NCBI RefSeq assembly: GCF_019059575.1
Contig: NW_024881973.1
Span: 372,001-436,000, forward strand
Direction: 5' to 3'
DNA from: Amphibalanus amphitrite
Lineage: Eukaryota; Arthropoda; Thecostraca; Balanomorpha; Balanidae
Length of the DNA stretch: 64,000 nucleotides
Shown: positions 1-64,000 of the stretch, piece after piece
Layout: each line of letters starts with the position of its first letter
Numbering within the stretch: position 1 is the stretch's first letter
Program-made: the position numbers and the translations under genes
Notes under the pieces: model-generated
The model's input: only the letters and a program-made list of their open reading frames with translations
Databases searched by the model: none
What the model was told of the DNA's origin: nothing

Positions 1-1931
1 TCGGGTTTTTTAGGTCACTGACCTGAGGTCAGTTAGAGGTCATTACGTCATAATGTTAAGCCTATGGGAAAATACTAAATTCGGAAAATACTGGAGATAT
101 CCGCTTTGTTCTATCACTTTTGTGCTTTGAAAGCACAGTACTTATCCCGGCCGGGCCTGGGGGGTAATCCCAACCACCGCAGCCCGGGGGGGGGCGTTTT
201 TCGCCCCCCCTGTCTAACTCCATAAAGAAGGGAGCTACGGAAACAAAAGCGATACCATACGAAAGGTCCTTACGAGACGATTCTAAAGCACCTAAAATTT
301 TTGACCTCAGGTCAATTTTCAAGGTCAGAGGTCAAGGTCAAAGGCAAAAACCGGCACATGTGTAGTGATCTCAAAGTAAGCCTCCTAGAGGACGGCAGAC
401 TGCATCAAACCGGCAAAATTGGGTGTCAAACGAAAGAAGAGAATCTGAGGATTCCGAAAATGTGCTCCAAAGCAAAGGTCAAGGTCAAGGTCACGCTCAA
501 AATTGACCTCAAAGTTGGCACTTTTTCGCACATCTTGCCTGCTAACTTCCAAGATGTTTTGAAATGTTTTGAGGCTTATCAGTTCCCTATTTGTGGTTCA
601 TCTTACGATACAAGGCTGCTCAAAGGTCAAGGTCACAGAAGAGTATCCCTGATAGAGGCTATTTCACTGATTCAAGTTAGTAATAATAAATAAGACAATT
701 TTCCCATCCGGAAGCTCTAAATGAGGGCTTAGAGGAAAATAGATGCCAGATTCGTGATCAGCGGGTACAAATCCATCATAAACGACCTTTCATGTGTCAA
801 GGTCAACCAGAGGTCATTCGAGGTCACATGAGGTCAACATAAAACTTGACCTTTTCCGAACAAAATATATATCATTCGACGCGGCTTGACAAGGCGAATG
901 CGATGGTACCACTGCCATAGCTCTAGGACCATTTTTGTCGAAGTTATTTGCGAAAAACTAAAACCACATTTCGGGGTCGTTGACCTGACCTCTGACCTCA
1001 GGTCACCAAAACTATTTTTCTATTTTTCTCTAGGTCAAACGCTACACAACCGTGCTCGTAATTTGTCTTTATCTCTAAAACTCTATTTTTAGCAGCTATT
1101 TGAAGTTTGCGTCTGTGACGCCGAAGTTTGCCGTGCAGGGGTCTAGAAAAATGGACCTTGTGACGTCATCAAGGGGGCTAGGTCCAAATTTTTTACTTCA
1201 GAAGATGTCAAATTGATGGGGGAAAAGGTACTTAAAGTTTCGCTTTCCTAACCCTAAGCGCTCGGGAGCTATCGCAAATATTCGCCAGGGGGGGGGGGGG
1301 GCGAAGCGAAAAACGCCCCCCCGGGCCCGCGAGGGTTAACAGCAGGTCACTTGGTGCTTCTTTGTTTGGTGTACTTATCCATGGGTCAGGTCAAATGAGG
1401 TCAACTGAGGTCAAATGACGTTTTTGCCAATAACTTGGCACATAATGACTCTAGAGCTTAAAAAATGGTATCATTGTGTTCCTGGTGATCAGCCGAATCG
1501 AATGATATGCGATATGATGCAATGTGCTTAACTTGAACTTAATTTATTAATTTAAGTTTACTTAAAATTTAAGAAAAACTTTAAGTACACTTAAGCAAGC
1601 TAAAAAATATGTCATTCGACCCGCCTTGACGTGCTGAGTTCACTGGTGCTTTTCTTTTTGCTCTATCTTAATTAGATCAAAAGTTATAAGCGAAAAACTT
1701 TTGCCCTGTTTTTAGCGAAATTTTTTTACATTTATACCCCCAAAACCCCCCTAAATATTGACCTAGAGCAACCAAATTTGCACAGGGGCGAGAACTCCAG
1801 GGGGCCCACCTACCTACCAAATTTGGTGTTATCTAGGTGCCATAGGAGCCAATCGCGAGGGGGGGTCGCATTGACTCCCCCCCCCCTGCCAGGCCGTGTT
1901 ATGAAAAATGCCCCGCCAGGGCGAGGGTTAA
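1..1931 (-). mobile_element. TTAA element family A, left-truncated by window, split by E1
   Basis: This is the reverse complement of the intact A copy at 10922-11964. Its right end (tag CCTGGCAGG-type, G/C hairpin near 1860-1890, GGGCGAGGG, TTAA at 1928-1931) is intact. The other end lies outside the window. It is interrupted at 142-1339 by element E1; the intact A copies carry an uninterrupted site there. No coding sequence is visible. Confidence 0.85.
142..1339. mobile_element. TTAA element E1 (GGGCCC-tag family) nested in A
   Basis: The element is bounded by TTAT (142-145) and TTAA (1336-1339). The right end reads GGGCCCGCGAGGG before TTAA; the left end is a diverged inverted copy with the tag repeated near 179-190. 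Each end has a G-run/C-run hairpin with GCGTTTTTCGC-type arms. The interior holds many AGGTCA half-sites and the TCATTCGA motif near 873. Open frames here are unlikely to be coding. Confidence 0.75.
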
Positions 1932-3338
1932 AGGGACAGTATCATCGAAAAAAATCCATGTATGAAGCTATTTTTTTTTTTACTAGCATTTCTTATTTTT
2001 CTGAATCAGAAAAACATAGTTTGAGGACCGAACTCGGTGAAAAATATTGCAACCACATTTCATTTTCATGATTCATTTTCATGAGCGAACCACCACTATA
2101 CAAGCATGGCCGCCAGTTTGGAAGCATGCAAAATTACTACAAAACTGGCGCAGATAATACATTATTGACGCTACGCTTACGCGGTCGTTCTTCTGATTGA
2201 GTTGTCCTTAGGGAGAGGTAGCCTTAGGTATTGCCTATAAAAATATAACGTGACAATTGGAGGGAGTGACAATTGGACGTGACAATTGACAATGGGAGAA
2301 AATATCACGTGACAATCACGTGATAAACGTCATACATTGGAGGGAGATTGTGATTCAAGCTGGAGGAATTCCTTTGTTGAGCCGCTAGAATCCGAAGGAA
2401 ACAGCGGAAATTGCCTACGACTATTTAATGAATTTAACGGTGATGAATAAGTGCGAAAAACGTTTTGGCTTTATAAAATTTGATGAAATGACCAGGGTAA
2501 AAGTTTTATTACTGGCGGTCAATTCAAAACGGCGCAAACATTTAAACAGTGAAGATAGTGAAGCACGATTCAAAGCAGTGTTCGCCACGGGCCCCAAAAT
2601 CCCCAGCCCAGCCCGGCCCGGGCCCATGGGTTCAGAGCCCGGCCCAGCCCGTAGCCCGCTCTTGGCAAATATTCCAAGCCCAGCCCGGCCCGGCCCGTCA
2701 AAAATAGCAATCTAGATATTGTCTTAGTCTATTGCTATAATAAGCATGATTGATTACACTATTTTGAGAACAATTCAAACTGCATGAATATTAACATGGC
2801 AATCATGACTCACTTCTTTTCAATGAATATAATCATTTCAAGCACCTATGGCACAAATTTTAACAGTAACAGCAAGCACCTCAGTCAATTAGGTCATGAT
2901 TACACACCTATAAAAAGTTTACATGATTATATTAACTACATTCTATGAGTAAAGTTATCTTGCAAGCTGATGTGTGTGAACATTATCATTCATAATTGGT
3001 GACTCTAATGCATACTTGAAGGAAGTATTTGCAACATACTCTATGCTTCCCAGCACTTACCAGCAGAAAAAAGCTTGACTTATGGGAATTGATGAATCTG
3101 TCTGGGATTGACCTTGCTGTTAAATTCACTCCATAGATGCTGCAATATCAAAAGCCTGAGAAAGCATACAAAATAGGTATTGTATTTGTATTGTATATTT
3201 TCACAAACTTCCTCCGTGCGAACACAGCTTTTTCAGAAGTTCGAGTCATACAAAGGTTAAGAGAACTTAAAACTATAAAGACATTAAAACAATGATGACA
3301 CATATATAGACTCCTACCTAATCAGAACTTTCATTTGA

Positions 3339-3590
3339 TTAATTTTGACCACTTCTATGCATCATCCTCAGACGGCTTTTGAACTGCCCGATCGACGAGC
3401 TCTGCAACACAATATTTGGCAGTGAATTCCAAGAGGTAGCGGCGCGGTACGAGAAAGTACGTTGGGTGGCGGCGAGTCTCACTCTAGGCAGGTCAAACTG
3501 CTCAGACCGGGCGAGGCGGGTGTCACGGGAGGCTGTATCACGTCTCGGAGTAAATAACCGGCGCATCGCAATCGTTAAAATGTCCCGTTA
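3339..3590 (-). pseudogene. C-terminal domain of the same LINE, opposite strand
   Basis: The translation from about 3590 down to the stop at 3339 shows the usual CR1/L2 C-terminal signature: a TPRRDT segment, DLPRVRL, a FSYRAATSWNSLP block and a basic tail. It follows the RT domain in intact elements, but here it lies upstream and inverted relative to it. The junction with the RT block lies at about 3590. Confidence 0.82.
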
Positions 3591-4730
3591 AAATGGAAAG
3601 TTGCGCTTGTTGTGCCGATTCACAAGTCTGGCGACATCAACACTGCCAAAAATTATCGACCAATTTCATTGTTGTCGGTACTGTCAAAGATTTGTGAGCG
3701 AGTGGTGTGCGACCAGCTATCGGCTTACCTATGCGATAACGGCATACTGAGCGACACACAATATGCTTACCGACGCAGACACAGCGTAGAGGACGCCCTG
3801 GTCGACGTTGTCGAGTGGATCTCGAAGAAGATCGACTCAGGTCACCTAGCATCGATAACATCCCTCGATCTCAGTAAGGCATTTGACAGCGTCGACCACG
3901 GCGTCCTTCTCAATAAGATGGGATGGTACGGCATCTCGTCTGATTGGTTTGCCAGCTACCTGAGCGATCGAAGACAGATGGTTCGCGGCGGCACCACTGT
4001 GCTGCCAGTGACGTGTGGCGTCCCCCAGGGATCGATTATCGGGCCGATTCTTTTTTGTCTCACGGTTAACGAAATGCGAAATTTTCTTCCCCATGGACGG
4101 CTCATCAGTTACGCTGATGACACCCAACTGCTCGACAGTTCTTCAAGGGACAAAGTCAGCATGAGTTTGCTCAAGATTCGCCTCGAGGAATCCCTCAAGT
4201 CCATAGAAATGTGGCTGAGAGTAAATTCCCTAAAAATGAACCCCTCAAAAACGGTATTTTCACTTTTAGGCACACGGCAAGCCGTCAAGGAAAGTTCCTC
4301 CTTTTTCTTCGAAATGTCTGGTCACAAATTTACCCCATCAAAAGACATCAAAGTATTAGGTGTCATCATTGACCAATCCCTCACATGGGAGAGCCACGTG
4401 TCACTGGTAGTTCGCCGGTGTACGGGTATTCTCGTCTCGCTGTATCGGTTTAGACGTCACTTCACTACTGAGGCGCTCCTGGCCATCATTCAAGCCCACG
4501 TATTCAGCCATATCTTGTACTGTTTGCCAGTTTGGGCTAGTGCATGCAGCAGCCAGTTGAAGCGCATACAAAAGCTGCTGCATTTCGCAGCCCGTGTGGT
4601 CACTGGCGCACGACGAGCCGAGCACATGTCTCCCGTGCTTAGGTCTATTGGCTGGGTGAACTTTGAGGATATGATTTCGGAGCGTGACTGTATTCGTGTA
4701 TATCGTGCGCTTCATGATCCGGACACCTGA
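3591..4730 (+). pseudogene. Reverse transcriptase of CR1/L2-like LINE (partial)
   Basis: This fragment would copy LINE RNA at the nicked chromosomal target. Counting residues from the GTG at 3612, it has the N-terminal RT block (IHKSGD, NYRPISLLS), the palm motif DLSKAFD at 86-92, GVPQGS at 136-141 and the catalytic YADD at 167-170, followed by thumb and connection sequence to a stop at 4730. The conserved WK of the RT start lies just upstream in the same frame. The endonuclease domain is absent, and the C-terminus is found inverted at 3339-3590. The RT core itself is open, so the insertion is not very old. Clade assignment (CR1/L2 rather than Jockey) is a judgement from the pattern. Confidence 0.9.
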
Positions 4731-6094
4731 CTTTTTTAGGACACATAGGTGACACTCACTTTAGCACTGTCTTCCAAAAAAAGAAAATCCATCCATTTAT
4801 CAGCAAAACTGATTTAATCTATTTTCAACTCATGCCCACGTGTCAACCGAATCTCTGTGGACAACTATCTGCTACTTTCCTTGCTATTTTATGTTAGGCT
4901 CTTTTCAAGATATGGATATCGCTAGCAGCGTAAGCAGAAAACATGGTAAGCTTGAAATGTCATTGGGTTCTTTTGCGACTTTTACGCATCATCATCATCA
5001 ATCGAAAATGAGCGAACACTCTTTGATTGTCGCAGCTGCGGCAGGTAGCGATCCTGACCAACTGTATAATAAAACATATATGATCAAGTTTTTGTTTTGT
5101 TTTTCGTTCGAGTTTTCAGACTTCGTGATTTAGGTTTTATTTTTTATTTGTTTAATTTTGTTTTTCACCTTGATACTTACTTAAAAAACGTATTTTTTTT
5201 GATATACTGTTGTGTATACTACCTAGATGCCGCCACATAAACATAGCGCCGCCGCCATGATTGCAAGTTTTGTTGAGAAGGCGCTGGTTTGTTGTGATTT
5301 ATTTTGACAAATTTATGGACATTTAAAGAAGCTTTCATCGCGAAATACTCTTTAGAGTTCCTCGTTACGTACAGTGTGTTTTGTGAGTATCCTTTTAAGG
5401 TTCTGTTCGTTAAAAAGCCGTCGGTGAAGGAAAAAAGACTGTGTTGGAATTTTCTCACTATCGCCATATATAAGTGTTAACCTTAATGTAGCCCTGTAGC
5501 CCATCATTGTTGAGTGGCTTCTTAGTTTTTGGAGTTTTAGTGCTAAGTAAGTTATTCTGATGACTACATTTTAACTTTTATTAACAAACTAATGATGCTA
5601 GAGATTCTCTGATCTTTTTGGTTGCGGAATTTGTATGAAAACCCTCCTATGTGTGACATGATGTGATATTGGATAATTCTCAAGATTCCCAAAATTCAAT
5701 ATCAAGTAGGTTTTCTTTCACATTGCTTAAATTTGGTTTAGTTTTTGTATTTTCCCAGTGGGTTTTGTTTGCATCAGTTTCCAAATTTTCTTAAATTGAC
5801 ATTAGTCGCAAAACCCATAGTGCACAAAGCTCTTGGCCCGGCCCGTCCATAGCCCGTTAACTAATGATATTTGGGGGCCCGGCCCAGCCCGTAGCCCAGC
5901 CCGGCCCATGGCCCGTTGGGCTGGCCCGGCCCGTGGCGAACACTGATTCAAAGTGTGGTACACCTTTCGTACTTTGAGCGGCGATAGCGGGATAACGGTG
6001 TGGAGCTTCGAGGATCGGTCTTCAGTTCCCGGACCAGAAAGGTGGGGCCTATGCAATGTCAAATTTCATCAAAATGGTGATACTGTCCCTTTAA

Positions 6095-6196
6095 GTCAGC
6101 AAAAAGTGGGGGGGGGGGGCAGTTAACATTGCTGGCCCCCACCTCCGAAAGTGGGGGGCCATGGCCCCCCGGCCCCCCTGTTCCTACGCCTATGCA
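6095..6196. other. G/C homopolymer-rich remnant
   Basis: G-run and C-run blocks surround TGGGGGGCCATGGCCCCCC, a palindrome resembling element-end hairpins, but no second end can be matched. It is probably a terminal scrap of a mobile element. Confidence 0.35.
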
Positions 6197-6544
6197 CTAT
6201 TTTACCAAAGCGCAATAATTGATTTTCAGAAGATAAATGAGATGAGAAATTCTACAGGGAGTGACGTTAGAAAGGTTATTATATGGTTTAATGATGATAT
6301 ATCATTGTTGACAGTGTACCAGTATTCTACAAGTCTCTATAGGTACAGAGCTGGTGTGAACTGCATTGGAGACAAAACAAAACTGAATGGTTGTTTTTTG
6401 TCCCATGACGAATTGCGAGAGAAGTACCCTCAGGCACAAGTCAATCCCCTAACTTACCAAGGACTCCTTGCTGCTATACCAGGGGCGTGGAAGCAACTTA
6501 TAAGGAATGAGTATTTATACAGCTGCCGGACATTGGTCATGTGA
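6197..6544 (+). pseudogene. Tx1/L1-like LINE ORF2 fragment
   Basis: About 115 codons match the region between RT and the terminal zinc motif in Tx1/L1 LINEs: an FYQSAI start, IIWFN, a GCFLSHDELREKY stretch and LLAAIPGAWK near the end, then a stop at 6544. The element is strongly 5'-truncated. The next downstream domain of this type appears separately at 34275-34600. Confidence 0.72.
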
Positions 6545-6829
6545 CCACATTTTCCGTTTGACCTTGAGTTGGCACCAGATTTTGTCGACAGACGTGGCGC
6601 AGCTTATTTTACTGCATTATTTTAGATACTAAATATTTGACGTGTTGTAGTAAATGATACCATGCAAATAATATTGAATCATTGGTGACATAGTTACCAT
6701 TGAAACTTGAATAGCATCAATAAAATACAATTTATCTATTATTACTCCTCCATTGATTTAATTGTGTTTGCAGGCATACGTAGAAACTGAAGACCTGAGC
6801 CTGTATTGTATTGTATTGTATTGTATTGA
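6545..6829 (+). mobile_element. 3' UTR and (TATTG)n tail of Tx1/L1-like LINE
   Basis: Non-coding sequence after the LINE stop ends in about five TATTG units (6803-6829), the kind of short tandem tail left by several LINE groups. It fixes the 3' boundary of the insertion. Confidence 0.6.
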
Positions 6830-7135
6830 ACAATCATGAGCGATCCACATTCTCAAAGTGCGTGGCGATTACTTGTTCTATACAGTAGCGGCGGAGGCAC
6901 TGCCGACTTTCGGTCCGATTCTTTCCATGCAACGCCCATAGGGCTAATGTTAAAATGCCAAAATTCAAGGGGTCACGGTGCCCCGGTGCCCTCCCCATTC
7001 CGCCGCCTATAGTTCTATAACTCTTAATGCACAAATCAAGGCTACTGAGGACTGCAAATTTGTTTCACTTATCTTTAATAACTTATTTCCTATCTTCATC
7101 TACCATTATCTGTAAGAATTTTGCATCAATCATCA
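6830..7135. other. No recognisable feature
   Basis: I see no coding frame with family resemblance, no repeat unit and no splice pair here. Confidence 0.4.
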
Positions 7136-7179
7136 CCAGACTTCTTAGTTTTTTACATACCTACACTGAAAAAAAATGA

Positions 7180-7790
7180 CACCGTATAAGGGATCAATTG
7201 ACTCTGACGAAAAGTCCGCCCCACAGGGGGGTCACCATGAGTCCCTAGAGGGGAATCCTAACACCAAAATATGGTGTTCGACACCGTATACTGGTGTCCA
7301 GATGCAATAAAGGAGGGCGTCACGACTCCTTAAAAAGGTCGCGACTCCTTTCGAGTGACACCCTCCCGGAGAATCACTGACCCCTTGTTTTAGTGTCTGA
7401 CGCCCCGCATAATGGCAGACTCCCTTGCGTGACACCCTTCATGAGAATCATTGACCCCTTTTCTTAGTGTCCGACACCCCCTCATATGGTTTCGCGACTC
7501 CTGTTGCATGACACCCTTCAGGAGAATCACTGACCCCTTTTCCTAGTGTCCGACCCCCCCCCCCATATGGTGTCAGACTCCCCTGTTTCGGTGACACTAC
7601 GTTCCGGTGTCTGATTTCTTCCTTAATGGCTCTCAAAATGGGCTCACTGACACGCATAATGTGCTAACATAATGAAATGAAAAATCCAAATATGCTAATA
7701 ATCTTTGGATTTTTCATTTCATGGAGATACCACATCATGGGTGTCGGTGAATCCATTTAGGGAGTCATTGAGGGAGACATCAAACACCGG
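7180..7790. repeat. Subterminal GTGTC/GAGTC repeat zone
   Basis: Irregular repeats of GTGTCGGACACC-like and GAGTCGCGACTC-like units occur about every 20-60 bp, in both orientations. A matching zone lies at 13700-14045. Such zones act as transposase-binding arrays in CACTA elements; that role is inferred here. Confidence 0.65.
7672..7722. repeat. Perfect 19-bp inverted repeat with 13-bp loop
   Basis: The arm at 7672-7690 (ATGAAATGAAAAATCCAAA) is exactly complementary to 7704-7722, with a loop of 13 bases. It sits at the inner edge of the subterminal zone. The role is unknown. Confidence 0.85.
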
Positions 7791-8174
7791 AACGTGTGTC
7801 ATCGAAACAGGGGAGCAAAACACGTGACGGCAAGTGACCGGGTCCCACCGCCCGTTCACTTGCCTCCCATCACATCTCCCACCATCACACGTGTCGTTCG
7901 GCCGATGCGCCCGCTCCCCCACCCCCACCCCCCTAACCCGCCAACAACCGCCAAACCCGCCAACAACCGCCAAACCCGACAACAGACACAGGAGTGGAAA
8001 ACGGTCGTGTATTACAGCTGTACTCCTGTCAGCGGACCACACAAGCTGCCATGGCGATGAACCTGCCTCTCACCTGTCCTGGGTCACTCGCAGTGGGCAA
8101 AAAAAAAAAATCAACCGACCCCCCTCCCTGCCTCCTTCATTGCCGGTCAGCGGCCGTCGCTAACGTCTCACTAA

Positions 8175-8462
8175 CTACTTGTAGATCTTATGAAGCACAC
8201 GCTCCGTGACCTTTGTGACCTGCATGCGGAAGCCGCAAACTTTGTTGTACAGGACGGAACCCAGCCGCCCATACCCTGAAGGGAATTTGGCGGCAAAGAC
8301 CATGTGGGCCAGAACCCACAGGACCAGTTTCACGTCACTGTTGGCTTCAGGGATCAGCTGGGCTTCGTCCGATACGATGACGCCGGCGTCCACCATCCTG
8401 ATGCCGACTTTTCCCCCAGCCAAGAGGACGTCGAGGTCCCCAGCAGGAATGCCAGATGCCAA
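8175..8462 (-). CDS. Exon-like open frame, hypothetical protein C-terminus
   Basis: An open minus-strand frame of about 95 codons ends in a stop at 8175. It has ordinary protein composition (alternating hydrophobic and charged residues, segment VKLVLWVLAHMVFAAKFPSG in the middle, basic end) and no low complexity. I do not recognise the family. A candidate acceptor CAG lies near 8471, but joining it to the exon at 8815-8932 changes frame, so an unseen exon or another acceptor is needed. It may be the last exon of a gene carried by the CACTG element. Confidence 0.4.
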   Translation of the reverse strand: MASGIPAGDLDVLLAGGKVGIRMVDAGVIVSDEAQLIPEANSDVKLVLWVLAHMVFAAKFPSGYGRLGSVLYNKVCGFRMQVTKVTERVLHKIYK

Positions 8463-8633
8463 ATGGCACTATCTGACGAATGAAACGCAGTTGTTAACAT
8501 TCATTCACACTAAATTTCATAACTTAGAACGTACACGGACGGAGCCTTGCCAATCCCGCGCCATTTCGCTTCTGAGCGTGATAGAGTGTATCTGGACGAA
8601 AACGAAACATTTTTAGACGATAACGAATTTCAA

Positions 8634-8644
8634 AGAGAGAGAGA

Positions 8645-8686
<42 letters not shown>

Positions 8687-8733
8687 GAGAGAGGGAGAGG
8701 GAGAGGAGAGAGGGAGAGGGAGAGGGAGAGAGG

Positions 8734-8780
<47 letters not shown>
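8634..8780 (+). repeat. (GA)n microsatellite
   Basis: An almost pure GA/GGA repeat of about 147 bp lies in the presumed intron between two minus-strand exon candidates. Open frames across it are artefacts of the repeat. Confidence 0.95.
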
Positions 8781-8783
<3 letters not shown>

Positions 8784-8814
8784 GAAGAATTACAGAGGGC
8801 GTGCGCCTACTTAC

Positions 8815-8932
8815 CATGCGGGCACCGATGTTCATTGCAGATGAGCCCCTTCAGCCTCTCCAGGTTAGCCAGGGCCTTGCCCCGGAACGCTTCAGGTTCC
8901 ATGCCTGTCAGAAGCTCCACTTCATCCCAGAA
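8815..8932 (-). CDS. Internal exon of unknown gene
   Basis: On the minus strand the segment lies between an acceptor TTATTTGCAG and a strong donor GTAAGT, and is open in one frame for 39 codons (FWDEVELLTGMEPEAF at the start, ICNEHRCPH at the end). The other frames are closed. It ends one base into a codon. The paired splice signals and single open frame support a real exon. The family is not recognised. Its neighbours are the exon candidates at 12111-12222 (upstream) and 8175-8462 (downstream). Confidence 0.55.
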
Positions 8933-9349
8933 CTGCAAATAAGGCGGAAAAAGAAGACATAAAACAGGGTATATAATATACCTACCATTTTGTTAGTTGA
9001 AGGGTCACAAAAACGACAGACTTCAAGCTGGAGGTTATAATTACATAATTCTTTTTAGTGCTCAAACGTCCCTTACAGTAAAATAGCCACCTGACATGGG
9101 TTTTAAAATAGCGACATCAATCGACTAGGTGATAAGTGAAAAACCTCTAGTGGTGCTCATAGGTGTCAATTTATATACGCCCCCCCCCCCAATGGTGCTC
9201 TCGCCCCCCCCCCCTCACTACATCTACACTTGTTGCGGCCAATTTAAGCGGCAGAGCACGAAATTCAGAAATAGTGCAGGCAATTTCAATTGTTCGGCAA
9301 GTGCGTTAATATATTGAATCGGTGCACGATATTCGGCGTATATATGTTA

Positions 9350-10617
9350 CAGGGAGTTTGAGAAATCCGTGAGTTTGCAAACTCCCTAGTGAGTTTGCAA
9401 ACTCCCTGACCCATCAGTGACTTTGCAAACTCACTAGGGAGTTTGCAAATTCACTAGGGAGTTTGCAAACTCACTGACCGGTCAGGGAGTTTGAGAAATC
9501 CCAGAGCGATTGGGCCAAATAAAATCAAATGTGTAAGATGAGGGTGGCATACGTGCCGTCCGTGATGTTAAAACAAAAGCGACTAGTGGTACAGCTTATA
9601 TAACCGTCGCACGCTGACAAAAAGCTTACAGATCCTTCATTGTTTTACCGAAAAAATGCTACTCGCGGCTATGTAAAGGGGAGGTTCGGAGCAACGTGCT
9701 CCTCCGTTCCGTCGTTTCCATCCTCAGGAATCAGGATACTGAAATCCTTCTCGTCCACGCCGAAACCCCCACTCCGGGCTGGACAGGCACCGTTATCTCA
9801 TGCTGGCTGCTCCCTTGGAGCGGCACCGCTGCTCCCGAGGGAGCGCACCCCGTAGCCGGGTGCAAAGAGTGCTTGGGGGGGCTGGTCGGTCTGTCAATTC
9901 GGACGGGCTCAGCCCCGGCGACTCTGCATATAGAGTGTCTGCCCAGACCAATGTCTCCCCCTATAATTCCTATCATTCGTCCGACTCTGAAATGGTCTTG
10001 TCAGACCGAAAGGGCCTAACCCAACAAAACAAAAACAAACAAGCAGCGTGCGCCAGTCGCAGCTGGGCTGGCTGCCAGCAGCGCCGGCTCTCGATGACAC
10101 GTCTATGGCGGAGTGGGAATGGGCGTGAATTGATGCGTGTGCCTGTACTTTAGCATAAGTGACCAACAGTCAGCTGTTTCTACTTTGATATATTTAGCCT
10201 GACTCTGGAATAGCCGCACTTGAGTGGAACGGGTCTAATTGGGACGTGAACTAAATAAATGTATAACTAAATAAAGCGGCGGTACATGCATGGGTAAATC
10301 ACTGAATAGTTTCAAATAAAAAAAGGTATTTATGGTGTGCATATGATCTATAAGCGTTTTGTCAGCGTGCGAGGCCTTAGAGCTAGCCTCCTTTGTTTTA
10401 ACACGGACGGCACGTATGCCACCCACATGCTGCAACACTTGTTTTTATTTGGCCCAATCACTCTGGAATTTCTCAAACTCCCTGACCGGTCAGTGAGTTT
10501 GCAAACTCCCTAGTGAATTTGTAAACTCCCTAGTGAGTTTGCAAACTCACTGATGGGTCAGGGAGTTTGCAAACTCACTAGGGAGTTTGCAAACTCACGG
10601 ATTTCTCAAACTCCCTG
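9350..10617. mobile_element. TA-flanked MITE with long CAGGGAGTTTG ends
   Basis: Long inverted ends begin CAGGGAGTTTGAGAAATCC and are flanked by TA at 9348-9349 and 10618-10619. Within each arm the unit GAGTTTGCAAACTC, itself palindromic, is repeated several times. Homology of the arms continues inward (GTGGCATACGTGCCGTCCGT occurs in both). The TA site suggests Tc1/mariner mobilisation. The middle (9690-10150) is G/C-rich and not recognisably coding. Confidence 0.75.
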
Positions 10618-10921
10618 TAACATATACATACTGCTGCATATTTCGGCGTAGTGCAAGCATAAATAACATTAGTGAAAACGTTTCTAACCACACAATACAG
10701 AACACGAATGCACTGCTTCTAAAATTGAATGCATTATATCTGAATATTATGCGCTAGGTATAGGTCCGAATAGCCTGAACTCTGCCGAACTACCGATGCA
10801 CTATGCCGTGCTGTCGAAATTGGTCGGACTATTACCGAACTTCATGCACTAGTAACTATGTCTATAATTAGCAGTATAATGGTGTACAAACATGTCGTAA
10901 CAGGGGAGTGACACAGTTTCT
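10618..10921. other. No recognisable feature
   Basis: Intron-like filler between the TA-flanked MITE and the A element; nothing seen. Confidence 0.4.
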
Positions 10922-11964
10922 TTAACCCTTGCCCTGGCAGGGCATTTTTCATAACACGGCCTGGCAGGGGGGGGGGTCGATGCGACCCCCCCCCTCGCGA
11001 TTGGCTCCTATGGCACCCAGAAACACCAAATTCGGTAGGTAGGTGGGCCCCCTGGAGTTCTCGCCCCTGTGCAAATTTGGTTGCTCTAGGTCAATATTTA
11101 GGGGGGTTTTGGGGGGTATAAATGTAAAAATTTCGCTAAAAACAGGTCAAAAGTTTTTCGCTTATAACTTTTGATCTAATTAAGATAAAGCAAAAAGAAA
11201 AGCACCAGTGAACTCAGCACGTCAAGGCGCGTCGAATGATATACTTTTTATCTTGCTTAAGTGTACATAAAGTTTTTCTTAAATTTTAAGTAAACTTAAA
11301 TTAATAAATTAAGTTAAAGTTAACCAAATTGCATCATATCGCATATCATTCGATTCGGCTGATCACCAGGAACACAATGGTACCATTTTTAAGCTCTAGC
11401 GTCATTATGTGCCAAGTTATTGGCAAAAACGTCATTTGACCTCAGTTGACCTCATTTGACCTGACCCATGGACAAGTACACCAAACAAAGAAGCACCAAG
11501 TGACCTGCTGTTGAGTACTGTGGTTTCAAAGCACAAAAGTGATAGAAAGAAGCGGATATCTCCAGTATTTTCCGAATTTAGTATTTTCCCATAGGCTTAA
11601 CATTACGACGTAATGACCTCTAACTGACCTCAGGTCAGTGACCTCAAAAAACCCGAACTATATGTTATACAACTCGGTGAACTTAGCACATCCTGAAAGT
11701 TTGAAGGAAATCAGTGCAAAACTGTGAGTTGGACAGGTGCAAAAAGAAATTTGAAATTTGACCATGACCTTGTACCGGTTTTTCTGACCTGGTGACCTGA
11801 CCTAAGGTCACCCGGACCTGAAATTTTCAGGTCATATGTAAAAAGGTTGCCCCATAGGCTGTGCCAAATTTGGCGGCGCTGCGCGCCGCCGTTTTTACGC
11901 TATCTTCGAAAAACCTTAGGGGGGGGTCGCATCGACCCCCCCCCCCTGCCAGGGCGAGGGTTAA
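10922..11964 (+). mobile_element. TTAA element family A, intact reference copy
   Basis: Intact 1043-bp copy with TTAA at 10922-10925 and 11961-11964. The left end has the tag CTGGCAGG twice, 18 bp apart, then a hairpin with GTCGATGCGAC arms. The right end has the matching hairpin GTCGCATCGAC and the tag once before GGGCGAGGG. The interior has an inverted motif pair TCGAATGATATAC (about 11235) and ATATCATTCGA (about 11342) and dense AGGTCA sites. It serves as the empty-site reference: its CTTGCTTAAGTGTAC near 11260 is where B sits in the other A copies. No transposase. Confidence 0.92.
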
Positions 11965-12110
11965 CAATGATGGACAAACATTAATGATAGGTATAGAAAA
12001 GAAAGGAAATGATAAAGAATAGGAGTTGGAGCTAGAGACGTGGAAACGCTACCACGACTCAGCATCTATGAATTACTCACAACCTTAAACTGAACAGATC
12101 TGGTACTCAC
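11965..12110. other. Intron-like spacer
   Basis: Between the A element and the donor of the next exon candidate; nothing else seen. Confidence 0.35.
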
Positions 12111-12222
12111 CGCCTGCTGAGGCTGACAGAATCTCCACTGACAGCGACGTCTGAGATGATGAGCTTGCTGTGGTTGTCCACTTCCGCTGGGCTGTCAACG
12201 TCCAGTAGCTCATCCGGCCACA
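12111..12222 (-). CDS. Candidate exon of unknown gene
   Basis: On the minus strand an acceptor CTCTGCAG is followed by 112 bp open in a protein-like frame (WPDELLDVDSPAEVDNHSK region) and a strong donor GTGAGT. The segment lies upstream of the exon at 8815-8932 but is not in phase with it directly, so at least one exon between them is unaccounted for. Family not recognised. Confidence 0.4.
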
Positions 12223-13350
12223 CTGCAGAGCACTGGCTCACCCTAACAGTCCCACAGCACCCTGGCTGTGGGACACCACAGCCACAGCAGTGGCTCACCC
12301 TCCCCCCCCCCCCACAGCAGCGCACAGACTACGGGAACACCACAGCAGGAATATTTTAAAATCTTGTTTTAACGCCGGCTAAAAAATAGGGGCCGAAATC
12401 GGGGGACTTTTCAGGTTTTTTTTGGGGGGGGATCACCTTGACTGACCGTTCAACCCGACCCTCCTAATCGAAAATCTGTTGCGACGCCACTGCATTCAAA
12501 CAGGATTTTCACAACTCTGCATACATGCAAAGCACCCTCTATGACTTTCACAATAGGTACGACTTGGGTACGACCCTGAACGTAGGCATCGCAATCGGCG
12601 CAAGTTCAAAACAGGGCCCGTATGGCGAAAACAGAAATGAAAACAAAAATAGGTAGGTACAATGCAACTTACCGATAGCTTGAGGAAGTCCAGAATATGT
12701 ATGCAAACACCGAATATAAATGTAAAGGCCTATCGTCGCCCTCACCTACCCTCATCCGAGCGACGCCGAACGCGCGAGCGCACCGGACCAAGCTCCGCGC
12801 CGACTGAGACGCTCATGCGCCAGTTCATGCAGGAAGTGACGTCACAGAGGCCTCTGACTCCACGGAAGGGTGCCAGCAATAGGCCCTATAACAACAGGTT
12901 GGATGGAGTTTTCTACCAGAAATATACTAACATTTCTCACGTTGACCAATGTCAACCTGATATTCATTAAAAATAATTGAGTTTTGATGGATGGTTTGTG
13001 ATTAACTTCGTTTTTTATAGACACAATTCTCATTATAATAAATTTAATTATATTATTCCTCTTTTGGATTCTTAAAAACTAGGATAGCTGAAACAAAGTT
13101 ATAGTTGCAACTAAGTTTGCAAGACAACGTGTTCTATAACAATATTGGTATCATGGTTGCCATGGAGACCTGTTCAGATTCATTGGTTTGTTACGGGGTT
13201 GCTATAGAAACCTGAGTTCATAGAACAGTGCAAGCAAATACCGTTGCCTAGCAACCTCTTCGTCGGTGGCACCTCCGTCGCGCTGGGAGGGAACGCAGGG
13301 TGCCGGCACGCCGGGAGAAGATACCAGAATACCAGAGTCAATAGCGCCGA
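12223..13350. other. Possible promoter and first-exon area of minus-strand gene
   Basis: 12670-12850 is relatively C/G-rich, has a TGACGTCA at about 12838, and a minus-strand donor GTAAGT at 12666-12671. These would fit a promoter and first exon for the exon series to the left, but nothing decides it. The rest shows no coding or repeat signal. Confidence 0.25.
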
Positions 13351-13359
13351 AGCATCTCC

Positions 13360-13495
13360 ACGTGCACGTGGACCAATCCGGAAGGGGTTGGCACCATTCG
13401 ACGTAGCGATCCGCCGGAAAGACGGTGGTGTCCGTCACGTGAGACGATGCAGCCACGTGTTACGCGTCACTATCACGTGGCGCCACGTGGGGCTC
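13360..13495. promoter_or_regulatory. Cluster of six CACGTG boxes
   Basis: Six CACGTG hexamers occur within about 130 bp: two overlapping at 13360, then near 13437, 13454, 13475 and 13485. CACGTG is the E-box bound by Myc/Max/USF-type bHLH factors. Whether it regulates anything here is inference; the hexamer is also common in repeat family Q. Confidence 0.4.
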
Positions 13496-14054
13496 TGCAA
13501 AAATATTCTGTTTGGCCCCCCCCCCCCCCAAAAAAAATCATCGGAAATATGACCGAAGATTTGTATGTGCCTGGAAGGAAAATTTAACTTTTTAATTAAT
13601 TGAAGTTGGTTTTAAAACGATGTCCGATGCGTAAGCATCCCATTTCGATCAGTGCCGGACGGCGCGCTCTGATTGGCTAACACTCGAGGTTAACCACCTT
13701 GTAAGGGGGTCTGACTCCCTGTGAACGGGAAAGGGTGTCCCGACACCTTTTCCACGAAGCCTTTCTGTGGAGTCGGACACCTTTACCAATCAGTCGGAAT
13801 TTACAGGAAGGAGTCGCAACTCCCCCGTCTGGAGTCGTGACACCGTCTCTTGGAGTCTTGGAATCAAGGGAGTCAGCCCGTTTGCCCCATGGGGAGTCGC
13901 GACACCTTCAGGACAACACCAGTTCTTGGTGTCGGACACCATATATTGAGATCGACCTCTCCAAATTTTGGAGTTTGAACCCAAATTTAGAGATCACTGA
14001 CACCTGTAAGAGGAGTCAGATGTAATGTGGGGTGTCAAAATTTTTATCAGTGTA

Positions 14055-14812
14055 CGCCCCGGCCGCAAGAGTGGGCGGGTACGACTCCCTCGCCCTAATT
14101 GAGCTAGCCTCGCGGGAAAAACAAGCATGTGTGCCGTTACGGGACAGGGGACGCAGCGATTGATGCACGGTTCAAAAGTCTCAGGTCAACTGGTGGCCTC
14201 TGAGAGTCAGGCCAAGTGCCCCGAGGGCCAAAATACGATTTTAGGTTTTGAGAAATAACTTTGCCAAAAAACGGCGCAGAGTCGCGATTTTAGTACCACC
14301 AGCACCATGTTTGTCAAGCTCCGGTGCGTCAAAATGGTACACTTTTGTTTGGCTGGGGTCAACATAAGGTGTTCACATCGGGTCAAAGCCAGGTCAGAGG
14401 CACTCAGGTCACGAAGTTGGTCGGAGGAGGTTATATCGTATATCATTCGATTCGGTAGGTCTTCCTGAATCTATTGGCGACTTTTCCGACTTGCCAGTTC
14501 AATTTTATCAGGAGTTATTGACGAAAAAACTTAAGAACTTTCTTTGTGACGTCATATATGACGTCACGCTAGGTTAAAGATGCAAAAGTGAAGCAATGGA
14601 CATTGCAAGAATTGCATTAAATTGCGATGAAATTTCATAAGTCAGTGATCTGACCTGAGACGGAAATGCAATTGTTTTCCAAAGATGCGTATGGAAGCAA
14701 AGATAAGGTGTGCCAAATAGCAGCCCTCTAGCTGTAAGGTGTTTTGAGTTATCGCCAAAAGTCGTGAGTGGAGCGCTACTGACTCCTCCGGTCGGCCGCC
14801 GGGGGTTAGGAG
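14055..14812 (+). mobile_element. Degenerate family B copy
   Basis: It aligns by eye with the B copy at 29236-30273: GGGCGGGTACGAC end, the GAGCTAGC-CGCGG segment, AGGTCAAC, TATCATTCGATTCGG near 14443, and the right end GGTCGGCCGCCGGGGGTTAG. The left tip lies across the CACTG insertion near 7136-7161. It is heavily mutated. Confidence 0.6.
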
Positions 14813-15495
14813 GCGTGCAGGGCATCGGAAAACCACCTGGTACTTTGCGAATTTTGCCGATAAAAATACATTTCTTATGCCGACTTATAGCCAAAAGACT
14901 ACTGAATCTCAAACCAGTCGTATCCTTGCACTAAATGGCTTGGCTTAGACACGATAGGTCTGAAAAGAAAAGGTCCCATGTATTCTCTATGGGCGCCACG
15001 AGGCCGTTGGCACCAGAGTTTCGGGAAGTGCCCTCGCCACAACCGCACGTGCAGATTTGGTCACGTGACCAAGCGCATTTGCCGCCACTGTATTTATCCA
15101 GAATTGGAGGATCAAAAGCATGCGATGCCATCCGGAAATTCCGCATATTTACGTCTGGACAACGAGTTGCGGGGAAAAGTGCTGACTTTGCCGCAGTTTT
15201 AGGAGCCGGTGATTAGGCTGGATTTTTGGGTTACTTTTCGTTCCGATTCATGTATTTCATAGTGTTTGGCTTTTGAATATTTTAGTTCTTTGAGATAAAT
15301 ATTACTTGCTCTACAACTTTTGCAAAAACGTTTCATTTTTGTAAGCCGACCGTCAGAGTCCTAAAAATACATCAGCACTACAATCATTGTAAACAATCAA
15401 ATGGAGCACCGCTTGGCTCTGTTCCAAGGCCCTTTTCAAGTTTATCTGGTGGTTCCGTACTCTTGTACGTCGTTTTATTGCATTTTTTGAATCCC
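14813..15495. other. Unassigned sequence with one repeat link
   Basis: The segment around 15130-15170 recurs inverted at 23050-23095, so part is a dispersed repeat. No convincing coding sequence. Confidence 0.35.
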
Positions 15496-16679
15496 TTAGC
15501 CCGCGCCCTGATGGGGGGGGGCCATTTTGGCCCCCCCTGTGGTTTTTCTGAAATAGCGAGAAAACGGCGGCGCGCAGCGCCGCCAAATTTTGGGTACCTT
15601 ACCGGACATCAATTTGACACCTTCACACAAAATTTCAAGTCACAGGTCACCTCAGGTCAGGAGTTATTGAGGTCAAACTGAGGTCATGTTCGAGTAAAAA
15701 TGAGCAAAAAACATGACATCTTGAAACGCTCACCAATTCTACAGTTCACAAGCAATTTTAAAGTTCTTTATGTGGTTGTGTAGAGAAAAGACGGCGCTAC
15801 AAAACTACTATCTCGGATTTTTGAAATTTTTGGATTTTGACCCCCAAAAATCAAAAAAATTGATTTTTTTAGAAAAACTCAAAAAATTTCCAAAATTTTT
15901 TCGAATTTCGAAAAAACGGAATATATGTGATAGTCCCTGCGCTCTTCGATATACATACCAAATTTTAGATCGATAGCTCTTTTTTTGGCCAAGTTATAGC
16001 GAAAAAACTGTTAAAAATTGATGACGTCAAATTTTTGAACTCAATTTTTAGCAATTCTAGACCTCGTAGCGCAAAACGGAGACCACCATTGAACTCCCCG
16101 TGACGAACTGCATCGAATCGATACCCATTTTATGCAAAAATATCAACTTTGAAATTTGACCTAATTTGACCTGACCTTGACCTGACCTTGACCTGACCTT
16201 GACCAAAACGTGACCTAAGCTGGTCCTAAAGTCTGTCTGACCCACATAATCGCATTTGTCATGTAAAATGGACCATAAAACATGTATCACACGACACTTT
16301 CATATTGTGACCCCCCAGTGACCTGACCTCTGTGACCTGACCTGGTATCAGTGACCTCAAATAGTAAAATATGTGCTTGAAGAACATTTCCCCATCGATG
16401 ATTTTCAATGAAATGCATTTTACACGATTTTACAACGCATTTCTTGAAATGCCTGTAAACGGTGAAAATTCGACCTTTGACCTGACCTGTGACGTCATCG
16501 GTTTGACCGAGGTCAATGAAATTGGGTCACAAGGTAGTTCCCTGTTGGGGCTATCCAACACCGTTTACCGCTTGTCGCTATGTTGCGTGGTTCTCGAGAT
16601 CTGAGGGGGGGGGGCCAAAATGGCCCCCCCCCCCATCAGACCGCGTTGCTCGGCAGACCCCATCTGGGCGCGGGTTAAC
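15496..16679 (+). mobile_element. TTAA element family I
   Basis: The element is bounded by TTAG (mutated) at 15496 and TTAA at 16676. The left end is CCCGCGCCCTGATGG plus a hairpin with GGCCATTTTGGCC arms. The right end has the same hairpin, then the tag twice (ATCAG and ATCTG, about 25 bp apart). The interior has CCGGAATATATGTGATAG (15917), tandem CCTGACCTTGA units at 16165-16200, ACCATAAAACATGTATCAC, and TGACGTCATCGGTTTGACC near the right end. No coding sequence. Confidence 0.9.
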
Positions 16680-17696
16680 ATTGACGTATATCATATTTAA
16701 GAAGCATGTGACTGAAAACAATCCCTGAAGTATTAAGGAGGCTGACAGAGGTCCTGACACCCTGAGCAATAACAATATCAAGTTGAGCTTGGAAGTTATG
16801 AAATTTTGGTTGATAAACGCGAGTTGATCGGGCTCACATATCAGCAAGAAAAAGTAAAATTAAAAGAGCTCATCATTCTTGGCCGAAAACAAGCTATAAT
16901 TTTGCAGGAGATCTTGGATCAATACTGAAGAGCACGCTGAGCAGTATCATGCCAGAAAATGTTGACTGATGAGTGCATATTATTGAATGAAGTAACTTAC
17001 AACAACAAGATAAGTTAGTGCTAACTATCAAGGAAAAATCTAGAATGAATGGACTCGGGCAGCTTTACTATGATTAGATGCTATGCAGATGGTAATGTGC
17101 ATCAGGTAGGTACTCAGTGTCTGGCAAATGAAACATGCGATCATTCCATTGCTACTGGAGGAGAAAGCTTGGATCACTAAACCCACTTTATGTTGATTTT
17201 GATGTTTATCATTACTGTATTTCTTGAAAAAAGGATTGTAATAAAATTGTAAATGCGACAATCCATGCAACGATGTTATCATATGTGTTCATTAGTCATT
17301 TGTGATAGTGATTGTTGGTCCAATATACAATGGCAAAGCTCTCAGCGTTTTTTTCTTCTGTGGATGGCCAGCAGTGACTCAGAACTTAGAAGTAATAGTT
17401 TTCTTCACAGGGCTGGGATAAAAAGTACTGAGGGTAATCTTCCACCAAGGAACTTTACTTTGACATGGTATGAGATGCAGGCACAAGTAGGTAGGTGCTT
17501 CGTTCCTATAGTCAGTAATTGTGTAGGTTTAGTTGGGTTAGCTTATATTAGGTTTTAATTTGCCCCAAGTGTCCATAGAAATGTGACCTGAACAGTGCGT
17601 ATACCTGACTAACCCGACAGCTGACCTAACCTCAATCATCACATATTTGCAATCTAGCCAAGACCTGCATAGCAGTAGCACCCAGTTATAGGTAGG
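16680..17696. other. No recognisable feature
   Basis: AT-rich single-copy-looking sequence. I find no family-like frame, splice pair or repeat. Confidence 0.4.
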
Positions 17697-17698
17697 TA

Positions 17699-18483
17699 CA
17701 GGGTGTCCCAGAAGTCTTGAAGCTTTTTTATTTTTGTCGTGTGACCTTGCTATTCGACCGATTAAGGCGAATCATGCCTCAAACGAAAGAGAATGAACTG
17801 AAATTTTGTATTTTCATGCGTACAGCACCACTTTAGTCAGGTGGCCCCCGTTGTGAGTCGCACAAGAACGAGCGCGAGAGATAACGTTCTTCGCTGCCGC
17901 CAAGGTCTCCCGGTTTGCGAAACACCGGTGTCGCCATGCCCGTTTCTTGTCAGCTTCAGAGTCTTATTCCCTGAAGCGAGCGACATAATATTAGCGACAT
18001 ATATTTGCGACGGGTTGATATTTGTTTTGCACCGTAATAATGCGACGAATCAAAGGATTACAACGGGCTGTTGCTTAGCGCGCTCAAGCAGCTGAGCCTT
18101 ATTTTCGTAATGGATGCGTACAAACATGTCAGGAGACTTTCTGATCAGTAAATTATTATGTTGCTAATGTTTTCTCGGAGATCCAATACTCTGTTTCCTG
18201 GCTCGCTTCATGAAATAAGGCTCTGAAGCTGACCAGAAACGGGCATGGCGACACCGGTGTTTCGCAAACCGGGAGATATTGGTGTCAGCGAAGAACGTGA
18301 TCTCTCGTGCTCAATCTTGTGCGACTCACAATGGGGGCCACCTGACTAAGGTGGTGCTCTACGCATGAAAATACAAAACTTCAGTTCATTCTCTTTCGTT
18401 TGAGGCGTCATTTGCCTTAATCAGTGGCATAGCAAGGTCACACGACAAAAATAAAAAAGCTTCAAGACTTCTGGGACACCCTG
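17699..18483. mobile_element. Mariner-type fold-back MITE
   Basis: Ends CAGGGTGTCCCAGAAGTCTT and the complement are flanked by TA (17697-17698, 18484-18485). The arms are long, about 270 bp each (for example GCATGGCGACACCGGTGTTT in both). CAGGGTGTCCCA ends with TA target are typical of mariner relatives. Non-coding centre. Confidence 0.88.
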
Positions 18484-18485
18484 TA

Positions 18486-18892
18486 CTTCCAACACCTTCA
18501 ACTTGCCAACAGTTAGCTCACCTTGCCAAGCTGCATCCAGGGAAAGTCAACTGAGGAACTGGCTCATTGGGTGGGTGGTGTGAGTCTGTGCATTTAAAGT
18601 GTTTCTTCTCTGAAGCTGCTCTGCACTGCTGTATGTCATGTTAGATGCTCAGAAAAAAATGTGGGAAATGATAACTAAGCTAGGTAGTAGGTACTTAAGT
18701 GCTTTGTTAATGCTTGAGAGATGAACAAATACAAATCCTGCAGGACACAGCTATGATATAGGTGCTAGGTGAGTATGTTATGTGAATGTGCTGGTTCCCT
18801 GTGTGACCGTAGTAAGTATACAAACAAGCACAGGGTCACAGTTACTCGAGGGCAGCGCTTTTCGAGGAGCGCTGTGGCCCGAAGGTTTGGAC
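18486..18892. other. No recognisable feature
   Basis: Nothing coding or repetitive identified. Confidence 0.35.
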
Positions 18893-19490
18893 TTTGAATT
18901 GTGAAAAAACGCCCGCCCACCGAAAAACGCAAACACCGCAAAACGCGCAAAACGCACGCCCGAAACGCCAACGCAAAGGTCGCAAAAAATAAACAAACGC
19001 CCGCCCGCCGCAAACCACAAATAAAAAAACGCAAAAACGCCGCAAAACAATAAAACCGCCCGCATCGCACGCCCGCTAGCCGCCAACCGAAAACGCCTAA
19101 AAATCACCCGCCCGCCGCCAAAAGCAAACACTGCAAAAAACGAAGAAGCGGCCGCCAACCGCAAACAAATTTAACACCGCAAACGACGCAAAAAAAGAAA
19201 ACCGCCCGCCCGCCGCCAAAGACAAACACCGCAAAAAAACACAAAACGCCCGCCCGCCGCAAATTGTAAACACCGCAAAACGTGCAAAACGCACGCCCGA
19301 AACGCCAACGTAAACGGCGAAAAAAAATCGCCCGACCGCCGCAAACCAAACAAAATTAAAAAAAAACGCCGAAACGCCGAAAAATAAAACCGCCCGCACC
19401 GCACCGACGCTAACTGCGAGCCGAAAACGACTAAAAGTCGCCCGGCAGCCGCCAAACGCAAACACCGCAAATAAGCGCCCGGCCGCAGCA
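18893..19490 (+). repeat. A/C-only minisatellite-like tract (about 600 bp)
   Basis: The plus strand is almost entirely A, C and isolated G in CGCCCGCCGC, ACGCAAACACCGC and CGCACGCCCG motifs, repeated irregularly. T is rare. The strand asymmetry makes long spurious open frames on the minus strand that are rich in F, R, G and A. Confidence 0.85.
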
Positions 19491-20301
19491 AGATAATTTA
19501 TCAACGACTGGCATACCGTTAGGCTGGTCATTTTCGCAAATCAAAAAGATTTCTGCAAAAATCTCCTAGATGAAAGCGCCCAATCAAAAAACGGATGGCA
19601 CGTGCGTGTTCCTCGCCCCCAACTTCCCTCAGGTCAATCGTCATTTGGGTCACCTAACGCATCGACGACCGGCTGGGTGGAATGAACATTGCGCCAAGAA
19701 ACGTAAGTAGATTGTCAAAAAGAATCCCCAGAATGGCGGATCCCAAAAGTTTGGAACTACCCCTTTGACCCACTAGACGACACCTTAAACAGTTGCCGAC
19801 CGGATGACACCCATTGTTTGGTCACCCACGCCATACTATGCATCATGGGTGCGCCGAAATGACCATAAGTCCCAATTTCCGGTGTGCAGGGTCATTTTCA
19901 ACGGCACGTGGCACGTGGTTCTGGACTTTTCCGGCCACTTTGCGACATACCCATGGGTAATGCACCGAATGGTGGTTGATCCGCATGGAAGAAAATGGGG
20001 GGGGGGTCGTTTGGATCGTTTTCGAGCAATCTGCCATGGAACGCATTTTTTCGTTTTCCCCATTGGCTTAACATGGGAATTTTCAAAGTCACGTGGCACG
20101 TGCACCAGACTGTGCGCGGAAGCGAGACTCATACCAGAACGTAGATCACCTGGCCCACTAGAAATCCTGAAAAATCAGAATTTTTGGAGCAGCCGTTTTC
20201 TAGAACATCAAGTTGTACTGATCTCAGGCAGCTTTTGCCAAATTGTCAGGGAACTCAGATTTGTTTTTCAATAGAAAAACACAATTCTAAAGAATAGTGT
20301 T
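19491..20301. other. Unassigned sequence
   Basis: It contains CACGTGGCACGTGG-like boxes near 19903-19917 and 20090-20100. An open plus-strand frame at 19804-20274 has no family resemblance and I do not call it a gene. Confidence 0.35.
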
Positions 20302-21312
20302 TTAACCCGCGCACCGACGGGGGGGGCGGATATCCGCCCCCCTGAGGTTTTTCGCGAATAGCGGGAAAACCGCGGCGCGTAGCGCCGCGAACTTTGGTAT
20401 GACTATTCCCTTATCAATTTTACACATGGTGTGCAAGTTTGAACCTCCTACCTTTCAAGGTCAGGTCACCAGGTCACTTTGAATGACCCAACCTCAAGTC
20501 ACTTTTTTGCAACTTTGTCACCGTGCCAGAGCTACAGTAGATGTCGGAGGCCTTTGAAAGTCGCAGGATGTTATTAGGTCATTAGTAGCTACAATTTGTA
20601 TATCTCGGAATTTTGATATCGGTGACCTAAGGTCAGGTCAATTTCGCGACCTCCCCATTATAAGTCAATGGGGGAAAAATCAACTCCCTGTTTTTACCAC
20701 TAAAACGGGTCGGAATGGCCCCATATACCATACATGACTTAATATACGATCAACGTTCACTACCTTGAGGTCTGTTTTGCTGTTGGGCAGCTTTGAGGTC
20801 ATGTGACGTCATCAAAGGTCACCAAAGGTTTTTGGCCAATAACTCCGTACAGGAACAAGATACAGACGCGTGGATGGTCTCATTGTGTTCAGCTCGTCAA
20901 GGCGCATCGAATGATATACATGATGACCTCGAGGTCACGTGACCTGAGGTCAACCTTTGACCTTGACCTTTCGAGGTCAACATATATATCATTCGATGCG
21001 GATTGACGAGAGGATCACGATGATGCCCTTAGTTTGTTCTTATCTTGACTAATTCGAAAGTTATTCGAGAAAAACTCTCTCCATATTTAGCGCCGCCATT
21101 TTGACTTTTTCGACCCCTGTGACGTCATCTTTGACCTGACCTGAAAATGACCTTAGTAAAAATTGTAGATCTTGACCGTGCGTATCCGATGCCGTTTACC
21201 ACTTGTCGCTATCTTGCTTCGTTCTCGAGATCTCAGGGGGGGGGGCGGTCATCCGCCCCCCCCCCCCCGTCGGTACTAAGTTGGCGCAGACCCCCGTCGG
21301 TGCGCGGGTTAA
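20302..21312 (+). mobile_element. TTAA element family D, copy 1
   Basis: TTAA at 20302-20305 and 21309-21312. Left end CCCGCGCACCGACGG with hairpin arms GCGGATATCCGC. Right end hairpin GCGGTCATCCGC, then the tag CGTCGG twice with about 20 bp between. Core motifs: CTAAGGTCAGGTCAATTTCG, CCCATTATAAGTCAATGGG, the inverted pair CATCGAATGATATAC (20904) and ATATATCATTCGATGCG (20982) around a block of AGGTCA sites, then TGACGTCA. No coding sequence. Confidence 0.92.
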
Positions 21313-22050
21313 CTATTGACAACAAACCTTCGGTTATATTCAATCTCCACATAAACATACAACAAAAACGGTCATATAGCCTCACTCCGAACACACCACA
21401 AATAACTTAAGCCTTTACAGGCACAAAAATGCCTTGATTTACAGGACAGGTATACAACATATCCTCTGTCCTTGGGGATCTTGGTGCCAAGTTGAGGTAC
21501 GATGGCTGAACTTCAGGATTGATCAGCCTTTTCTTCTTAGCCACTGCTTTTATACGAGAAAGACTTAATGCTTGTTTATAAACTGCGTTGAAAATTTAAT
21601 GATCCACCTTCAATTCTGGCATGAAGGTACAAATAAAACAGTTCCCTCTCCTCTTGGAATACACAAAGCAAAATATTTAATAACTTTTAGTGGATGGACA
21701 GGAGTAATTAGCATAGCTTTCCCTCAAGTTAACTTTTGGCACTGATGAATTACACTGACACCTCTGATCCAATTAGGTAAGATAAACTTGGAATGTGTAA
21801 ACCTGCCTAGTCAATCATGCAACAGATGAACTTGAGGTCAACAAATTTTGCTATAGGTAGGTATACACTATACATCAACGTTACTTTGCAGTTTGGAACC
21901 TTTTTTTTTGCTTATTCGCTTCATATTTTGTAACAAACGCGAAAAAACTGCAATATAACAGAACTATATGCTTCTTGACAAAATGCAATAGAAGTAAAAC
22001 TTAACCCTGATGGCATTCATTCTTAGTGGGAATGTAATTACAAAATATTT
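21313..22050. other. No recognisable feature
   Basis: AT-rich, no family-like frame and no repeat recognised. Confidence 0.35.
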
Positions 22051-22054
22051 TGTT

Positions 22055-22947
22055 ACGAGCGAGCGAGCGCAGCGAGCGAAGCGAAGTCTTTTCAATATAA
22101 CGGAAAAATCTCAGTATGAGCGGCCCGGCCCGGCCCGGCCCGGCCCGGCCCGGCCCGGCCCGGCCCGGCCTGTAACGCTTTTGAGAGGCTCATATCTCAG
22201 CAACCGCTGGACCGAATGGCCTGCGGTCTTTTTTGCTGGGTAGCCCCATCCCTTCTACCCCGTAATTGACTACTTTTGATACATCTCAGTGACCGCCGTG
22301 GCACGTGCCACGTGAAAAGTCAAGGGTGTTCAAGCAGTTTTGCAAAAGTAATGATTTTGAGAGGCCCATATCTCAGCAGCGGCTTGGGCGATTGTCTTGC
22401 GGTCATTTTTATAGGGTAGCTGCATCCCTTCTACCAAAGGTCGGATACTCTTCATCTATGTGAGTGACCCCCACTGCACGTGCAAAATACAACAATAAGA
22501 GGTGCCTAATTTGTTCCCATTTCAGTAACTCGGTAATTACTGGGGCGATTTCGCTGAAACTTGGCATGCAGGTAGGCACCCACCAGGCAATGCATTCCCA
22601 TGTGTTGCGGTTAGGGTGCTACTGCACGTGCGCACGTGCAGGGGGCGTTTCCAGATCTCGAGAACGGCTGGGCCGATTGCGCTCAAATTTGGTACACGGT
22701 TGGGGACCGGTTAGTAGGGTGCCGTGCAAAAGTCATTTTGGACCCCGTTTGCACGTGCGCACGTGCAGAATGCCGCTTCCAGATCTCAGGAACGGCTGGG
22801 CCGATTGCGTTCAAATTTGGTACACCGCTAGCGACCGGTTAGAAGGGTGCTTTGCACAAGCCCGTTGGAAGTACCCTCTCGCCCTTCTGCACGTGCAGGG
22901 CTCACTATCTCGCTCGCTCGTTCTTCGCCCAAAAGGCGTTTTACTGG
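22055..22947 (+). mobile_element. Repeat family Q, copy 1 (CACGTG tandem units; Helitron-like end)
   Basis: A GAGCGAGCG-rich left border is followed by a GGCCC microsatellite and then about 125-bp tandem units, each carrying GCACGTGCGCACGTGCAG (22624, 22751) and a conserved GAACGGCTGGGCCGATTGCG segment. The right border is CTCGCTCGCTCG, a short hairpin CGCCCAAAAGGCG and TTTTACTGG. A hairpin followed about 6-10 bp later by CTRR is the 3' end of Helitrons, so this may be a Helitron derivative (inference). Other copies: 41626-42279 and 43226-43575. Confidence 0.5.
22121..22170 (+). repeat. (GGCCC)n microsatellite
   Basis: Ten consecutive GGCCC units. In the Q copy at 41646 the same place holds GGCC units instead. 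Confidence 0.95.
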
Positions 22948-24399
22948 TAGTAACTATTGAATTTCGGCTGAAAACAGTGCACGGTTTAAAAAAGAATCAT
23001 TCCCGTGACGGTCCATTCTTGCGGTCCTGAAATCGCCACTATTTCCGGCCTCTCCAACGCAACTCGTTGTCCAGACGTAAATATGCGGAAATTCCCATTG
23101 GTGGGTCGCTGAAAAAAGTTCGGCTGAACCTGTTTGTCAGTGAGTATGTGTGTGAGTTTGTCCAAGCTTTTTTGGACCTGGAGTCAAATGGGTGGACCGA
23201 TCGGGACGAAAGTGGGACCGTTTGATTCGTCTCCGGCGAGGTAAACTTTTGGTGCTGGCCTCGGTTCGCTCGGTGCTTCGTGGCACATGCTATTCCGCTT
23301 CAAAGTTTCGGTGACACGAAATTTTTTGTCAAGGCTACAGGTCAACCGGAGGTCACGGGCAAAGCCATATTGGCGGGACACATCGGTAACACCTTGAACC
23401 AGTTTCCAGGGGGGTCACCGTCTGCGAGGGGTGCAGGCTGCACGTGCTGGGGTCGGAAAACCGTTTTGACGTGAGGTCCTCTGGCTCAAAGAAATTTTAA
23501 GCTATCAACCTCAAAATCGGTTCAATGGTAGTCCCAGGCAAGGCCTCCAAAATAATGCACATTTGGTTGAGCTAAACTCTGTGGTGCATGAGCTATGCAC
23601 GTGCAAGCCGATTGCACCCCTTCGTACGTTGCCACGCCTGCAGGGTAAACGGCAGCTCTAACTGGTTCAAAACTTGCAGGTCATAAGAAGAATACATTTG
23701 ATCACGACATTCCGGCGAGATAATATCCGAGGGGTGCAAGCTGCGCGTGCGGGGGGCGGATAACGGTTTTGACGAGCGATCCTCTGATCCCGGGAAACGT
23801 CGATCTAGCGACACAAAAGTCGGTTTTTAATGAAGTCATTGGGCTATGGATCCTCCAATTCTGGCCCAAGGCAACGCACGAGCGCTGCCGGCATCTAGTA
23901 TACACTGTGGGAATGAGGAGAGGCTTGAAGAGAGGCCCAATGTAAGAAGGGGGCATTCCATGTCAACCGGGACAGCCAAAATCGGCCACCTCTGCGATTT
24001 TGTTCAAACTTGGTATACTTATTGGCTATTGGGTGAAACCTCTGAGGGTGAAAGGATTTTGTCATATGCCCTCGGGCTACAGAGATACAAGCCGCCTTCT
24101 GCTTTTTTAGCAGAATTGGACGTGTATTGCAATCTTGAAAGATCTATAGCTTCAACATTTTTGAAGCTATTAATTTCAAACAAACTGAAACGTGTACATA
24201 AGGAGTTATGCTAGTTCGATTTGGTAATTTTTACAATTTGTGGTGTTTTTGAATTTATTTTATTTTGAATTAATTTCTTAAAATCTAATTTGTGAAAAAT
24301 GGGTACCCTTCGATTTCGCTCAAATTTAGATATTGTCTTCCACTACACGCAACGCACACGTGCTGAGAAAATTAGAGTGGGCCAACGATAACTTTGGAT
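22948..24399. other. Diverged dispersed-repeat sequence
   Basis: Several degenerate phrases similar to those in Q and the TTAA elements (GGACCGATCGGGACGAAA near 23195; CACGTGC boxes) but no boundaries or coding regions can be set. Confidence 0.35.
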
Positions 24400-24407
24400 G
24401 ATATAGC

Positions 24408-24559
24408 CAGGGCTGCGGAGACGATGGATTTTCGGCGACTCCGACTCCGACTCCGGCTCGGGTTTCTAAAATCGACTCCGACTCCGACTCCGACTCCGGT
24501 CACAACTGTCGACTCCGGCCGACTCCGACTCCGACTCCGACTCCGACTCCGCAGCCCTG
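24408..24559. mobile_element. 152-bp hAT MITE composed of GACTCC repeats
   Basis: Inverted ends CAGGGCTGCGGAG and CTCCGCAGCCCTG are flanked by a perfect 8-bp duplication GATATAGC (24400-24407, 24560-24567). The interior is almost only GACTCC-type hexamers with two short breaks. Length, ends and duplication fit an hAT MITE; no coding capacity. Confidence 0.92.
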
Positions 24560-24569
24560 GATATAGCAA

Positions 24570-25430
24570 CAAGTAGTGCAACGTAGCACGGCCGATGGAA
24601 GGGGCGGATTTCGCCAACCCCAACTGTTTTTCGCCAATAACTCACGCCATAATTATTATATTAACGTCAAACTTTAGGTATCTGTCCAGAATTGAATTGC
24701 AAATTCTTCCGTGCAAACAATAGGTAAATCGGTCCACAACTTTTCTAGTAATAGCGGTGTAAAGTCAAACATCTTGCCGGAGCGGCGCGGCGGCCGGCGC
24801 CGGCCGTTGCCGCCTGAATGGTAGACTGTGCCGGCGGGGGACTGCTCCATCCTTGCACTGCGCTTCTTACCGCTGATTATGATCGATTCGTGTCAAATTT
24901 TGTGTGAAGGCTTAAAAATGTACACGCAATCTAATGGTCAAATGAATGCGAAAATCAACTGGTAAAAATTGAATTAGCTCAAACACAATCTTTGACTGAA
25001 ACGTTTCCCGCGTCGGCCGATCCCCGCCTCTGCCGGCGACATCTTACTCTTATCAGGCCACTAACTACCAAATTTATGGTTAGATTAACTAGATATTCTC
25101 ATAACACTACAAATGTGGTATAAAGGAAGAAATAGGAAAATCGGCCAGTAACTCTTTGAGCTATGGGCGTATAAACGCAAAATAGTCACTATAACAAATT
25201 TGATCACGTTTAACCTCATTTGATCTTGAAGATATTGATCCAGGGCCGTGAAATTGGCACACGATAAAGTTCCCCACCGCCCCAGTCCCCACTTACAATT
25301 CAAATTCCGTTTTTTTAATAACCCTTTTTTGGCTGAACCGGGTCTTTCTCCCCTAACGCTGGGAGAGTCAGGCGTATTTCCTTTTTGCAACCAAAGAGAG
25401 GCGCTGCCCGGAGAATGCCCAATGGCATCA
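24570..25430. other. Possible decayed TTAA-element sequence
   Basis: GTTTTTCGCCAATAACTCACG and CAAACTTTAGGTA near 24626-24680 resemble the zone just inside left ends of families L and N. The rest is unassigned; 24780-24830 is a GC-rich block. Confidence 0.3.
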
Positions 25431-26625
25431 TTAACCCGCGCCCTGCTGGGGGGGGGGGTGTTTGAACACCCCCCCTTGTGGTTTTTCGCGAATATCTCAA
25501 AAACGGCGGCGCGGAGCGCCGCCGTTTCTGGTACACCTTATCATACATCAATTCTACACATGTTGTGAAAATTTCAGACCAAGGTCATTCAAGGTCAGGT
25601 CACCAGGTCACTTGAAGTGACCTCACCTCATAAAAACTTTCAATGTCTGTCATAGCTACACCGAGTGACCGATCGCTTTGAAACTTTCAGCGACTGCTAA
25701 GGGCAATAGCATGTACAAAATGTATATCTCAGAATTTTGATATCGATGACCTAAGGTCAGGTCAATTTTGCGACCTCCCCATTATAAGTCAATGGGAGAA
25801 AATTGAAATGAGCCTCTTTTGGATGAAAGACATTATAAACACTACCAAACACCGAATTACAAGTTTTTTAGACACACTGAACTTGAAAATGGTGTCCGTG
25901 ACCCTTGTTTATGCCCTGAGGTCATCTCAGGTCACGAATGGTATCTAACAGTTTTTCGCAAATAACTTTTGATAGAGGCATTCTAGAGCGATGAAAACGC
26001 CTTAGATGTGTTCAGCTCGACGATACGGATCGACTGATATGCAACATGACCCTTTCCGGTCAGGTCATGACCTTGACCTGAGGTCAAATTTTCAAGTTGA
26101 CCCTTCAAGGTCAAGTTATAGTTCATTCGATGCGTCTTGACGAGAGGAACACGATTGCGGTAAAAGTAAGCTCGTACAAGGCTTGGGTCAAAAGTTATTG
26201 CAGAAAAACTGTTTTCGAAAAAATCGGCTATTTTTGCAGTTTTGCCCCCTGCAGGCAAAACCGTTGACGTTAGGTCAAATCTGAGAGAATTACTCAGAAA
26301 CGGCGTTAATAGGGCTATCGAATGCGCTTTTCCGCGGCGCTGTAGCTCTATTGGTTCCCGAGTTATGCGTTGGCTTCTTGGAAATTTTCGACATTCGACC
26401 TGGAAATCGGCGAAATTTTGCCTTCAATGACCTCTGGTGACCTGACCTTTGCCCTGACCAAAAAATTGACCGAAGTGATTTCGTCATTATTTTTGACGCT
26501 CTTTCGAACGCCGCCTTCCGCGTATCGCTACGTGGCCCAGGAGCCGAGTTAGAAGGGGGGGGTGTTCAAACACCCCCCCCCAGCAGGGCGTGGAAATCCA
26601 GGACCCCCAGCAGGGCGCGGGTTAA
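25431..26625. mobile_element. TTAA element family H
   Basis: TTAA at 25431-25434 and 26622-26625, the latter shared with the next element. Left end CCCGCGCCCTGCTGG with hairpin arms TGTTTGAACA. Right end TGTTCAAACA hairpin, then CAGCAGGGCG twice about 24 bp apart. The core is D-like (CTAAGGTCAGGTCAATTTTG, CCCATTATAAGTCAATGGG, TCATTCGATGCG). Non-coding. Confidence 0.9.
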
Positions 26626-27630
26626 CCCGCGCACCGACGGGGGGGGGCGGATATCCGCCCCCCCCTGAGGTTTTTCGCGGATAGCGGGAAAACCGCGGCG
26701 CGTAGCGCCGCGAAATTTGGTATGACTATTCTCTCATCAATTTTACACATGGTGTGCAAGTTTGAACCTCCTAACTTTTAAGGTCAGGTCACCAGGTCAC
26801 TTTGAATGACCCAACCTCAAGTCACTTTTTTGCAACTTTGTCACCGTGCCAGAGCTACAGTAGATGTCGGAGGCCTTTGAAAGTCGCAGGATGTTATTAG
26901 GTCATTAGTAGCTACAATTTGTATATCTCGGAATTTTGATGTCGGTGACCTAAGGTCAGGTCAATTTCGCGACCTCCCCATTATAAGTCAATGGGGGAAA
27001 AATCAACTCCCTGTTTTTACCACTAAAACGGGTCGGAATGGCCCCATATACCATACATGACTTCACATACGATCAACCATCACTACCTTGAGGTCTGTTT
27101 TGCTGTTGGGCAGCTGTAAGGTCATGTGACGTCATCAAAGGTCACCAAAGGTTTTTTGCCAATAACTCCTTACAGGAACAAGATACAGCCGCGCGGATGG
27201 TCTCATTGTGTTCAGCTCGTCAAGACGCATCGAATGATATACATGATGACCTCGAGGTCACGTGACCTGAGGTCAACCTTTGACCTTGACCTTTCGAGGT
27301 CAACATATATATCATTCGATGCGGATTGACGAGAGGATCACGATGATGCCCTTAGTTTGTTCCTATCTTGACTACTTCGAAAGTTATTCGAGAAAAAACC
27401 CTCTCCATATCTAGCGCCGCCATTTTGACTTTTTAGACCCCTGTGACGTCATCTTTGACCTGACCTGAAAATGACCTTAGTAAAAATTGTAGACCTTGTC
27501 CGTGCGTATCCGATGCCGTTTACCGCTTGTCGCTATCTTGCTTCGTTCTCGAGATCTCAGGGGGGGGCGGTCATCCGCCCCCCCCCGTCGGTACTAAGTT
27601 GGCGCAGACCCCCGTCGGTGCGCGGGTTAA
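26622..27630 (+). mobile_element. TTAA element family D, copy 2
   Basis: Nearly identical by eye to 20302-21312, with the same tag, hairpins and double tag at the right end. It shares its left TTAA with H, so one inserted at the terminal TTAA of the other. Confidence 0.92.
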
Positions 27631-27705
27631 AAAAACTGGCTTACATCTCCGCGATGACCACCATGGCTTAGTAGTTAGTGTGCCGAGTGTACCCACCTCG
27701 TAATC

Positions 27706-28905
27706 TTAACCTTCCAGGCGGTGGGGGGGCATTTTTTTGCCCCCCCCCTTTAGTTTTTTCGATATATCTCGAGAACCGCTGCGCCGATCGTCACCAAACT
27801 TTCAGTACCCTCCCGGGAGCAGCTAGCGCACATGGTGACCAAAATTTTTTTCCAGAGGCTACGATAGGTTGGCCGTTAATGACGTCAGAGTGACGTCATT
27901 TTTGCCATTTTCGACTCAAAAAAAGGTTTCGCGGGAAGAGCTGTCAGGCCTACAGCTTTAGAGATACAGAAAAATACTTTAGGCATAAGAGGTGTGGAAT
28001 CAAAAGGGCTACAAAACTGCTATTTCGGTCTTTCGAATTTTTTGGATTTTGACCCCCAAAAATAAAAAAAATAGATTTTTTGAATATAATAGCCAAAAAA
28101 TCCAAAAAGTTTTTTGAATTTCGAAAAAAAACGGAATATATGTGATAGTTCCTACCGCTTTCTATCTACATACCAAATTTGAGATCGATACCTCTTTTTT
28201 TGGCCAAGTTAGGTATAGCGAAAAAAACTGTTCAAAATTGATGACGTCAAATTTTCAAACTCAATTTTTAGCAATTCTAGACCTCGTAGCGCAAGACAAA
28301 GACCACCATTAGACTCCCCGTGACGAGCTGCATCGAATAGATACCCATTTTATGCAAAAATATCAACTTTGAAATTTGACCTTTTTTGACCTGACCTTGA
28401 CCTGACCTCCACCAGAAAGTGACATAAACCGTACCTGATGGCCTTATAACCAACACCATTGAGTTGGAAATGAAAAACCGGCCATAAAACATGCATCACA
28501 TAACCTTAGTAAAGTTTGGCTATGTGGTGACCCTTGGTGACCTTTGGTGACCTGACCTGTGACCTGACCTGGTATGACCAGTGACCTCTAATAGCAACAT
28601 ATGTACTAGACAACTGACGCCTTATCGCTGATTTTCGACAAAATGCGTTTTACTCGGTGTTATAGCGCTTTCCCTAGAAGCCCCGTGAACGGTGAAACAT
28701 TTTATCTTTGACCTGACCTGTGACGTCATCGGTGACCCCGAGGTCAATGAAATTTGGTTTCCCTCGACAAATTTGACAGGGCTATCGAACGCCGTTTGAA
28801 TTTTCCGGATCCGTCCAGTAGTTTCGGAGATACGGGGGGGGGGCAAAAAAATGCCCCCCCCACCGCGCGGAAGGTGGCTGGTAGGCCCACCGCCTGCCGG
28901 GTTAA
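27706..28905. mobile_element. TTAA element family C
   Basis: TTAA at 27706-27709 and 28902-28905. Left tag CCAGGCGGTGG with a GGGGGGGCA...TGCCCCCCC hairpin. Right hairpin, then CACCGC twice. The core is I-like (CGGAATATATGTGATAG near 28132; TGACGTCATCGG near 28722; AGGTCAATGAAATTTGG). The right TTAA is shared with the A element that follows. Confidence 0.88.
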
Positions 28906-30975
28906 CCCTCGCCCTGGCAGGGCATTTTTCATAACACGGCCTGGCAGGGGGGGGTCGATGCGACCCCCCCCCCTCGCGATTGGCTCCTATGGCACCTAGA
29001 AACACCAAATTTGGTAGGTAGGTGGGCCCCCTGGAGTTCTCGCCCCTGTGCAAATTTGGTTGCTCTAGGTCAATATTTAGGGGGGTTTTGGGGGGTATAA
29101 ATGTAAAAATTTCGCTAAAAAGAGGTCAAAAGTTTTTCGCTGAAAAGTTTTGATCTAATTAAGATAGAGCAAAAACAAAAGCACCAGTGAACTCAGCACG
29201 TCAAAGCGCGTCGAATGATATACTTTTTAGCTTGCTTAACCCTCGCCGGACCTATTGGTTTTCTACATACGCGCCGGCCGAGGGGGGGGGGGGGCGGGTA
29301 CGACCCCCCCTCGCCGTTTCGCCCCTGGTGGAGCTAGCGCGTCGCAGAAAAAACGAGCGTGTGCGCCGTTACGAGACGCAGAGATTGGTACCCGATTTTA
29401 AGGTCCTAGGTCAACCGGCGACCTCTGAGGTCAGGTCAAGTGCCCAAGGTACGGTTCAGTTTTTGGTGAATAACTTCGCAAAAAACGGCCGCAGAGCGCC
29501 GATTTTGGCAGCATCGTGTTCGTCTCGCTCAGGCGCGTCGAATGATATACTTTTTGTCCGGGTCAGGTCAACTTGGGGTGTTGACCTCAGGTCAAGGTCA
29601 GGTCAGCACCCCCAGGTCACGAAGTTGGTCGAAAGGGGTCATGTCGCATATCATTCGATTCGGCAGGTCTTCCTGAGTCCATTGGTGGCTTTCCCGACTC
29701 GCTAGCTCAATTTGATCAAGAGTTATTGACGAAAAACTAATATGACCTTGATGACGTCATAAATGACGTCACGCAAGGTCAACATTGCAAAAGTGACGCA
29801 TCTAACCTTGCAAGGAGTGCATCAAATCACGATTCTGTGTGCTTGAGATAGTTGGAGATCGTTCCCGGCGCCAGAATAGCAGTTTGGATTTTTCCCCATA
29901 GACTTATAATGGTGAGGTCACGAAAATGACCTGACCTCATATGACCTTTAGGAAAAATCCGAGATATACAAGTTGTGGGACTCATAATGGATACTAGATC
30001 CTGCAAGTTTCATTTCCCTGTGACATCTCCTCTGGCAGTGAGGGCGTTGCGAAGTTGCGACATCTGAAGACCGTGCAGAGGTTCACTTATGACGTCATAG
30101 GTCAGTGACCTGACCTGACCCAAAAATGCGGTTGGTGTCAAAAGATCCGGCTTGGATCAAAGGTCAGGTATGCCAAGTTTCAGCTCTCTATCGCCAGCGT
30201 GTTCGGAGCTATCGTGAAAAAACCCTATGGGGGGGGCGGCACCCGCCCCCCCCCCTCGGCCGGCGAGGGTTAAGTGTACTTACAGTTTTTCTTAAATTTT
30301 AAGTAAACTTAAACTAATAAATTAAGTTAAAGTTAACCAAATTGCATCATATCGCATATCATTCGATTTGGCTAATCAGCAGGAACACAATGATACCATG
30401 TTTTAAGCTCTAGCGTCATTATGTGCCAAGTTATTGGCAAAAACGTCATTTGACCTCAGTTGACCTCATTTGACCTGACCCATCGATAAGTACACCAAAC
30501 AAAGAAGCACCAAGTGACCTGCTGTTAAGTGCTGTGGTTTTAAAGCACAAAAGTGATAGAACGAAGCGGATATCTCCAGTATTTTCCGAATTTAGTATTT
30601 TCCCATAGGCTTAACACTACGACGTAATGACCTCTAACTGACCTCAGGTCAGTGACCTCAAAAAACCCGAAATATATGTTATACAACTCGGTGAACTTAG
30701 CACATCCTGAAAGTTTGAAGGAAATCAGTGCAAAACTGTGAGTTGGATAGGTGCAAAAAGAAAATTGAAATTTGACCATGACCTTGTACCGGTTTTTCTG
30801 AACTGGTGACCTGACCCAAGGTCACCGGAACCTGAAATTCTTAGGTCATATGTAAAAAGGTTGCCCCATAGGCTGTGCCAAATTTGGCGGCGCTGCGCGC
30901 CGCCGTTTTTACGCTATCTTCGAAAAACCTTAGGGGGGGTCGCATCGACCCCCCCCCTGCCAGGGCGAGGGTTAA
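28902..30975 (+). mobile_element. TTAA element family A, copy with B inside (left part of composite 1)
   Basis: A ends at 28902 and 30972-30975, split by B at 29236-30273. The undisturbed site (CTTGCTTAAGTGTAC) is seen in the A copy at 10922, so B's TTAA duplication is shown directly. The left edge of this A is also the left edge of the duplicated composite described under findings. Confidence 0.92.
29236..30273 (+). mobile_element. TTAA element family B, copy 1
   Basis: TTAA at both ends. Left tag CGCCGG twice about 22 bp apart, long G-run hairpin with CGGGTACG. Right hairpin CGGCACCCG, tag once (CTCGGCCGGCGAGGG). Core: inverted pair TCGAATGATATAC (29543) and ATATCATTCGATTCGG (29649), TGACGTCAT twice near 29752-29771, GACTTATAATGG. 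No coding sequence. Confidence 0.92.
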
Positions 30976-31136
30976 GCGTAGAGGGGGTGAAGTATGAGAT
31001 ATTACAGTACTTCAAGAAAGAGGAGTACATCACAAAATACTATACAACGCTGACAGCCGAAAACTTTAGAAAGAAATGGGAAGGAGTGCTTGATGAGGAC
31101 GGAAACCCGGCTGTAAACGCAATTTTTCACCAGCAG
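30976..31136 (+). CDS. Exon fragment in composite 1, unknown protein
   Basis: Directly after the TTAA of A the plus strand is open in a protein-like frame (KYEILQYFKKEEYITKYY; KKWEGVLDEDGNPAVNAIF) and ends CAG before a GTATAG donor, in phase 0. No acceptor is visible, so A probably inserted in the exon and removed its 5' part. Family unknown. The identical sequence is at 37670-37830. Confidence 0.55.
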
Positions 31137-31664
31137 GTATAGTATACTCTTGAGTATCGTACACAAAGACAGGATTTAGCCATGTTGGTGGGTTGTGTGT
31201 ACTGACGGCAGTTAGATCCCTGGGAGAATGTCCCCGCCCCTAACCCATCCGGGATAACCCGTCAACCGGCCCTAGCGGTGTTGCGGGGCCGGTTGGCCGG
31301 CCGGGCCTGAGGCGCGCCGCTCAAACGAGCTGGCGCGTCGCAGGCCCGGCCGGTGACAGGGGCGCCGCCACGTTGCACATGGGACGCGGGGCGGCGCGGG
31401 CGGGGGCGGCGGCCCGTCCAGAGCTCCGGGGAGGTATCCCACAGCTCTCCCCGGACGGGGAGGTAACCAATAGATCTCCCCGGGGCCGGGACGGTCATAG
31501 CCAATGGCGCCGTCCCGGCCTGGCCGGGCGGGCCGCACATAACACCGCGGACACTGCAATATCATGATTGACGTGTCCTGCTTGCTTTGTGTTGTCGTCT
31601 TTTTGTGTCATCCGTTTATGATGTAATTACGGAGCGAGCGAAGCGAGCGGAGTCTCATACTGAA
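31137..31664. other. Cargo of composite 1: intron and GC-rich insert
   Basis: After the donor comes intron-like sequence, then a strongly GC-rich block (31275-31548) bounded by GCGGTGTT and AACACCGC, probably a small element, then a Q-like border (GGAGCGAGCGAAGCGAGCGG at 31631). The second copy is 37831-38358, the same length. Confidence 0.6.
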
Positions 31665-32859
31665 TTAACCCGCGCCCAGATGGGGTCTGCCGAGCAACGC
31701 GGTCTGATGGGGGGCCATTTTGGCCCCCCCCCCCTCAGATCTCGAGAACCACGCAACATAGCGACAAGCGGTAAACGGTGTTGGATAGCCCCAATGGGGA
31801 ACTACCTTGTGACCCAATTTCATTGACCTCAGTCAAACCAATGACGTCACAGGTCAGGTCAAAGGTCGAATTTTCACCGTTTACAGGCATATCAAGAAAT
31901 GCGTTGTAAAATCGAATAAAATGCATTTCATTGAAAATCATCGATGGGGAAATGTTCTTCAAACACATATTTTGCTATTTGAGGTCACTGATACCAGGTC
32001 AGGTCACAGAGGTCAGGTCACTGGGGGGGGGGGGGTCACAATATGAAAGTGTCGTATAATAAATGTTTTATGGTCCATTTTACATGACATATGCGATTAT
32101 GTGGGTCAGACAGACTTAAGGGCCAGCTTAGGTCACGTTTTGGTCAAGGTCAGGTCAAGGTCAGGTCAAGGTCAGGTCAAGGTCAGGTCAAATTAGGAAA
32201 AATTTAAAGTTGATATTTTTGCATAAAATGGGTATCGATTCGATGCAGCTCGTCACGGGGAGTTCAATGAAGGTCTCCGTTTTGCGCTACGAGGTCTAGA
32301 ATTGCTAAAAATTGAGTTCAAAAATTTGACGTCATCAATTTGTAACAGTTTTTTCACTATAACTTGGCCAAAAAAAGAGGTATCGATCTAAAATTTGGTA
32401 TGTATATCGAAGAGCGCAGGGACTATCACATATATTCCGGTTTTTTCGAAATTCGAAAAATTTTTGGAAAATTTTTGAGTTTTTCTAAAAAAATCAATTT
32501 TTTTGATTTTTGGGGGTCAAAATCCCAAAATTTCGAAAATCCGAGATAGCAGTTTTGTAGCGCCGTCTTTTCTCTACACAACCACATAAAGAACTTTAAA
32601 ATTGCTTGTTAACTGTAGAATTGGTGAGCGTTTCAAGATGTCATGTTTTTTGCTCATTTTTGCTCGAACATGACCTCAGTTTGACCTCAATAACTCCTGA
32701 CCTGAGGTGACCTGTGACTTGAAATTTTGTGTGAAGGTGTCAAATTGATGCCCGGTAAGGTACCCAAAATTTGGCGGCGCTGCGCGCCGCCGTTTTCTCG
32801 CTATTTAAGAAAAACCACAGGGGGGGCCAAAATGGCCCCCCCATCAGGGCGCGGGTTAA
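31665..32859 (-). mobile_element. TTAA element family I (right part of composite 1)
   Basis: Reverse orientation to 15496-16679. TTAA at 31665-31668 and 32856-32859. The double-tag end is at the left. CTATTTAAGAAAAACC near 32800 is the empty site for J in the second composite. The tandem AGGTCA array at 32145-32195 carries four GGTCAGGTCAA units. Confidence 0.92.
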
Positions 32860-33554
32860 ATTATTTTTTACGTCATAAGCATTTATTAACATTACGAAAT
32901 ATTTTTTTTTTATTGAGAAATATCAAAATGCTATTTTTCTATTTGCTATTTTTCTATTTGCTATTATGCTACTAAATGCTATTTATTGCTAAATTCTATT
33001 TGTCCGCGGGCGAGGACTCGTAGCGACTGCGGCCGGGCGCGGGGCTCCCGGACAGAGCTGGCGCACGGCGGCCGGCGCCCCTGGTCGCTGATTGGCGGAG
33101 CCGAATGACCTGTGGCGGGTCAGACCACCCCCCGGCAGGCCGCGCCGTTCGGGGCCACCAAGCGGCTGGTTGGCCTCGGTTGATGGAAAAACCGGCTAAT
33201 AAGTTCTTATCAGCCGTGCATTTTTCGATGTTACCGTTAAATTTTAATGGAATTCAAACCCTACCTCTTACTAGGGGTGATAAAATTAACCCCTCTCCTC
33301 AGTTTTTCCAGAATAGCTCGCACAAGAAGTGGCGGATAGCTGCGAAGCTTTCAGTGCCGTAAGTTAATTTTTTCACCATAAGTAAATAGTAAAAAACCAT
33401 GCGGTCAGGAGTCAGGATAAGTTCTGTGGTTCAGGCCATCTGCAATTTGATATTTTACACCTACCCTGAAAATTTAACGACTCTGACCAAAATGGCCATT
33501 GGTCTGTGATCAGTTTTTAGGCCGATTATCTTTAGGGCAGAATGGGCACTCGGC
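32860..33554. other. AT tract and GC-rich block, no gene
   Basis: CTATTTGCTATTTTT-type repeats at 32925-33000 pass abruptly into a GC-rich block (33003-33185). The stretch 33455-33520 is a minus-strand scrap of the T family (CTACCCTGAAAATTT). Nothing coding. Confidence 0.45.
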
Positions 33555-33765
33555 GTGTCAGGTCTCATTACCACGGCTGCCGCGCTGGGGGAGAAGGGGA
33601 AGCAACAGTTGCCCCCTTTACTTCTGCGACGATTTTGTCGCAACGTGAAGAGATGGAGAAGAGAAACTTTGCACACATCTTTCTGAATACCTAGCCGAGG
33701 CTGTGTTCAAATTTGGCGTCAATCCTATGTGAAATGACGTCGCAGTGACGTCAGAAGTCAAGTTA
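33555..33765 (+). mobile_element. Family K fragment
   Basis: GTTGCCCCCTTTACTTCTGC and the following 150 bp match the K element at 44565-44720. Only this part is preserved. Confidence 0.65.
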
Positions 33766-34270
33766 TAGATTTGCGCCTCAGCAGGTCACGGTTAAAAGAC
33801 AGAACTGTTCCCATGAAATAGGCAATAGCATTACAGTCGTCTCACGACCTCCATGGTAAGCGGCTAAAACTTTGGACGACTATGGATCGGCACTGTTGGC
33901 TCACCCCGCCCGCTGGCTACTGGTGGCCTTGACCGTTCAATGCCGATTGGCCAACGGCCGAGGTCGTGCGCTGGTCAGCACGCAGAGAGGGCGGGACGCG
34001 GTACTGCACATTGTGAGTGACCTCTGACCTTTCCCCGTCCCCTGACCGCATGCCGTGTCGCCGGCCCAGACGATAGAAACCGGTTCTAGCAGGCAGGCTG
34101 CCACTCAAACACTCCCCTCCCCACTTTACTATGAGCCGTAGTACGCGCTCGCGAGTAACTGGGCGGAGCAAATGGTCACCGATACAGAGGCGGAACTGGT
34201 TGCCCTCCCGCTTGCCGAGCCACCTACCGCTAAAACCCGCGAGACCTGTACATCATCGACGCGACTGCAG
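33766..34270. other. No recognisable feature
   Basis: No family-like frame or repeat recognised. Confidence 0.3.
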
Positions 34271-34601
34271 TCACTTCAATTTAGAGTGGTTCATAGATTC
34301 ATTCCGACGTCAAAATTTATATAGCTAAGCTATACACTCGTCAAGTTACCGAAAACCCACTCTGCCCCATTTGTAAAATACAAGAAACACTTCAACATTT
34401 CCTGTTTTATTGCCAAGACGTACACCCAATATTGTCAGTAGTGTTTCGAACCTCAAACAAATATTAGGCCTTAGTGACGATTTCGTGACGTGCAACACTG
34501 TGATATTTGGATACCCAAAAGGAACACCAGTGACCAATCTACTGGTTTTGCTTGTGAAACAACATATTATATCGCGCAAACTTAGAGAGCCACGAAAGAG
34601 G
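34271..34601 (+). pseudogene. Tx1/L1-like LINE C-terminal zinc-motif region
   Basis: The translation over shifting frames shows FRVVHRFIP, a CPICK...HFLFYC zinc motif (C-x2-C...H...C) and the terminal segment TNLLVLLVKQHIISRKL. This is the part that follows the domain seen at 6197-6544 in this LINE class. At least one frameshift and a stop are present. It is cut at its right by the A copy of composite 2. Confidence 0.7.
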
Positions 34602-34932
34602 TTAACCCTCGCCCTGGCAGGGCATTTTTCATAACACGGCCTGGCAGGGGGGGGTCGATGTGGCCCCCCCTCGCGATTGGCTCCTATGGCATCTAGAAAC
34701 ACCAAATTTAGTAGGTAGGTGGGCCTTCTAGAGTTCTCGCCCCTGTGCAAATTTGGTTGCTCTAGGTCAATATTTAGGGGGGTTTTGGGGGGTATAAATG
34801 TAAAAATTTCGCTAAAAAGAGGTCAAAAGTTTTTCGCTGAAAAGTTTTGATCTAATTAAGATAGAGCAAAAACAAAAGCACCAGTGAACTCAGCACGTCA
34901 AAGCGCGTCGAATGATATACTTTTTAGCTTGC

Positions 34933-35974
34933 TTAACCCTCGCCGGACCTATTGGTTTTCTACATACGCGCCGGCCGAGGGGGGGGGGGCGGGTACGACC
35001 CCCCCCCCTCGCCGTTTCGCCCCTGGTGGAGCTAGCGCGTCGCAGAAAAAACGAGCGTGTGCGCCGTTACGAGACGCAGAGATTGGTACCCGATTTTAAG
35101 GTCCTAGGTCAACCGGCGACCTCTGAGGTCAGGTCAAGTGCCCAAGGTACGGTTCAGTTTTTGGTGAATAACTTCGCAAAAAACGGCCGCAGAGCGCCGA
35201 TTTTGGCAGCATCGTGTTCGTCTCGCTCAGGCGCGTCGAATGATATACTTTTTGTCCGGGTCAGGTCAACTTGGGGTGTTGACCTCAGGTCAAGGTCAGG
35301 TCAGCACCCCCAGGTCACGAAGTTGGTCGAAAGAGGTCATGTCGCATATCATTCGATTCGGCAGGTCTTCCTGAGTCCATTGGTGGCTTTCCCGACTCGC
35401 TAGCTCAATTTGATCAAGAGTTATTGACGAAAAACTAATATGACCTTGATGACGTCATAAATGACGTCACGCAAGGTCAACATTGCAAAAGTGACGCATC
35501 TAACCTTGCAAGGAGTGCATCAAATCACGATTCTGTGTGCTTGAGATAGTTGGAGATCGTTCCCGGCGCCAGAATAGCAGTTTGGATTTTTCCCCATAGA
35601 CTTATAATGGTGAGGTCACGAAAATGACCTGACCTCATATGACCTTTAGGAAAAATCCGAGATATACAAGTTGTGGGACTCATAATGGATACTAGATCCT
35701 GCAAGTTTCATTTCCCTGTGACATCTCCTCTGGCAGTGAGGGCGTTGCGAAGTTGCGACATCTGAAGACCGTGCAGAGGTTCACTTATGACGTCATAGGT
35801 CAGTGACCTGACCTGACCCAAAAATGCGGTTGGTGTCAAAAGATCCGGCTTGGATCAAAGGTCAGGTATGCCAAGTTTCAGCTCTCTATCGCCAGCGTGT
35901 TCGGAGCTATCGTGAAAAAAACCTATGGGGGGGCGGCACCCGCCCCCCCCCCCCCCTCGGCCGGCGAGGGTTAA
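34933..35974 (+). mobile_element. TTAA element family B, copy 2
   Basis: Same site and sequence as 29236-30273; hairpin G/C runs differ in length by a few bases. Confidence 0.92.
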
Positions 35975-36103
35975 GTGTACTTACAGTTTTTCTTAAATTT
36001 TAAGTAAACTTAAACTAATAAATTAAGTTAAAGTTAACCAAATTGCATCATATCGCATATCATTCGATTTGGCTAATCAGCAGGAACACAATGATACCAT
36101 GTT

Positions 36104-37099
36104 TTAACCCTATTCCTGGCGGGGGGGGGGGGGCCTCAGGAGCCCCCCCTGAGGTTTTTTGGTTATATCTCCCAAACGCGTTGAGCTAGGAAGCTCAAAT
36201 TTTCTGACTTTTCCTAAAAGGCTTCTACGCAACAGGTCTGAAAATTTTGAGTTGATCTGACCTCAGGTCAGGTCACCAGAGGCGGTTTGGTGACCCTACC
36301 TCAGAAAAGTTTGCAATCACGCCAGAGCTAGAGTTTTTGACCGATCAATTTCTTCTCTTCAGGGTTTAGTTAGGGTACCAGTATGTGCAATTTGTATATC
36401 TCGGAATTTTGATATCGGTGACCTAAGGTCAGGTCAATTTCGCGACCTCCCCATTATAAGTCAATGGGGGAAAAATCAACTCCCTGTTTTTACCACTAAA
36501 ACGGGTCGGAATGGCCCCATATACCATACATGACTTCATATACGATCAACCTTCACTACCTTGAGGTCTGTTTTGCTGTTGGGCAGCTGTGAGGTCATGT
36601 GACGTCATCAAAGGTCACCAAAGGTTTTTGGCCAATAACTCCGTACAGGAACAAGATACAGACGCCTGGATGGTCTCATTGTGTTCAGCTCATCAAGACG
36701 CATCGAATGATATACATGATGACCTCGAGGTCACGTGACCTGAGGTCAACCTTTGACCTTGACCTTTCGAGGTCAACATATATATCATTCGATGCGGATT
36801 GACGAGAGGATCACGATGATGCCCTTAGTTTGTTCCTATCTTGACTAATTCGAAAGTTATTCGAGAAAAACTCTCTCCATATCTAGTGCCGCCATTTTGA
36901 CTTTTTCGACCCCTGTGACGTCATCTATGACCTGACCTGAAAATGACCTTAGTAAAAATTGTAGATCTTGGCCGTGCGTATCCGATGCCGTTTACCGCTT
37001 GTCGCTATCTTGCTTCGTTCTCGAGATCTCAGGGGGGGGCCGAATCGGCCCCCCCCGCCAGTTTCTTGTCCCGGCGGAGCCCGCCAGGAATAGGGTTAA
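36104..37099 (+). mobile_element. TTAA element family E (D core with different ends)
   Basis: TTAA at 36104-36107 and 37096-37099. Left end CCCTATTCCTGGCGG with a GCCTCAGGAGCC hairpin; right hairpin GGCCGAATCGGCC, then CGCCAG twice. From about 36395 to 37030 it is nearly identical to family D, while the termini and the first 290 bp differ. This suggests end exchange. It is absent from the first composite. Confidence 0.9.
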
Positions 37100-37669
37100 G
37101 CTCTAGCGTCATTATGTGCCAAGTTATTGGCAAAAACGTCATTTGACCTCAGTTGACCTCATTTGACCTGACCCATCGATAAGTACACCAAACAAAGAAG
37201 CACCAAGTGACCTGCTGTTAAGTGCTGTGGTTTTAAAGCACAAAAGTGATAGAACGAAGCGGATATCTCCAGTATTTTCCGAATTTAGTATTTTCCCATA
37301 GGCTTAACACTACGACGTAATGACCTCTAACTGACCTCAGGTCAGTGACCTCAAAAAACCCGAAATATATGTTATACAACTCGGTGAACTTAGCACATCC
37401 TGAAAGTTTGAAGGAAATCAGTGCAAAACTGTGAGTTGGATAGGTGCAAAAAGAAAATTGAAATTTGACCATGACCTTGTACCGGTTTTTCTGAACTGGT
37501 GACCTGACCCAAGGTCACCGGAACCTGAAATTCTTAGGTCATATGTAAAAAGGTTGCCCCATAGGCTGTGCCAAATTTGGCGGCGCTGCGCGCCGCCGTT
37601 TTTACGCTATCTTCGAAAAACCTTAGGGGGGGTCGCATCGACCCCCCCCCCTGCCAGGGCGAGGGTTAA

Positions 37670-37830
37670 GCGTAGAGGGGGTGAAGTATGAGATATTACA
37701 GTACTTCAAGAAAGAGGAGTACATCACAAAATACTATACAACGCTGACAGCCGAAAACTTTAGAAAGAAATGGGAAGGAGTGCTTGATGAGGACGGAAAC
37801 CCGGCTGTAAACGCAATTTTTCACCAGCAG
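37670..37830 (+). CDS. Exon fragment in composite 2, identical to 30976-31136
   Basis: Same open frame and GTATAG donor as in composite 1; by eye no difference in the exon. Only one of the two can be at the original locus. The downstream kinase-like exon at 42622 is on the same strand, but the phases do not allow direct joining. Confidence 0.55.
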
Positions 37831-38358
37831 GTATAGTATACTCTTGAGTATCGTACACAAAGACAGGATTTAGCCATGTTGGTGGGTTGTGTGTACTGAC
37901 GGCAGTTAGATCCCTGGGAGAATGTCCCCGCCCCTAACCCATCCGGGATAACCCGTCAACCGGCCCTAGCGGTGTTGCGGGGCCGGTTGGCCGGCCGGGC
38001 CTGAGGCGCGCCGCTCAAACGAGCTGGCGCGTCGCAGGCCCGGCCGGTGACAGGGGCGCCGCCACGTTGCACATGGGACGCGGGGCGGCGCGGGCGGGGG
38101 CGGCGGCCCGTCCAGAGCTCCGGGGAGGTATCCCACAGCTCTCCCCGGACGGGGAGGTAACCAATAGATCTCCCCGGGGCCGGGACGGTCATAGCCAATG
38201 GCGCCGTCCCGGCCTGGCCGGGCGGGCCGCACATAACACCGCGGACACTGCAATATCATGATTGACGTGTCCTGCTTGCTTTGTGTTGTCGTCTCTTTGT
38301 GTCATCCGTTTATGATGTAATTACGGAGCGAGCGAAGCGAGCGGAGTCTCATACTGAA
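37831..38358. other. Cargo of composite 2: intron and GC-rich insert
   Basis: Same content and length as 31137-31664, including the GC-rich block bounded by GCGGTGTT and AACACCGC (37969-38242). Confidence 0.6.
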
Positions 38359-39762
38359 TTAACCCGCGCCCAGATGGGGTCTGCCGAGCAACGCGGTCTG
38401 ATGGGGGGCCATTTTGGCCCCCCCCCCCTCAGATCTCGAGAACCACGCAACATAGCGACAAGCGGTAAACGGTGTTGGATAGCCCCAATGGGGAACTACC
38501 TTGTGACCCAATTTCATTGACCTCAGTCAAACCAATGACGTCACAGGTCAGGTCAAAGGTCGAATTTTCACCGTTTACAGGCATATCAAGAAATGCGTTG
38601 TAAAATCGAGTAAAATGCATTTCATTGAAAATCATCGATGGGGAAATGTTCTTCAAACACATATTTTGCTATTTGAGGTCACTGATACCAGGTCAGGTCA
38701 CAGAGGTCAGGTCACTGGGGGGGGGGGGGGTCACAATATGAAAGTGTCGTTTCGTATAATAAATGTTTTATGGTCCATTTTACATGACATATGCGATTAT
38801 GTGGGTCAGACAGACTTAAGGGCCATCTTAGATCACGTTTTGGTCAAGGTCAGGTCAAGGTCAGGTCAAGGTCAGGTCAAGGTCAGGTCAAATTAGGAAA
38901 AATTTAAAGTTGATATTTTTGCATAAAATGGGTATCGATTCGATGCAGCTCGTCACGGGGAGTTCAATGGTGGTCTCCGTTTTGCGCTACGAGATCTAGA
39001 ATTGCTAAAAATTGAGTTCAAAAATTTGACGTCATCAATTTGTAACAGTTTTTTCACTATAACTTGGCCAAAAAAAGAGGTATCGATCTGAAATTTGGTA
39101 TGTATATCGAAGAGCGCAGGGACTATCGCATATTTTTCGTTTTTTAAAAATTTGAAAAAAATGGATTTTTTTTAGTTTTTCTAAAAAAAGTCATTTTTTA
39201 TTTTTGGGGTCCAAAGTCCCAAAATTTCGAAAATCCGAGATAGCAGTTTTGTAGCGCCGTCTTTTCTCTACACAACCACATAAAGAACTTTAAAATTGCT
39301 TGTTAACTGTAGAATTGGTGAGCGTTTCAAGATGTCATGTTTTTTGTTCATTTTTACTCGAACATGACCTCAGTTTGACCTCAATAACTCCTGAACTGAG
39401 GTGACCTGTTACTTGAAATTTTGTGTGAAGGTGTCAAATTGATGCCTGGTAAGGTACCCAAAATTTGGCAGCGCTGCGCGCCGCCGTTTTCTCGCTATTT
39501 AACCCTATTAGTGGCAGGCTCCTGGCTACCCCATATTAGTGGCAGGGGGGGGGGGCTGTTTACGACCCCCCCCCCCTTGATATCTCGAGATCTAACCGGC
39601 CGATTTTCAAAATTCAAACGGCATTCGATTTGGCTCAACGTAATCTACATTTCTAAAGAAAAATAAAATTAAAAATGTCAAAAGGGGGGTAGAGGGGGCA
39701 AAAAAGGGCAAATTGCAGATACATTTTAGACTGTTTATCACGGCCAGGTTTCTGAACCAATC

Positions 39763-40943
39763 TTAACCCGCGCCCTGATGGGGGGGGGCCATTTTGGCCC
39801 CCCCTGTGGTTTTTCTTAAATAGCGAGAAAACGGCGGCGCGCAGCGGCGCCAAATTTTGGGTACCTTACCGGGCATCAATTTGACACCTTCACACAAAAT
39901 TTCAAGTCACAGGTCACCTCAGGTCAGGAGTTATTGAGGTCAAACTGAGGTCATGTTCGAGCAAAAATGAGCAAAAAACATGACATCTTGAAACGCTCAC
40001 CAATTCTACAGTTAACAAGCAATTTTAAAGTTCTTTATGTGGTTGTGTAGAGAAAAGACGGCGCTACAAAACTGCTATCTCGGATTTTCGAAATTTTGGG
40101 ATTTTGACCCCCAAAAATCAAAAAAATTGATTTTTTTAGAAAAACTCAAAAAATTTCCAAAAAATTTTCGAATTTCGAAAAAACCGGAATATATGTGATA
40201 GTCCCTGCGCTCTTCGATATACATACCAAATTTTAGATCGATACCTCTTTTTTTGGCCAAGTTATAGGGAAAAAACTGTTAAAAATTGATGACGTCAAAT
40301 TTTTTAACTCAATTTTTAGCAGTTCTAGACCTCGTAGCGCAAAACGGAGACCACCATTGAACTCCCCGTGACGAGCTGCATCGAATCGATACCCATTTTA
40401 TGCAAAAATATCAACTTTGAAATTTGACCTAATTTGACCTGACCTTGACCTGACCTTGACCTGACCTTGACCAAAACGTGACCTAAGCTGGCCCTAAAGT
40501 CTGTCTGACCCACATAATCGCATTTGTCATGTAAAATGGACCATAAAACATGTATCACACGACACTTTCATATTGTGACCCCCCCAGTGACCTGACCTCT
40601 GCGACCTGACCTGGTATCAGTGACCTCAAATAGCAAAATATGTGTTTGAAGAACATTTCTCCATCGATGATTTTCAATGAAATGCATTTTACTCGATTTT
40701 ACAACGCATTTCTTGAAATGCCTGTAAATGGTGAAAATTCGACCTTTGACCTGACCTGTGACGTCATCGGTTTGACCGAGGTCAATGAAATTGGGTCACA
40801 AGGTAGTTCCCCGCTGGGGCTATCCAACACCGTTTACCGCTTGTCGCTATGTTGCGTGGTTCTCGAGATCTGAGGGGGGGGCCAAAATGGCCCCCCCCCA
40901 TCAGACCGCGTTGCTCGGCAGACCCCATCTGGGCGCGGGTTAA
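39763..40943 (+). mobile_element. TTAA element family I inside J
   Basis: Complete I copy, same orientation as 15496-16679 and opposite to the I that contains J. Hairpin, double tag, AGGTCA array and TGACGTCA block are all present. Confidence 0.92.
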
Positions 40944-41018
40944 CGCAACTTTTGCCGATCGATAGAGAATGAACCAGGAATTCACATGGATCCTAAAAAT
41001 ATGCATTTTCAAAAATCA

Positions 41019-41240
41019 TAGGCGGATACAGATCATTGAGATTGGGGGTACACAAAAAGTATAGTAAATAAGGTTTTTGTTGGTACTGTTTCTAAAAAGG
41101 TTGGTAATGGTCTTGTTATGTTACAATTTTCTTATGAGAGAACGACTAAAATTGTATTGGTCATGCATAGGCGGTGTCAGGGCACCTATGTTGGGAGGTA
41201 AAAAATAACCCCCCTTTTTGGACGCCTGGATCCGCCTATT
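41019..41240. mobile_element. Short MITE with ATAGGCGGAT ends
   Basis: ATAGGCGGATACAG at the left and GGATCCGCCTATTAT at the right form imperfect inverted ends about 220 bp apart; a related AGGGGCGGATCTAGG is at 50167. Superfamily not determined. Confidence 0.45.
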
Positions 41241-41625
41241 ATAGCAAAAACATGTCAAAAGAGGATGCACAATAACATTGTATATGTTATCACATGATAA
41301 CTTTCATTCACTGTTCGTAAAACTGGTGCAGCATCGTGATCTTCGCCCAAATGACTCGCTTCACGAATAGGACCCCCCAATTCCCAGTGCTCTGGAGCCG
41401 CCCCTGGTAAAGTTATGAACTTGAAATTTTCAGGGAATGTGCCCAATTTAGTTTTAGGAAAAGTCAGAAAATTTCAGCATCGTAGCTTCAGCGGTTTCGG
41501 AGATATTCCCGAAAAACCTGAGGGGTGGATAAAAACAACCCCCCCCCTGCCACTAATAGGGTTAAGAAAAACCACAGGGGGGGCCAAAATGCCCCCCCCC
41601 CCCCCCCATCAGGGCGCGGGTTTAA

Positions 41626-42279
41626 GGGAAAATCCTGAGTATGAGCGGCCGGCCGGCCGGCCGGCCTTGGGGACGCTCTTCAAAAGCTAATATCTTAGGA
41701 ACGGGACATCCGATTGACAATCGGTCTTCTTTACTGAATGTCACTTGGACGTAAAAGTTCTGTGGTGTGATGGCCACCATGCGTTCTTCCCAACCACCGC
41801 ACGTGGCGCGTGGTAAAGTTGGACATTTTTTAAGAACCCCCAAAATTGCAACCTCAATAACGGCACAACGGTTGGGCCGATTGAATTGAAACTCGGTACA
41901 CAGTTAGGTCTCCATCAGATAATTCATCTGCATGTGTTAAGGTTGGGGTGCTACAGCACGTGCGCACGTGCAGGGGGCGCTCCCAGATCTCGAGAACGGC
42001 TGGGCCGATTGCGCTCAAATTTGGTACACGGTTGGGGACCAGTTAGTAGGGTGCCGTGCAAAAGTCAGTTTGGACCCCGCTTGCACGTGCGCACGTGCAG
42101 TGTGCCGCTTCCAGATCTCGAGAACGGCTAGGCCGATTGCGCTGAAATTTGGCACATCGCTAAAGACCGGCTAGTAGGGTGCAGTGCACAAGTTAGTTGG
42201 AGGTGCCCCTCGCAATTTCGCACGTGCAAGGCCCATCCTCTCGCTCGCTCCGTTGGTCGCCCAAAAGGCGTTTTACTGG
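41626..42279 (+). mobile_element. Repeat family Q, copy 2
   Basis: GTATGAGCGGCC border, GGCC run, two tandem units each with GCACGTGCGCACGTGCAG (41955, 42082), and the CGCCCAAAAGGCG hairpin followed by TTTTACTGG (42258-42279). Confidence 0.55.
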
Positions 42280-42294
42280 TAAATATGATTTTTG

Positions 42295-42434
42295 AAGGAA
42301 AAAAGATCCGGCTTAAATCAAAGGTCAGCCGTATTTAAAGTTTCAGCTCTCTATCTCCAGCGCGTTCGGAGCTATCGCGAAAAAAATATGGGGGCGGCAC
42401 CCGCCTCCCCTCCCCCTCGGCCGGGGAGTGTTAA
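42295..42434 (+). mobile_element. Family B right-end fragment
   Basis: Matches 30145-30273 of B: GATCCGGCTT-AATCAAAGGTCAG, GGGCGGCACCCGCC hairpin, CTCGGCCGGGGAGTG before TTAA at 42431. The rest of B is missing, displaced by Q. Confidence 0.7.
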
Positions 42435-42621
42435 ACAGCAAGTCTGCGACCGCCCCTTTCTGTCTTACAGGTAGCATTTCTCGTCGTCGGTCCCATATTG
42501 GATAGTAAGAAAATGCTTGTATTATTCCGTGTTAGTTAGAAGGTGTAACAATCGGCGAGCCATCGAGGTTGTTCCCCACTACGGGACGGGTGATATTCTT
42601 TAAAAAAAAACTCCTTTTCAG

Positions 42622-42763
42622 CCTGGATGGCGTACCGAAGGGCTCCGTGAGGAGCCTGATCAAAGAAATGATTGAGGAAGCACCAGGTGACAGACCATCA
42701 AGCAAGTACGTGGCCGAGCATCCGACCTTCTGGGAGCGAGAGAAAACGTCACTGTTTTACCAG
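42622..42763 (+). CDS. Exon of IRE1/RNase L-like protein (kinase C-lobe end)
   Basis: An acceptor CTCCTTTTCAG precedes 142 open bases and a GTTAGA donor. The 47 codons read as the end of a protein-kinase C-lobe: a LIKEMIEEAPGDRPSS segment (conserved Arg of subdomain XI) and HPTFWEREK, the HPFFW-type motif that in IRE1 and RNase L joins the kinase domain to the KEN ribonuclease domain. It begins with the last base of a split codon and ends in phase 0. KEN-domain exons are not seen here. In vertebrates such proteins cleave RNA in the unfolded-protein or antiviral response; the role here is inferred. Confidence 0.6.
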
Positions 42764-43225
42764 GTTAGATTTTATCGAGTTTCTTTTTTAGCAAAAGCTC
42801 CGAGGGCCGTCAGGCCCGAGGTGCTTTCGCTAAAAATGCGAGGTGAAATTTATTGAATTCCCGACCTCAGGGCTGGAAGGTGTTTTTCAGGGGTTTACGG
42901 TTGTATGCTGCCATATAGGGAGGGCCCAGGAGACAAATGACGTGATGGGGTGTCAAGGTTTTGTCGATTTTAAAAACATTGCTGTGCAGCAAAAAATCGT
43001 TTTTAGGCTCCAAGAGGGCCCAAAGGCAAGGGCTCCGCCACCGCGGAGGGGGGGGGGGACGGGTGGGACATGTCCCCCCAAGGAAAATGTTGGGTGGGAC
43101 ATGCTAACTTTTGTCCCCCCAATAATTGGCTCTCCTGCTGGTAGATAAATCGACTCTTGTTCCTGACATCGAAAACAGAACATATAGGTGCAAAGATTCT
43201 CCGAAGAAAAAGCGTGATGATAATA
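42764..43225. other. Intron-like sequence, no feature
   Basis: Downstream of the kinase-like exon. A G-run near 43050 and GGTGGGACATG repeats near 43060-43110 are unexplained. Confidence 0.35.
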
Positions 43226-43575
43226 CCAGTATAGCGCCTTTTGGGGCGACTAACGGAGCGAGCGACAGGGTGGGCCTTGCTGGCGAAATTGCGAGGGGTA
43301 CCTCCAACTGACTTGTGCACGGCACCCTACTAACCGGTCTCTAGCGATGTGCCAAATTTCAGCACAATCGGCCCAGCCGTTCTCGAGATCTGGAAGCGGC
43401 ACCCTGCACGTGCGCACGTGCAGGGTGGGTCCCAACTGGCTTGTGCACGGCACCCTACTAACCGGTCCCTAACTGTGTACCAAATTTGAGCGCAATCGGT
43501 CGAGCCGTTCTCGAGATCTGGAAACCACCCCTGCACGTGCGCACGTGCAGCAGCGCCCCAATTCTGGCACATGAA
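43226..43575 (-). mobile_element. Repeat family Q, copy 3 (inverted)
   Basis: In reverse: hairpin GCGCCCCAAAAGGCGC with CTGG next to it (43226-43248) and two tandem units with CTGCACGTGCGCACGTGCAG at 43404 and 43531. Confidence 0.55.
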
Positions 43576-43589
43576 TATGCAGTGCCTAG

Positions 43590-43890
43590 TGGGATCCGCA
43601 TTCCGCGCCAACTTCACACCGACGGGGGGCGGATACCTGCTCCCCGTGATATCTCGAGAACGAAACAAAATAGAAACAAATGGTAAATGGCATGGGATAC
43701 AGACGGACAAAGTATACAATCTTTACTGAGGTCATTTTCAGGTCAGGTAAAAAATGACGTCACAGGGATAAACAAGTCAAAATAGCGGCGCTTAAAATAG
43801 ACAATTGTACAAAAGGTAGGTATATCTCGAAACTTCGATACCGGTGACCTAAGGTCTGGTCAATTTTGCCACCTCCCCATTACCTATAAG
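43590..43890 (-). mobile_element. Family D relic
   Basis: The double-tag right end of D in reverse (GCGCCAACTTCACACCGACGG), then TGACGTCA and the ACCTAAGGTC / CCCCATTA core. It is cut at 43890 by the LINE tail. Confidence 0.65.
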
Positions 43891-44154
43891 TTTACAACAA
43901 CAACAACAACAACAACAACCATTTATTTAGAGACAAAGTTGTCGACAGTGGTGTTATGGGGAGATGGCACAAAGGCCCACAGCCTATCACTAGGCACCAT
44001 CCCCCACCCGGTTTGGTCATGTTAGCTTAGTCCTGGCCATTATATCGAGCAGCGACTGAAAGTAATACCGAGCTCCAACCAAGAAAAGTCAAACAAGTAA
44101 ACAAGAAATGAAATGAATACATTAGAACCGTTCAGTACCTACATTTATGGATTA

Positions 44155-44503
44155 TTAGAACCGTTTCGTGTCCAATAGGTATTTTTGGAAAAGGAACGCT
44201 ACCCTCCGGGAGCAGTTCAATGTGTTAGTGTTAGTGCCGTATATGAGTGTATCGTGTTGTTCAGTAGATGTAAGGTGATTGAAGTTCCTACCAAGTACAT
44301 TTAATATGCTTTGGAAAAGGTTTTGTCTGACTGTCGTGTATAGTAGGCAGTGTATTGTGAAGTGCATAGTAGTTTCTGTTCTGTGACTGCACCGGCAGGG
44401 TCGGTGAGGAAGTTTTTGTATTTTAAATAAGTGTGCGTTTAGCCCCGAGTTCCCTAATCTGAGTTGTGTGTGTAATGTGTTCCCACGTTTACTGCCCATT
44501 GTA
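44155..44503 (-). pseudogene. LINE ORF C-terminus (zinc-motif part)
   Basis: Reading leftward: LRLGNSGLNAHLFKIQ, then CRCSH...TMHFTIHC, the C-x-C...H...C motif typical of L2-group LINE C-termini, to a stop at 44155. The preceding segment of the same frame lies beyond K at 45102-45278. Confidence 0.75.
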
Positions 44504-45101
44504 TTAACCCGGCGGCCGCTGGGCCTCCGCGCCACCCGCCGGCCGCTGGGGGGGCGGCATAAAGTTGCCCCCCTTTACTTCTGCGACGATATCGTCGCAA
44601 CGCGAAGAGATAGAGAAGCGAAACTTTGCACACATCTTCCTGAATACCTAGCCGAGGTTGTGTCCAAATTTGGTGTCGATCCCATTTGAAATGACGTCAC
44701 AGTGACGTCATAAGTGAAATTATAGATTTGCGACTCTCATATTCCTCACGATACATCACATATATGGGACCGAATATAAAGGGCCGATTATTGGTCAGAA
44801 ACTAGATGGAAGTGTAGTAAGATGTTTTAGGATGACAGCAGGTGCTGTCTAGTTCATTTGCAGTCGAGTTTCATGCTTAGCGTCATCAGAAACGGTCCAT
44901 ATCGGAAAACGACAAAACTTTATGACGTCACTGTGACGTCATCTTAGGTGCTACAACCACCAAACTTTCCTCAAACATTGCCTAGGTATTCATTAGAAGC
45001 TATGCCAAGTTTCACGTTCGTAGCTCATCAGGTTTCAGAGATATTTCACAAAACGTAAAGGGGGGGCAACTTTATGCCCCCCCCAGCGGCTCGTGGGTTA
45101 A
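44504..45101. mobile_element. TTAA element family K
   Basis: TTAA at 44504-44507 and 45098-45101. Left tag GGCCGCTGGG twice about 17 bp apart with hairpin GGCATAAAGTTGCC; right hairpin GGCAACTTTATGCC and the tag once. Only 598 bp. It splits a LINE frame. Confidence 0.88.
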
Positions 45102-45278
45102 ATTGTGGTGGCCTCTTTGCCCCAAGTGCTTCCGCGAGCTCTCTCTTGAATGTGTGTTGGGTTTCCTGAGACCTTATGTGTGCTGGTAGCTTGTTCCATT
45201 TCCTAGCGGTGTTGGGTAAGAATGACTTTTGAAACTGTGTGGTTTTGTTTTGAGGTAAGGTAAGTGAGGTCGAGTTTC
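45102..45278 (-). pseudogene. LINE ORF C-terminus, upstream part
   Basis: Minus-strand frame with TLPQNKTTQFQKSFLP, ARKWNKLP and TFKRELAEAL, the usual segment just before the LRLG zinc region in these LINEs. The frame meets the other part across K at the TTAA. Confidence 0.72.
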
Positions 45279-46149
45279 TTAACCCGCGCCCCACTGGGGG
45301 GGGGGGCTATTTATAGCCCCCCCTCCCGTTTTTCTGCAATAACTTCCAAACCGCTTGACGAATCGACGCCAAACTTTCAGTACCTTCGGCTGCATCAATT
45401 TGACACCTTGTGTCAAAATCTGAACTTCGTAGCTACCATAGGTCGGCCGGAAAAATGGCCAAGTTATACGCATTATTGCAAAAAATTCACAAATATTAAT
45501 TTTTCAAATCAATTTTTCAGTACGTATTTGGCATCGTACACCAATATAAATGGCACCATCGTGTTCCTGAGCTCAAACTGCATCCAATAGACACCTTTTT
45601 TGTTGAAAAATTTCAACTTCAAAATTTGACCTTTTTTGACCTGAAAGTGACCTGACCTAAGCTAATTTCGACTCAAAATGACCTTGAATGGCACAGACGA
45701 CATCAAATTCGAAATCTATGGCCTAAATGGACCATAAAACATGTGTCACGTGACCGACGCATGATATAATATTTTCGTGACCTGTGATGACCTGACCCTG
45801 ACCTTAAAATCAAAGTACAAGTTTGGTACCCTCAAGGTATCTAGAGCATCTGTTCACGAGTGTGGAAACCAAAAATGAGCATGATCTGACTTGTAAGACG
45901 GCGGCCAGAGCCCAAAATGTGAACAAGCCAAAGTGCTAATAATTTTTACTTTGACCTGACCTGTGACGTCATCGGTGACCTCGAGGTCAATGAAATTAGG
46001 TTTCGCTCGACAGTTTTTCCGGGGCTATCAGACGCCGTTTGAATTTTGACGATCGGCCCAGTAGTTTCGGAGTTAGGAGGGGGGGCTATGAATAGCCCCC
46101 CCCCCCAGTAGGGCGTGTTATACACAGACCCCAGTGGGGCGCGGGTTAA
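45279..46149 (+). mobile_element. TTAA element family L, copy 1 (internally deleted)
   Basis: TTAA at 45279-45282 and 46146-46149. Left end CCCGCGCCCCACTGG with hairpin arms CTATTTATAG; right hairpin CTATGAATAG and CAGTAGGGCG / CCCAGTGGGGCG double tag. It lacks about 300 bp present in copy 2 (the CGGAATATATGTGAC area). Confidence 0.9.
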
Positions 46150-47324
46150 CCCGCGCCCCACTGGGGGGGCTATTTATAGCCCCCCCTCCCGTTTTTCTGC
46201 AATAACTTCCAAACCGCTTGACGGATCGACGCCAAAGTTTCAGTACCTTCGGCTGCATCAATTTGACACCTTGTGTCAAAATTTGAACTTCATAGCTACC
46301 ATACGTCGGCCGGAAATGACGTCAGAGTGACGTCATGTTCGTCCGATTTCGACGCAAAACATTGAACCACGGCAATCGCTCCCAAGAGCTCAGTTTTTAA
46401 GCTAGATCCAATTTCTTTGCATGAAAGGACTCAGAATTGACCGCACTATCAAACTGCTATCTCGGATTTTCAAAATTTTGAAAATTTCGAAAATTTTATA
46501 TAATAATATTCAAAATTTATATTTTTTCATTTTTTTCAAAAAGTTTTTGACTTTTCGAAAAAAACCGGAATATATGTGACAGAACGCATGATTATGACTA
46601 ACTCTAGCAAGTTTTAGCTAAATATCTTCAAAAATGGCCAAGTTATACGCATTATTACAAAAAATTCACAATTATTAATTTTTCAAATCAATTTTTAGTA
46701 CGTATTTGACATCGTACACCAATATAAATGGCACCATCGTGTTCCTGAGCTCAAACTGCATCTAATAGACACCTTTTTGTTGAAAAATTTTAACTTCAAA
46801 ATTTGACCTTTTTGGACCTGAAAGTGACCTGACCTAAGCTAAATTCGACTCAAAATGACCTCGAATGACACAGACGACATCAAATTCGAAATCTATGGCC
46901 TAAATGGACCATAAAACATGTGTCACGTGACCGACGCATGATATAATATTTTCGTGACCTGTGATGACCTGACCCTGACCTGAAAATCAAAGTACAAGTT
47001 TGGTACCCTCAAGGTATCTAGAGCATCTGTTCACGAGTGTGGAAACCAAAAATGAGCCTAATCTGACTTGTAAGCCGGCGGCCAGAGCCCAAAATGTGAA
47101 CAAGCCAAAGTGCTAATAATTCTTACTTTGACCTGACCTCTGACGTCATCGGTGACCTCGAGGTCAATTAAATTAGGTTTCGCTCGACAGTTTTTCCGGG
47201 GCTATCAGACGCCGTTTGAATTTTGACGATCGGCCTAGTAGTTTCGGAGTTAGGAGGGGGGGCTATGAATAGCCCCCCCCCAGTAGGGCGTGTTATACAC
47301 AGACCCCAGTGGGGCGCGGGTTAA
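46146..47324 (+). mobile_element. TTAA element family L, copy 2
   Basis: Complete L copy directly following copy 1 in the same direction with a shared TTAA. Core: CCGGAATATATGTGACAG, TGGACCATAAAACATGTGTC, TGACGTCATCGGTGACC near the right end. Non-coding. Confidence 0.92.
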
Positions 47325-48486
47325 CCCGCGCCCCGTAGGGGGGGCCGAAACGGCCCCCCCTGTCCTTTTCGGTCGATATCTCCTAAACGGCTGGAGATAT
47401 CGCCACCAAACTTTCAGGACCCCTCCGGGCATCAATTTTACACATTGTGACCAAAAAATTTTCCAGAGGCTATGATAGGTTGGCCACAAATGACGTCAGA
47501 GTGACGTCATGTTCTGTCATTTTCGACCGAAAAAAGACCTTCGCGAGAAGACCTGTCAGGACTACAGCTTTGAAGATACAGAAAAATGATCAAGACATAA
47601 AAGGTGTAGAATTGACAGGGCTACAAAACTGCTATCTCGAATTTTTGAAATGTTTGAGTTTTGACCCCAAAAATCAAAAAAGCATTTTTTTGGATATATT
47701 CGCTAAAAAATCCAAAAAGTTTGAGTTTCAAAAAAACCGGAATATATGTGATAGTGCCTACCGTCTTCTATCTACATACCAAATTTCAGATCGATACCTC
47801 GTTTTTTGGCCAAGTTATAGCGAAAAAACTGTTCAAAAATGATGACGTCAAATTTTCAAACTCAATTTTTGGCAATTCTAGAACTCGTAGAGCAAAACGA
47901 AGACCACCATTAGACTCCCCGTGACGAGCTGCATCGAATCGATACCCATTTTATGCAAAAATATCAACTTTGAAATTTGACCTAATTTGACCTGACCTTG
48001 ACCTGACCTTCACAAAAACGTGACCTAGGCTGGCCCCAAAGGCTGCCTAACCCACATAATCGCATTTGTCATGTAAAATGGACCATAAAACATGTATCAC
48101 ACGACACATTCATATTGTGACCCCCGGTGACCTGACCTCGCTGTGACCTGACCTGGTATCAGTGACCTCAGATAGCAAAGTATGTGTTTGACGAACAATG
48201 TACCATCGATGGTTTTCAATAAATTACCAATTTACTCGCTTTCACAGCACATTTCTTGAATTGCCTGTGAACGGTGAAAATCTGACCTTCGACCTGACCT
48301 GTGACGTCATCGGTTTGACCTAGGTCAATGAAATTTGGTCACAAGGTAGTTCCCGGGTGGGGCTATCGAACGCCGTTTGAATTTTGAAAATCGGCCGGTA
48401 ACTTTCCGAGATCTTAGGGGGGGCCGATACGGCCCCCCCCCTACGGGTGGTAGGGTCCGCCGGTAGCCCTACGGGGCGCGGGTTAA
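47321..48486 (+). mobile_element. TTAA element family M
   Basis: Shares TTAA 47321-47324 with L. Left end CCCGCGCCCCGTAGGG with CCGAAACGG hairpin; right hairpin CCGATACGG and the CTACGGG tag twice. The core is close to I (GCATCGAATCGATACCC, CCTGACCTTGACC, TGACGTCATCGGTTTGACC). Confidence 0.92.
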
Positions 48487-49169
48487 AGGAAGACTGCCAC
48501 CTTCAAAAAGTTTTCTCAGATCGGCCTATGATTTATTCCCTGGACAAAACAAAATTTTAGAATTCACCTGACAAAGTATCATCACGTGAATCGCGAAAAA
48601 AATTGTCGATTATCATACAATTATCAATCGGTTAATGTCTAGCGACAATGTTTACACATCACTAGACTTCAAGGTCATAAGATTATTACATTTTATTTGA
48701 AAAAGTAAGGTATTTTATGATTTACTAATATATGATTTCATAAGAAATTGGCCATGTTTAATTTATTTTGCATTTTTAAGTTCGTAAAACATTTAAAAAT
48801 CATGGCTCATTTGGAATGGGTCTGGCCCATGTTAAACCCCATTTCCCACACTTTTTTGGAAAAAATGAACTACTGAATATGTAAGTTTAACTTTTATTTT
48901 GACACTCCAAAATTCTTTTCTGATCTCGAAACAATCAAAGTTTTGACATATACTTACCAAAAGATAAGAAAATTCATGTTTCAAAGTTATCGATAAACAG
49001 TAGAGATGTCGGTTTTCTTGGACTAAAAAAATGGCATCAAACTGAACTTTGGTCTCCGATTTCTCGCAAACGGGTTCGAATTTCGGAAAACCGACTTCAG
49101 TCTGGGACATAGGTGGCTCAGCTCTAGTGAAAACTGTTTTGTGGAAAAAAGGTGGCAGTCTACCTTTAA
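48483..49169. mobile_element. TTAA-flanked element R with AGG..AGACTGCCACC ends
   Basis: AGGAAGACTGCCACC at the left and the complement of AGGTAGACTGCCACC at the right, with TTAA at 48483-48486 (shared with M) and 49166-49169. The termini resemble P in starting AGG and lack the CCC end and hairpin. AT-rich, non-coding interior of 0.7 kb. Confidence 0.72.
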
Positions 49170-49559
49170 TGTTCTGGTGGTGTCAGCGTGTCGGTGATGT
49201 GATGAAGTTCATGGGTGATGGGATAATTTTCGGAATGCCTGAGACGAGGCATTAGCATCACGGATGTTAGTTGTCGGACTTTCGTTCCCGTCTTGAGCTG
49301 ATATGTTGTAACATCTCAGATGTTATAACATCTCTCTGTGAAACTATAGTTTCACAACATTCCGGCCAGTTACTTCTCCGGCCGTCGTCAGTTGTTCTTT
49401 GGTTGGTCCACGAAAGATCTTGGGTGTTGGTGGCATTGCGCCGTACGCGTCATACCTTATCGAAAGCTCCTGTGGTCAGCGGGAAATGATCTCGGGTTGC
49501 CCCGGTGATAGGCGACAGTTGTTACTAATACTCCACCGCTCGAGGCAGACATAGCGGCC
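49170..49559. other. No recognisable feature
   Basis: TTGTAACATCTCAGATGTTA near 49304 is an imperfect palindrome; otherwise nothing assigned. Confidence 0.35.
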
Positions 49560-49911
49560 AGACAAACGAACATCGATGTCAAATCTGAGGACTTCTTTGG
49601 CAAAAGAGCGTTGAAAGAGCTATCGAATGCGCTTTTCCGCGGCGCTGCAGCTCTATTAGTTCCCAAATTATGCGCCAGGTTTTCGAAAATTATTCAAACA
49701 ATCCAAACTTGACCTTTTATGACCTCTGGTCACCTGAGCTGTGACCTGACTTATAAAGACCAAGTATTCTCTTCATTTTAACTGTCTTTCTAATGCCGCC
49801 TACCGCTTGTCGCTACGTGGCCCAGGAGCCCATTTAGACGGGGATGTTCAGACATACACCCCCGGCCCGGCGCCGAAGGCGCTGAGCACCGCGGACCAGC
49901 GCGGGTAAAAC
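49560..49911 (+). mobile_element. Family H right-half relic
   Basis: GGGCTATCGAATGCGCTTTTC-like sequence and CGCTACGTGGCCCAGGAGCC match 26300-26550 of H; a degenerate right end GCGCGGGTAA closes it. The left half is missing. Confidence 0.6.
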
Positions 49912-49969
49912 TGCTCCGTCTCCGTCTTTACTGTGTGGGCAAACACACTCCACTGGGTGGGCAAAAATC

Positions 49970-50165
49970 TTTACTGGGATCATATCACATGTTTGAACGC
50001 TTGAAACCACGAAAAACTGCAAACGCGCGGCTAATGCGAGCCGACATACGCCAAATCGCGATTCCGGCCAAACATGGTCTCGAAAAGTAAGTTAGAGGTC
50101 AAAGGTCATTTGGGTCAGGGTCATAAAATTTCAAGGCTAGGTGTAAAATTGATCAACGCGAGGCA
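49970..50165 (+). mobile_element. Family T fragment
   Basis: CATGTTTGAACGCTTGAAACC through GTGTAAAATTGATCAACGCG matches 62538-62715 of element T. Confidence 0.7.
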
Positions 50166-50199
50166 GGGGCGGATCTAGGATTTCGATAGGGTGGGGGCA

Positions 50200-51417
50200 G
50201 TCAAGCACAGGGGCGGCACATTTTCCGCCTACGGGGGCGGCATTCATAGGGTCTGTTCCAGTCCAGCGGAAAAAAAACGAGCTTGACGGCCGTCACGAGA
50301 CGCAGCGATTGATATTCAAATTTAGGGTCTCAGGTCAACTGGTGACCTCTGGTCAGGTAACTTACCCTTAAGTCGGGTTTTTGTTTTTGGCAAATAATTT
50401 TGCAAACAAATGGCCACAGAGCAAAATTTAGGCATAATCGTATTCCTCTCAAGCTGCGTCGAATGTTGTGGGTACTTTTTGTTCGATAAAGGTCACAATC
50501 AATCAAGATTGACACAAAGGTCGTCAGGTCAAGCCCCCTCAGGAGTCTCAGGACACTGTTCGGACTAGGTCAGGTTGCATATCAATCGATTTGGAAGCTC
50601 ATTGCAATCACAATGGTGCCTTTCCCGACTCTAGCTTAATTTGGTCGAAAGTTATTAACGAAAAACGATTATGACCCAAAAGAACGTCCTCTGTGACGTT
50701 CTCTGTGACGTCAAAAAAGTAAAAAATGCCAAAATAAGGCACGGAATCCTTTGACGAGCGTATGAAAACACATTTCTATGCGTCTTCGGGCGGATTCTAG
50801 AATACCTATATGTTGCAAAAAGAGCAAGTTCAGTATTTCACCCATAGGTTTATAATGGGAGAGGTCACGTGACTGATCTGAACCAAGATGAATTGTACGA
50901 AAAACCCAAGATATACGAAGTATGAGTACCCGGGAGCTCGTTACTTTCTGAAAATGTCATCATTCTCGCCGACACTTTGCCTGGCGTTGGCGGCGTTGCG
51001 AAGCTGCGACATTTTTTGACAGTGCAGACTGCAGAGGTTTACTTATAACCTTTAGAGGTTTATGCATCGGTCAGTGACCTGACCATAGGTGGAGAGTTGT
51101 GCTGAACTGTGGGTGCACGAACTCTCCCAATTCCACGCCGGCTTGGCTTTGAAGCCGCAACAGACTGTGGAGGTCAAGGTCACCGCTAGGGCGGCGGCGG
51201 ATTTGCTGCGCCCGAGCACCCACCGTTCGGCACAATTATCCACCTATGGACCTGAACTAACTTGAAAATGAATCAGGTGTCATAAGGTCTGGTTTGGATG
51301 GGGGCTCACGTAGGCCAAGTTTCCGCTGTCTATCGAAGGAAAACGGCTCCGGAGCAGTCACGAAAAAAAATCGTAAGGGGTGCAACTTCCCCTCCTCCCT
51401 CGGCCCGCGAGGGTTAA
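50200..51417 (+). mobile_element. Degenerate family B copy, with a MITE inside
   Basis: Order of motifs as in B (GTCACGAGACGCAGCGATTG, AGGTCAACTGGTGACCTC, ATAGGTTTATAATGGG, right end CTCGGCCCGCGAGGG and TTAA at 51414). It is mutated throughout and carries the fold-back MITE at 51083-51249. Confidence 0.65.
51083..51249. mobile_element. Fold-back MITE of 167 bp
   Basis: Ends CCATAGGTGG and CCACCTATGG; the arms continue imperfectly (GTTGTGC-GAAC-GTGGGTGC). ACCTGA occurs on both sides as a likely target duplication, and the B copies lack this insert. Superfamily uncertain. Confidence 0.7.
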
Positions 51418-52590
51418 CCAACGCCACGCTGGGGGGGGGCAGAATCTGCCCCCCTACCGTTTTTCGCCAATAACTTCTAAACGCGTTACGCCAGCGACGT
51501 CAAACTTTCAGTACCTTATCATACATCAATTTGACACGTTCCCTGAAAATTGGAGCGAAATCCGTCGGAAAATTTTTGAGAAATTGACGTTTTAGTGACG
51601 TCATGTTCGCCATTTTCGCCTCAAAAACGGCAAAATTTCAAACGCCGCTAACTTCTTCATTTTTAAAGGAATCAAGACGTAACAAAAAAGGTTAAACGTG
51701 ATTCTACTTTGTCTATCAAATGGCTATCTCGGTTTTTTGAAACTTTTGGATTTTGGCCAAAAATTTTAAAAAAACTGACTTTTTTGGGAAAATATTTATA
51801 AAATCCAATATTTTGAGTTAATCGAAAAAACCGGAATATATGTCAAAGAAGTGGTCTATGTGCACATACATACCAATTTTGAGAAGAATCGGTTCAAAAA
51901 TGTGGGAGTTATTCAAAATTTTATGACGTCACCACACACAAATTTTTAGAAAAATGATTTTTTTGGAAGTTCTAGACCTCGTACGGAAACAAAAATAGCA
52001 TCATTCGATTCGCCGTGAAAAACTGCATCAGATAGACACCTTTTTAGGCCTTAACAACCAACTTCAAAATTTGACCCCACTTGACCTGACCTTGACCTGA
52101 CCTCGACCTGAAATTCATCCAGAGGTGGTCCATATCACTTATTGAGTGTGCCTATTGAATTCCAAGAGTAAAATGACCCATAAAACATGTGTCGCACATG
52201 CCCTTTTCTATATTTTGTTTTTGGTGACCTGACCTGACCTGACCTGACCTTGACCTTGACCTTTGAATGACATTGTGTGCAACGAATATTGTCTTGGTAG
52301 TCTAAGAACACGTTTTGGGCAATCAGTCTCAGTCCATTCTTCGGCAACTACGGTGCAAGGCCGATACTGTAGAAACTTGCATTTTGTACCCTTGACCTGA
52401 CCTTGACCTGACCTCTGACCTACTTAAGCAAAAAAATTTGGGCTCTTAAGATCCGCCTTGTTGAGAGCTTTCGAGTGCCGTTTTCCCCGTCTTTCTACGA
52501 CCATCGGTTCGGAAGTTAGACAAGGGGGCAGAATCTGCCCCCCCCCAGCAGGGCGCGTATGGCTGAATAGCCCAGCGGGGCGCGGGTTAA
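51414..52590 (+). mobile_element. TTAA element family N
   Basis: TTAA at 51414-51417 (shared with the B relic) and 52587-52590. Left CCAACGCCACGCTGG with GCAGAATCTGC hairpin; right GCAGAATCTGC hairpin, CAGCAGGGCG and CCAGCGGGGCG double tag. Core with CCGGAATATATGTCA, ATAAAACATGTGTCGC and repeated CCTGA at 52226-52252. Confidence 0.9.
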
Positions 52591-52835
52591 GAAGGGGTTA
52601 GTCTGGCTTCAGGGACGTCGCTACGAGTTCAGAGGGAGCTACTTTCATTTCAGAGGGCGGCACTGTATCTCAGGGTCTTGGCTAATGAATTTCGACTAGG
52701 GGGCAAACCAGACCTCAGAAGCCAGAATGACACCACGTAACATACATATACCGTATACACTGCATGTACCATGCACAGGCTAGGATACAAAATTTATGCC
52801 CAAACATAAGTAGGTATTCGTACACCTATTTCTAC
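52591..52835. other. No recognisable feature
   Basis: Short spacer between N and the minisatellite; nothing seen. Confidence 0.3.
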
Positions 52836-52839
52836 CGAG

Positions 52840-53640
52840 GGGCTAAGAGGCCAGCGTAAGGCGCTCGAAGGCCCAGGACGAGCCCTCGGAGGCTAGCATG
52901 GGGCACTCAGAGGCCGCTTTGGGGACCCTAAAAGGCCAAATATGGGGGGGGGCGTGTGGGGTTAAAAGCCCGCACGTAGGCCTTGTAAGACCAACGGAGT
53001 AGGGCCTTCTGAGGCCATATAGGGCCCTATGATGACAATTTGGGCCCCCTTAGGCCAGTATGGGCCTGGGCCCTCTTTGGTCGGTGTGGGGCCCTCTGTG
53101 GACAGCGTTGGACACTCTGAGGCCAGCGTGGGCCCCCTGTCTTCTGAAAACTGAGATTGGTGCTGACTGCTGAGTCCTCAGAAGCCAGAGCGGGGTGTTC
53201 ATAGACTGGCGCTGGGCCATCAGAGGCCAAATGGAAGGCCTCGACAGCCAGAATTCAGCACTTATGCATGATTGGGCCTTAGAGGTCGGACTGAGGCCCC
53301 GGAGGGCGACATGGAGCCATCAGAGGAATTCATAGCCCGAGTTGGACCCTCCTAAAGCTTAGGGTATCAGCCCTCAACCAGCGCAAGACTCTAGGCAGAT
53401 CGATATCTGCTCTGAGGCTGACGTGGGGCTCTCGGGGACTATCTTGAGCCCTCAAGGATCTAAGACCGGAGATAGGATCTACAGGGGCCGATGTCGAGCC
53501 TCCGAAGCCTGTGCAGGGTCTTCAGAGGTCGACGACATGAAGCTCTTAGAGACCGAGCTATGACCAGCGTGACCTCTCAGTAACCAGCATGGCCTCTACC
53601 GGTCTGTGCAGGAGCCTGTAGAAGTCACTAGAAAGGTCAC
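52840..53640 (+). repeat. Degenerate minisatellite, unit about 25-35 bp
   Basis: An irregular repeat around CCCTC-GAGGCCAGCGTGGGG recurs more than twenty times with heavy substitution. Frames through it are not genes. Confidence 0.65.
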
Positions 53641-53721
53641 CAAAGCAGGTTTGTATACGACTCAATCAATAGCAATCAATTCAATCACGACAAATTTGGG
53701 AAACCAATCAAATCAATCAAG

Positions 53722-54388
53722 TCAGAACTCAAATCGCGGGGCGATTTGAGTTCGTCCGAGCAGCAAGTCGTTGGGGGATAGGTAGACGCCGGCTATGGGG
53801 TCAGCGCCGGGCTTTCTGCCGATTGGTCGTTCGTTCAATAAATTTGCTGCTTCAAACAGAACCGTCTGTAATTCACCGAAGGTCAAAACGCTGTCTCCAA
53901 TAGCGATAGTGATGGCCCGCTTGATCAGACGTATGAGAGATTCGCTACAGCCATTCTGCCACGGCGCATCCGAAGATTTTGTGAAAGTCCACTTGAGGCC
54001 ATGATTCGCTCCTGCATTGGACAAATCGTCTAAATCCCACTTGTGTATCATGTCGCGTAGCTCTTTGCTGGCGGCCACGGGCCACTAGTTGAGACCCAGC
54101 GTCCGAGTATAATGTAGCTGGATAGCCGCGAAGAGTGACGAACCGACGGAACGCCAGTTGAAAATCCTGCGTGCTGTATCCTGAAACCAAGTCTATGTAT
54201 ACTGCTCTGGAAGCCAGGCAGGTAAATAACACGCCGTAGACTTTTGCCTTTGTTCGACGCTTGATCGTGTCTCTGATAAGAAATGGTCCGAACATGTCCA
54301 AGGCTGTGTTGTAGTGACCGCGGTCAGACATGGGTCGCAGCATGAAGATCAATGAACCTTCGCAAGGACGATCGACGTTATACTTCAC
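53722..54388 (-). pseudogene. BEL/Pao integrase core (frameshifted)
   Basis: The minus-strand reading has the BEL/Pao integrase catalytic region: the first catalytic Asp in LDMFGPF, KRRTKAK, the RAVYIDL block and the second Asp in YSDAGSQ. After a frameshift near 54070 it continues with the NG-SES segment (catalytic Glu), NERPIG and PNDLLLGR at the C-terminal side. It ends abruptly at 53722 beside AT-rich sequence. It belongs with 60470-64000; the intervening part is the gypsy relic. Confidence 0.85.
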
Positions 54389-54515
54389 GGACGAAGAGAT
54401 ACGCCGACACTACGAAAATGGACTGTGCTTCGCCTGCCATCAGCCAGGTCACTTTAGACGCTACTGCCCGGTCGCGCCCAGACCCTCGGGAAACGGCCCT
54501 CGTCGGTTGCACTAG
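54345..54515 (+). pseudogene. Gag C-terminal zinc knuckle (Ty3/gypsy)
   Basis: A 57-codon frame has one CCHC knuckle (C-x2-C-x4-H-x4-C, at 54426-54467), which binds genomic RNA during particle assembly. Capsid and matrix parts are absent. The frame stops at 54515 before the protease. Confidence 0.75.
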
Positions 54516-54673
54516 GGGGCCAGCCGACGGATCGTCCCAAGAGTCCCTCTGCAGACTGCTCAAACAAGTACATCAATCAAATCCCACCACCTAAGGAGAA
54601 TCGCGAACCCGACAAAGGGACGCCCGAAACTGACGCTGTAGTATGCACGTGCTTCATCGGGATTGCAGGTCGG

Positions 54674-55273
54674 ATGGCAGAAGTACTGATCGACACGGGC
54701 TCCAGCGTCACCCTGGTGCATGAAAACGCAGTCAAGAGTGCGGATGTCAGGCACTCAAGGCCACCCTCATCTCGTTTGAAGTCCGCAACGGGACACGACA
54801 TCTTGGTAACTCACGAAGCACTGGTCAACTTTAATGTAGGAGGTCAGCTGATTGGACACTGGGCCTATGTGAGCCCACAACTGACTCATCAGGCACTCAT
54901 TGGGTACGATTTCATAGCCGGGAATGACATCATGATCGACGGTAAACGACAGACAATATACAGTCCATACTCAAGCCAGGTGCCACTGAGCGGAGCCAAA
55001 CGGACGATGGAGGTCAGGACTCAGCCTGACCCCAAGCCTACAAGAAGAAAAGAGGAACCACAGGAAAAGTCCCTTCCAGATCATGACGTGACCAGCAGCG
55101 GACAACGGGAACGACAAACCCAGGAGCACCAGCCATCACAGCAGGGCAACAAAACGGTCTGGAACATTGAGGACATCGATACGGGCTGTCTGGCGGAGGA
55201 ACAGCGCATGGCTTTACTCTCGCTGATTGGAACTCATAGCAGCTGTTTCTCATGGGACGGTAGCCTCGGCACA
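54674..55273 (+). pseudogene. Retroviral-type aspartic protease (Ty3/gypsy)
   Basis: The active-site DTGSS lies at residues 7-11 and the second conserved block ALIGYDF about 80 residues on. A charged linker toward RT follows. The enzyme would cut the polyprotein; here the frame is broken by the insertion starting at 55274. Confidence 0.82.
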
Positions 55274-56523
55274 TGTAGGGGAGAGTGGGGTAATTTGGCC
55301 GCTTTTTTTAGAAAACGATGTAACTAAAAATCGACAACACATTTCTGCATTTTCTCAACGCTGACAAGTGTGGCATACATTCTACTTTCTTGGACTGTAA
55401 ACTTGAAATGATTGAGTAACTACTTATATTGAAATTGTGGCGTATTACAAAGGTCTGCAAAGCGGCCAAATTACCCCACTAGCAGGGTTATTTGGCCGGG
55501 GGTGTGGGGCAATTTGGCCGGTGTTACTTTGAGGCCATGATTTTTGTTATAGGCAAGTCAGCTTCACATTCAGCAATGACGCTTGTCCTACGACGCATTT
55601 GAAGCATTTTGGAGGTTGATTCAGCCGTCACAGGGGTCGAAAATAGTCAAAATAGCGGCTCTAGATGCGATGACAGTCTTTTTACGAATAACTTTTGAAA
55701 TAATCAAGTTAGGCCAAAACTAAAAGTACCATCGTAATTCTCTCGTCATTCCGCATCGAAACATGTATGTGTTGACCTCGAGAGGTCAGGTCAAGGTCAA
55801 GATCAAGGTTGGCTTCAGGTCACGTTACCTCAGGTCGCTTGACCTCAAGGTTACGTGAGTTCAAGGTCATCATGTATATCATTCGATGCGCCTTGACGAG
55901 CTGAACACAATGAGACCATTTGCACGGCTGTATCTTTTTCTGTAAGTATTTATTAGTAAAAAAGCGTTAGGTGACCTTTGATGACGTCACATGCCCTTAC
56001 AGCTGTCCAATAGGAAATATGGCATCAAGGTAGTCAAAGTTGGTCATGAATTATGTCCTTTATGGTATAATTGACCATGACAACTCTGCCGACCCAGCAT
56101 AGTGACTGAGCGCACCGGCCAAGTTGCCCCGCTAGCCCCGGCCAAATAACCCCACATTGCCATTCTGAAAATTTTTGTCTATAAAGTCGTCATAGCTGTA
56201 CAAAACTAGATGAAATTGCTCTTGGAACCGCTGAACACCCTCAAAAATGGCGCTATAATGTTCGAATTCGTTTACAGCCCAAATACTACATGTTATACAA
56301 ATTTCTAAACGGAAGTAAAAGTTGCCATTTTCTAACGTAATTCACCTTTTATTAATTTTGAATAAAACTAAGAGGGGGAAAGTTTTGACATTTGTTCTCG
56401 AGTTAGTTCTGCCGATGACAAATGAATAGAGACTAAAGTTATTTCATTCACTTTTATCAGCTTTCGTACAGGTAGGGGCGGTCAATTTACACCACCGGCC
56501 AAATTACCCCACTCTCCCCTACA
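55274..56523. mobile_element. MITE with GTAGGGGAGAGTGGGG ends, AGGTCA-rich core
   Basis: Inverted ends TGTAGGGGAGAGTGGGGTAA (55274) and its complement (to 56523), with further copies of GGCCAAATTACCCCACT inside. It splits the gypsy pol frame between protease and RT. The interior (55760-55990) is nearly the inverted D core: ATATCATTCGATGCG, the CTTGACGAGCTGAACACAAT segment and dense AGGTCA. No TTAA is at the borders; ACA may be the duplication. Confidence 0.82.
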
Positions 56524-56780
56524 CTCTTGGAACATCGCATCGAGCTCACGACAAAGGATCCGGTCCGCAGAGCGGGATACAAGGCCAGCCATCAAGACAG
56601 AGAAATCATCGAAAGGGAAATCCGGGAGATGTTGGACAAGGACCTCATCGAGCCATCAGTGTCGGCATATGCAGCAGGAGTGGTACTAGTACCAAAGAAA
56701 AATGGTGAAACACGCTTCTGTGTCGACTACCGGGGCCTGAACAAAATCACCCAGACAGGACCCTCAAGCCCAACCAGGAA
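56524..56780 (+). pseudogene. RT N-terminal remnant (Ty3/gypsy)
   Basis: It shows the typical start of gypsy RT: the primer-grip-preceding VVLVPKKNGETRFCVDYR block and LNKIT. The fingers and palm, including YVDD, and RNase H are gone; the frame jumps to unrelated codons near 56755 and then to integrase. An internal deletion is the simplest reading. Confidence 0.8.
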
Positions 56781-56857
56781 ACACAGGAGCAGCGTGCACT
56801 ACAACGCCACCTGGATTCGAAAGCACAGGCAAACAGGAGATACGAGGGCGAAGGGGT

Positions 56858-58477
56858 TTGCAGGAGGCCCAAAGGCAGGATGAAGACTGTCAACATCTGG
56901 TTCAAAGTCTCGAGCCCGACGGGCCAAACAAGGCCTGGCATCGAGACCATGTCTTCCGAATAGCACCCGATGGAGTGTTGGAAGAAGTCACGCAAGACGT
57001 ATCCGGAGAAACATCTTACAAGATCGTACTTCCGCAGGCTCTAATCAAGAAGGCTGTCCAAGATGCCCACGCTGGTCATCTCAAGACAAAGAAAACTCTC
57101 GATAAACTGAGGACACGTTACTTCTTCAAGCACATGTATGCCACATGCCATCGCTACGTGCAAGGCTGCAACACGTGTCAGGAAAAGGACCGAGGCCCGA
57201 AGCACAAGGCACCAATGGGTACCATGCCTGAACCACTCGGGGCATGGCACACAGTGGCCGTGGACGTACTGGGACCCCTGCCACAAACAAGGTCAGGGAA
57301 GAAATATGTGGTGGTCATCACCAACTATCTGACGAAGTACGTACTAGCGGTGCCCACGCGAGACCAGACGGCGGAAACAACGGCGGCTGTTCTCATGGAC
57401 AAGTTTCTAGAATATGGACTACCCGAACGACTAATAACGGACAACGGCAGCAACTTCAGGTCCCTGCTCGTGAATGAGCTCTGCAGGCTACTCGAAATCT
57501 CCCATCTGTTTACAACACCTTACCATCCACAGTTTGACGGACTATGCGAGCGGTACAACAGGACCCTGGCATCCATGCTGAGGGCATTCGTCAGCGAAAA
57601 CCAAAGAGATTGGGATCTGTACCTCCCTTATGTGATGCACGCGTACCGTGCAGCACCACAAGAGTCAACAAAAGAATCGCCATTCTTCCTGATGTTCTTC
57701 CGACCATGCCGAGCACCGCTGGACATCATGCTGGCTGAAACGGAGCGACGACCACTGAACCTCCAAGATCTTCGGCAGACAAAAAACCAGGAAGTCAGGA
57801 GACTCCACGAGGCATTCCGTGTGGTTCAACTACGACTGAGGCGGGCAAGGGAGGATCAGAAGATGGCCCATGACAAGAGAAGCCGACCAAGAGAGTTCCA
57901 AGTGGGAGATGAAGTGTACCTCTTGGATGAAAGGATCGCGGAGGGTAACACGCGAAAACTACATCGCCCATGGAAACCAGGGTACCGAGTCATCAAGAAA
58001 CTGGGACCGCTCAGCTATGGTCTTGAGCGTCCTGATCGACGGGGGAGGACAGTTCTGGCACACGTGGAGCGACTAAAACCAGCCATCCCAGAGATGGTAT
58101 GGCCCGAGGAGGTCCAGGAAGCAGCCAGAAGAGGGAGCGAGACACACCAACCAACCGACCAGACGAAACTGGACGTCTGGCTTAAAGGAGAAAAGCAGCG
58201 ATTCAAGCCGTTCAGGCCAGATTGGAATTGGGAAGAGGATCGGATTGATGGGTACGAAGTACAAAGAGAAGGCTCAGAGTCGGAAGGAGCACGGGCCACA
58301 GAAGGAGTGAAGGACACAGGACAATCCCCAGAGGATCAAGAGGAAGAACTGCAAAGCCCCACCCCTAGGCACGGCGGAGGGCGTGAGGAAGTAGACGGGA
58401 ATACCCCTACACAAAGGGATTGGCGAGAGAACCCTAGGAGGTCCAGGAGGATTCGTGCCCGACAGAATAGGAACTAG
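56858..58477 (+). CDS. Integrase of Ty3/gypsy relic (open frame)
   Basis: A 539-codon open frame. Zinc-binding HHCC: H71, H74, C104, C107. Catalytic triad: D136, D195 and E231, with the standard 35-residue spacing between the last two. A C-terminal DNA-binding-like part follows (VGDEVYLLDER at about 348-358), then a long acidic/proline-rich tail. It would insert the cDNA copy into chromosomes. The triad is intact although the element around it is defective. The start codon is not certain, because RT and RNase H were lost upstream. Confidence 0.9.
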   Translation: MQEAQRQDEDCQHLVQSLEPDGPNKAWHRDHVFRIAPDGVLEEVTQDVSGETSYKIVLPQALIKKAVQDAHAGHLKTKKTLDKLRTRYFFKHMYATCHRYVQGCNTCQEKDRGPKHKAPMGTMPEPLGAWHTVAVDVLGPLPQTRSGKKYVVVITNYLTKYVLAVPTRDQTAETTAAVLMDKFLEYGLPERLITDNGSNFRSLLVNELCRLLEISHLFTTPYHPQFDGLCERYNRTLASMLRAFVSENQRDWDLYLPYVMHAYRAAPQESTKESPFFLMFFRPCRAPLDIMLAETERRPLNLQDLRQTKNQEVRRLHEAFRVVQLRLRRAREDQKMAHDKRSRPREFQVGDEVYLLDERIAEGNTRKLHRPWKPGYRVIKKLGPLSYGLERPDRRGRTVLAHVERLKPAIPEMVWPEEVQEAARRGSETHQPTDQTKLDVWLKGEKQRFKPFRPDWNWEEDRIDGYEVQREGSESEGARATEGVKDTGQSPEDQEEELQSPTPRHGGGREEVDGNTPTQRDWRENPRRSRRIRARQNRN

Positions 58478-58571
58478 GAAGCTGCATTGACGCTATGAAA
58501 CGTATTCGCTTGATACAACCTGGCAAAAGGACTACAACGCTCTTTTCTTTTCCAGGTGGTACGCAATCATC

Positions 58572-60297
58572 ATGCTGGGCGTGTTGGTCGTCCACGGCCA
58601 GCCGGGCGGGATCGTCCAACCGAACCTGTTACAAGAACGAAACACACCGGGACTGAGCAGTGGTGTGCTGTTCGTGCCAAGAGGACCGTTGGTGCTGGTG
58701 ACAGGAACTTGGACGTTAGTGATCCGCGTTCAAAGCCAACAAGTACAGGAGCAAGCCGGAGTCATTCAAGGACATTTCGACCAAATTAGTAGAGCGATTA
58801 GGGGTTTGCCGGAGTTCGAGAGAGGAAAAACAAGGCCTTTGGCGGACGAAAATCAACGAACGTCTAAGAAGCGATCAAATTACATCAGGCACGAGGCTAG
58901 ACGAAGGAGGAGCTGGCAAAGGACTCTTGCCGGTATGTGGAACCAAGAAAAGAAGTGGATGGTATACGAATTGGATGTCGCAGAGAGAGAAATGAGACAA
59001 CTGCAGACGGAGTTAAGGCTAAGCCACAAAGCTATGGGACTTATCCCATTCATAGGAGATGGGTTGAAGTGGGCATTTGGAACGGCTACTGAAGAAGACA
59101 CGAAGCGACTACATCAGGAAATCAAGGGAGTGAAAGCGGGAGTAGGAAAAATTGCATCACATGATTGAGCTACAAACGACTATTATCGGGAAATTGCGCG
59201 AAGGACAACAGATCAACGCGAGGAATATACAGGCATTGGCCAACTCAACTCAAGAAATTCTGAACAAAGTTCTTAGAAGTCAAAATGAAGAGGAGTTGAT
59301 GAGGCTAACTACTCATGAGACCATCCGTCAGGAAATGGATATTTACCAAGCCGTAGCCACAGCCATTCGCACCATTGGAGCAGCTGTTCTCACGTTTCGG
59401 CAGGAAGTAAAACAGTTGTGTGAAGCTATGGCACACACGCAGAAAGGAGAAGTAACCCCGGCGATTTTACCACTAAAACAGCTTAAAACCACTCTAGCCG
59501 AAATTCAGCAAAAACTCCCAGAAGGATGGGCTCTGGCAGCATCAACCAACAACGTCGCTGACGTATACGCAACATTATCAAGCATGGCAATCCCGCTATC
59601 AGATGGATGGGAGGCGCATATAAGGGTGCCTCTGATGTACCAGCCATACGCGCAATTTGAGTTGTATCAAGTGACACCGATCCCAACCCACTTCTTGAAC
59701 TCCACGGCAGCATTGGAAACCGTAGTCGACGCCGAGTATTTTGCTCTAACACACGATCATCGTCTGCACATGAAATTAAGGAAGAAAGAAGTCGACCGAT
59801 GCAAAAGACACGGCAATAAGAATTATTGCACAGATTTCACGCCGCTTATAGAGGAGCAACGACAAGGATGTCTCTACGATGCCTTCAGAGGAAATACAGA
59901 ACAGACTGATCAAACTTGCCGACGTCGCATCACAAGACCTCCAGCTCAGTTGTACACGCTGTCAGAAAACAAATGGATCTATATACTGCCTACGGCTGAA
60001 TCCTTTTCCATGCAATGTGTGGACACTCCGACTCCAAACAAGGTGTTTCGGCTGCAAGGAACTGGAGTATTTTCACTACCTCTCGGGTGCTCAGCGATCG
60101 GAGACAAGTACATAATCCCACCACATCTGCTCCGGAAGAGTAGCACTACGATGAACGTCTCGATGGAAGATCTGAGTCATTTTGAAATTCATCTTGACAT
60201 CGAAACCTTGTTGACCCGGATCCCAGTGGAAGCCGGAATGAATCAAGCCTCCAATTTAAAAAGCATCTTCCATCAGATGCATTTGTATGCCGGGTGA
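58572..60297 (+). pseudogene. Envelope-like fusion protein relic (errantivirus/baculovirus-F type)
   Basis: Two overlapping frames, 58572-59168 and 59152-60297, together resemble an F-type envelope protein. The first has a hydrophobic N-terminus (likely signal peptide), a basic tetra-Arg cluster of furin type near residues 112-115, a heptad-like region, and the GTATEEDTKRL block conserved in this class about 165-175 residues in. The second is the rest of the ectodomain, with paired cysteines. A frameshift near 59160 breaks the gene, and no transmembrane anchor is visible before the stop at 60297. Family assignment rests on these few blocks and position after pol. Confidence 0.65.
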
Positions 60298-60468
60298 ATT
60301 ACTGTCTGCTGAACTGTACTACACTTTATCTTGGAGAAGTAGTCTATCTCGACGAAGTGATTTATAACTGCTACTGGCCCGGATGACCTGCTACAACGAT
60401 GCAAGTTATAATCTCACGCCATACTCACTCTATCTACGGTCTTCCACATAAGCTGAGCTACGAGAACC

Positions 60469-61437
60469 TCACCTAGACCCCCCTCTGAAACCCGTGCTAC
60501 AGTAGAATGGAGGAGACGGCTGCAGCCTTTCAGGAGTAAGTTGACCCATTACCTGACCATGGGTTTGACCAAGTAACTTTCTGCAGATGACGCATTGTTT
60601 GTTAATCTTCTTGATGATTCGTCGGGCTCCGGGCACCCAGAATTTTGTCTGTAGGCGAGCGAGAATAGTTTCAACACCACCGTGATTTTGTTTGTGTAGC
60701 TTCTGTATCAATAAGGTTGTGAAGGGTTGGTTGTTCGGTAGAAGTACAAAACAGTCTTGGTTCCAGTTCTGCTTCAGCCACTTGGAAATGCGTTTCCCGA
60801 CTGTAAGTATGCCTTGATCACTGATACTCGGTCCTAATCTTTTGAACCGTATTTCCCAGTTTCGAGAAAATTCCTGTTGGACGAGTTTGATCCAAAATGT
60901 TTCGGCCTTTTCGATTTGATCTGCTTCTGGGGGTAGACCAATGACGCTAAGTGTCCTTTCTTCTGCAGCCCTTAGAAGTCTGGCCGTAACTCTAAGAAGT
61001 TTGTCGTAATTACTGAAGTCGTCAATCCGCAAGTCATTACAAATGTCACGACTGGAATAGTTTGCCAGGAGAGTCATATTGACTGCCACGCGATCTGGCA
61101 GGTCGTCCTCGTAGGGTTTCTGACTTATTGGCCACGTTTCTTTAACGCCTTCTAAAAAGGACGGCCTGTTTTGCCAAATAGTTCCTGTATTCAATTCTTC
61201 TGGTCTTGCAGGTCTTGTCACCATATCTGCGGGATTGTTGCTGCCGTTTGTCCACCACCATTGAGACGGAGACGTTTTCTCTTGGATCTCAGCTATCCGG
61301 GTAGCTACAAATGTCCCAAAACCGTACGATTCCTTCTGTATTTGGGATCTAACAATGATTGAATCTACAATGTATACAGTTTCGGCGAATTGATAAGTCA
61401 TCTCCTTTTGTATTGTTTCGCCTAGCCGGCAGCCCAA
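60469..61437 (-). pseudogene. BEL/Pao RNase H and integrase zinc-binding region
   Basis: Minus-strand open frame. The N-terminal half has the RNase H-end block with WWWTNGSNNPADMVTR (the NPAD-x-x-TR signature of BEL/Pao). The C-terminal half has the integrase HHCC (H..H in LHKQNHGG, C-x2-C in QCVICRK). It ends where the gypsy relic begins. A frameshift near 61430 separates it from the next segment. Confidence 0.88.
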
Positions 61438-61928
61438 AACGGCGGCGCAAAGTTCGAGGCGGGAATGCTCAATTGACGCGTTGGAGCGATCTTGTTCTTG
61501 GCAGATACGAGAAAGGATTTGCAGTCACCAGGGTTCCCCGTTTCTATTTCCCAATGAACGTATGCGCAAGCTCCGTACGCTCGAGAGCTAGCGTCCGAAA
61601 AAAAAATGACTAACGTCGGTTGTCCGATGGCATGAGGAGGTTTAACGCATCTAGGAAAGCGCAAAAGCTCCAGCTTGAATATGTCAATTAGAAATGGGAT
61701 CCAGTCTTCTCTGCAGCTTTCCGAGACAGGCTCGTCCCAGGTGCTCTGTCCTTGTCCTCCATGTTTCGGCGAAGTATTGATGACCAGCTCTCTCATGAGT
61801 AATTTTCCTTTCAGTGTAAATGGGACAATGAGGCCAATTGGACCATAAATCATTGCGACTTGTCTGAGTAGAAGCTTTCTTGTCAAAATTTCATGGATTT
61901 TCAGTTCCGAATCACTTTTCATCACGTT
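61422..61928 (-). pseudogene. BEL/Pao RT-RNase H connection region
   Basis: Minus-strand frame with the LLLRQVAMIYGPIGLIVPFT block, the FSDASSRAYGACAY RNase H start (catalytic Asp) and downstream SKNK-like segment, all usual in BEL/Pao pol. Bounded on the right by element T. Confidence 0.88.
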
Positions 61929-62820
61929 TTAACCCTCGCATGTGTGCGGCGTTTGCCAGCTTCTAATGTGTAGGGGGGGGGGGGTCGGTTGGACCCCCCC
62001 TTGCCGTTTGGCCCCTGATCGAGCTAGAGCTTCGCGGAAAAAACGAGCGTGTTGCCCGTGACGAGAAGAAGCCGATGATACCCAATTTTAAGGTCCTAGG
62101 TCATTGGTTGACCTTCCAGGTCACGTCAATGACCCAAAGTCGGGAAAATCGGGACCTGTTAGAAAGTCGTAAAGTGTGGCTGCTAAGGGGTTTTTCGGGG
62201 TGCTGATCACGAATATCGTGTTAGTTTTGATCACAGATGATGTCTTGAAGCATTTAGACCAGGTCGGGTCAGGTCAGGTCAGGTCAACCAGTAGGCGTCG
62301 TGACGGGTATTCGTAGTACGTGTCAACCGCCTCTGACAGCTTCGTAACATGTTACGAAGTCACCAAAACTACTTCGTAAATGTTCAAATGGTTGCTAAAT
62401 TCGAATTCAGCTCCAAAAACTAGCCTAGAAACATGTAAAACTCGAAAAAGTGACCCGAGGTCACCCGAGGTCACCAAAGGTCAATGGCCTGACCTGACCT
62501 TCAAGTGACCTTGACACACACGGGAGTAACATCAAATCACATGTTTGAACGTTTGAAACCACGAAAAGCTTGCAAACACGCGGCTAGTGCGAGCCGACAT
62601 ACGCGAAATCGCGATTCCGGCCAAACATGGTCTCAGAAAAGAGGTCACAGGTCAAAGGTCATTGGGGTCAGGGTCATGAAATTTTCAGGGTAGGTGTAAA
62701 ATTGATCAATGCGAGGGTACTCAAAGATTCGTTGCGATCGGCCGCTTTTTACGCGAGTTATTCGCGAAAAACCATGGGGGGGTCCATCCGACCCCCCCCC
62801 CCTACACATGCGAGGGTGAA
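61929..62820. mobile_element. TTAA element family T in BEL/Pao
   Basis: TTAA at 61929 and mutated TGAA at 62817. Left end CCCTCGCATGTG with ATGTGTAGG repeated about 22 bp on, hairpin GGTCGGTTGGACC; right hairpin GGTCCATCCGACC and CTACACATGCGAGGG. It splits the BEL RT frame. Interior has AGGTCA sites and two TTCGTAAC-type blocks near 62340. Confidence 0.88.
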
Positions 62821-62984
62821 GTCCATTTTGTCTCGTTTCTGGGAAAAGTTTAGCCTCATTTCGAATACGAAGTTATTATCTTGCGTTTCCCAAAACATTC
62901 CTAGGATTTTCACACGTTTTGTTTTCATGATCAATACATTTTGGCTTGCGTTTTCCTTTTTGTCGCCCGAGAAAACCCAACGCT
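62821..62984 (-). pseudogene. BEL/Pao RT segment between T and U
   Basis: Minus-strand frame of about 55 codons with the VKILGMFW block characteristic of the BEL/Pao RT thumb. It continues in frame across the removed insertions on both sides. Confidence 0.82.
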
Positions 62985-63924
62985 TTATCCCTCGCACGAC
63001 CAGGCCATTTCTCATAACACGAACGACCAGGGGGGGTTACGACCCCCCCTGGCGTTTCGAAAGGGAAGGTCGTAGAGCTTAGCGGAAAAAACCAACGGAT
63101 TGCTCTCAACGAGATCTCGCGATTGGTGGTATATTTTTTGGTCCTAGGTCAACATTTGACCTACTTATGACCGGTGAAAGGTCAAATTTTCCGAAAAATC
63201 AAACTTTTTCAACTTTCCGCGGCGATTGCGGCAAAACGGTGGGAGATATCGACTTGAAACCTTCACTATCGTGTTCCTTGATCAATTCTCTATCGTTTGG
63301 TATGTATTTCGTTTCCCTAGCTCTAAAAATGGCGCGTTGGGAGCGCCGGAAGTCGGCAAGGTCACAGTCGGCGGCAGAAATTCGAAAAATCAAAATTTAC
63401 ATTTTTGAAATCTGATTGTATTTTTGGATTTGGGAGGTCCATTTGCTCCCTATAGAAGCTAATATTGCTGCATATTCCCATTGAGGTGACAAGAATTAGC
63501 AAAATAGTGGTTCGGGCGCTTTTCAAAGAAAGTACCGGACGCTGTTCCTCTTGTGACGTCATAGCTCCGTGACCTGACCTGACCCGGTCAATTTTCTTGC
63601 ACCACACGATAGCCAATGCTTGCCCCAACAAGCATGTGAAGTTTCATCATGATCCATCAAACAATGTGGGTATCACCGGCAGAAAACCTAGGGATTCGGC
63701 GCACACGTTTGGTAACTGTCGGCCAGAGGCTGTACCTCTTATGACGTCATAACTCCGTGACCTGACATGACCCGATCACTTTTTTTCGGCAAAAGATGCG
63801 CAAAGGTTGCCCCAGAGGGTATTGAAAATTTCAGCCCGCTACGACAAGCCGTTTAGCGTGCACTTCGAAAAAACCTCAGGGGGGGGGGGTTGATACAACC
63901 CCCCCCTAGGCGTTCTAGGGTTAT
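62985..63924. mobile_element. TTAA-type element U (TTAT site) in BEL/Pao
   Basis: TTAT at 62985-62988 and 63921-63924. Left CCCTCGCACGACCAGG with ACGACCAGG repeated about 17 bp on and a GGTTACGACC hairpin; right GGTTGATACAACC hairpin and CTAGGCGTTCTAGGG. With one TTAT the surrounding RT frame is continuous. Confidence 0.82.
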
Positions 63925-64000
63925 GTTCAAGTTTCCCTTAGCAAGGATGTTTTGGACGTCAGAGGCTAAAGCCAATGCCTCGCTGCTATTTGTGACCGAT
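63925..64000 (-). pseudogene. BEL/Pao RT segment, continues beyond window
   Basis: Minus-strand frame encoding the ALASDVQNIL-like helix that follows the catalytic region of BEL/Pao RT. It is cut by the window end, so the catalytic YVDD lies outside. Confidence 0.7.

Follow-up and report, generated by a model that had tools for sequence, protein, structure and literature searches.

Small TTAA elements with family-specific short and long ends in the barnacle Amphibalanus amphitrite and their relation to piggyBac

Elements in the window

The window, a 64,000-nt stretch of the Amphibalanus amphitrite genome, contains 23 complete elements that fall into 15 families (O, A, I, D, F, H, G, E, M, P, L, K, N, Q and RS). 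A sequence-only reading of this DNA had described at least fifteen families, and this number and the features ascribed to them are borne out. Strands are given in the direction from the short end to the long end of each element. Element O (142..1339, -) has its long end on the left and its short end on the right, and is followed by a truncated copy of family A (1340..1930, +) with a long end near 1859-1930. The next elements are A1 (10922..11964, -), which serves as the empty-site reference for G1 and G2, I1 (15496..16678, +), a non-autonomous copy that resembles the coding element T2 described below, and D1 (20302..21312, +). Several elements are adjacent and have a single TTAA in common. These are F1 (25431..26625, +) with D2 (26622..27630, +), H1 (27706..28905, +) with A2 (28902..30975, -), and L1 (45279..46149, +) with L2 (46146..47324, +), which in turn shares a TTAA with K1 (47321..48486, +). 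Other elements are nested. A2 is split by G1 (29236..30273, -), A3 (34602..37669, -) is split by both G2 (34933..35974, -) and E1 (36104..37099, +), and I3 (38359..41625, -) is split by M1 (39499..41565, -), which is itself split by I4 (39763..40943, +). The remaining elements are I2 (31665..32859, -), P1 (44504..45101, -), N1 (51414..52590, +), Q1 (61929..62820, -), which lies beyond the interval covered by the sequence-only reading, and RS (62985..63924, -). The two ends of RS, R (63030) and S (63879), were considered as separate families, and this was rejected because the coding element T1 shows both as the ends of one element. A tRNA scan found none.

Exact TTAA flanks both ends in 18 of the 22 scored elements (RS is outside the 22), which is the target site duplication expected of piggyBac. 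In three of the exceptions a single base is changed on one side (TTAT/TTAA in O, TTAG/TTAA in I1 and TTAA/TGAA in Q1), and the right flank of I3 is TTTAA. RS is flanked by TTAT on both sides. Empty sites are found for E1, G1, G2 and M1. The empty site of G1 has 4/84 mismatches, and E1 is missing from the other copy of a duplicated segment, with 0/84 mismatches at 30363-30446. An empty counterpart was looked for in the case of I4 and none was found. The tips start with CCC, as expected of piggyBac, except at one end in H (CCT) and in N (CCA); the tip of the piggyBac superfamily is given in the literature as CC[C/T].

Structure and agreement of the ends

The families have CCC(G/T)CG tips, G- and C-runs and a fixed offset in common. 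At the short end the palindrome lies 13-14 bp from the tip, and at the long end it lies 39-42 bp from the tip, with the tag occurring again beside the palindrome. The offset between short and long ends is 26-28 bp in 14/14 families (RS left out). The sequence-only reading had given both ends the same plan, which is corrected here: each element has one short and one long end. T. ni piggyBac has the same layout, with a 28-bp offset and a repeated tip motif. This asymmetry, overlooked in the earlier account, is the strongest clue to the identity of the elements.

Palindromy was assessed in 24 cores, from the 15 window families and from 9 further cases in fetched loci or listings. Across these cores, 72/96 outer base pairs are complementary, against a mean of 29 and a maximum of 46 when each core is shuffled (0/2000 shuffles as high). 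The palindrome is perfect over the outer four pairs in only 8/24 cores.

Within most families, one end agrees with the other in tag and palindrome. Between the short-end tag and the proximal tag of the long end the mean difference is 0.57 edits, compared with 3.37 when families are shuffled (0/20000 as low; 14 families, RS left out). For the palindrome cores the corresponding values are 2.07 and 5.69 edits (0/20000; 14 families). The control comparisons are flat, at 8821/20000 for tag against core and 10572/20000 for spacer against core. For two tag/palindrome pairs searched genome-wide, cognate ends occur 2149 and 425 times, respectively, and swapped combinations 0 and 0 times. The proposal that the ends of each element match is thus upheld for most families but not for E or RS, and only in part for M and G. 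In E, the two end cores are unlike (CCTCAGGAG and CCGATTCGG). In RS, the tags differ (GCCTA and CGACCA), and the cores in its coding relative T1, which also has mismatched ends, are TTGTATCAA and TTGTTACGA. The relation of tag to palindrome is many-to-one, with TGTTTGAACA occurring with two tags and CCATTTTGG with three.

It had also been proposed that families can share a middle and differ in their ends. This is clear for D and E, where the interiors are 92-100% identical per 50-column window and the ends are unlike. The pattern is weaker among I, H and K, and is absent from the other pairs compared (for example F/I, F/N and A/Q).

Coding relatives

A search for coding relatives, as the sequence-only reading had suggested, recovered three groups of coding piggyBacs with transposases of the DDD type, T1, T2 and T3. 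All three contain a PF13843 transposase and are bounded by short and long ends of the same plan as the window elements. Residues D316, D400 and D499 (T3 numbering) are invariant in T1-T3 and in an 18-row alignment, and by their position we take them to be the catalytic triad. A C-terminal Cys/His pattern of the T. ni kind is also invariant in T1-T3.

The nearest solved relative of the T1-T3 transposases is T. ni piggyBac (PDB 6x67). In structure alignments T3 is 27-30% identical to T. ni piggyBac, with the alignment of the T3 model reaching residue 665. For T1 and T3 the match to 6x67 extends across the zinc domain; the alignment of the T2 zinc domain with T. ni piggyBac is not significant (phmmer, second stretch, i-E-value 1.1e+03). 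There is no match to any Pfam zinc family in T1-T3, and the NCBIfam search returned nothing. Among the three proteins, zinc-domain similarity is not linked to a shared palindrome, since T3 and T2, which have the palindrome in common, are 47% similar and T3 and T1, which do not, are 46% similar.

RS carries both terminal stretches of T1, and an I-type element carries both terminal stretches of T2. Both arose by internal deletion, RS from a T1-like and the I-type element from a T2-like element. The middle of RS contains ~245 bp without a match in T1. Among coding elements whose ends were read, RS and I are the only two of the 15 window families with a close relative. Family F has 67% similarity to the 3' side of T3. 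The T3 search gave 67 scored matches, many of them partial.

Other T-type frames are present at C778, C552, C1010, C698 and C412. G-run units occur upstream of piggyBac frames at C72, C387, C18 and C1459, where they may be the frames' own ends or belong to neighbouring small elements. At C171, no end is found in a 351-base stretch. In 20 loci fetched around the best PF13843 matches (L009-L028), the bounding ends are without G-run palindromes in 12/20 and there is no resolved pair in 8/20, one of which (L025) contains a T-type frame with one stop. At L020, an intact 604-aa piggyBac was considered as the cognate of the G-run element that surrounds it. This was rejected because the piggyBac is bounded by CCCATTAGTGCCC ends of its own and L021 contains the same 2681-bp element with no such surround; the piggyBac is therefore nested. 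This piggyBac, which is not of the G-run kind, is more closely related to piggyBat than to T. ni piggyBac.

End recognition and comparison with known systems

The identity of the window elements as non-autonomous piggyBacs of the T. ni type is largely settled. In the piggyBac transpososome, as far as the account in PMC7351741 goes, binding of the first 16 bp falls to the core, and the internal palindrome is bound as double-stranded DNA by the C-terminal zinc domains, acting as a dimer. A role of the barnacle ends as recognition sites fits this arrangement. By analogy, the tip and tag would be bound by the transposase core, family by family, and the G-run/core/C-run palindrome by a zinc-domain dimer. 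The palindrome would be reached straight after the tip at the short end, and after 26-28 bp of extra sequence and a second copy of the tag at the long end. The transposase would then pair one short and one long end, cut at TTAA and reinsert at TTAA. Small elements would be mobilised in trans, and families other than RS and I would probably have partners of the same kind. Families would have diverged by alteration of tag and palindrome at both ends with the geometry kept, and interiors may sometimes have been swapped between families, once right up to the G-run. We give this whole explanation, of sister T. ni-type piggyBac families with two-part end reading, short/long pairing and a code that changes at both ends, a probability of roughly 0.8.

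Separate specificities of the families, free of cross-reaction, are a possible extension. Matched ends alone do not establish them, because any clonally copied inverted-repeat element shows matched ends, and they are weakened by the many-to-one relation of tag to palindrome and by the mismatched cores or tags of E and RS. That the genome holds around two dozen distinct end-codes (tag plus palindrome) on one geometry, with interiors traded through recombination at the common G/C-runs, so that its transposases and their ends make up a naturally orthogonal set, is a tentative proposal that falls somewhat short of even odds. The same observations bear on clonal inheritance without orthogonality, in which every family is mobilised by a single T-type transposase or by a small number of them, and the tags reflect drift or history. 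The shared tips, runs and offset, the loose pairing of tags with palindromes, the multiplication of E and RS despite mismatched ends and the small number of coding copies relative to very many small elements are all consistent with it. However, the two ends agree in tag and core far beyond the shuffles, D and E have a common interior but differ at both ends, and drift alone should let left and right ends diverge independently. Clonal inheritance of this kind is a serious contender, which we consider on balance doubtful.

The other alternatives are less probable. The elements might belong to another TTAA superfamily, with the nearby piggyBacs being coincidental insertions. Among the intact piggyBacs inspected at the outset, most have different tips (CCCATTAG or the like) and lack G-run palindromes, and the nested piggyBac at L020 is also in keeping with this. 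Against it, ends of the same plan bound T1, T2 and T3, and RS and an I-type element carry both terminal stretches of T1 and T2. Another superfamily is already contradicted for RS and I, could hold only where a family lacks a coding partner, and is very improbable overall. The long, perfect G- and C-runs around the cores could fold into a hairpin, cruciform or G-quadruplex, but the cores are often imperfect palindromes and the equivalent palindrome of piggyBac is bound as a duplex, as described in PMC7351741. Folded DNA is thus unlikely, and by analogy with piggyBac the "hairpins" of the sequence-only reading are better read as putative double-stranded palindromic binding sites. Low-complexity noise had been named in advance as an outcome that would speak against the whole group, and G- and C-runs are indeed simple sequence. 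Genome-wide, though, the short-end pattern has 11705 + 12011 (~23,700) matches and the reversed pattern 0 + 1. With the core added there are 8783 + 26347 matches, although a single site enters the reverse number several times, against 0 + 0 for the reversed pattern. Exact empty sites exist as well, and noise is rejected as practically excluded.

Structural knowledge of how piggyBac ends are read, and of why the two ends are unlike, comes from very few elements, and the solved relatives matched here amount to two transposases, one from a moth and one from a bat. The many end variants that one genome has built on a single geometry, some with coding partners, form a natural set for dissecting end recognition. 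It could be asked which amino acids recognise the tag and which recognise the palindrome, whether there is cross-reaction between close families and by what route both ends can acquire a new specificity together. Transposon tools might gain piggyBac pairs without cross-reaction.

No paper on the barnacle group appears among the top-ranked titles of literature searches, which is weak evidence of absence. A survey, as summarised in PMC10813416, reports five piggyBac families for A. amphitrite, which have the organism and the superfamily in common with the elements described here, and excludes MITEs by design. PiggyBat of Myotis lucifugus (PDB 9c0f) is also a member of the piggyBac superfamily with asymmetric ends and palindromes bound by a zinc domain, which according to the account in PMC11707139 has a different fold; its right end is described there as being without a palindrome. 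T1-T3 score lower against piggyBat than against T. ni piggyBac. The coral CMITEs are a close precedent. By their description in PMC2872659, they are TTAA MITEs tied to piggyBac, with terminal repeats that are unlike between families, a conserved interior and several copies in a row. An interior more conserved than the terminal repeats is found here in D/E and partially in I/H/K. The CMITEs are ~100 bp long and comprise six families with ~1600 estimated copies, and their arrays are ascribed to replication slippage. Unlike in the barnacle elements, neither a short/long asymmetry nor a G-run palindrome is described for them in that account. T. ni piggyBac (PDB 6x67, 6x68) shares the TTAA target, the CCC tip, short and long ends, an internal palindrome, a DDD transposase and the C-terminal Cys/His zinc pattern. 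In contrast to T. ni piggyBac, the barnacle palindromes are set between G- and C-runs, most barnacle copies are non-coding and ~1 kb long, the sequences of T1-T3 are distant from it, and a single genome contains many families that vary the tag and palindrome on one geometry.

Inventory and anatomy of the elements

The window contains 23 complete non-autonomous T. ni-type piggyBac elements from 15 families (22 tabulated plus RS at 62985-63924) and a truncated A copy near 1340-1930. From the outside inward, each end consists of TTAA, a tip of CCC type (13-14 bp) that closes with the family tag, a G-run, a palindromic core and a C-run. In 14 of 14 families, the long end exceeds the short end by 26-28 bp, and the extra stretch runs from the tip through a spacer and a second tag copy to the palindrome. 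The same short/long plan is present in RS and in T1, one of three coding piggyBac groups (T1-T3) found elsewhere in the assembly.

Tandem TGACCT/AGGTCA units, which resemble nuclear-receptor half-sites, are abundant inside many of the elements (e.g., 16157-16216, 28377-28571 and 52072-52262). The window also contains a LINE-type reverse transcriptase frame (3579-4730, plus strand), Gypsy-type retroelement frames (54458-60297) with an aspartyl protease, an integrase and two env-like frames resembling baculovirus F protein, and a Pao-like frame (60469-61928, minus strand) with an integrase zinc domain and a weak peptidase match.

The assembly searched comprises 807.55 Mb in 2644 contigs, the window being positions 372001-436000 of one contig. 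One transposase encoded in this assembly matches a protein of Amphibalanus amphitrite at 100% identity across 98% of its length, which makes this barnacle very probably the host. The short-end pattern has 11705 + 12011 matches genome-wide (reversed pattern, 0 + 1). Because it excludes 14-bp tips (families A, G, Q and RS) and any tip but CCC(G/T)CG, this count is expected to be too low. For the long-end pattern, 12537 matches are forward and 44194 reverse, the latter counting single sites several times (reversed pattern, 1 + 3). We estimate that 23,700 elements of roughly 1.1 kb would take up 3% of the assembly, about 26 Mb.

Agreement between the two ends

The sequence-only reading held that tag and arms agree between the two ends of each element. 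The two ends of a family match one another in tag, tip and core far more closely than when families are shuffled (0 of 20000 for each feature), and two control comparisons are flat (8821 and 10572 of 20000). Agreement is not complete: E has mismatched cores in both copies read, and in T1/RS both tags and cores are mismatched. A perfect match is therefore not essential. Composition does not account for the palindromic character of the cores (72 of the 96 outer pairs are complementary versus a shuffled mean of 29), though over four pairs only 8 of the 24 cores are perfect.

On contig C1, pairing by position alone gives 24 pairs from 45 long and 80 short ends among those listed. Tip bases 8-13 are identical in 20 pairs and within one edit in all 24; the proximal tag is identical in 18 pairs, a number that rises to 22 when one edit is allowed. 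For the two tag/core pairs tested, D tag and core occur together in 2149 ends and I tag and core in 425, with no swap in either case; as the ends are related copies, these counts reflect stable tag-core linkage and not independent events. The tag-palindrome relation is not one-to-one. Palindrome TGTTTGAACA occurs with tags CCTGCT and CGGGCC, palindrome CCATTTTGG with CTGAT, CCGTT and the CTGGT of T3, and CTGGT is also paired with CTATTTTTTG.

The further claim that families with unlike ends share a middle applies to D/E and to parts of I, H and K; a common middle is absent in other compared pairs such as F/I, F/N and A/Q. D and E interiors are 92-100% identical per 50 columns, and this identity stops at the G-run on the long-end side and about 300 bp before the short end is reached. 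On the simplest reading of the alignment, an E-type interior would have been converted by a D-type element, with one edge in the G-run; the alternative, exchange of both ends, requires two events.

Insertion and origin

Comparison of occupied with empty sites confirms that E1, G1, G2 and M1 inserted at TTAA. The segment at 28902-32859 is duplicated at 34602-39499. The second copy differs by an extra E element plus a nested insertion of M and I, and this provides the clean empty site, that of E1 (30363-30446), with 0/84 mismatches. The site for G1 and G2 (11217-11300, within A1) has 4/84, and that for M1, with other I copies as reference, has 6/84 at best. An empty counterpart was sought for I4 inside M1 and none was found. 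Nesting places I4 in M1 in I3, G1 in A2, and G2 and E1 in A3. Four adjacent pairs have a single TTAA in common: F1/D2 (26622), H1/A2 (28902), L1/L2 (46146) and L2/K1 (47321), as if elements inserted at the flanks of others, of the same or a different family. RS has TTAT at both flanks, perhaps from insertion into a non-TTAA site.

Coding partners were read for two window families. An I-type element outside the window (locus L043) consists of the first 1010 bp (88.6%) and last 128 bp (90.8%) of T2, and RS of the first 390 bp (94.7%) and last 320 bp (88.8%) of T1, with a middle of about 245 bp that has no match anywhere in T1. The T2 5' side matches I1, I2 and I4 at 83-90%, and parts of it match H1 at 76% and K1 at 84%; F1 has a distant likeness (67%) to the T3 3' side.

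The T1 copy on contig C44 (L044:3-1799, minus strand) differs from the C1173 copy in its C-terminal sequence, starting before the zinc domain, as if the frame were shifted ahead of it. A long-type end that carries tag CAGTGGAA and core CGGATGTCG (L037 near 1218, minus strand) lies upstream of the piggyBac frame at C387 and may be that element's own or a neighbour's. A 604-aa piggyBac with CCCATTAGTGCCC ends (L020:3563-6243 and L021:3590-6270) has many identical-scoring copies in the assembly and looks young; its L020 copy is nested inside a G-run element.

Recognition and known systems

Sequence, geometry, insertion, homology and the coding partners of two window families are direct observations. 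In the proposed mechanism, the transposase core would read tip and tag, a zinc-domain dimer would read the palindrome, and the short/long pair would give an asymmetric assembly, as used by piggyBac. Such binding, trans-mobilisation and a lack of cross-reaction are predicted. No recognition code is visible among the three proteins (T1-T3).

Among the best-matching titles in the literature, a large end-variant series on the T. ni geometry in one genome, with some coding partners, was not found. The component features are known. The published T. ni piggyBac ITRs (PMC4625184) have the palindrome 28 bp further inward at one end and repeat the tip motif AAAGATAATCAT 27 bp apart; this is the same layout as in the barnacle families and provides a precedent for their end geometry. 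Coral CMITEs, a TTAA MITE group linked to piggyBac, are a precedent for families with unlike ends and common interiors (PMC2872659).
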